Part shown: in pieces, positions 1 through 34,166 of the stretch
How the letters are laid out: every line of letters begins with the position of its first letter
Position numbering within the stretch: the stretch's first letter is position 1
DNA from: Sedimentisphaerales bacterium
Lineage (GTDB): Bacteria; Planctomycetota; Phycisphaerae; Sedimentisphaerales; Anaerobacaceae
Direction of reading: 5' to 3'
DNA length: 34,166 nt
Assembly (NCBI GenBank): GCA_028277585.1
Contig: JANQFY010000234.1
Location: forward strand, 1-34,166
Translations under genes and position numbers: made by a program
Notes under the pieces: model-generated
The model's input: only the letters and a program-made list of their open reading frames with translations
Told to the model about the DNA's origin: nothing
Databases searched by the model: none

Positions 1-2292
1 GGTGGCGCTAACTTCGAAGAGGTAGCCCTGAAGGAAACGCGTCAGCCCCATCGCCCCGGCCAAGCCGATGGCCGTACCAACAGCAGACAATATCAATCCA
101 TGTCTGAGGATCATGGCTCGAATGCTGTGCTGCCCGGCGCCCAACGCCATACGGATGCCGATCTCGTTGGTGCGCTGAGCGGCCGAGTACGATACCACAC
201 CGTATATGCCCACGATAATCAGAATCATCGCGATACCCGTGAAGAGCGTCAAAAAGGTCGTGGTGAAACGCTCCTGATGGATCGTTCCGTTCATCTTGGC
301 CTTGAACGTACCGGCGCCATAGAGCGGCATGGTCGGATCGATGTCCTTGAGAATCGCTCTGATATCGCTTACGACAGCAAGGGACTCGGCCTGGGTCCGA
401 ACGACGAACTGCATATGGGCGTTGGGGAGAACGGATCGGAACGGAAGGAATATATGATTCGACTTCTCGGCCGGGATGTGGATGTTCTTGACACTGCCCT
501 GCACCATGTCGTTGACAATCCCGATGACGCGGTAGTTCTTCCCACAGAAGAGAATGTCCCTGCCGATCGGATCCTCGTCGGACCAAAACAGACGGGCGAG
601 CCCCTCATTGATCAAAACGACCTCGCTCTTCTCATGCTCGTCCAGAGCCATGTCTCGGCCCCTGAGAATGGGAATCCCCAACGTTCTGAAGTAGTCAGGG
701 CTGACATTGTGGAAGACCGTCACAACCTGATCCCTGTTCATGGGATTGGGGCGACCAGGAACGGTGACCGGTCCTGAATTGGCATAGGGAGAACTCAACA
801 TGGACGAATCGGAAGAAGCCGAAACAACATTGGGCAGACTGCGTATGCGACCGAGCAAGTCCTGACTGAACTGCCAGCGCTGACTCTCGTTGCCCGACTT
901 CGTCACGCTGAACGTCAGGAGGTTGTCGGGGTCAAAGCCGGGATCCACCGCCGAGAGTTGCCCAAGGCTTCGGATCATGAGTCCCGCCCCGATCGACAGG
1001 ATCAGGGCCAGTGCAATCTGAGCGGTGACGATCGCATTCGAAAAGCGCCTGTGTCCGAGCGACGTGTTATGACGCTCTCCGAGCGACTCGGCGGCTCGGG
1101 CCTTCATGAAGAACCAGAACGGAGCGATCCCCAGAACCAACCCCACCAGCAGGGACACTCCCACACCAAATAGCAGGCTGCCCAGGTCGACCTGTATGCC
1201 ATGGGTGCGCGGCACCAGGTCGGCGATCACCACCTTGAGGAGACTGCAACTCCACCAGGCCAGGAGCAGGCCGACGGCGCCGCCGATCATGGACAAGACC
1301 AGACTCTCGGTCAGAAACTGGCCCAGGAGACGTCCGCCCCCGGCCCCTAGCGCCTGACGGATAGCCATTTCCTTGTTCCTGGAAGCCGCCCGCGACAGGC
1401 ACAGGTTGGCGACATTGGCGCAGGCGATCAGGAGGATGAACCCGACGACCCCGGCCAACAGCCACAAGGTCGGGCGAACGCGTCCAACGACGGTGTCACT
1501 GAGCGTACTGATGAGAACTTCGACATCATTGCGGGCGCCGGCCCCATGGTGGCTTTCGGTCAGGTTGTCTTCGAACAAGTTGATTAGCTGTTTCGCCGTC
1601 GCCAGGGTCATGCCGTCCTGGAGCCGTCCAAGCACGCGATAGGCGCACATGCCTCGATGCGTTCGCATGTCGCCCTGGGGGCGCAGAGCTGTCCACGCCT
1701 CCGCATCGGAGAGTTCGTGGGGATACTGGAACCCATCGGGCAGGACCCCCACGACGGTGTAGAGCAGCGACTTGTGCAGTTGGACCTGTCTGCCGAGGAT
1801 ATCCGGGTCTCCTCCGAAGCGCCTCTTCCAGCAACCGTAGCTCAGCACGACGACGTGTTCGGCCCCGGGTTGCTCATCCCGCTCCAGGATCGGTCGGCCC
1901 AGGTGCGCAGACACATCGAGCACCGCGAAGAAACTGGCTGTCACCGAGGCGCCGTCGATGCGAGTCGCTCCCTGTTCTCCGATCCAATCGAATTCCGCCG
2001 GCGTATAAGCTGAGAGTTCATCGAATACCGGATTCGACGCCCTCCAATCCAGATAGTCGGGATACGAGAAGAGTGTCGTGCGTCCCGTGTCGTTGAACTT
2101 CTGGCTCAGAACGAGCAATTGGTCCGGCTGATCGAAAGGTAACGGCTTGAGCAGCACGGCATGGATGACACTGAACAACGCAATGTTAGCCCCGATGCCA
2201 ATCGCCAACGTCAACACCGCCATGGCGGTGAAACCCGGTTTCTTGAGTAGCAGCCGTATTCCGTACCTCATGTTCTGTGCTAGAACGCTCAT
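1..2292 (-). CDS. ADOP/MacB-like duplicated ABC permease 12 (3' end outside window)
   Basis: The frame is open from the ATG at 2292 to the left edge with no stop: 764 residues are visible. I checked every codon of this frame. The start is preceded by AGGAAG/AGGGA and gives MSVLAQNMRYGIRLLLKKPGF, in line with the paralogues. The first coupling motif is EMAIRQALGA (308-317), the second begins at 707 (RTNEIGIRMALGA). All eleven other copies have exactly 97 residues from that point to the end, so about 39 residues should be missing and the full length should be near 803. The visible sequence stops inside the (S/T)DP-type segment (YLFEVSAT), so it is not a PHDP copy. It is intact, not truncated by mutation. 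Confidence 0.93.
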   Translation of the reverse strand, partial: MSVLAQNMRYGIRLLLKKPGFTAMAVLTLAIGIGANIALFSVIHAVLLKPLPFDQPDQLLVLSQKFNDTGRTTLFSYPDYLDWRASNPVFDELSAYTPAEFDWIGEQGATRIDGASVTASFFAVLDVSAHLGRPILERDEQPGAEHVVVLSYGCWKRRFGGDPDILGRQVQLHKSLLYTVVGVLPDGFQYPHELSDAEAWTALRPQGDMRTHRGMCAYRVLGRLQDGMTLATAKQLINLFEDNLTESHHGAGARNDVEVLISTLSDTVVGRVRPTLWLLAGVVGFILLIACANVANLCLSRAASRNKEMAIRQALGAGGGRLLGQFLTESLVLSMIGGAVGLLLAWWSCSLLKVVIADLVPRTHGIQVDLGSLLFGVGVSLLVGLVLGIAPFWFFMKARAAESLGERHNTSLGHRRFSNAIVTAQIALALILSIGAGLMIRSLGQLSAVDPGFDPDNLLTFSVTKSGNESQRWQFSQDLLGRIRSLPNVVSASSDSSMLSSPYANSGPVTVPGRPNPMNRDQVVTVFHNVSPDYFRTLGIPILRGRDMALDEHEKSEVVLINEGLARLFWSDEDPIGRDILFCGKNYRVIGIVNDMVQGSVKNIHIPAEKSNHIFLPFRSVLPNAHMQFVVRTQAESLAVVSDIRAILKDIDPTMPLYGAGTFKAKMNGTIHQERFTTTFLTLFTGIAMILIIVGIYGVVSYSAAQRTNEIGIRMALGAGQHSIRAMILRHGLILSAVGTAIGLAGAMGLTRFLQGYLFEVSAT

Positions 2293-2379
2293 TGTCAGTC
2301 CCTACTTCCTGAATTCTACTTCACTGTTTTCGAGTCGTCACCGCGTATGGTTGGGCTCGTTCGCGAAAAGTAGCCCATA

Positions 2380-4884
2380 TTACTCATAGCGCAGCGCCTC
2401 CATCGGGTCGGTCTTGGCCGCTCTGTACGCCGGGATCGCGCAGGCGAACAGGGCGGTTGCGCACAGTACCGCGGCTGTCACAAGGTACGTGATGGCGTCA
2501 GCGCTGCTAATGGCATAGAGAAGATGCCTCAAGTAGTACCCGACAGCCAGGGCCGCGAGGAGTCCCAGCCCCAGGCCGCCGGCCGTCAGGACGATGCCCT
2601 GCTTCAGAACCATCACGAGAATGTTGGACTCGGTGGCGCCCAAGGCAAGGCGGATTCCGATCTCCCCGGTGCGCTGGGCCGTTCCGGCGGCGATGAGCCC
2701 GTAGAGACCGACGACAGCCAGGAACAGAGCCAGGACACCCTGAATTCCAACGATCGTCGCGCCGACACGCAGGGGCATGAGTCCCAAGGCACTGCCCGCG
2801 ATCTGCTGCTCCATGGTACGCACATTGTAGATGGGCATGTCAGGTTCGATCCCGCGGATCATTTGTTCGACCGCAGGGATGTAGCTCTTGGGATCGCCGG
2901 CCGTACGGAGGGCCAGCGTGATGTTGCCCACGAATCGTTGACGCAGCGGGATGAAAGCATACGGTTGGCTCAGATCGGTCATGCTGTAGTAGCAACCGTT
3001 GGGCACGACGCCGATGACTTGACGCAACTGACCGTCAATGAGCAAACGTCGGTTCAAGGCATCGCCCTCGGGCCATAGACGCTCAGCCATCGCCTGATTG
3101 ATGATCGCTACCTGAGCCGTCTGGTTGTTGTCGTTGATGGTGAAGTCACGGCCGGCCAGAATGGGAATCTCGAAGGTCTCCATGAAGGTTTCGGCCACTT
3201 TGTGACAAGGGGCCGTGAGCAACTCCTGCCCCGGTTCGGGCGCTTGCCCCTCGGGCAAGTACCCGGTGAGCCAGGTCGCCTCATCGCCATAGGGAGCGTG
3301 TTCAACCAGGGTGGCTGCCTGCACACCGGGCAAGGTCCGGGCCTCATCCAGGACCTTCTGATGAAATTGCACTGCGCTGCCAAACCCCTTGCGCACCACG
3401 TAACGGTGGGTGCCAAGGTTGTACGAAGCAAGCAACAGATTCTTCTCGTTGAAGCCGAGATCAACCGCCGCCAGACGCAGCAAACTCCGCCCGGCCAGCC
3501 CGGCACAAACCAGGACAAGAAAGGACAGGGCTATCTGGACACTGACCAGAGTCTTTCGCAAGGCGCAGCGTTGAGTGGCGCCCCGTGAACTGCCTTCCTT
3601 CAGAAGCGGGACGAATTGCAGGCCGAGGTGGCGCAGGATCGGCAGGACGCCGGCCAAGAGGGCCACCAGCAGAGCCATGCCAAAAACGTAGCCTGTCTGA
3701 CGCCAATCGTGGCGGTAGTCGAACGCCGGCGTTGTGTCGCTGATCGCCAGTAAGACTCGATCCAGGGCCATACGCAACCAGGGGGTAATCAGCAAGCCGA
3801 GCAGAGCAGCGCCCAGAGCCAGCAGGACACTCTCCATCAGAAGCTGCCCCATCAGGTGACGGCGTCCGGCGCCCAGGGCCCGGCGCACGGCAACCTCCCG
3901 TTCACGCTCGTGCATGCGCGTGTAGAGCAGGTTGGTCACATTGACGGCGCCAATGCCCAAGACCAGAAGGGACAGCCCCATCAAGACCGTGACAATGAGT
4001 GAGGTACGTTGGGCCAGGGCCGGGGTGGGCCGGCACTCTCGTTCACGCAGGACCTCAATACGACCCGGGACGTGCTCTTCCGGATACTGCTGCAACAGAC
4101 GTGCGAAAAGCACGTCAGCCGCGGCCTGGGCCCGGCGGGGAGAAACACGGGCCTGCAAACGTCCGAACATCCGGAAGGCGGCGCTGCCACGCTGCGACAA
4201 CTGCCGCCCGTAAAAGGGAGTCAACTGCGGCATCATGCTGATCGGGGCGAACCCGCTGAGGTCTCTTGACCATTCCATGCCATGAAAGCCGGGCGGGCAC
4301 ACTCCCACCACCGTCATGGGTAGACAACAGATGTCTATGGTCTGTCCGATGATCTCAGGATCACTGTTGCAGCGGCGCCGCCAGTAGTCATGCGTCAGAA
4401 TCACAATCGGATCCCGGCCGGGTGACTCGCCTTCTCCCGGCAAAAGGAATCGTCCCAGCGCAGGTTTGAGCGCCAAGACCTCGAAGTAATTACTGCTGAC
4501 CATCTGCACCCAGGAACGCTCTTGCGGCCCATCCGCCCGACCGATATGGACCGGGACACGGCGATAGGCGGCCAACCCGGAGAAGGCGTCTGAAAGGGCC
4601 GCGCCCTCTTCTCCGGAGTCCTCCAGACCCAAGCGAAAATTATGTACGTCCGGATACGAGAAGCTCAGACGCGTCCTGACCTGCGGACTGCGTTGAAATA
4701 TCCGCACCAGTTCCTCCGGACGCTCGGCTACCAAGGGGCGCAAATACAAATCGCTCACATAGGAGAAGACCAGCGCGTTGACTGTCAGCCCCAAGACCAA
4801 GGTCAATACCGCCGCCGCGGTGAAACCGGGTCGCCGGCGGAGTTGCCGTATGGCGTACTTAATGTCCTTGAGTAAAACACTCAC
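2380..4884 (-). CDS. ADOP/MacB-like duplicated ABC permease 11
   Basis: At 834 residues this is the longest copy and the most diverged. The GTG start (4884) has a perfect AGGAGG nine bases upstream. The first coupling motif is EVAVRRALGA (330-339). The helix before it lacks the Cys found in all other copies (IGAVNVTNLLY). The second motif begins at 738 (RTGEIGIRLALGA). In the last block the otherwise invariant Asp-Pro is Asp-Ala (SSADAIT), and the end reads [17 protein letters not shown]. The first periplasmic domain has a CC pair near 186-187 and another Cys near 196, which could form a disulfide. An 87-base gap leads to permease 12. Confidence 0.93.
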   Translation of the reverse strand: MSVLLKDIKYAIRQLRRRPGFTAAAVLTLVLGLTVNALVFSYVSDLYLRPLVAERPEELVRIFQRSPQVRTRLSFSYPDVHNFRLGLEDSGEEGAALSDAFSGLAAYRRVPVHIGRADGPQERSWVQMVSSNYFEVLALKPALGRFLLPGEGESPGRDPIVILTHDYWRRRCNSDPEIIGQTIDICCLPMTVVGVCPPGFHGMEWSRDLSGFAPISMMPQLTPFYGRQLSQRGSAAFRMFGRLQARVSPRRAQAAADVLFARLLQQYPEEHVPGRIEVLRERECRPTPALAQRTSLIVTVLMGLSLLVLGIGAVNVTNLLYTRMHEREREVAVRRALGAGRRHLMGQLLMESVLLALGAALLGLLITPWLRMALDRVLLAISDTTPAFDYRHDWRQTGYVFGMALLVALLAGVLPILRHLGLQFVPLLKEGSSRGATQRCALRKTLVSVQIALSFLVLVCAGLAGRSLLRLAAVDLGFNEKNLLLASYNLGTHRYVVRKGFGSAVQFHQKVLDEARTLPGVQAATLVEHAPYGDEATWLTGYLPEGQAPEPGQELLTAPCHKVAETFMETFEIPILAGRDFTINDNNQTAQVAIINQAMAERLWPEGDALNRRLLIDGQLRQVIGVVPNGCYYSMTDLSQPYAFIPLRQRFVGNITLALRTAGDPKSYIPAVEQMIRGIEPDMPIYNVRTMEQQIAGSALGLMPLRVGATIVGIQGVLALFLAVVGLYGLIAAGTAQRTGEIGIRLALGATESNILVMVLKQGIVLTAGGLGLGLLAALAVGYYLRHLLYAISSADAITYLVTAAVLCATALFACAIPAYRAAKTDPMEALRYE

Positions 4885-5057
4885 GTCCTCCGTCCTCCTA
4901 CAGGTTCTTGGGGGTTAGCGACGGATTCAGGCTGTCGCCTCCGCAGCACTGTCGTTTGACTATGTTTCATGGTTTGATTACCTTTGCCAGGAACTGTCCA
5001 ACTCATGGAGCCAACGCCCACAGAATGTTGCCCTCCCATCTCTGTTCAATACATTCG

Positions 5058-7493
5058 TCACTCATAGCGCAGCGCCTCCATCGGATCGATCCGGGCGGCT
5101 CGTCGCGCGGGGACCCAGGCTGCCAGTGCCGCGACGGTGAACAGCAAGACGGCCGCCCCGATGACGGTGGCGGGATCGTGAGGTTGGATACCGAAGAGGT
5201 AGCCGCGTACAAGTCGTACGATAGCGAACACCAATGGCAATCCGAGGGTGATTCCGACACCCGCCATGCACAAGGCACTGCGCAGAATCGGCCAGGCGAC
5301 GGTCCCCGGTGTGGCGCCCAGCGCCATGCGAATGCCAATCTCATTGGTACGGCGCGCCACACTGTGGGCCATCAGGCCGTAGAGACCGATGCAGGACTGC
5401 AGAACCGCCAGCAATGCCAGCGACGAGGCGAGATAGGCGAACGACCGTTCTTGCAGCGTGTTCTCCGCGATCCGGGTCTTGAGGGTCTTCGCGCCCGACA
5501 GCGCGACGCCGGGATCGATCGCGGCCAGGGTCTTACGCACCGCCGGGATCAAGCCTTGGGGGTCCACGGCGCTGCGCACCGCGAAATAGGCGCCCCGGCC
5601 CGAGGGCAGGAAGACGGTCGGCTCGAACGGAGCTTTGAGGTCGTAATACTTGCTGTCTCCACAGACACCCACGATTCGGTAGCTCTTCCGGCGAATCTTC
5701 AGGATTCTATCGATCGGATTCTCATCGGGAAAAGCGGACTGCGCCAGGGTCCGATTGACGATCGCCACGCTCTGCGAATCCTCCATGTCCCTCGCCTGAA
5801 ACGTCCGTCCGCTCAGCAGGGGAATCTCCATGGTCTCCAGGAACGTCCGGCCCACATTCTGGATGAGGAGGTTCAGGCGCCTTGAACGATTTCCAGGCAA
5901 GGAGATCGTCGTACTGCTACTGCCTCGGGTCAGCAGAGCGATGCCGGAGTATGTCACGTCCTGCACGCCGGGCAGAGCTCCAAGGGCGGTGCAGAATTCG
6001 GCTTCGCGTCCTTTCGTATCGGCGCGGAACACCAGGAGATTCTCGCTGTTGAAGCCTGTTTCAACGCGTTGGATATTGATCAGCGTCCGCGCGAAAAGGC
6101 CGGCGCCGACCAGCAGCAGCAATGAGAGTCCGACCTGGGTCGAGATGAGCAGGCGGCCCAATCGCAGGCGCGATGCGCCGAGCGTTGTTCTGTTCTTGAG
6201 ATGGCTCGCCGGATTGCTGCGCACCGCGCGCCAGGCCGGAAGCAACCCGAACAGGACGGTTGTCACCACCAGCACGGCCAGGACGAAACCGTACACTCGG
6301 GTATCACTCCGCAGAGTGAGAGCCGTGCCCGGCGACCAGAGAATGCGCGCTAAGACGGGCTTTCCCCAGACGGCCAGGAGGAGCCCCCCCAGGGCGCCCG
6401 CGATGGACAAGAGGATGCTCTCGGTCAGCAACTGCCGCACCAGGCGCCCACGTCCGGCCCCCAGCGCCGCGCGGACGGCGAATTCGTGCCGGCGCATCAC
6501 GCCCCGGGTCAGCAGCAGGCCCGCCAGATTGACGCAGGTCACCAGCAGGACAGTCGCCATCAGTCCGAACAGCAGGTACAGAGGTTTGGCCATCCGGCCC
6601 GTGCGTGGCGCCAGAACGCCGCTGAGACCTCCACTGCCATCGGTCAAGACAATGCGAAGATTCCTCTCGGACGTGTCGACGCCGGCTTCCTCAAGCGTCC
6701 GAGTGAACAGCGTGTCCAGGGAACTGGCCGCCTGGAACTCATCGACCCCTGGCTCGAGACGGGCCATGACCTGGACCCACCAGAAGTCAGTAGATTCCAG
6801 AGGACAGATGCCCTCGATCTGAGGTTGCAGAGCCAGCGGGACATAGACATCAAACCGACGGCCCCTCTCGATCCCCAGAAAACCTCTCGGGAGCACGCCG
6901 ATCACCGTAGCGCTGACCTGGTTCACAGCGATCGTCTGCCCGATGACGTTGGGATCGCGGCCGTAGTACTCTTGCCAGGCATGGTACGAGAGGACGGCCC
7001 CCGGCGCCACGTCGGGCCGATCATGCTCCGCCGCAATCGCCTGGCCCAGAATAGGCGCCAGACCCAATCCCCGGAAGAAGTTGCCTGAGACCATCATACC
7101 GTCGACCGCACGGGCCTGGCCGCCAATGAGGACCGAAGGGGGGTCGAACGAATTGAACCCCATGAAGCCGAAGACCTCCGCGACACCGGCGCCGCGATCG
7201 CGAAACTCGCGGTAGATCGGATACGTGAACGTATTCGATATATTCTCGCCGCCGGGCGGAGAACCGATCCGGCCGTACACGCGAGCCTGGTAATCGCCCA
7301 TCCAGTTGACGCCATGAAGCTCATGCGGGTTTCGTACGGGCAGCCTCTGCATCACCACCGAGTTCAGGAGACCGAACACGGTCGTATTGGCCCCGATGCC
7401 CAGCGCGAGCATGACAATCGCCACGCCGCAAAACAAAGGCTGCTTCACCAACTGCCGCACTCCGAAGCGTACGTCCTGAAGTAACGTGTTCAT
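5058..7493 (-). CDS. ADOP/MacB-like duplicated ABC permease 10
   Basis: This 811-residue PHDP-subgroup copy starts at an ATG with AGGAG six bases upstream. The first coupling motif EFAVRAALGA is at 337-346, preceded by [12 protein letters not shown]. The second begins at 715 (RTNEIGIRMALGA), and the signature YLFGIQPHDP follows. The first periplasmic domain shares several features with permease 1 (VNW near 62-64, a YP-x-Y-R-x-F stretch near 91-97, and a DGSGGL segment near 285-290), so these two are probably the closest pair although nine genes, eight of them permeases, lie between them. It ends [18 protein letters not shown] 173-base gap follows; I see no strong promoter in it. Confidence 0.93.
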   Translation of the reverse strand: MNTLLQDVRFGVRQLVKQPLFCGVAIVMLALGIGANTTVFGLLNSVVMQRLPVRNPHELHGVNWMGDYQARVYGRIGSPPGGENISNTFTYPIYREFRDRGAGVAEVFGFMGFNSFDPPSVLIGGQARAVDGMMVSGNFFRGLGLAPILGQAIAAEHDRPDVAPGAVLSYHAWQEYYGRDPNVIGQTIAVNQVSATVIGVLPRGFLGIERGRRFDVYVPLALQPQIEGICPLESTDFWWVQVMARLEPGVDEFQAASSLDTLFTRTLEEAGVDTSERNLRIVLTDGSGGLSGVLAPRTGRMAKPLYLLFGLMATVLLVTCVNLAGLLLTRGVMRRHEFAVRAALGAGRGRLVRQLLTESILLSIAGALGGLLLAVWGKPVLARILWSPGTALTLRSDTRVYGFVLAVLVVTTVLFGLLPAWRAVRSNPASHLKNRTTLGASRLRLGRLLISTQVGLSLLLLVGAGLFARTLINIQRVETGFNSENLLVFRADTKGREAEFCTALGALPGVQDVTYSGIALLTRGSSSTTISLPGNRSRRLNLLIQNVGRTFLETMEIPLLSGRTFQARDMEDSQSVAIVNRTLAQSAFPDENPIDRILKIRRKSYRIVGVCGDSKYYDLKAPFEPTVFLPSGRGAYFAVRSAVDPQGLIPAVRKTLAAIDPGVALSGAKTLKTRIAENTLQERSFAYLASSLALLAVLQSCIGLYGLMAHSVARRTNEIGIRMALGATPGTVAWPILRSALCMAGVGITLGLPLVFAIVRLVRGYLFGIQPHDPATVIGAAVLLFTVAALAAWVPARRAARIDPMEALRYE

Positions 7494-7508
7494 TGAATAC
7501 TCCTAGCC

Positions 7509-9980
7509 TTACTCATACCGCAATGCTTCAATCGGATCGATTCGCGCCGCCCGGCGGGCGGGAAGGTAGCTGGCCAACAAGGTTACGCCGGCCAGCAACA
7601 ACGCCGTTAGAATGAACGTCAGTGGATCGGTGGCGCTGAGGTTGTACAAGAGGCTGGAAACCACGCGCGTCAGGACCAGTGCGCCCACCACACCGACGAT
7701 CATTCCAACCGCCGTGAGCTTGAGCCCCTGTCGCAACACCGTCTTCAGCACGTCGCTGCTGTCGGCGCCGAGGGCCATGCGAATGCCGATCTCCTGCGTA
7801 CGCAGCGATACCGCATAGGCGGTCGTGCCGTAAACGCCGACGCCGGCCAGAAACAAGGCCAACCCGGCAAAGGCGCTCAGAAAGAGCATGCTGAAGCGCT
7901 CCGACGAGAACAGGCCCGCCACGTGCTCCTCCAAAGGCATCACCGGGCCGATCATGGCGTCGTCAGCGATGGACGTGAGTTCTCTGCGAATCGCAAGAGC
8001 CAGACCTTTGGAATCGGAGGCCGTGCGAATCACCAAATCCATTTCCGGAGGATAGCCGCCCTGAAGGTAAGGGAGGTAGAACTCCGGCGTGTTCGGGCCG
8101 TAGCGAGAATGCCACATATTCCCTACGACGCCAACGACCCGATAGACCGTGGGCTCAGAGTCACCGCGCGGCACGGAGGTGATGTGCTTGCTGATGGCCG
8201 ATTCGCCGGGCCAGAAACGTCGCGCCGTGGCTTCGTTGACGATCAGAACCGGAGCGATCGCCTTGTTGTCGTGTTCCGTGAAGTAGCGCCCCTGCAAGAG
8301 AGGGATCTGCAACAGATGGAAGTAGTTGGGAAGGACTGCGGTCCATGGAACAGCCACGCCACCTTCGACAAGCTCATGGCCCTCCATCTGGAACGAAGGG
8401 GTGCTGAAACTGCCGGTGACCGGACTGTAACTGGCGGCGCTGACGGCCTGTACGCCCTGAATGAGACGAACACGCCTCTGGGCTTCCCGCAGAGCCGCCA
8501 GACGCCGCTGGGGCTCGGGCGCATGATCCCAATCGAAGTTGAACTCTGTCGTCAAGACGTTGCGCGGGTTGTACTGATGATCGATGCTCAGGATGCGCAC
8601 GTAACTGTTGACCATCAGGCCGGCGCCCACCAGCAGGATCAGCGCGACAGCAATGTCCAAGACGACAAGCATGCTCCGCAGCCCGTGAAACCGGGGAACC
8701 TGCCCTCGGGCCCGCCCTGCCGTAAGCGATTCGTTCAGATTCATCCTGGACGCTCCCAGAGCCGGGAGCAGCCCGAAGATCACACAGGTCAGCAACGAGA
8801 CAACCGCTGCATAGAGGAAGGACCGTGTGTCGATGCGAACATCGACGAACCAGGGGATCGACCTTAGGCCGCCGACACCGAAATGCCAGGGAATCATCTG
8901 CCCCCTCAGTGCCGAGAGAATCTGAATGCTCCAATAGGCCAGCAGCAACCCCAGGAAACCACCGATCGCCGCCAGAAGAATGCTCTCGGTGAGCAACTGG
9001 CGCACCAATCGAAAACGGTGGGCGCCTACGGCCGCGCGAACGGCCATTTCCTGTTCGCGCGTGGTCGAGCGGGCGATCAGCAAACTCGCCACGTGTAGGC
9101 ATGCGATCAACAGCACGGAAGCAACGACACCCAGAAGAGTCACCAGCGACCGTGGTTTGCCGGACCGCGCGACATGCCGCTGGTAGTCCTCGTTGATCGA
9201 GACAACCTTGATTCCTCGATGCGCGTTGGTCTCCGGATAGGCCTGAGCCAGACGGCCCGCGATCAGATCCATCTCCATCTGGGCCTGTTCGACGCTCGCG
9301 CCGGGCTTCAAGCGTCCAATGGCCTGCAGGCCCCGATAGTCTCGTCGCCAATCCCCGATGCGCTCCAGTGACAAAGGCATCCACAGCCCGCAGGCTACGC
9401 CCTGGAAGACCCATCGAAAGCCTTCCGGCAGGATGCCCACCACCGTGAAGACCCGATCCCCCACCACCATTGTTTCGCCGATCGCGTTCGGGTCTCCGCC
9501 AAACCAGTGCTGCCAATGGTCATGACTCAGCACGATCACACCTTCGGCATCAACCTCATAGTCTGCTGCTGAGAATGTCCGCCCCAGCACAGGTTCAGCA
9601 CCCAACACGGAGAAGAATCCTTCCGATACCGAGTGCGCCCTGGTCTTCTCCGTTCTGTCGCTTGTTCGGACAATCCCGTTCCACTGATCGGCGCCCACGA
9701 GCGATTCCAAGACATGCTGCTGATCACGCAAGTCCCTGAAGCCGGCCAGTGAGTTGAAATTAAGGCTGGTTCTTTCCGGATTAGTAGTTTCATAAATGCA
9801 CACAAGGCGATCCGGATCCTTGTACGGGCAACGCCGCAGCATGACCGAATCCACGACGCTGAGCATGACCGTCGTGGCGCCGATGCCGATGCCCAAGATC
9901 ACGATCACCACCACCGCAAATCCCGGATTCTTCACCAGCATCCGAATCCCATATCGTATGTCTTGCCACAACGTATCCAT
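7509..9980 (-). CDS. ADOP/MacB-like duplicated ABC permease 9
   Basis: This 823-residue protein starts at an ATG nine bases after permease 8, with AGGAG upstream. The first helix is atypical (IVILGIGIGATTVMLS). The first coupling motif is EMAVRAAVGA at 311-320, and the helix before it reads CLHVASLLIAR with His where Asn is usual. The second coupling motif begins at 727 (RTQEIGIRMALGA). A longer loop after the first FtsX helices (about 360-385, rich in Trp and Pro) distinguishes it. It ends PARRAARIDPIEALRYE. Only 15 bases separate it from permease 10, and an 8-codon frame (7490-7516) bridges stop and start. Confidence 0.93.
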   Translation of the reverse strand: MDTLWQDIRYGIRMLVKNPGFAVVVIVILGIGIGATTVMLSVVDSVMLRRCPYKDPDRLVCIYETTNPERTSLNFNSLAGFRDLRDQQHVLESLVGADQWNGIVRTSDRTEKTRAHSVSEGFFSVLGAEPVLGRTFSAADYEVDAEGVIVLSHDHWQHWFGGDPNAIGETMVVGDRVFTVVGILPEGFRWVFQGVACGLWMPLSLERIGDWRRDYRGLQAIGRLKPGASVEQAQMEMDLIAGRLAQAYPETNAHRGIKVVSINEDYQRHVARSGKPRSLVTLLGVVASVLLIACLHVASLLIARSTTREQEMAVRAAVGAHRFRLVRQLLTESILLAAIGGFLGLLLAYWSIQILSALRGQMIPWHFGVGGLRSIPWFVDVRIDTRSFLYAAVVSLLTCVIFGLLPALGASRMNLNESLTAGRARGQVPRFHGLRSMLVVLDIAVALILLVGAGLMVNSYVRILSIDHQYNPRNVLTTEFNFDWDHAPEPQRRLAALREAQRRVRLIQGVQAVSAASYSPVTGSFSTPSFQMEGHELVEGGVAVPWTAVLPNYFHLLQIPLLQGRYFTEHDNKAIAPVLIVNEATARRFWPGESAISKHITSVPRGDSEPTVYRVVGVVGNMWHSRYGPNTPEFYLPYLQGGYPPEMDLVIRTASDSKGLALAIRRELTSIADDAMIGPVMPLEEHVAGLFSSERFSMLFLSAFAGLALFLAGVGVYGTTAYAVSLRTQEIGIRMALGADSSDVLKTVLRQGLKLTAVGMIVGVVGALVLTRVVSSLLYNLSATDPLTFILTALLLAGVTLLASYLPARRAARIDPIEALRYE

Positions 9981-9989
9981 TGGCCTCTC

Positions 9990-12452
9990 CTATTCGTAAC
10001 GCAGGGCCTCCATGGGATCGATCTTGGCGGCGCGTCGTGCAGGAATCCAGGCGGCCAGGATGCAGATGGCGACCAGGAGCAGGGTTGCGACAGCGAGCGT
10101 CACCGGATCGTGGGGCTCAATGCCCCAGAGGCGGCTGCGGATGAGTCGTGTGGTGGCGAAGATCGCGGGCAGGCCCAGGGCCGCGCCGATCAGGGCCATG
10201 AGCAGGCCGCTGCGCAGGATGGGCCGCAGGATCTGAGGAGGTGAGGCGCCCAAGGCCATGCGTACGCCGATCTCCCGGGTGCGCCGTGACACCTGGTACG
10301 CGAGGATGCCATAGAGGCCGATGCAGGAGAGCCCCACGGCGATACCAGCGAAACTGCAGGACAGCGAGGCAAAGAGTCGCTCGCTACGGGTCATGTCACG
10401 GATAGCATCCTCTTGAGTTCGGATATCTTCCACCAGGAGATTGCGGTCGATGGCGGCCACGGACTTGAGGACTTGAGGGATCAAGGTTGCCGCTCGATGG
10501 CGGGTCCGTACATCATAGCCGAGTCGAGTTATCTGTTTCACGTTCTGCTTGTAGGGAAACAGCGCCAGGTAATCGTCCCTTTCCTTGATATGACTGTTCT
10601 TGAAGTTAGCGCAGATTCCAATGATCTGGCAATCCTCGTCGAAGGGTAAGGAACGTCCTACCGGATCTTGATCGCCGAAGAGGGTCTGCGACAGATGTTG
10701 GTTGAGGATGACCACGCGCTTGGTGTTCTTGTTATCCCCTTCCGTGAAGTCCCGCCCTCGTAGTAGCTGGATGCCCATCGTGGACAGATAGCCTGGTCCC
10801 ACGTTCTTGTATTTGCAACTGAAGGACTGCGGTTCCGTGTTACCTAGCAGCTCAGCAGAAGCAGACATGGACAAGGTCATAGCGCCCTGACGCAAGGTGA
10901 GGTTCTGAGAGTTGGTCACGGATTCCACGCCGGGCAGGGCCAACAAGGATGATTGCACCTGCTGATGGATATTGTCCAGAGATTGGCCCTCATAGCCGGA
11001 GACCTTGGGATTGAGATAGAAAGTCAAGAGGTTGTCCGAGTTGAATCCGATGGGGATGTTGTTGAGATTGGTCAGGGTCCGCATGAGCAGGCCCGCGCCG
11101 GTCAATAGTATCAGAGACAGAGCCACTTGCACGACTACCAGTGCGCGCCCCAGGCGCATGCGTGAACCGCCTGCCGAACTGCGATCCTTGAGTAGACTGT
11201 TGAATCGCGAACGGGTTGTGTAGAAGGCGGGTAGCAATCCAAACAGAAGCAATGTCACCACGGCCAGGAGCAAGGTGAAGCCGAAGACCAGCCAGTCGTT
11301 GCCGAGGTCCATGGTGGTCTGCGCCGACCATAAGAGGCGTGACAGGGCGACCTTCACGCTGGTGGCCATCACCAGGCCCACGACTGCTCCGGCCAGGGCC
11401 AACAGCAGGGTCTCGGTCAGCAGTTGACGCATCAGACGCCAACGCCCGGCCCCCAGGGCCTGGCAAATGGACAGGTCGCGCTGGCGTGCTGTCCCACGGG
11501 CCAGAAGCAGACCAGCCAGGTTGACGCACGTCAACAGGAGCACGATGCCGACCATGCCCATCAGAAGCGGCAAGGGCCGGGCCAGCGAACGGCTGTAACG
11601 GATCCGGCCGTGGCTGGCATCCTGCATCTCCAGACGCAGCAGGCCCTGCTCCTCGACCGGAACTCCAGCGTACACGGCCTGGCGGAACAGGACGTTCAGT
11701 TCACTGAGGGCCTGGCCCTCTGTGACAGTTGGCCTGAGGCGCGCCATCACTTCATAGCCTTTGGGACGGCCTGCGGCCACCAGCGGCTGGGTCGCGATGG
11801 GCATATAGAAGCCAATGTCCGTGCCCATATAGGGACCGTGAAAGTCAGGGGGCAGTACCCCGATTACGGTGTGATCCGCACCGTTCAAGAGCACGCGGCG
11901 CCCTACGATGTCAGAAGCCTTGCCAAAGTGACTCTGCCAACAATCGTGAGAGATGACCGTGACCGCATCGGTGTCTCGGCGGTCATGATCCGGTTCGATC
12001 AGTTGACCTCGCTGTGGCTTCAATCCCCAGCCCTGGAAACAGTTGCCCGAGACCAGGAGCCCTTCGGCCTTGAGCACACGCTGTTCGGTGCGAACCACCA
12101 TACCCCAAACACGTCGCATGGCCATCACGTCCGTCACCGCCGTAGCCTGGTCCCGCATGACGCAGTAATTCTCATGAGAGAAAGCTTCCGAGAACCATTG
12201 CTTGTTGGGCAGTCGTTTGATATGGCTGTTACGCACCCAGGCCCGGGTGCTGTCACTGATCCACTTGAGGTGGCGCAACTGCTCCGGTTGACGGACCGCC
12301 AACGAGCGGAACTTCACCGCATTCATCAGGCTGAAGATCGCGGTGTTGGCGCCGATCCCCAGGGCCAGGGTCAATACCGCCACCAGCGTAAAACCCGGGC
12401 TCTTGGTCAATTTGCGTGTGCTGCATTTCATGTCGTTAAGCAGACTACTCAC
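9990..12452 (-). CDS. ADOP/MacB-like duplicated ABC permease 8
   Basis: This 820-residue protein starts at a GTG (12452) with GGAGGG eight bases upstream. It is a PHDP-subgroup copy ([10 protein letters not shown] near the end). The first coupling motif is the most altered in the array: [10 protein letters not shown] at 326-335, with Asp for Glu and Cys for Arg, so contact of the first half with an ATPase may be weakened. The second motif is normal (724, [13 protein letters not shown]). The first periplasmic domain has a Trp- and Arg-rich start (about 64-87, including [11 protein letters not shown]), unlike other copies. It ends [17 protein letters not shown]. The stop lies within the ribosome-binding site region of permease 9, nine bases before that start. 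Confidence 0.93.
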
Positions 12453-12643
12453 TTCAAGTACCCTCCATGGAATCGGTCTGGATTGCGAAACTGATGAACA
12501 AGGAACTGAGAATGTCGAGGTAGAGGACCATCGAACAGACGGCAGCCAACGTCTTCTTTCTGCGGTTCCTCGTCCGGTATACGATGTTCCAATCTGAGCC
12601 TCTTACTATTCGCGTGATCTGTACGATCTTTGGTTCTATTCAT
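12449..12643 (-). other. Possible 64-codon gap-filling reading frame between permeases 7 and 8
   Basis: This frame fills the 183-base gap. Its ATG overlaps the last codons of permease 7 (TATGAATAG), nine bases after a GGAGG inside the conserved MEAL codons. Its TGA overlaps the permease 8 GTG start by four bases (GTGA). The product would be a charged, Arg/Asp/His-rich protein with no membrane helix and no family I recognise. It could be a small gene, a device for coupled translation, or chance. I found no convincing promoter or terminator in this gap. Confidence 0.25.
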
Positions 12644-15126
12644 ACCGCAGCGCCTCCATCGGATCGATCCGCGCCGCTCGCCGGGCGGGGATGATGCACG
12701 CGGCTGCAGCGGTCAGGAGCATCAGCAAGGTCCCGAATGCGTAGGTGAGCGGGTCGCTGGCGGTAGTTCCGAAGAGCTGGCTCTGTAGTACGCGGCCGAG
12801 AGCCCAAGCGCAGCCGATACCGATGATCAGACCGGGGACGACGAGGAGAAGCCCGCGTTTGACGATGCTGCGGATGACGTCACTGCGGTCGGCGCCGAGG
12901 GCCATGCGAATGCCGATCTCGCGGGTGCGGCGTCCGACGTTGAACGCGAGCACGCCGTAGAGGCCGATGATGGCTAACGCCAAGGCGGTACCCGCGAAGC
13001 AGGTGAATAGGTTACGGTTGAAGCGACGTCCGGCGGTGGAACTGGCGATCCGGTCGGCCAGGACCCGAACGTCACGTATAGGTTCATCGGGCGCTACCGA
13101 GGCCACGACGCTGCGTACGGAGTTGACGAGTGAGGTGGGCCGCTGCTGCGAACGCACGACCAGGTACATGGCTCCGGGCAAGGGAAACTGACGTAACGAC
13201 AGGTAGAATTCCGGCGCTTCAGCTCGTTCGAGACCGAGTTGCCGAGTGTTTCCTACGACGCCGATGATATCTACCCAGGGCAGGCCCATCTGGGGAGAAC
13301 CGAGACGGAAACGCTTGCCCAGGGGGTCTTCATCGGGCCAGAAACGGTCCGCCATCTTCTCGCTGATCACGCCGACAAAGGTCACGTTCTTGAAGATCTG
13401 AAAAAAGTTCTCCGGCGTGAGCGTCAGGCCCGCGGGTACGGTATAGCCCTGCTCCGTGCCGTCAAACACCCGCCCGCGGAGTAGGGGGATGCCCATGGCG
13501 CGGAAGTAATCCGGTGTCACGGTGTGCTGACTCGCGGTGGGAAGTTCACCTGCGGCCGGTACCGGACGGTCCGCACGGTAGAAATCCATCCCGGAGTAAT
13601 CGCCCGTGAAGGGGACATGCGCCGCCACTGCCGCCGCCTCGACACCGACAAGGTTCTGCACGGGCTCAAGCACGCGTTCGTAGTAGCGTGTGAAGGCCTG
13701 CGGATCGCGTTGAAATAGATCCCGAGGGGGACCGCCGGCTTCGAGTGTCAGAACGCGTGTGGGTTCGAAGCCTGGATCTACATGCAGCAGGCGGTGCAGG
13801 CTACGAATCATCAAGCCGGCGCCGACAAGCAACACCAGAGCCAGCGCCACCTGTCCGGTCACCAACAGGTCGCCCAGGCCGACACGTCCGAGTATCCTGC
13901 GCGAGCGACCCCGGACCTGCTTAAGGGCATCGACCGGTCGCGCATGGGAAAGCTGCCACGCCGGGGCCAGACCAAAGCACACCCCGGTGATTAGGGTAAC
14001 GCCCACAATGAAGAGGAGCATGCGAGGATCGAAGCCGCCGCCTGGGACTACACGCTGCACCTGAGACGGGACCAGGCGCTCGGCGAAGGCGAAACTCCAC
14101 ATCCCGAGTATCGCGCCCACGGCGCCCCCAAGACTGGCGAGCACGAGACTCTCAACCAACAATTGACGCAGCAGACGCATACGTGAGGCGCCGAGGGAGG
14201 TGCGAATCGCCATTTCGCGTTCACGGGCGTAGGAGCGGGACAGGAGCATATTGGCGACATTCACACAGGCGATGAGTAACACTAGCCCAACCGCGCCCAA
14301 CAAGAGGGACAGTTGCGTACGCACGCCACCGGCGAGTTGCCGGCGCAGGGGAACGATCGCAGCACCAATGCCCGTGTTTTCCTCAGGATGGGCCTTCTCG
14401 AGACGCTGAGCAATCACATCCATATGGGCCCGCGCGTCGGACACACTGATATTGGGCTTGAGTCGAGCCACCGCCTGTGCGTTGCTGCTGCTATCTCGCA
14501 TATCGAGAAAATAATGACTGGCAAAAAGGCGCGATGGCGGTGAAGAGTTGCGCGCTTCGATAGAACCGGAAATCGGCGGGCAGCACGCCAGCAATGGTCA
14601 GTACCTGGCCGTCGCATGCGCACGAACGTCCCACTACATCGGGATCTCCCTGGAAGAAACGCTGCCAGGTGTCATGCGTGATCCAGGCCATACGGGGTGC
14701 CGCCGGGGTGTCGTCATCCGGGCGCATGTCACGCCCCAGCCGAGGACGCACACCCAAGACCTTGAAGAAGTCCGACGACACGTGCTGGACGGACACCATC
14801 TCCGTTCCTGCTTCGGTTTTGAGCTTGCTCTGCGCGCTATGAAATATCGCCAGCCCGCCGAACACCTCCTGTTGTTCTAGCCAGTCCCTGAAGTTCGGAT
14901 ATGAGATTCCCCTCCCGCCACCCTGTGCATAGCGCTCGGCCAGTTGCACCAGCCGGTCCGAGTCGGGATAGGGCAAAGCCCGCAGGAACGTGGTGTTGAC
15001 AATGCTGAAGATGGCGGTGTTCGCACCGATCCCCAGAGCAAGCGTCAGGACAATGATAGCCGTGAAGCCCGGGCTCTTGCGCAGTTGTCGCAGGCTGTAT
15101 TTGACGTCACTGACTACTGTACCCAT
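12636..15126 (-). pseudogene. ADOP/MacB-like duplicated ABC permease 7, broken by a +1 frameshift
   Basis: The gene starts at the ATG at 15126 (MGTVVSDVKYSLRQLRKSPG) but, as sequenced, stops at 14491 after 211 residues. The remainder, including both FtsX halves, continues in another frame to 12636. The break is at the run of five A at 14523-14527 (TTTTT on the coding strand): removing one base joins LFTAIAPF to ASHYFLDMRD and restores about 829 residues. The rest is intact, with REREMAIRTSLGA as first coupling motif and RTREIGIRMALGA as second, ending [17 protein letters not shown]. There is no other visible damage, so either the mutation is very recent, it is a sequencing or assembly error in a homopolymer, or expression switches by slippage. 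The downstream piece has an in-frame start candidate at 14594 but would lack the first helix. Confidence 0.88.
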
Positions 15127-15169
15127 ATCAGACTCCGAATTATCGGTTGCCGGTCGACAGCCACGAATC

Positions 15170-17656
15170 CTACTCGTAGCGCAGCGCCGCCATCGGATCG
15201 ATCCGCGCCGCTTTTCGTGAGGGGACCAGGGCCGCAGCGGCCACGGCCAACCCCAGCACGGCGGCCGCGATGAGAGTGACAGTGGGATCGCTGGCTTCAA
15301 GGCCGAACAACTGAGACTCCAGGTATCGGCCGAGGCCAAGCGCCAGTGGAATGCCGATCGCCAGACCTGTACTGAAGCACACCAGCGCCTCGCGGAACAC
15401 CAGGGCGAAGACCTGGGTACGCTGAGCGCCCAGGGCCATGCGAATGCCAATCTCGCGTGTCCGTCGTACCACGCCACAGGCCAGCAGGCCATACAAACCT
15501 ACAGCCGCCAGTGCGGCGGCGATGGCAGCGAACGCACACGCCAACATCGCGACAGTGCGTTCGGGTTTCAGCACCTCTTCCCGCCGTGCTGCGACGGTCT
15601 GCATTCCGGACAACGGCAAATTGGAGTCCAGTCCACGCACGACACGGCGCACCTCCGGCCCCAACGCGGCTTCATCCCGCTGGCACCACAGATAGAATGT
15701 CAGGGAACGCAAACCCTGTGCTTGCGTATACGGCGTATAGACGAAGCGTTTCGTCTGCTCTCGCAGACTGGCACTCTTCTGATTCTTCACGACGCCCACA
15801 ATCTCGATGTCGAAGGAATCCCCCCGGTCATCGAACGAGATCCTCCTACCGAGCGGATTCGCGCCGTTGCAGTAGCGTGCCACGAAGGCTTCGTTCACCA
15901 TCGCCACCTTGGGCGATCCGGCGCGGTCTTGCTCGTTGAACGCCCGGCCTCGCAGCAATGGGATGCCCATCGTGTCGAAGTAATCCGAGTTGACCACATT
16001 ATACGTGGTACTGACATCCTCGCCTCTAGCGGCCTTGTAGCCTTGGATTCTCAGACTCAATGTCATTGTGCCACCGCCCAAGACAGGCATCGCAACCGCC
16101 CCGACAGTCTGTACACCGGGAAGACGCCGCAGGGCTTCAATCGCTTGGTCGTAAAGGCGTCGACCGCGTTCGCTGTCATAGCCGCTCAGGGCCGGGTCCA
16201 GATTGAAGCTTAGAAGGTGCTCGGTCCGAAAACCGGGACTGAACGTGCGCAGGTTATACAGGGTCTTTGTGAGCAATCCTGCCGCCACCAACAGCAGCAT
16301 CGACAGGGCGATCTGAGTGACCACTACACCGCGCCGAAAGTGGGCGTGATGTCGTGCCGACCCGGCGCCGACCGTCTGATCCTTCAACGCTACAGAGACG
16401 GGCGTGCGAATCGCCTGCCAAGCGGGCATCAGGCCGAATAATAGCGACATCAGTGCAGCCAAAACGAAATTGAAGGCGAGAACTCTGGCATTCAGCTCAC
16501 CGACGTCGGCAAGTGCCGCAAGCAGTTTTGTGGTTCCGAGCGCCACCGCCAGCCCGGCGACTCCGCCCAGCAGGCCCAACGCCAGGCTTTCCAGGAGGAC
16601 GTGCCTGACCAAGTTACGCTGGGAGGCCCCTAATGCGATGCGAATGGCAACCTCGCGACGTTGCGCGATGGCCCGGGTCATGAGCAGACCGGCCACATTG
16701 ACACAGGCGATCAGCAGCACAATGGCCGCCAGAGCCGTCATACTCAGGAGAGGCCCTTCGATCGCGCCGCGCAACGTATGTATCCCCTGTAGCGCCGGCG
16801 TCAGCCGGAGCGAGCGGCTCAAGAACTCCTCTTTGTCGCTGATTCGTGTGCCAAGTTGCTCTAGTTCTTTCTGTTGGATACCACGCCAGACTCCTTGCAT
16901 GGCCGCCGATGCCTGGGCGGATGTGACTCCCGGCTTCAGACGTGCCAGTACGTTGAACGACCGGACCATGCGCTCGGGAAGTTGGTCGGTGGCATATAGT
17001 GACGGTCGCATCTGCTTCCGCATAGCCAACGTGGTGTAGACATCCGGCGTTCGCCCGGTCAGCACGCCGGGGAATTTCGACGGTGTCACACCGATGATCG
17101 TCATGGACACACCGTTCAGGGTGATGCCCTGTCCAATGATATCCTGCTGTCCACCGAAACGACGGCGCCAGAATCCATAGCTGATAACCGCCACGGGATG
17201 TCCTCCCCCCATCCACTCGTCCCCCTTCGTGAGGAGGCGACCATGCGCGGCCCGGACTCCCAGCACCTCAAACAAGTTGCCTGAGACCAGCTCTCCCCTG
17301 ACACGGTCTGCCTCTGCACCATGGACCAAGACGAGCGGCGTCGAAGCCCGTGCGATGACCCCCGAGAATACGTCGGCTCGCTCGCAGAAGTCTCGGTACT
17401 GGGGATAGGAATGGACCGTTCGGTCGTTGTCCGCACTCGCCCGCCCCGGCGCCTGAGGGCCGTCAATCTCGATCAGGACCAGTTCGCGCGGGTTCTCGAC
17501 AGGGAGCAGTTGCAGCATCACCCGGTCAAACACGGAGAAGACCGCTGTATTGGCGCCGATTCCCAAGGCCAGGATCAGCACAGCCACTGCTGTGAATCCG
17601 GGGGTCCTCTCCAACTTGCGAATAGCATATCGAACGTCGTATACGAAAGCACTCAC
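15170..17656 (-). CDS. ADOP/MacB-like duplicated ABC permease 6
   Basis: I place the start at the GTG at 17656 (828 residues): AGGA lies about eight bases upstream, and the following SAFVYDVRYAIRKLERTPG aligns with the paralogues. A GTG at 17707 would add 17 residues with no counterpart. The first coupling motif is EVAIRIALGA (335-344) and the second begins at 732 (RTREIGIRMALGA). The first periplasmic domain is longer than in most copies, with a basic/acidic insertion around 260-285 before the second helix. Its end differs slightly from the family pattern (PSRKAARIDPMAALRYE). A 43-base gap separates it from permease 7. Confidence 0.92.
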   Translation of the reverse strand: MSAFVYDVRYAIRKLERTPGFTAVAVLILALGIGANTAVFSVFDRVMLQLLPVENPRELVLIEIDGPQAPGRASADNDRTVHSYPQYRDFCERADVFSGVIARASTPLVLVHGAEADRVRGELVSGNLFEVLGVRAAHGRLLTKGDEWMGGGHPVAVISYGFWRRRFGGQQDIIGQGITLNGVSMTIIGVTPSKFPGVLTGRTPDVYTTLAMRKQMRPSLYATDQLPERMVRSFNVLARLKPGVTSAQASAAMQGVWRGIQQKELEQLGTRISDKEEFLSRSLRLTPALQGIHTLRGAIEGPLLSMTALAAIVLLIACVNVAGLLMTRAIAQRREVAIRIALGASQRNLVRHVLLESLALGLLGGVAGLAVALGTTKLLAALADVGELNARVLAFNFVLAALMSLLFGLMPAWQAIRTPVSVALKDQTVGAGSARHHAHFRRGVVVTQIALSMLLLVAAGLLTKTLYNLRTFSPGFRTEHLLSFNLDPALSGYDSERGRRLYDQAIEALRRLPGVQTVGAVAMPVLGGGTMTLSLRIQGYKAARGEDVSTTYNVVNSDYFDTMGIPLLRGRAFNEQDRAGSPKVAMVNEAFVARYCNGANPLGRRISFDDRGDSFDIEIVGVVKNQKSASLREQTKRFVYTPYTQAQGLRSLTFYLWCQRDEAALGPEVRRVVRGLDSNLPLSGMQTVAARREEVLKPERTVAMLACAFAAIAAALAAVGLYGLLACGVVRRTREIGIRMALGAQRTQVFALVFREALVCFSTGLAIGIPLALGLGRYLESQLFGLEASDPTVTLIAAAVLGLAVAAAALVPSRKAARIDPMAALRYE

Positions 17657-17763
17657 TGAATCTGTCCTTTCATAGCAGACTGAGATTGCCGGAAATCGCC
17701 GCCCCACCTTGTCACCACATGTTCTCGATCTCTTGGTTTATACAACATCTCTATATTACTCAT
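17653..17763 (-). other. Possible 36-codon gap-filling reading frame between permeases 5 and 6
   Basis: The ATG lies inside the last codons of permease 5 (TATGAGTAA), and the TGA overlaps the GTG start of permease 6 by four bases (GTGA). The frame therefore spans the whole 99-base gap. The predicted peptide is polar and resembles nothing I recognise. It could couple translation of the two permeases, or be chance; a TGA at this spot is built in whenever a start codon is followed by AGT. Confidence 0.2.
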
Positions 17764-20185
17764 AGCGCAGCGCCACCATCGGGTCGGTCTTCGCCGCGCG
17801 TCGTGCGGGGATGTAACAGGCCAGCATGGCTGTCAGCAACAGGGCCATGGGCACGACGACGAAGGTCACTGGATCGGTCGCGCTGATCTGGTAGAGCAAG
17901 GCGGACAAGCAGCGCGTCACCAGCAGGGCGCCAAGCACGCCGACACCCAGGCCGAGAACTGTGCAAACGAGTCCCTTCTTCAGCATCATGGTCAGGATGT
18001 TCTGTTTCTGGGCGCCCAGGGCCATCCGAACGCCTATTTCGTTGATACGCTCACTGGCGGAATGGGCCACCACGGCATAGATGCCCGTGATCGCCAGGAT
18101 GAACGCAACACCGGCCATGAGAATCATGAGTAGAGAACTGAGACGTTCCATGGAGACCGTCTTGAAGACCACGCGTTTGACTGTTTCGATCTTCAGAACG
18201 GGCAGGTCAGAATCCAATGACAACACCGCCTGACGGACGGCGCCAGCCAAAGCCAAGGGATCGGTCGTCGTGCGACAGACAACCGTTTGAGCCGTCCAGC
18301 AATCCTGATCCAACGGTTCGTACAACATGGGTTTGACTGGCTCGGATACGAGCGACCTGTTGTGGACCTCGCCAACAACGCCGACGATTTCCTTTGACCG
18401 CCCCCGAACATGAATACGTTTGCCCAGGGGATTCTCGTTGGGGAAGTGCTTCCGTACGAGCGCTTCGTCAACAATCACCACAAGATTGTCCCTGTCGAGA
18501 TCCGCCTTATTGAAGGCGCGCCCCTGTTTGAGGGGGATTTGCATGGTTCTGAAGTAATGATCAGACACTTGATGATAGAAGGCGACTGGCCTTTCAGTGG
18601 CAGGCAGAGGCGGCCGACCTTCCACCGTGAATTGCAGCGAGTTGCAGTTGTACCCCATAGGAGGATTGTTGACGGTCGCCGCACCGGCCGCTCCCGGCAA
18701 GGCGCGGACTCTGCTCAACAACTCCCGATAGAACCCCGCCCGCTTGGGCGTACTGTCGTAGCGGCCGGTGCCGGGCAAATCGAGTCTCACTGCCAGGATG
18801 TCCTCGACCTCGAAGCCCGGATCCACACGCGATACACGCTGAAAGCTGTTGAACAATAGCCCGGCGCCGGTCAAGAGAATCGTGGCCAGGGCCACCTCCC
18901 CAATGACCAACATCCCGGTGGAACGGTGGTGGGCTTTGCCGGTGGCGTGCGAGCGTCCTGAACGTTTGAGCACATCATTCAGGTTGACGCGGCACGCGTG
19001 CCAAGCCGGTATCACACCGGATAACAGGGCACACAGGCACGTAGCCGCCAGCGCCACGAGCAGGCACGGGAGACTGATCTCGATTTGGCCAAACGTGGAG
19101 AGACTGGAGAACCGCCCCAGGTCGGATGCGAAGCGCACGATTATGTCCAATCCCCCTCTCGCCAGGCAGACCCCTAGAGCCCCTCCGAGAAGGGCCAGCA
19201 ACAGGCTTTCGATGAGTACTTGACGCATGAGACGCCAGCGCCCGGCCCCGAGAGCAAGGCGGACGGTCATCTCCTGTTGACGCCGATTCGCGCGAGCCAA
19301 TAGAAGATTCGCGATATTGACACAGGCCAATAGCAACAGTGTCGCGACGGCTCCGTAGAGCACCCAGAACGCGGTCCTGAAATCCTGAGTGAACATATCA
19401 CGAATAGGCACGACCAAGCTGCGTTTGTGCTTGTTGATATCCGCGTACTGCTGGGCCAGACGTTCGGTAATGGTCGTCATATCCGCACGGCCCTGCTCGA
19501 TGGAGACTCCAGGCTTGAGTCGCGCGAAGACCGATATGAAATGATTGTCCCGACCGGTGTTCGTGAACATACCGTCCGGCATGGGAATCAGAAAGTCCGC
19601 CCGCTCTTCGAACAACCCCATATCTGCGTCTACAACGCCTATCACGGTGCAGGGCCGCCCATCCAGGGCAATGGCCTGGCCCACAACGTCGGGGTCCGAA
19701 GCGAAACGCTCCCGCCACACGGTATGACCCAATAGCACCGAGCGATTCTGCCCTCCCTGCGTGTCGGCCTCCGTGAAATCGCGTCCCAGAAGTGGGGGTC
19801 GTCTCAAGGTCTTCAGGAAGTTGCCCGAAACCAACAGCCCCTCCAGGGCTACGGGCTTGTCGCGACCCGTTAGAGTGAATTGCTCGGGATACCAGGCTGC
19901 CATGGACTCGAATGTACTGTTCTGCTCTTGCCAGTCCTTGAAATCCGGCGGCGAGACGACGGCCGGGTACTTGTGCCCTGTTCGTGTCCAGAGCGTTCCC
20001 ACCATCATCAACCGGTCGGACTCCGGGAAGGGCATCGGCCTGAGCAGCACCGCATAGATCATACTGAACAGCGCCGTATTGGCGCCAATGCCAATCGCCA
20101 AAGTCAGTACGATGAAACACGTCAGACCAGGCTGCTTGGCTAGTATGCGAAGGCCCAGTTTGATGTCACAGAATAGTGCACTCAC
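17756..20185 (-). CDS. ADOP/MacB-like duplicated ABC permease 5
   Basis: This 809-residue duplicated permease starts at a GTG (20185) with AGAGGA eight bases upstream; the next residues SALFCDIKLGLRILAKQPG align with the other N-termini. The first coupling motif is EMTVRLALGA (305-314). The second starts at 713 as [13 protein letters not shown], with Ile in place of the usual Thr. The first periplasmic domain is short and holds DFKDW at about 81-85. The C-terminus is PARRAAKTDPMVALRYE. It follows a 168-base gap, one of the longest in the array. A frame of 36 codons links its stop to the start of permease 6. Confidence 0.93.
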   Translation of the reverse strand: MSALFCDIKLGLRILAKQPGLTCFIVLTLAIGIGANTALFSMIYAVLLRPMPFPESDRLMMVGTLWTRTGHKYPAVVSPPDFKDWQEQNSTFESMAAWYPEQFTLTGRDKPVALEGLLVSGNFLKTLRRPPLLGRDFTEADTQGGQNRSVLLGHTVWRERFASDPDVVGQAIALDGRPCTVIGVVDADMGLFEERADFLIPMPDGMFTNTGRDNHFISVFARLKPGVSIEQGRADMTTITERLAQQYADINKHKRSLVVPIRDMFTQDFRTAFWVLYGAVATLLLLACVNIANLLLARANRRQQEMTVRLALGAGRWRLMRQVLIESLLLALLGGALGVCLARGGLDIIVRFASDLGRFSSLSTFGQIEISLPCLLVALAATCLCALLSGVIPAWHACRVNLNDVLKRSGRSHATGKAHHRSTGMLVIGEVALATILLTGAGLLFNSFQRVSRVDPGFEVEDILAVRLDLPGTGRYDSTPKRAGFYRELLSRVRALPGAAGAATVNNPPMGYNCNSLQFTVEGRPPLPATERPVAFYHQVSDHYFRTMQIPLKQGRAFNKADLDRDNLVVIVDEALVRKHFPNENPLGKRIHVRGRSKEIVGVVGEVHNRSLVSEPVKPMLYEPLDQDCWTAQTVVCRTTTDPLALAGAVRQAVLSLDSDLPVLKIETVKRVVFKTVSMERLSSLLMILMAGVAFILAITGIYAVVAHSASERINEIGVRMALGAQKQNILTMMLKKGLVCTVLGLGVGVLGALLVTRCLSALLYQISATDPVTFVVVPMALLLTAMLACYIPARRAAKTDPMVALRYE

Positions 20186-20353
20186 GTCATTCGTCCTCTT
20201 ATCAGATACTAGACATCCACTCCAAGCGATCGGAACTCCACTTCCTTGTGCAACCGATGCCGGCCTGGTCTTTTCGACTGCTCACGATTGTTCACCCTGA
20301 AGACACGGTTATCTCAACGAGGCGCTTTCCACAGATTGCAGGAAACAACGCGC

Positions 20354-22777
20354 TCACTCGTAGCGCAGCGCCACCATGGGATCGGTCCGTGCCGCTCGGC
20401 GGGCGGGGACATAACAGGCGACCAATGCAACGATAGTCAGTAAGACCGAGACGCCGGCGAAGGTAAGGGGATCGAAGGCACTGATCTCGAAGAGCAGCTT
20501 CGACAACAGGTGCGAGGTGGCCAGAGATGCGACCAGGCCCACCCCCAGCCCCACGACGACGAGCTTCATGCCCTGGCGCAACATCATGCCGAGCACCTCG
20601 GATCGCTGAGCGCCGAGTGACATGCGGACGCCGATCTCGTGCGTACGGTGTACCACCAGGAAGCAGAGCATGCTGTAGATCCCCACGCCGGCCAGCACCA
20701 GGGCAAGCGACGCGAAGATGCCCAACAGCACGGCGGGGAAACGACGGCCCTGAGTCGTACTGACAATGATCTCGTCGAACGTCCTGAACTGGAAAGCCGC
20801 CTCTTTCTGAGTCACCGCGGCCACTTCCTTGCGAATCGGCGCGACCAGACTCATCGGATCATACCCGGCGCGCACGACGAAACCCATATAGGGGAAGGTC
20901 TGCTGACGGTACGGGGCATACATACACGGCTCCGGGGCCGCGTGAAGGCCCAGGATGTGTACATCACCGACGACGCCGACGATTTCGTACTCTGTCGGAT
21001 CGATATCGTTGATACTGATACCCGAGTTGATGACCTGGCCCACCGGGTCCTCGTCGGGCCAGAAGCGCCGGGCCATCGCCTGATTGATGATCAGCGCCCC
21101 GGGCCGGTCGTCGCGCGTATCCTGGGCCGTGAAGAAACGTCCCTTGACCAGGGGAACCCCCATCGTCGCGAAATAGTCCTCGGTGATCGACTTATAGATC
21201 GCCCCGGGTCGTTCGCGAGGCGCCGGCTCAGGGCGTCCCTTGATCGTGAACGGGAACCCCTCGGCGCGGCGCATGGGCAGTGACGAGGCGGCACTGGCCG
21301 ACTCCACCCCGGGCAAGGCCGCCACCCGCTCGGTGATCTGACGATAGAGTTCCTCCCGCATGACCGAATCCGAAGGATGGTCCCAGCCCAGATGGATCTG
21401 GAACGCCAGGAGATTCTTGGCCTCAAAGCCCGGATCGACTGTCACGAGCCGATGCAAACTGCGCATCAAGAGTCCCGCTCCGACGAGGAGCATCAGGGAC
21501 AATGCGACCTGCGCCGCGACCAGAACCGCCCGCAAACGATAGCGTCCGGCGAAAGACGTGGTCCGCCCTCCTTCCTTCAGCGCTGTGTTCATACTGGCGC
21601 TGGCGGCATGCAGAGCCGGCGCCAGGCCGAAGATCAAGCTGGTCGCCAGGGAGACAACAACGGTGAACAGCAGCACACCTGTATCGATGCGGATGTTCCC
21701 GGCGCGAGGCAGGCTGGCCGGGATGAGGACAACAAGCGCGTCAAGAATCCAATAGGCCAACAGCGCACCGACCGCTCCGCCCAGCAATCCGAAAATCATG
21801 CTCTCGGTCAGCAGTTGGCGAACCAAGCGCAGCCGCTTCGCTCCCAGAGCGGCGCGAACCGCCAACTCCTTGGCGCGCACCGTACTCCGCGCGAGCAGAA
21901 GGTTGGCGACGTTGGCGCAGGCGGTGAGCAGAACGAGTCCCACGGCTCCGAGCAAGAGCAACAGCAGATGGCGAACGTGCCCCACCATTTCCGTGTGCAA
22001 CGGCACCACGCGAATGCCGTGCTCTTTGCTGGTCTCGGGATACTCCTGTTCGAGCCACTGCTGGACGTCCGCCATCTGGGCCTGGCCCTGCGCGAGGGTC
22101 GCGCCGGCGCCAAGGCGTGCGACGATCCTCAGACGGGGCCATGCCCGTTTGTCGAAGCAGACCGAATCGAGCGCGGTGGGCGTCCAGATCTCCGCCTCCT
22201 CGAGCCCTACGCCGAAGCTGAACCGGGCCGGTAGGACGCCGACGACCGTGAAAGGCACCTGGTCGATCATCAGCGTTTGCCCGACCAGGCTCGGGTTGCC
22301 TCCGAACCGACGCTGCCAGAACTCGTAGGTCACGACGGCCACATTCTCGGCGCCGGCGTGAGCCTCTTCCGGCGTGAAAGTCCGTCCCAGAATCGGTTCG
22401 ACACCCAACGTGGAGAAGAACTCCGAAGTGACACGGCCGCCCTGGATCCGCTCGGGCTCGCCCAGTTCGGTGAGCGTGTGGTTGACAGGGAAGAACCCTC
22501 CGAGGTCTGAGAACACCCGATTCCGAGCCTTCCAGTCCTCGAAGTTGGGATAGGAAACCGACCCCCGCTGATTGGCGCGGAACGTCTCCCAAACCATACA
22601 CAGCCGATCGGCGTCTTGGAACGGAAGCGGCTTCAACAACACCCCGTTGATCACACTGAAGATCGCGGTATTGGCACCAATCCCCAGAGCCAAACAGAGC
22701 ACCACCGCGACCGCAAAGCCCGGTCGCCCGGCGATCAGTCGAATTCCATAACGAACGTCTTGCCAGAAAGCACCCAT
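20354..22777 (-). CDS. ADOP/MacB-like duplicated ABC permease 4
   Basis: This 807-residue protein is among the most typical family members in the array. It starts at an ATG nine bases after permease 3, with AGGAG just upstream. The first helix region has the standard [12 protein letters not shown]. The first coupling motif is ELAVRAALGA (304-313) and the second starts at 711 (RTHEIGVRMSLGA, with Ser in place of Ala). The second periplasmic domain holds the family segment YFATMGVPLVKGRFF followed by a WPDEDPVGQ-type motif. It ends with PARRAARTDPMVALRYE. The next gap is 168 bases, so expression may drop or be reset before permease 5; no promoter there is convincing. Confidence 0.94.
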   Translation of the reverse strand: MGAFWQDVRYGIRLIAGRPGFAVAVVLCLALGIGANTAIFSVINGVLLKPLPFQDADRLCMVWETFRANQRGSVSYPNFEDWKARNRVFSDLGGFFPVNHTLTELGEPERIQGGRVTSEFFSTLGVEPILGRTFTPEEAHAGAENVAVVTYEFWQRRFGGNPSLVGQTLMIDQVPFTVVGVLPARFSFGVGLEEAEIWTPTALDSVCFDKRAWPRLRIVARLGAGATLAQGQAQMADVQQWLEQEYPETSKEHGIRVVPLHTEMVGHVRHLLLLLLGAVGLVLLTACANVANLLLARSTVRAKELAVRAALGAKRLRLVRQLLTESMIFGLLGGAVGALLAYWILDALVVLIPASLPRAGNIRIDTGVLLFTVVVSLATSLIFGLAPALHAASASMNTALKEGGRTTSFAGRYRLRAVLVAAQVALSLMLLVGAGLLMRSLHRLVTVDPGFEAKNLLAFQIHLGWDHPSDSVMREELYRQITERVAALPGVESASAASSLPMRRAEGFPFTIKGRPEPAPRERPGAIYKSITEDYFATMGVPLVKGRFFTAQDTRDDRPGALIINQAMARRFWPDEDPVGQVINSGISINDIDPTEYEIVGVVGDVHILGLHAAPEPCMYAPYRQQTFPYMGFVVRAGYDPMSLVAPIRKEVAAVTQKEAAFQFRTFDEIIVSTTQGRRFPAVLLGIFASLALVLAGVGIYSMLCFLVVHRTHEIGVRMSLGAQRSEVLGMMLRQGMKLVVVGLGVGLVASLATSHLLSKLLFEISAFDPLTFAGVSVLLTIVALVACYVPARRAARTDPMVALRYE

Positions 22778-22786
22778 GTATCACTC

Positions 22787-25213
22787 CTATTCGCAACGCA
22801 GCGCCGCCATCGGATCGACCCTGGCCGCCCTTCGGGCGGGGAGGTAACAGGCGGCGGTGGCGGTCAGGGAAACGACCGCCACAACAGCCGTGATGGTTAG
22901 TGGATCAGTTGGGCTCGTCCCGTATAACAGGCTCCGCAACAGACGACCCAGGGCGCACGCCCCGGCGACTCCGCCGATCAGTCCAATCGCAACCGGCGCC
23001 ATTCCACGGCGCAGCACCGTGTGATAGATATCCGACGGCCGCGCACCGAGAGCCATGCGAATGCCCATCTCCTTCGTGCGTCGCGCCACCGCGTAGCCAA
23101 CAACCCCATAGATGCCCAGCCCCGCCAGGAGCAAGGCGCAGATCCCGAAAGCCGAGGCAAGCAACGCCTGGAACCGTCGCTGTGACACAGATTCGGCCAG
23201 CACCTCGCGCACGGTGTACATCCGAGAAACCGGCAGATCGGCATCGATGCTGCGAACGGCCTGACGAACAGACTCCGCGATCGAAAACGGATCGCCTGCA
23301 GCCCGCGCCACGACGACCATAGGCCTCCGTGAATACTCCCGATAGGAACGGTAGAGCATCGCTACCGATCCTTCGTCGGCGTTGGCGAGAACATCTCCGG
23401 CAACGCCGATCACTTCATATGCGTCATCACCCTCGTGCAGAAACTGTCGCCCAACCGCATCCTGAGAGGGCCAAAGCTTGTGCGCGAGTTGCTGGGAGAT
23501 GACCGCCACCTTGCGCGATTCGTCCCTGTCATCGAAAGTGCGGCCGGCCAGCAACGGAATGCCCATGGTCTGGAAATAGCCCCCACTGACGAACCGCACG
23601 TTGGTGGACGCGCGCTCGAAGTCGGGCCGCTGGTCACCCGCGAGCCACGCCGAACTGATCCAGGCCTGGCCCTGCAAAGGCAGCCTGCTTGCCGTCGCAG
23701 CCGAACGCACACCCGGAGTCGATGCCAAGCGATCGAGCAAACGTCTCTGGAAGTCGACTCTTCGTGTCCAGTCATACGTCTCAGGAGGCTTCAGATCTAC
23801 GGCTAGCACGGCTGGGGCGTGGAACCCTTTGTCCGTACGCATGACGCGAGCAAAGCTGCCCAGCAACAATCCGGCCGTGATCAACAGAGCCGCCCCGAGG
23901 CCGACTTCCGCCGTGACCAACACGCCATGCAGACGCAAGCCCGACGCCGATACAGTGCGACCCCCGGCTCTCAACACCTGCTCTGCGCGGCTTCGTAGCG
24001 TACGCCAAGCGGGCAGAGTGCCGCACAACAGCGCTGTCGATCCCATCAACAATAGAGCGAAGAAAAGAACGTTGGCGTCGATGCGGACCTCGTCCAGACG
24101 GGGAATGCCCGCCGGAGCGATCCTCACCAGAAGGTCCAGCCCTCCCGAGGCAAGGAGCATGCCGAGGGCGGTTCCGAGAGCGGTCAAGAGCAGCGTCTCG
24201 GTCAGGGCCTGGCGCAATATTCTGATTCGACTGGCGCCCAGCGCCATGCGAAGTGCCGAATCGAAACTGCGTCGCTCGGCCCGCACAAGATGGAGAATGG
24301 CCAGGTTCAGACAGGCGATCAACAGTACCGATCCGACGGCGCTCAAGACAACAAGCAGACCGCCTCGATGGTCATTGACAAGGGCGCCCTTCAGCGGCTT
24401 CACCACGGCGCGCAACTCCATGTCCTGGCCGGCCATCTGCACAAGCTGGGTCGCGGTGGCGTTCAGTTCGGCCGTCGCCTTCTCGCACGAGACACCTGCC
24501 TTCAGGCGCGCCACAACAGGGAAGTTGAACATACCCATCAGAGTGTTGCGTTCGGCATCCGTGAAGACTTTGGCGGTGAACACATCCGGCTGTGAACTGA
24601 TCGCCAGTTCCGACACCTTGAGCGGATTGGGATTTGGGAATCGGAATCTCGTGGGCAATACGCCAACCACTGTGTACGCTTCATTGTCCAGAGTGATGGC
24701 GGCGCCCAGGATTTTCGGATCGGCGTCAAACTTGCGCCGCCAGAATGCGTTGCTGATGACGGCAATGTGTTCGCGCCCGGCCTGGTCCTCTTCGGTAAGA
24801 AGGGTCTGTCCCAGTACCGGTCGCACCCTGAGTGTTTCAAACAGATTCGTCGATACGTGCGCCGCTTCCACATGTTCGGGCTCACCCTTCCCGGTCAAGG
24901 TCATCGTGCCCGGATCGATCAGCGAGAGACTCTCGAATGACGAGCACTTGTCTCGCCACTCCATGAAGTGGCGAGCACTGACGGGCAGTACCGGGTACTT
25001 CTGCGCCAGGGCAGGGATGAGTTCATTCACGGAAACCAGGCGATCCGACTGAGCGTAGGCGAGTGGGCGGAGCAACACACCGTTGACCAGAGAGAAAACC
25101 GCCGTGGTGGCGCCAATGCCAAGCGCCAAAGTCAGCACGGTCACGGCCGTGAAGCCGGGAGTCTTCATCAGGCCGCGACAGGCGAAGCGCAAGTCCTGAA
25201 TGAGTGTGCTCAT
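22787..25213 (-). CDS. ADOP/MacB-like duplicated ABC permease 3
   Basis: This 808-residue duplicated permease starts at an ATG that overlaps the ATPase stop by four bases, so it is the copy most tightly tied to the ATPase. The second coupling motif begins at 712 (RTKEMGIRMALGA). The first is altered: DSALRMALGA at 318-327 has Asp where most copies have Glu, and the helix before it reads CLNLAILHL instead of the usual C-x-N-x-A-x-LLL. The first periplasmic domain opens with an unusual stretch (about 65-80, QKYPVLPVS). It ends PARRAARVDPMAALRCE, with Cys near the end as in permease 1. A 9-base gap leads to permease 4, whose ribosome-binding site AGGAG overlaps this gene's stop. Confidence 0.93.
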   Translation of the reverse strand: MSTLIQDLRFACRGLMKTPGFTAVTVLTLALGIGATTAVFSLVNGVLLRPLAYAQSDRLVSVNELIPALAQKYPVLPVSARHFMEWRDKCSSFESLSLIDPGTMTLTGKGEPEHVEAAHVSTNLFETLRVRPVLGQTLLTEEDQAGREHIAVISNAFWRRKFDADPKILGAAITLDNEAYTVVGVLPTRFRFPNPNPLKVSELAISSQPDVFTAKVFTDAERNTLMGMFNFPVVARLKAGVSCEKATAELNATATQLVQMAGQDMELRAVVKPLKGALVNDHRGGLLVVLSAVGSVLLIACLNLAILHLVRAERRSFDSALRMALGASRIRILRQALTETLLLTALGTALGMLLASGGLDLLVRIAPAGIPRLDEVRIDANVLFFALLLMGSTALLCGTLPAWRTLRSRAEQVLRAGGRTVSASGLRLHGVLVTAEVGLGAALLITAGLLLGSFARVMRTDKGFHAPAVLAVDLKPPETYDWTRRVDFQRRLLDRLASTPGVRSAATASRLPLQGQAWISSAWLAGDQRPDFERASTNVRFVSGGYFQTMGIPLLAGRTFDDRDESRKVAVISQQLAHKLWPSQDAVGRQFLHEGDDAYEVIGVAGDVLANADEGSVAMLYRSYREYSRRPMVVVARAAGDPFSIAESVRQAVRSIDADLPVSRMYTVREVLAESVSQRRFQALLASAFGICALLLAGLGIYGVVGYAVARRTKEMGIRMALGARPSDIYHTVLRRGMAPVAIGLIGGVAGACALGRLLRSLLYGTSPTDPLTITAVVAVVSLTATAACYLPARRAARVDPMAALRCE

Positions 25214-25920
25214 CTGGCCGCTTCCTCTGTCTCTCCATCTTCCACAACGCGGCCGTCGAAGAGGTGGACCATGCGATCGGCGTGCTCGGCGTAACGCGGG
25301 TCGTGCGTGACCATACAGATGGTGGCGCCTTCGCCGTGCAGCTCGGATAGCAGGCCCATCACGGCCTCGCCATTGCTGGAGTCGAGGTTGCCCGTCGGTT
25401 CGTCCGCCAGGAGGATCGCCGGGTCACCGACGACCGCCCGGGCGACGGCGACCCGCTGCTGCTGACCGCCGGACAGTTGCGCCGGATAGTGCTTCGTGCG
25501 GTGAGCCATCCCCACCCGCTCCAGAGCCTCGACGACACGCTCCTTCCGCTCGCCGGCCGCCATGGATCGGTAGGTCAGGGGCAGTTCCACGTTCTCAAGA
25601 ACGGTCAGATCGCCGATCAGGTTGAAGCTCTGGAAGATGAATCCCACTTCCCGGTTACGAATCCGGGCCCGCTGGCTGGCGGTCAGGTCCGCCACCGCCT
25701 CGCCGTCCAGCCAGTACTCCCCTTCCGTCGGTGAGTCCAGCAACCCGAGAATCGACAGGAGGGTCGACTTGCCACAACCGGACGGGCCGGCGATGGAGAT
25801 GTATTCCCCCTGTTTGATCTCCAAGTGGATCCCCGAGAGTGCGTGGGTCTCCACTTCCTCCGTGAGGAAGACCTTCTGCAGTTCCTTCACGGAAATCAAT
25901 GCCTGATCAGATTCACTCAT
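25210..25920 (-). CDS. MacB/LolD-type ABC transporter ATP-binding protein
   Basis: This 236-residue cytoplasmic ATPase is the only one in the window. All motifs are intact: Walker A GPSGCGKST (45-53), Q-loop Q97 in FIFQSFN, signature LSGGQQQR (149-156), Walker B with E174 in ILLADEPTGNLD, and the switch histidine H206 in VTHD. The NLDS D-loop and the overall form place it in the MacB/LolD/FtsE group that drives mechanotransmission-type permeases. It carries no fused permease, unlike MacB itself. Its stop overlaps the ATG of permease 3 by four bases (ATGA), suggesting coupled translation. Being the sole ATPase beside twelve permeases, it could energise several or all of them; that is inference. 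Confidence 0.96.
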   Translation of the reverse strand: MSESDQALISVKELQKVFLTEEVETHALSGIHLEIKQGEYISIAGPSGCGKSTLLSILGLLDSPTEGEYWLDGEAVADLTASQRARIRNREVGFIFQSFNLIGDLTVLENVELPLTYRSMAAGERKERVVEALERVGMAHRTKHYPAQLSGGQQQRVAVARAVVGDPAILLADEPTGNLDSSNGEAVMGLLSELHGEGATICMVTHDPRYAEHADRMVHLFDGRVVEDGETEEAAR

Positions 25921-25973
25921 GTCTGCCTCTCAATCCTCGTTAGTCCAGAACCAATCATCAATCGCGATGCGTT
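25921..25973 (-). repeat. 53-base spacer, copy 2 (between permease 2 and the ATPase gene)
   Basis: This gap has the same length as the spacer at 28449-28501 and matches it at 35 of 53 aligned positions without gaps. It contains a possible 15-codon frame (25930-25977) that begins with a GTG overlapping the permease 2 stop as GTGA. Its predicted product shares the pattern KR-x-x-IDD with the one in copy 1. An AGAGG ribosome-binding site for the ATPase gene lies at its downstream end. Confidence 0.55.
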
Positions 25974-28448
25974 TCACTCGTGACGTAAGGCCTCCATCGG
26001 ATCGATCTTAGCTGCCCGATGGGCGGGAAGAGCGCTGGCCAGAATGGCGAGTAGCAGCAGGCTGACCGTCGCTACCAGCAGTGTGGCCGGGTCGTGCGGC
26101 TCGACCCCGAACAATTGACTGCGGATGAGGCGAGTCGCCACCAAGGCGCCCGCCCATCCGATGGTGACGCCGACGATGGCCAGCTTCAGACCGCTGCGGA
26201 TCAACAACCATCCGACCGCATCATGTGTCGCGCCGAAAGCCATGCGGATACCCATCTCCCGAGTGCGTCGCACCACTGCCTGCGCCAGCAGACCATAGAT
26301 GCCAACAGCAGCCAGGGCTACGCCCACGCCGGTGAGCAACGACAGATACAGCGTGTACCGCCGACGGCTCTCGGTCTTGCCGTACAACTCGTGGTTCATC
26401 GGAACCACGCTGACATGCTCCATGTTGGGCTCGGCGTCCCGAACTATGTCTTGTAGAGGACGCACCAAGGCAAGGGCATCGCCACCGGACCGAACATAGA
26501 AAGTCGGGGACATCTGCCAGGCATAGTGATCCCGTGCAGGACGATAGAACGCAGGCCTGACCTGCTGATCGAAGGAACGCTGCTTGATGTCGCCCACGAT
26601 GCCGACCACCTGCCAGATCAGCTCCCGTTCTCTGCCCCGCCGTACTTTGCGGAAAGTTCTACCCAGCGCGTCGCCATCCGGCCAGAAGACACGAGCAAGG
26701 GTCTCATTGACGACGACAGTGTTTCGCTCGCGATCGCTCTCGTCCAGGAACCGTCCACGCAATAGGGGCGTGCCCATGGCGGCGAAGGTATTCTGGTCCC
26801 CCAGGCCGCAGCCTCTCTCGACAACGTCGACACTGTCCTGTGGATCTTTGACGTAATACTCGCGCCATCCCGACCTTGCGGTTGCGACGCCCACCGACTC
26901 CACGCCGGGCAGAGCGAGAAAGGCTTCGTGCAGGCGCCGGGTCAATTCCGCTCTTCGGGTCCCGAACTCGTCGAAGTACGCTCGATATGGTGGGCTCACG
27001 GACACACGGACGAGCCCTTCGATCTGGTACCCCACGTCGACGCGGAGCAGGCGCACAACGCTCTGGAGCATCAACCCGGCACTGGCCAGCAGAGTGAATG
27101 CCAGCGCTACCTCGGATACCACCAGGCCGCGCATCAGCCACCGTCCGGAGACGCCCTGCGTGGTTGAGGCGCCGGTCTGTTTGAGCACGGCGTTCAGTTT
27201 GAGCACGGCGTTCAGTCGAGGACGCGAGGCATACCAAGCGGGAATGAGACCGAACGTGACCCCCGTAGCCAGAGCTACGGCCATGGAACCACCGAAGACG
27301 CCCCAATTCAACTCGAAAGCGCGTAGGCGGGTACCGGCGAGAAACGCGTCTAACACATGCAGACCCCACCTCGTGACGACGAGCCCACACAAACCTCCCA
27401 GCAACGCCAGGAGCAGGCTTTCGACGAGTAATAGACGCAGGAGACACCCGCGTTCGGCCCCCAGGGCGCCGCGCACCGCGAATTCGTGTTGTCGCGCTTC
27501 GGCACGAGCCACCAAGAGAGCGGCGACATTGGCACAGGCGATGAGCCATACCATGCCAACGACCGCGAACAATGTCCAGAGTGAACGGCGCACCTTCGCG
27601 TCCACGAGATCGTCGGTGACCTTGCTAAGGCGGAGGCTCCACCCCTGATTCGCCTTCGGATCGTCGTGCACCTGGCGGCTATGAATCAGATCGAGCATGG
27701 CCTGGACACGCTGAACCTTGACACCGTCCGCCAAACGAAGTGTGACCCAATAGTCGCGATCCCGGTAGGCCCGGCCTTCAGGATCATTGGCCCGAGAGAC
27801 GACGACTGGATCGTCCCCCGCAATCCAATAAGCGGTGTCCGCCCTTGGATACCGGAAATGGGGCGGCATGACGCCGACGACGCGGAACCGTTGGAGTGGC
27901 GCATCCTCTGTACCGTCGCCAAAGTCGACCAGGCTGTCGAGGCCCCCCCGGTCTGCTCCGAACTTGCTGCTCCAAAACCTGTGACTCAGGACGATGGCTG
28001 GCTCGGCGTCGGAGCCACCGCTGTAAGAGCTGAATCCCCGGCCCAGCGCCGGTTGCACACCCCAGGTCGAGAAAAAGTTGGGTGACACCCGGCAGCCGGA
28101 GATCGCTTCGGGGAAAGTGCCTTCGCGGTACTTCATGCTCACGTACGAGTGTATGGCGAGGTCCGCAAACAACTCCGAATGATCGCGCAGTCCGGCAACC
28201 GTCACGGGATTCACACCCAACTCCAGCTTGTCCATCCCAGGCACGTAGGAACCAAAGGAGGTAGTCTTCATCAGGCGGTCGGGCTCCGGGACCGGCAAAG
28301 GATCAAGGATCGTCGCCTGAACGACGCTGCTGATCGCCGAGGTCGCGCCAATGGCGACCGCCAGGGTCAATACAACCACAGCAGTGACACCGGCCGATCT
28401 GCACAGTACGCGGATACTGTAGCGAATGTCTTGCCAAAGCATGCTCAT
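25974..28448 (-). CDS. ADOP/MacB-like duplicated ABC permease 2
   Basis: This 824-residue duplicated permease starts at an ATG 53 bases after permease 1. The first coupling motif EFAVRGALGA is at 322-331 and the second starts at 728 (RTREMGIRMAFGA). It carries the PHDP signature of its subgroup. The first membrane helix departs from the usual [12 protein letters not shown] pattern (AVAIGATSAISS). In the linker after the first FtsX half, LNAVLK occurs twice in tandem (412-423), encoded by a perfect 18-base repeat. The C-terminus reads [17 protein letters not shown], the only copy ending RHE. The periplasmic domains are strongly diverged from the other copies, suggesting a different ligand. It is the last permease before the ATPase gene. 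Confidence 0.92.
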   Translation of the reverse strand: MSMLWQDIRYSIRVLCRSAGVTAVVVLTLAVAIGATSAISSVVQATILDPLPVPEPDRLMKTTSFGSYVPGMDKLELGVNPVTVAGLRDHSELFADLAIHSYVSMKYREGTFPEAISGCRVSPNFFSTWGVQPALGRGFSSYSGGSDAEPAIVLSHRFWSSKFGADRGGLDSLVDFGDGTEDAPLQRFRVVGVMPPHFRYPRADTAYWIAGDDPVVVSRANDPEGRAYRDRDYWVTLRLADGVKVQRVQAMLDLIHSRQVHDDPKANQGWSLRLSKVTDDLVDAKVRRSLWTLFAVVGMVWLIACANVAALLVARAEARQHEFAVRGALGAERGCLLRLLLVESLLLALLGGLCGLVVTRWGLHVLDAFLAGTRLRAFELNWGVFGGSMAVALATGVTFGLIPAWYASRPRLNAVLKLNAVLKQTGASTTQGVSGRWLMRGLVVSEVALAFTLLASAGLMLQSVVRLLRVDVGYQIEGLVRVSVSPPYRAYFDEFGTRRAELTRRLHEAFLALPGVESVGVATARSGWREYYVKDPQDSVDVVERGCGLGDQNTFAAMGTPLLRGRFLDESDRERNTVVVNETLARVFWPDGDALGRTFRKVRRGRERELIWQVVGIVGDIKQRSFDQQVRPAFYRPARDHYAWQMSPTFYVRSGGDALALVRPLQDIVRDAEPNMEHVSVVPMNHELYGKTESRRRYTLYLSLLTGVGVALAAVGIYGLLAQAVVRRTREMGIRMAFGATHDAVGWLLIRSGLKLAIVGVTIGWAGALVATRLIRSQLFGVEPHDPATLLVATVSLLLLAILASALPAHRAAKIDPMEALRHE
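27180..27215 (-). repeat. Perfect 18-base tandem duplication inside permease 2
   Basis: Two identical 18-base units (27180-27197 and 27198-27215) encode LNAVLK-LNAVLK. The other permeases have one corresponding segment here. The duplication is in frame and lies in the cytoplasmic linker before the fifth membrane helix. Perfect identity suggests a recent slippage event, or an assembly artefact. Confidence 0.85.
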
Positions 28449-28501
28449 GTTCGGATCTCAATCATCAACAATCACTAATCTATCATCAATCCCCGTCCGT
28501 T
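28449..28501 (-). repeat. 53-base spacer, copy 1 (homologous to spacer before the ATPase gene)
   Basis: The gap after permease 1 is exactly 53 bases. Aligned without gaps to the 53-base gap after permease 2 (25921-25973), it matches at 35 of 53 positions by my hand count, including the identical blocks GATTGATGAT and GATTGAGA. It also contains a possible 15-codon reading frame (28458-28505) whose ATG overlaps the permease 1 stop as ATGA. It may be a relic of gene duplication or a kept regulatory element. Confidence 0.55.
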
Positions 28502-30988
28502 TCATTCGCAGCGCAGGGCCTCCATCGGATCGATCCGCACGGCTCGGCGCGCGGGAATCCACGCGGCCAGGGCGGCAACCCCCAGGACCAGAAGAACCGT
28601 GGCGGCGAGGGTCATCGGGTCGTGCGGCCTGATGCCAAACAGGACGCTGCGCAGGACCTGCATCAGCGCCAGCGCGATCGGGATACCGACCAGCAAGCCA
28701 AAGCCCGCCATTCGAAGGGCGCTGCGCAGAACGGGCCAGGCGATATCACGAGGTCGAGCGCCGAGGGCCATACGCACCCCGATTTCGCCCGTCCGACGCG
28801 TCACCATGAAGGCCAGCAGGCCGTAGAGCCCGACGCAAGACAGGAGAATGCCCAACAAGGCCAGGCCGCCGCACAGATAGGTGAAGACCCGCTCCGGCGC
28901 AATAGCAGCTCTGAAGAGTTGCACCTGCGTGGCGATCTGTTCCAGCGGGACGGTACGATCCAAATCCCCCACGATCTGGCGGACGGTCGGAACGAGCGCT
29001 AGCGGATCACCTGCCGTGCGAACCTCAAAGACCATTGCCTTCGGATTGGCCTGTCTGTGTGAGAAGTACAGGGTCGGTTCGACATCGGTCTGGACCCGGT
29101 TGTACTTGGCGTTCTTGGACAGGCCGACAATCGTGTAGTTCCGCTCGCCCATGCGAATCGATTGGCCCAGGGGATCTTCATTGCCGAAGTACTCGCGCAC
29201 CAGCGCTTCGTTGGCAATGACCACGGCGGGCTGTGATGCGGTGTCCGTTCGCTCAAAGGTGCGACCGCGCAACAGAGGGATGTCCATGGTCTGGAAGAAG
29301 GTCTCGCTGACCCTGAGTATATCGGCCATAGGATGCCGACCGTTCTGCTGCGCGCGTCCGGGAACGGAGAACGCGTTGGCGGCGCGGCGTCCCCCCAACA
29401 GGCTGTCGCTGGACAGGGAGACACTTCGGACGCCGGGAAGACCCGCGATGCGTGCTTCGACCTCGTCATAGAAGCGAACCGAGCCCGGCCCGTCGTATCC
29501 GGCCTGGCCAGGATTCAAACCGAAGACCAGGATCTTGTCGGTGCGGAAGCCGAGATCGGTCTGATACAGGTTGATCAGCGTTTGCAGCAGCAAACCCGTG
29601 GCCACCAGAAGTAGAACCGACAAACTCACCTGGGCGGCCACCAAGACCTTGCCCAGACGCAAGCCGGGGACACCGAGTGTTCTCTGGCTCTTGAGCCCTG
29701 AGCACAAATTCGCGCGCGTGACACGCAGCGCCGGTAACAGACCGAAGAAGAGGCATGTCACCAACGCAGAGATCAAGGTGAACAACAGCACGCGCAGGTC
29801 GACGCTCACATCGAGATTGAAACTGTCCAGGCTGGAGGGGAGCAGGCTCAGAACGGCCGCTTTGATCCAGATCGCGGTGACCAGTCCAAGTCCGGCTCCC
29901 ACAAGCGACAGGACCAGGCTCTCAGTGAGCAACTGACGAACGAGGCGTCTGCGTCCGGCCCCCATGGCCGCCCGCACGGTCAGTTCCTGCCGGCGCGCCG
30001 CCCCGCGGGCCAGCAGCAGCCCCGCCAGATTGGCACAGGCGATCATCAAGACCAGACCCACCGCGCCCATCAGGATGACAATTCCCACCGCCATTTGCCT
30101 TCGGATACCGAGCAGTCCTCGGCTGCCGTCAACGAGATGAATCTGAGGATCGTCCATCCGCGTTCCCTGGCCCGGCGCCGACAGGGTCTGGAGGAAGAGT
30201 CCTTCCATGGCGGTACGGACCTGGGTCTCATCGGCTTTGGGTTCCAGACGCACCATGATAGTGGCCCACCAGTGATTCCGGGCGTCCAGAGACTTCCCGG
30301 GAGCCAGCGAGGGTCGGGCGGACATCGGGACATAGATCTGGGCCCTACTGCCCAGTTGCGGGCTGCAATACGCACGGGGCAGAACCCCGACAATGGTGAA
30401 CTGATGCTTGTTGATGATCGTCATCTGGCCGATGACCGCAGGATCCAGATCGTACTGCCTTTCCCACCAGTGGTGCGTGATCACCGCCACGGGCTCGGCC
30501 TGCGATGACTCATCGCCCGGCCTGAGGGTGCGACCGATCAGCGCCCGGGCGCCGTATCCGTCGAAAAAATCGCCCGAAACCACCATGGCATTCGTGGTGG
30601 TGGCGCCTCTGGGACCGACGACGGTTAAGCCATGCAACTCGCTGAAGGCGAATACATCGGAACAACCCTCCACGCGTTCCTTGAAGTCCCGATAGACTGG
30701 ATAGGGGAAGGAGCCCGAGACCCTGGCCCCGGGACCGCCGCGCGTGGCATCGGCCGGACCGCCGGTGAAGTGGGAGAGTCGCGCATTGAAGCCGCTCCAA
30801 TTGACGATGCGCAATTCATGCGGGTTCGGCACGGGCAACGACCGCATCCAAATCGCATTGAGAAGACTGAAGATCGCGGTATTGACCCCAATCCCCAGCG
30901 CCAGTGACACCAGCGCCACCGCCGTAAACCCAGGGCTCTTGCGCAGTTGGCGGAGAGCGTATCTTATGTCCTGCCAAATGTTTGTCAT
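28502..30988 (-). CDS. ADOP/MacB-like duplicated ABC permease 1
   Basis: This 828-residue inner-membrane permease is made of two FtsX/MacB halves. The start is the ATG at 30988 with GGAG eight bases upstream; it aligns with the DIRYALRQLRKSPG opening of its paralogues. A GTG at 31051 would add 21 residues not seen in them. Half 1 has a helix at about 20-45, a periplasmic domain to about 290, and helices with the coupling motif ELTVRAAMGA at 335-344. Half 2 has its own periplasmic domain and the coupling motif from residue 732 ([13 protein letters not shown]). It ends MEALRCE, with Cys where most copies have Tyr. It belongs to the PHDP subgroup (permeases 1, 2, 8, 10) and most resembles permease 10 in its first periplasmic domain. 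As the first permease after the adaptor it may be the most highly expressed. Substrate unknown. Confidence 0.93.
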   Translation of the reverse strand: MTNIWQDIRYALRQLRKSPGFTAVALVSLALGIGVNTAIFSLLNAIWMRSLPVPNPHELRIVNWSGFNARLSHFTGGPADATRGGPGARVSGSFPYPVYRDFKERVEGCSDVFAFSELHGLTVVGPRGATTTNAMVVSGDFFDGYGARALIGRTLRPGDESSQAEPVAVITHHWWERQYDLDPAVIGQMTIINKHQFTIVGVLPRAYCSPQLGSRAQIYVPMSARPSLAPGKSLDARNHWWATIMVRLEPKADETQVRTAMEGLFLQTLSAPGQGTRMDDPQIHLVDGSRGLLGIRRQMAVGIVILMGAVGLVLMIACANLAGLLLARGAARRQELTVRAAMGAGRRRLVRQLLTESLVLSLVGAGLGLVTAIWIKAAVLSLLPSSLDSFNLDVSVDLRVLLFTLISALVTCLFFGLLPALRVTRANLCSGLKSQRTLGVPGLRLGKVLVAAQVSLSVLLLVATGLLLQTLINLYQTDLGFRTDKILVFGLNPGQAGYDGPGSVRFYDEVEARIAGLPGVRSVSLSSDSLLGGRRAANAFSVPGRAQQNGRHPMADILRVSETFFQTMDIPLLRGRTFERTDTASQPAVVIANEALVREYFGNEDPLGQSIRMGERNYTIVGLSKNAKYNRVQTDVEPTLYFSHRQANPKAMVFEVRTAGDPLALVPTVRQIVGDLDRTVPLEQIATQVQLFRAAIAPERVFTYLCGGLALLGILLSCVGLYGLLAFMVTRRTGEIGVRMALGARPRDIAWPVLRSALRMAGFGLLVGIPIALALMQVLRSVLFGIRPHDPMTLAATVLLVLGVAALAAWIPARRAVRIDPMEALRCE

Positions 30989-31028
30989 CGATCGGACTCC
31001 AGATCCCAGACAGCTACGCTTTCCCATT

Positions 31029-31052
31029 CGTGCCGGCTCCGCCTCCGGCACG
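31029..31052 (-). other. Inverted repeat (8-bp stem) between adaptor and permease 1
   Basis: CGTGCCGG at 31029-31036 and CCGGCACG at 31045-31052 form an uninterrupted 8-bp GC-rich stem with an 8-base loop, inside the 82-base gap after the adaptor stop. No T-run follows on the transcribed strand, so it does not look like a standard intrinsic terminator. It could be an mRNA-stability or processing hairpin that sets adaptor and permease levels apart, or a partial attenuator. The hairpin is seen directly; its function is inferred. Confidence 0.45.
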
Positions 31053-31070
31053 GATGGTTGGCTGTGACTC

Positions 31071-32333
31071 CTATTTCAGGCGGATGCGGTCGACCGCATC
31101 CCATTGCGAAACATCGGAAAGGACGATCTGATCGCCCACCTCCAAACCATTGAGGACTTCAATGGTGGTGACGGAACTGCGTCCGAACTCGACCGCCACG
31201 CGGATGGCGTGCCTGCCTTCGTCGACCACCTTGAACAATCGTGCGGACCCTTCGGCCGAAGCGGAAACGGGCCGCCCGACATACAGTACGTCGTCCAGCC
31301 GCTCAATTTCTATCGTGCCGACCACAGATAAATCGGGTCGCGCTCCTTTGGGCAGCGCCCCTTCCAGCGAGACATCGACCGTCACGTTGCCTTCGACGAC
31401 CGTCGGATCGATCCGCGAGACCTTGCCCGGAACGATGCCGTGATAGGTATCCACCTCCACGGGAAGCTCTTTCCGCAGGTCGCGGGCCTGCGATTCGGGG
31501 ACCCGCAACTGGGCTTTGAGCTTCTCCGGATTGGTGATTTTGGCCAGAATCGTGCCAGTCGCTACGGATTGGCCCGGCTCGATTTGCTTTTCTACCTGAG
31601 CCAGGACGCCGCGTTTGCCGGCCCGAACGTGGAGCGACTCGATCTGGCGCTCCTTGAGTTCATACTGCATCCGAGCGCGATTCACCGCCGCCTCCAACTC
31701 GGCTAACTGGGCGGGCATCGTCTGATCGCGAAACATCTCATAACGGCGTAGATCGATGTCCAGACGCATCTCCATTTGCTCGACCCGGGACTGAGAGAGT
31801 TTCAGGTTCAGTTCGGAGATCAGACCATCATCGAACTGGGTTTTATCCACCTCCGCCTGCAATGTGGCATTCTCATAGTCGGCCTGCATTTGAGCCCGCG
31901 TCGCTTCCATGCCGAGCAACTGGTCCTGCAAGCGGGCCTTCTGAGCAGTCAACTGGGCCTGAGCCGAATCCAGGCTGGATTGCGCCTCGAGCAGCTCCAA
32001 CTGAAGATCGGGATTACTCAACTCCAGGATGATCGTGTTGGGCTCGACGATGGCGCCGGGCAAAACGGGGATCCCGGTCACACGCCCCGCCACATCAGCC
32101 GGGATGAGCAGGATGTCCTCGGAGACGAGCGTACCGGTGCCGCGAACCTGGCGCAGCATCGAGCCCCGCTCCACAGTGCCGAACCAGAGGGTCCGCTTGT
32201 CCGCGGACGGCGCCGCCGGCTTGAGCCGCGAGAGCCCCAGGCTGACACCGGCGACCACGATGAGCCCCGTCGCGAGGACCAGGCCGCGCCGCAGGGCTTT
32301 GAGACGTTTCGAGCTTTTTCTTGGAATATCCAT
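31071..32333 (-). CDS. HlyD/MacA-type periplasmic adaptor (membrane fusion protein)
   Basis: This 420-residue protein would link an inner-membrane ABC permease to an outer-membrane channel. A basic N-terminus is followed by one membrane anchor (about 17-35). A split lipoyl domain follows (first half about 70-105, second half about 235-268 with GVLAQVEKQIEPGQSV). Between the halves is a Gln/Leu/Glu-rich coiled-coil hairpin (about 108-233). A beta-barrel (about 270-350) and a membrane-proximal domain complete the usual MacA order. The ATG at 32333 is forced: an in-frame TAG lies at 32340-32342 and the next candidate starts fall inside the membrane helix. It is the first gene after the sigma-54 promoter and may have almost no untranslated leader. 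Permease 1 follows after 82 bases. Confidence 0.93.
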   Translation of the reverse strand: MDIPRKSSKRLKALRRGLVLATGLIVVAGVSLGLSRLKPAAPSADKRTLWFGTVERGSMLRQVRGTGTLVSEDILLIPADVAGRVTGIPVLPGAIVEPNTIILELSNPDLQLELLEAQSSLDSAQAQLTAQKARLQDQLLGMEATRAQMQADYENATLQAEVDKTQFDDGLISELNLKLSQSRVEQMEMRLDIDLRRYEMFRDQTMPAQLAELEAAVNRARMQYELKERQIESLHVRAGKRGVLAQVEKQIEPGQSVATGTILAKITNPEKLKAQLRVPESQARDLRKELPVEVDTYHGIVPGKVSRIDPTVVEGNVTVDVSLEGALPKGARPDLSVVGTIEIERLDDVLYVGRPVSASAEGSARLFKVVDEGRHAIRVAVEFGRSSVTTIEVLNGLEVGDQIVLSDVSQWDAVDRIRLK

Positions 32334-32346
32334 ACGAGACTACCTT

Positions 32347-32363
32347 AGCAACTACCGTGCCAG
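32347..32363 (-). promoter_or_regulatory. Sigma-54 (RpoN) promoter of the adaptor-permease operon
   Basis: Read on the minus strand, the site is CTGGCACGGTAGTTGCT. It matches every fixed position of the sigma-54 consensus YTGGCACGrNNNTTGCW, with correct spacing between the GG (-24) and GC (-12) elements. It lies in the gap between the kinase gene and the adaptor gene, and an NtrC-type activator is encoded just upstream. Placing the C of TTGC at -12 puts the transcription start near 32336, about three bases before the adaptor ATG at 32333. I saw no comparable match in the other gaps. The promoter has not been shown experimentally. Confidence 0.85.
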
Positions 32364-32488
32364 TGGAGGGCACCGCCCAAGGGAGGCGTTTCTCGGCGTG
32401 AATCTCGGCTTTGAGACAAGCGGCGCGCTCCATTCTGGAATCCTGCGCCCGAAACCGCACGCGCCGATCACAGTCCGTAACACCGGCC

Positions 32489-33811
32489 TCATGAATCGCG
32501 CGTCAGGGGAAGTGTCAGGCAGGCCTGGCATCCGGGGGCGTCCTCGCGGTTCTCCAGCGTGAGAGAACCGCCGTGAACCTCGGCAATCTGGCGACTCAGC
32601 ACAAGGCCGATCCCGGAACCGGCCGGTTTGGTGGTGTAGAACGGCACGAAGACGTGCCCCGCCTCGGCTAGGCCTGGTCCATCATCTTCAATCCATATCC
32701 GCAGACGCTCCTCATCCGTCCGCCAGTGAATCTGAACGCCTCCGCCGTCTGAGCCCTCGAGACTGGCCTCCACCGCGTTGGCCAGCACGTTGATCAGCAA
32801 CTGCTCCAGTTGGTCCTGATCAGCTTGAACCACCACATCGCCGCCCTGGGCAATCTGCACGGGCAGGCGGTTTTCGAGATCTACGACCCGATGGATCAGG
32901 TCTCTGACACGGACCTCCACCAGCCGCGGCGGCGGCAAATGCGTCAGCTTGGAGTAGGACTCGATGAACCGATGGAGGGCTTCCGAACGGTCGGCAATGA
33001 TCGCCAGCCCATTGCTTAGATCCTCTTCCCAATCGCCCGGTCGAGGGTGTCGGCTGCTCAACGTTCGCAAACTCTCGGCCACCGACTGGATCGGCGCCAG
33101 AGAATTGCTGATTTCGTGGCGCAGAATCTGGACGAGGCGCTTCCAGGCCAGCCGTTCCTCTTCGTGCAGCGTTCGGGTCAGGTCGGAGAGGAATACCAGT
33201 CGCCGCAGTACGCCCCCCTCTCGATACGTCCCGCGGCGCAGTTGCCAGCGTCCCAGCCCGCCGGGAAAAGCCAGATCGACCACCCGCGGGGTCGGCCCCT
33301 CCAGACACTCGGCCAATCCCAGTTCCGAGGCGTGGCGACCGTTGAGTTGCCGATCGCTGCGGCCGAGCAGCCGCCGGGCGCTGTCGTTGAACAGTCTCAG
33401 TCGATCGTCGCTGTCGAAGCCAAACAGCGCTAAGTCAATCTCCGCCATGACTTTGCGCAACAGAGCGGTTGCTTCCAACGCCCCGAGTCGCTGCTCGCGG
33501 AGCAGTTCCGTCAGCGCGTTGACCTCCCAGATCACCTCCCCCAACGCATCGTCACTACAAGCCCCCCGCACCTGCATCGAGTAGTCCCCTTCGCGCAGCG
33601 CCCCCAGCATATTGGACAGCGTCCGCAGGGGGAATACCACCCGGGCCTTCAGCGCCGCGGCGAATCCCAGCCAGAGCACCAGAAGCACCAAGGTCAGGGT
33701 CACACAGGTGTGCAGAGTGAAATCGGAAGTCCATAGAAACGCCAGCGCAACGGCAGAGCCGACGAAACCGGTCATGAAGGATAGAACGAGTATGCGGCGC
33801 TCGTACTTCAT
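32489..33811 (-). CDS. NtrY-like sensor histidine kinase (HAMP-PAS-HisKA-HATPase)
   Basis: This 440-residue protein has two membrane helices (about 7-27 and 33-53) joined by a loop of only a few residues, then HAMP (about 54-105), a PAS domain (about 110-215), a phospho-acceptor helix with H232 in RHEISNSLAP, and a catalytic domain. The catalytic domain has N341/N345 in NVLANAVEAS, the G1 box DDGPGL at 376-381, and the FVPFYTTKPAGSGIGL region at 388-403. The kinase looks complete. The ATG is preceded by GAGGAG and lies 12 bases after the regulator stop, so the two genes are co-transcribed. With almost no periplasmic loop, it probably senses a signal in the membrane, in the cytoplasm (PAS), or through another membrane protein. 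NtrY-like is a structural statement; nothing here indicates nitrogen control. Confidence 0.93.
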   Translation of the reverse strand: MKYERRILVLSFMTGFVGSAVALAFLWTSDFTLHTCVTLTLVLLVLWLGFAAALKARVVFPLRTLSNMLGALREGDYSMQVRGACSDDALGEVIWEVNALTELLREQRLGALEATALLRKVMAEIDLALFGFDSDDRLRLFNDSARRLLGRSDRQLNGRHASELGLAECLEGPTPRVVDLAFPGGLGRWQLRRGTYREGGVLRRLVFLSDLTRTLHEEERLAWKRLVQILRHEISNSLAPIQSVAESLRTLSSRHPRPGDWEEDLSNGLAIIADRSEALHRFIESYSKLTHLPPPRLVEVRVRDLIHRVVDLENRLPVQIAQGGDVVVQADQDQLEQLLINVLANAVEASLEGSDGGGVQIHWRTDEERLRIWIEDDGPGLAEAGHVFVPFYTTKPAGSGIGLVLSRQIAEVHGGSLTLENREDAPGCQACLTLPLTRDS

Positions 33812-33823
33812 CGCTCCTCGAGA

Positions 33824-34165
33824 TCAGGATTCCGCTTCGAGCCCGTACTTCTCCAGCCGTCGATACAGGGCGCTGCGGCTAAGGCCCAGCACCTTGGCTG
33901 TCTTGCTGATATCCCCACCCTGCTGGCCGAGCGCCTTCTGGATGAGCAGCCGCTCCGCCTGTTCCAGCGTCATCTCCTCGTAACGAGGGCCGCCCCCGGC
34001 TCGGGGGCCCAACCCGAGATCACTGGGCACGATCAGCGATCCCTGGGCCATCAGAACGGCGCGCTCGATGGTGTGATCGAGTTCCCGCACGTTTCCGGGC
34101 CAGGGATACTGGCGAAGAGTCTGCAGCGCGGCTGGCTCGAAACCGCTGACAGCCTTGCGGTATTT
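33824..34165 (-). CDS. NtrC-type sigma-54 response regulator, C-terminal part (5' end outside window)
   Basis: Only the last 113 residues are visible; the reading frame is open through the right edge, so the first in-frame ATG at 34090 is internal and not the start. The visible part begins near the end of a sigma-54 AAA+ domain: WPGNVREL at visible residues 22-29 is the family signature that closes that domain. A linker follows, then a Fis-type helix-turn-helix (about residues 74-108, with the recognition part around SRSALYRRLEKYGL). Such proteins bind upstream sites and use ATP to open promoters held by sigma-54 RNA polymerase. The receiver domain cannot be seen, so response-regulator status is inferred from the kinase gene that follows 12 bases downstream. 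Its likely target is the sigma-54 promoter at 32347-32363. Confidence 0.93.
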   Translation of the reverse strand, partial: KYRKAVSGFEPAALQTLRQYPWPGNVRELDHTIERAVLMAQGSLIVPSDLGLGPRAGGGPRYEEMTLEQAERLLIQKALGQQGGDISKTAKVLGLSRSALYRRLEKYGLEAES

Positions 34166-34166
34166 C

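Follow-up and report, generated by a model that had tools for sequence, protein, structure and literature searches.

Genome comparisons suggest that a large and long-puzzling family of 'orphan' pumps draws its power from an ATPase designated ATP1. The locus that carries it probably encodes a modular MacAB-TolC-like exporter, in which one motor and one adaptor would serve many interchangeable YbbP-like double permeases. The window analysed (34,166 nucleotides) is the whole of contig C386 from a 7.17-Mb, 532-contig, 80%-complete planctomycete genome, and both of its ends are artificial because it is the entire contig. If ATP1 and the adaptor form a common motor, a single gene knockout would probe the function of the entire permease family and bring its role in three phyla within reach. 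No other type VII ABC system is known to share one motor, and no description of such a design was found in the open-access literature searched; if true, this would be the first known case.

The window was annotated by ORF calling and by NCBIfam and Pfam scans, in which the ADOP model TIGR03434 has a curated cut-off of 622.3 bits. The sequence-only reading had described twelve diverged permeases lying in one direction and had proposed a TIGR03434 search of them; all twelve scored above the cut-off, and all lie on the minus strand. Eleven passed as a single ORF (711-972 bits), namely p1 (28502..31051, 857.6 bits), p2 (25974..28448, 711.3 bits), p3 (22787..25213, 863.5 bits), p4 (20354..22777, 971.7 bits), p5 (17756..20185, 900.6 bits), p6 (15170..17707, 842.2 bits), p8 (9990..12452, 791.9 bits), p9 (7509..9980, 835.3 bits), p10 (5058..7493, 780.3 bits), p11 (2380..4884, 723 bits) and p12 (1..2292, 764 aa, cut by the contig end, 789.4 bits). 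The remaining permease, p7, is split by a frameshift into an N-terminal piece (14491..15126, start at about 15126; 217.7 bits, profile positions 2-198) and a C-terminal piece (12636..14594; 656.2 bits, profile positions 210-803), the latter passing the cut-off. The eleven paralogues compared are 28-43% identical, in line with their description as diverged copies. Pfam scans of three full-length members (p1, p2 and p3) each found two FtsX and two MacB_PCD domains, an internal duplication, and hydropathy predicted eight TM helices in nine of the ten full-length permeases and nine peaks in p11. For an AF2 model of p3 (pLDDT 89.1, pTM 0.85), Foldseek returned YbbP and then MacB as the best PDB folds. 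Together, sequence and model show the predicted architecture of an ADOP permease: a fused pair of MacB-like halves with eight TM helices, two periplasmic core domains and two coupling loops, and with no ATPase of its own. Conservation was 0.78 in the C-tail, 0.55 and 0.47 in the coupling loops and 0.25 and 0.26 in the periplasmic domains; the NBD-facing parts are unevenly conserved, the cytoplasmic linker that follows the first half reaching only 0.25, like the periplasmic domains.

The 'orphan' label was given as no motor was known. The name ADOP (acidobacterial duplicated orphan permease) implies that no ATPase is associated, and the family has been regarded as restricted to Acidobacteria. 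The window permeases resemble the family in their internal duplication and in the many paralogues per genome. Unlike the sense of the name, ADOPs occur here outside Acidobacteria too, with relatives in Phycisphaerae, Sedimentisphaerales, Opitutaceae, Rahnella and Gloeobacter, and with a dedicated ATPase, adaptor and outer-membrane gene. ADOP numbers can be very large: 102 were counted in one acidobacterial MAG, for which a role in transport is only suggested (PMC10564751).

ATP1 itself (25210..25920, minus strand; ABC_tran) falls in the ATP1 clade and has intact ABC motifs. On the same strand, a periplasmic adaptor (MFP) gene (31071..32333; HlyD_3) follows the earlier reading as MacA-like, since its AF2 model (pLDDT 88.8) has MacA in MacAB-TolC (9qgy_G) as the top PDB match and also matches 5nik_D, 4dk0 and 3fpp. 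The kinase/sigma-54 regulator pair was recovered as well. The histidine kinase (32489..33811, minus strand; HATPase_c) has orthologues in relatives, and hydropathy gives it two TM helices separated by a very short extracytoplasmic loop; across 44 sequences, the two helices are 5-17 residues apart in 31, and only one TM helix was found in the other 13. The kinase is almost devoid of an extracytoplasmic domain and, speculatively, may read transporter state rather than ligand. The NtrC-type sigma-54 response regulator (33824..34165, minus strand) runs off the contig, so that the window holds only its last 113 aa, the AAA lid and the Fis HTH (Pfam AAA_lid_14 and HTH_8); a full-length relative in L044 has a receiver, Sigma54_activat and a Fis HTH. 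A predicted -24/-12 promoter, TGGCACGGTAGTTGCT (32347..32362, minus strand), lies 13 bp before the adaptor start, is the only perfect sigma-54 consensus match in the window and is conserved in position in relatives. Furthermore, 44 of 80 adaptor loci have a sigma-54 site scoring at least 18 of 20.5 at 8-35 bp, compared with 0.41% of 8000 random anchors. Both parts of sigma-54 two-component control, a predicted NtrC-type regulator and a predicted -24/-12 promoter, are present at the operon.

The source genome has 21 ADOP matches above the cut-off, twelve of them in the window, versus a single adaptor and a single ATP1. Its contig C131, which we infer to be contiguous with the window, reads ADOP C-terminus, ATP2, ADOP, TolC-like gene. 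Because this contig carries a second ATPase, the earlier claim of a single ATPase holds for the window and not for the system, ATP2 being a second conserved family. The TolC-like (OEP) gene, for an outer-membrane factor with a TIGR01844 score below the cut-off, also stands beside ADOPs in relatives and lies within the core operons of G224 and G263. All 25 ATP2 sequences, from three phyla, keep Walker A, Walker B and LSGGQ and share three changes: His for the D-loop Asp, Leu for the Arg after the signature, and Ser or Asn after the switch His. Such substitutions are what a heterodimer with one altered site might show. Against such a pairing, ATP2 lies within 10 kb of the adaptor in few Opitutaceae loci, and it was not found in three ATP1-bearing genomes (G001, G003 and G059), which are represented by incomplete or fragmented assemblies.

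Orthologues of the core (NtrC-type regulator, kinase, MacA-like adaptor and ATP1) occur in Planctomycetota, Acidobacteriota and Verrucomicrobiota. Genome searches scored the best 6-24 candidates per genome, with the ATP1 line placed at 330 bits, at a gap in the observed scores. Of the Acidobacteriota genomes sampled, 53 of the 55 with ADOPs carry ATP1 (> 330 bits), 51 of them in one copy, and none of the 94 without ADOPs does. In the planctomycete set, the 19 ADOP-positive genomes (of 119) had ATP1 in 15, the adaptor in 16 and ATP2 in 13, while each was found in 0 of 100 ADOP-negative genomes at the thresholds used; Fisher p-values for such counts overstate independence because the sampled genomes are related. 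Furthermore, all 24 adaptor loci picked from 80 belong to ADOP-bearing genomes, ATP1 is at most 1.5 kb from the adaptor in 61 of 79 loci, and where at least 6 kb followed downstream (n = 52), ATP1 was present in 49 and an ADOP > 300 aa in 46. A lack of conservation of the ATPase beside such arrays, which would have counted against the sequence-only reading, was not observed: the ATPase, along with the adaptor and the regulators, recurs with ADOPs across phyla. The association has exceptions. In the planctomycetes G005 (97% complete), G031 and G058, which have ADOPs, these searches found neither ATP1 nor ATP2 nor the adaptor, ATP1 was not found in G029, G143 and G158 have ATP1 relatives at 277-280 bits only, and 7 of the 94 ADOP-negative genomes have ATP1-like ATPases at 269-298 bits (54-60% identity). 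A single ADOP match in 10 of the 55 ADOP-positive genomes fits a plain pair equally well. A motor serving just a subset of ADOPs would also account for the co-occurrence, and other MacB/LolD-like ATPases exist, up to approximately 50% identical, that could drive some ADOPs in trans.

In an unlikely alternative, ATP1 (and likewise ATP2) is dedicated to one ADOP or a small number of them, the rest using other LolD/MacB-type ATPases encoded elsewhere or none. This reading would accommodate the 4-bp overlap of ATP1 with p3, a sign of translational coupling, the compact Rahnella and Gloeobacter units of one adaptor, one ATPase and one ADOP, the single ADOP between ATP1 and ATP2 in G224 and G279, the several further ATPases of the source genome (38-49% identity), and the row of regulator, kinase, four ADOPs and TolC-like gene in G005, which is without ATP1 and ATP2. 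However, the neighbour of ATP1 swaps between genomes: mean identity is 80% for ATP1 versus 33% for the permease just downstream, 1 of 45 permease pairs aligned over at least 400 aa reaches 50%, and orthologues of one ATP1-adjacent permease sit elsewhere in other arrays. ATP1, mostly single copy, also tracks ADOP presence. In addition, the core operon of the acidobacterial G263 (adaptor-ATP1-ATP2-TolC-like-regulator-kinase) has both ATPases and zero permeases; no ADOP segment was found in its 15-kb stretch, and 11 ADOP ORFs > 700 aa lie on six other stretches. Across the dispersed-ADOP stretches of G224, G263, G279 and G127 (21 ORFs > 700 aa), an ABC ATPase was found in 0 of 16, and N runs were absent from all 20 stretches examined in these genomes. 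A similar trans arrangement in G041 and G003 was rejected as artefactual, since contigs there are joined through 100 Ns. The dispersed acidobacterial ADOPs do lack an ATPase in cis, but the earlier statement that ATPases are rarely near ADOPs is no general rule, given the compact adaptor-ATPase-ADOP units of Rahnella and Gloeobacter. Co-occurrence, copy imbalance, partner swapping and the permease-free operon thus favour sharing, as judged from sequence; the proposed set of one motor and one adaptor has to be widened, as a TolC-like factor and ATP2 belong too.

Two other readings are considerably less probable. Most ADOPs might sense ligand and signal via ATP1 to the short-loop kinase, with export by one or a few; the closely spaced TM pair of the kinase, the strongly divergent periplasmic domains and the precedent of BceAB, which signals to BceS (PMC5985334), are consistent with this, but a single kinase faces many permeases, the adaptor and TolC-like genes point to export, and ADOPs have eight predicted TM helices versus ten in BceB (same source). 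Least probable is an array left behind by tandem duplication, with many copies idle or broken and no modular function. The frameshift in p7 would fit, as would short ADOP ORFs in several relatives (many of those in G003 and G041 stop at N joins) and the 7 of 12 window permeases for which the relatives compared offer no match at 50% identity over 300 aa. Against it, 10 of the 12 ORFs are full length and retain the coupling motifs at roughly 30% mutual identity, suggesting that selection has acted for long, and 80 of the 102 'acidobacterial orphan permeases' in one acidobacterial MAG were transcriptionally active (PMC10564751).

The shared-motor exporter would be a kit-like, regulated tripartite member of the type VII ABC systems (MacB/LolCDE/FtsEX/YbbAP). 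Two ATP1 subunits, or one ATP1 and one ATP2 in systems that have both, would bind the paired coupling loops of a single ADOP at any given moment, as modelled on two YbbA per YbbP, and the adaptor would join the engaged permease to the TolC-like channel. Substrate caught by the divergent periplasmic domains would be pushed out through adaptor and channel by ATP-driven mechanotransmission. Ligand ranges would vary by permease, with motor, adaptor, channel and control constant.

In group II ECF importers (EcfAA'T), many S-components share one module; these systems work in the import direction, with a membrane part unrelated to type VII. The likeness is an analogy only, of one energising module, two different ATPases and many competing membrane proteins (PMC7755397 and PMC4525288), and the window encodes a presumed type VII exporter. 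Tentatively, the system could be an exporter counterpart: a cell-wide asymmetric ATP1/ATP2 motor, matched to unequal ADOP halves, would power tens of permeases in cis and in trans through one adaptor and channel, with a sensor-less kinase reading load. The neighbouring positions of ATP1 and ATP2 in the permease-free G263 operon speak for such a pair.

With MacAB-TolC, the system shares the MacA adaptor fold, the MacB-like permease halves and a TolC-like gene; it differs in its separate ATPase, its fused double-unit permeases and the many permeases per motor, and the MacB equivalog NF007826 (cut-off 966) was not reached by the permeases (≤ 140 bits) or the separate ATPase (228 bits). A shared motor may bear on a published puzzle: a verrucomicrobial symbiont has 14 MacB homologues, but the authors of the study found no MacA in it (PMC8636102). 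E. coli YbbAP (9GE6/9GE7), which supplies the best match of p3, has a single permease, fused and pseudosymmetric, accompanied by two separate ATPase chains in a 2:1 arrangement (PMC12646458). YbbP has 10 TM helices versus 8 predicted for ADOPs, and YbbAP has TesA as a partner, not an adaptor and TolC; the likeness is in fold only, as the YbbP equivalog NF041854 (cut-off 999) gave 18 bits, for p12 only. The LolCDE cut-offs were likewise not reached (LolCE ≤ 48.2 of 362 bits; LolD 224.5 of 307.8). Both ATPases have DarD of the darobactin exporter DarBCD as their best NCBIfam match and the adaptor matches DarC weakly, all far below the cut-offs (DarD 259.2 of 375 for ATP1, DarC 54.1 of 450, DarB ≤ 34.4 of 700); a precursor peptide gene was not noticed in the window. 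The compact units of Rahnella pKM05 and Gloeobacter pGMOR1 have adaptors 31% and 45% identical and ATP1-like ATPases 64% and 67% identical, respectively, each with one ADOP over the cut-off, a two-component system and no array in the stretch shown. The Rahnella unit also includes a sigma-54 regulator, a sigma-54-like site lies 33 bp ahead of its adaptor, and a radical SAM gene stands in the row of the Gloeobacter relative.

According to the ORF calls, all main genes of the window are encoded on the minus strand and follow one another as sigma-54 regulator fragment (33824-34165), kinase (32489-33811), MacA-like adaptor (31071-32333), permeases p1 and p2, ATPase (ATP1, 25210-25920) and permeases p3 to p12, with a 4-bp overlap between ATP1 and p3. 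In the NCBIfam scan, all 12 permeases passed the TIGR03434 (ADOP) cut-off of 622.3 bits. Eleven are single ORFs that scored 711-972 bits, while p7 passed with its C-terminal piece (656 bits) and has its N-terminal part in a different frame; the frame changes at about 14491-14594, where sequencing error and decay cannot be told apart. Permease p12 extends past the contig end. Mutual identity among the 11 permeases compared is 28-43%, and their diversity is therefore old rather than due to recent amplification. The Pfam and NCBIfam searches assigned HATPase_c to the kinase, an AAA lid and a Fis HTH to the regulator (of which just 113 aa lie inside the window) and the HlyD/MacA type to the adaptor. 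DarBCD and LolCDE identities were ruled out because the scores fell under the cut-offs, and neither the Rfam nor the tRNA scan of the window gave a match. An 87-nt direct repeat (25916-26002 and 28444-28530, 72% identical) flanks p2 across gene ends and gaps, a pattern as from cassette insertion or duplication and a possible route for permease shuffling.

The window makes up the whole of contig C386, and its source genome, a fragmented assembly of 7.17 Mb in 532 contigs at 80% completeness, is that of a planctomycete: the named sequences most closely related to the adaptor are from Phycisphaerae/Sedimentisphaerales MAGs, and the adaptor is present in genomes of the same genus. The word 'acidobacterial' in the ADOP family name is thus history only. 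Searching this genome and 118 relatives with the adaptor returned 16 orthologues (56-100% identity), with a gap in the scores between E=5e-145 and 2.5e-14. In the stretches taken from 15 adaptor-bearing relatives, many of them short, ATP1 accompanied the adaptor in 11/15, ADOP sequence was present in 15/15, and kinase and/or regulator in 10/15. A first scan of genome contigs with the adaptor alone found no relatives; an alignment query gave 186, and the best 80 of these 186 loci are titled Planctomycetota, Acidobacteriota, Verrucomicrobiota and, in one case, Gemmatimonadota, a few having an odd class or none. ATP1 lies within 1.5 kb of the adaptor in 61 of the 79 loci with an adaptor ORF, and where at least 6 kb follow the adaptor, ATP1 was found in 49/52 and an ADOP in 46/52.

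In several relatives, a gene for a 23S rRNA intervening-sequence protein (PF05635) lies between adaptor and ATP1, that is, between two protein genes (by Pfam at L044:8315-8689, L046:8299-8718, L055:4023-4388 and L062:1618-1977; by sequence likeness at L049:3531-3920). Runs of short repeats lie to either side of these genes and, by eye, look complementary between the two sides. Very large proteins also lie within or beside the ADOP arrays of relatives (L047:3-4202, HZS_alpha/cytochrome; L045:14404-18702, M1 peptidase, LVIVD and 3-keto-disaccharide hydrolase; L049:8842-12477, lamin-tail domain), and may be cargo, neighbours or insertions.

Co-occurrence was scored on the 6 to 24 top candidates of each genome. 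ADOPs were called at E<=1e-120 in the planctomycete set (all 19 also over the curated cut-off) and at E<=1e-150 in Acidobacteriota (50/55 also over it); ATP1 was called at E<=1e-75 or >330 bits, ATP2, a second conserved ATPase family, at E<=1e-75, and the adaptor at E<=5e-145, weaker matches being excluded. ADOPs were detected in 19 of 119 genomes of the planctomycete set, and the adaptor (16 genomes), ATP1 (15) and ATP2 (13) all fell within these 19. Among 149 Acidobacteriota genomes, 55 had ADOPs, and the 53 with ATP1 above 330 bits were all among them; the other two (G143 and G158) carry ATP1 relatives of 277-280 bits instead. None of the 94 ADOP-negative genomes exceeded 298 bits, with ATP1-like matches of 269-298 bits in seven. 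As the genomes are related, the Fisher p-values (9e-16 for planctomycetes, 2e-38 for Acidobacteriota) are descriptive. In addition, all 24 adaptor loci chosen from the 80 are in ADOP-bearing genomes, including eleven without an adjoining full ADOP. A single ATP1 above 330 bits was found in 51/53 acidobacterial genomes and one ATP1 match in 13/15 genomes of the planctomycete set, a further ATP1-like piece of G003 (78% over 134 residues) being left out of the count. ADOP matches numbered at least 6 in 30/55 acidobacterial genomes and one in 10/55; when as many as 26 matches were scored, several genomes had at least 20-26. These searches detected no ATP1, ATP2 or adaptor in G005, which is 97% complete and at L163 has a regulator and kinase together with four ADOPs and a TolC-like gene, and likewise none in G031 and G058. 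Either the MAGs have gaps or other ATPases do the work in these genomes, and L163 offers the most suitable case for testing an alternative motor.

The ATPase tree separated an ATP1 clade (68 rows, support 98) from an ATP2 clade (25 rows, support 100), each spanning Planctomycetota, Acidobacteriota and Verrucomicrobiota in what is a quick tree with some long branches. Seven Opitutaceae ATPases that scored like ATP2 formed a separate clade and were rejected as ATP2. Walker A, LSGGQ and Walker B are kept in both families, except in one truncated ATP1 row. The D-loop Asp is replaced by His in 25/25 ATP2 and 0/67 ATP1 sequences, and in all 25 ATP2 sequences the Arg that follows LSGGQQQ is changed to Leu and the residue next after the switch His is Ser/Asn; four further acidobacterial ATP2 genes show the same changes. 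In the source genome, contig C131 carries ATP2 (L004:543-1238), then an ADOP and then a TolC-like gene that matches PF02321 and falls under the TIGR01844 cut-off. C131, together with C475 and C217, likely continues the window's array. TolC-like genes also lie beside or end ADOP runs in G001, G002, G003, G004, G005, G031, G036, G041, G069 and G071.

Dedication of ATP1 to p3 alone was rejected on comparing the conservation of the two neighbours. Over 55 pairs of 11 genomes, ATP1 shares a mean identity of 80% versus 33% for the permease next downstream. Fragments are included in these pairs, two of which have a downstream permease at 50% or more, in one case across 66 aa. Without G071, 45 pairs with alignments of at least 400 aa remain, and the downstream permease is at least 50% identical in one of them. 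Furthermore, the permease that adjoins ATP1 in G002 has window p1 as its orthologue (75%), two genes from ATP1, and in G003 and G069 its orthologues stand elsewhere in the array. For the trans arrangement, 20 stretches (296,020 bases) from four Acidobacteriota genomes were used, picked for long contigs and top-scoring ADOPs rather than at random; they contain no N runs. One core locus is shown per genome. It reads adaptor-ATP1-ADOP-ATP2-TolC-like-regulator-kinase in G224 and G279, adaptor-ATP1-ADOP-ADOP-ATP2-regulator-kinase in G127 and adaptor-ATP1-ATP2-TolC-like-regulator-kinase in G263, where no ADOP segment was found in 15 kb. Across the remaining 16 stretches there are 21 ADOP ORFs of >700 aa, up to megabases from the core, and our searches found no ABC ATPase, adaptor or TolC-like gene in these stretches. 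Of the genomic signs of the putative sharing, a permease-free motor operon together with motor-free permeases is the most direct.

Apparent arrays of G041 and G003 lying megabases from adaptor and ATP1, and an apparent ADOP-free core in G041, were discarded as void. The 'chromosome' MAG records of both genomes (L057, L053, L147-L158) are strings of contigs linked through 100-N runs at intervals of a few kb, so gene order across the joins is unusable; ADOP, ATP1 and adaptor pieces end at these joins, and in G041 an ADOP start directly follows ATP1. The gap-free acidobacterial stretches are stronger evidence, and therefore slightly raised our confidence in two readings. As the sequence-only reading had proposed, one motor and one adaptor probably serve many ADOP permeases as a modular exporter. 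The more elaborate possibility, that an asymmetric ATP1/ATP2 pair would energise many interchangeable ADOPs in cis and in trans, with the kinase reading the load, is still rather unlikely.

The AF2 model of p3 (pLDDT 89.1, pTM 0.85) best matched E. coli YbbP and then MacB, with moderate TM-scores (<=0.46 on the query). In the YbbAP structure, two ATPase chains sit on one pseudosymmetric permease (PMC12646458); by analogy, two ATPase chains would serve each ADOP permease. The adaptor model (pLDDT 88.8, pTM 0.58) has two hairpin helices of roughly 60 residues, and its first match was MacA in MacAB-TolC. Among ten window permeases, conservation was higher in the coupling loops (0.55 and 0.47) and the C-tail (0.78) than in the periplasmic domains (0.25 and 0.26), a pattern no more than consistent with motor sharing, but the cytoplasmic linker after the first half, at 0.25, does not share it. 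ATP1-permease contact, export and substrate are putative.

Two TM helices 5-17 residues apart were predicted in 31/44 kinases and one in 13/44; where judgeable, the kinase is without a periplasmic sensor domain. The sole perfect sigma-54 site of the window (32347-32362) lies 13 bp before the adaptor, and sites scoring at least 18/20.5 at 8-35 bp were found at 44/80 adaptor loci versus 0.41% of 8000 random anchors. Such a site (score 18-18.5) is also present at 15-19 bp in each of the four acidobacterial cores, and loci with an ADOP ahead of the adaptor often have none. Spacing of strong sites is 11-13 bp in most planctomycete loci and mostly 14-29 bp in other phyla. A sigma-54 promoter for each permease was rejected, as 0/140 ADOP starts had a score of at least 19 within 80 bp, in a comparison whose ORF starts may lie too far upstream and which recovered 3/15 adaptor sites. 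In the stretch 32333-32362, the predicted transcription start is about 3 nt before the adaptor ATG, making the transcript leaderless or nearly so.

The ADOP name appears in a Dyadobacter description with 28 and 33 copies by RAST, and an acidobacterium MAG is reported to have 102 'acidobacterial orphan permeases', 80 of them transcriptionally active (PMC10564751); the passages concerned name no motor for ADOPs. In searches of one open-access library, no paper on a shared motor for ADOP permeases was among the matches listed. We classify the system as a type VII tripartite exporter whose putative shared energising module resembles that of ECF systems. Annotated units of Rahnella and Gloeobacter, each with an ATP1-like ATPase and one ADOP, show that the two are a natural pair, and the arrays therefore appear to have grown out of a simpler exporter. 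The plasmid tblastn search with ATP1, which gave at least 5000 records, was read for the best hits among the matches listed. On Gloeobacter pGMOR1 (L197:2751-12000), an adaptor, a 252 bp hypothetical gene, a radical SAM gene, an ATP1-like ATPase, an ADOP, a cache-domain protein and a response regulator lie in a row, an arrangement reminiscent of a RiPP cluster whose exporter is an ADOP, which hints at peptide substrates.
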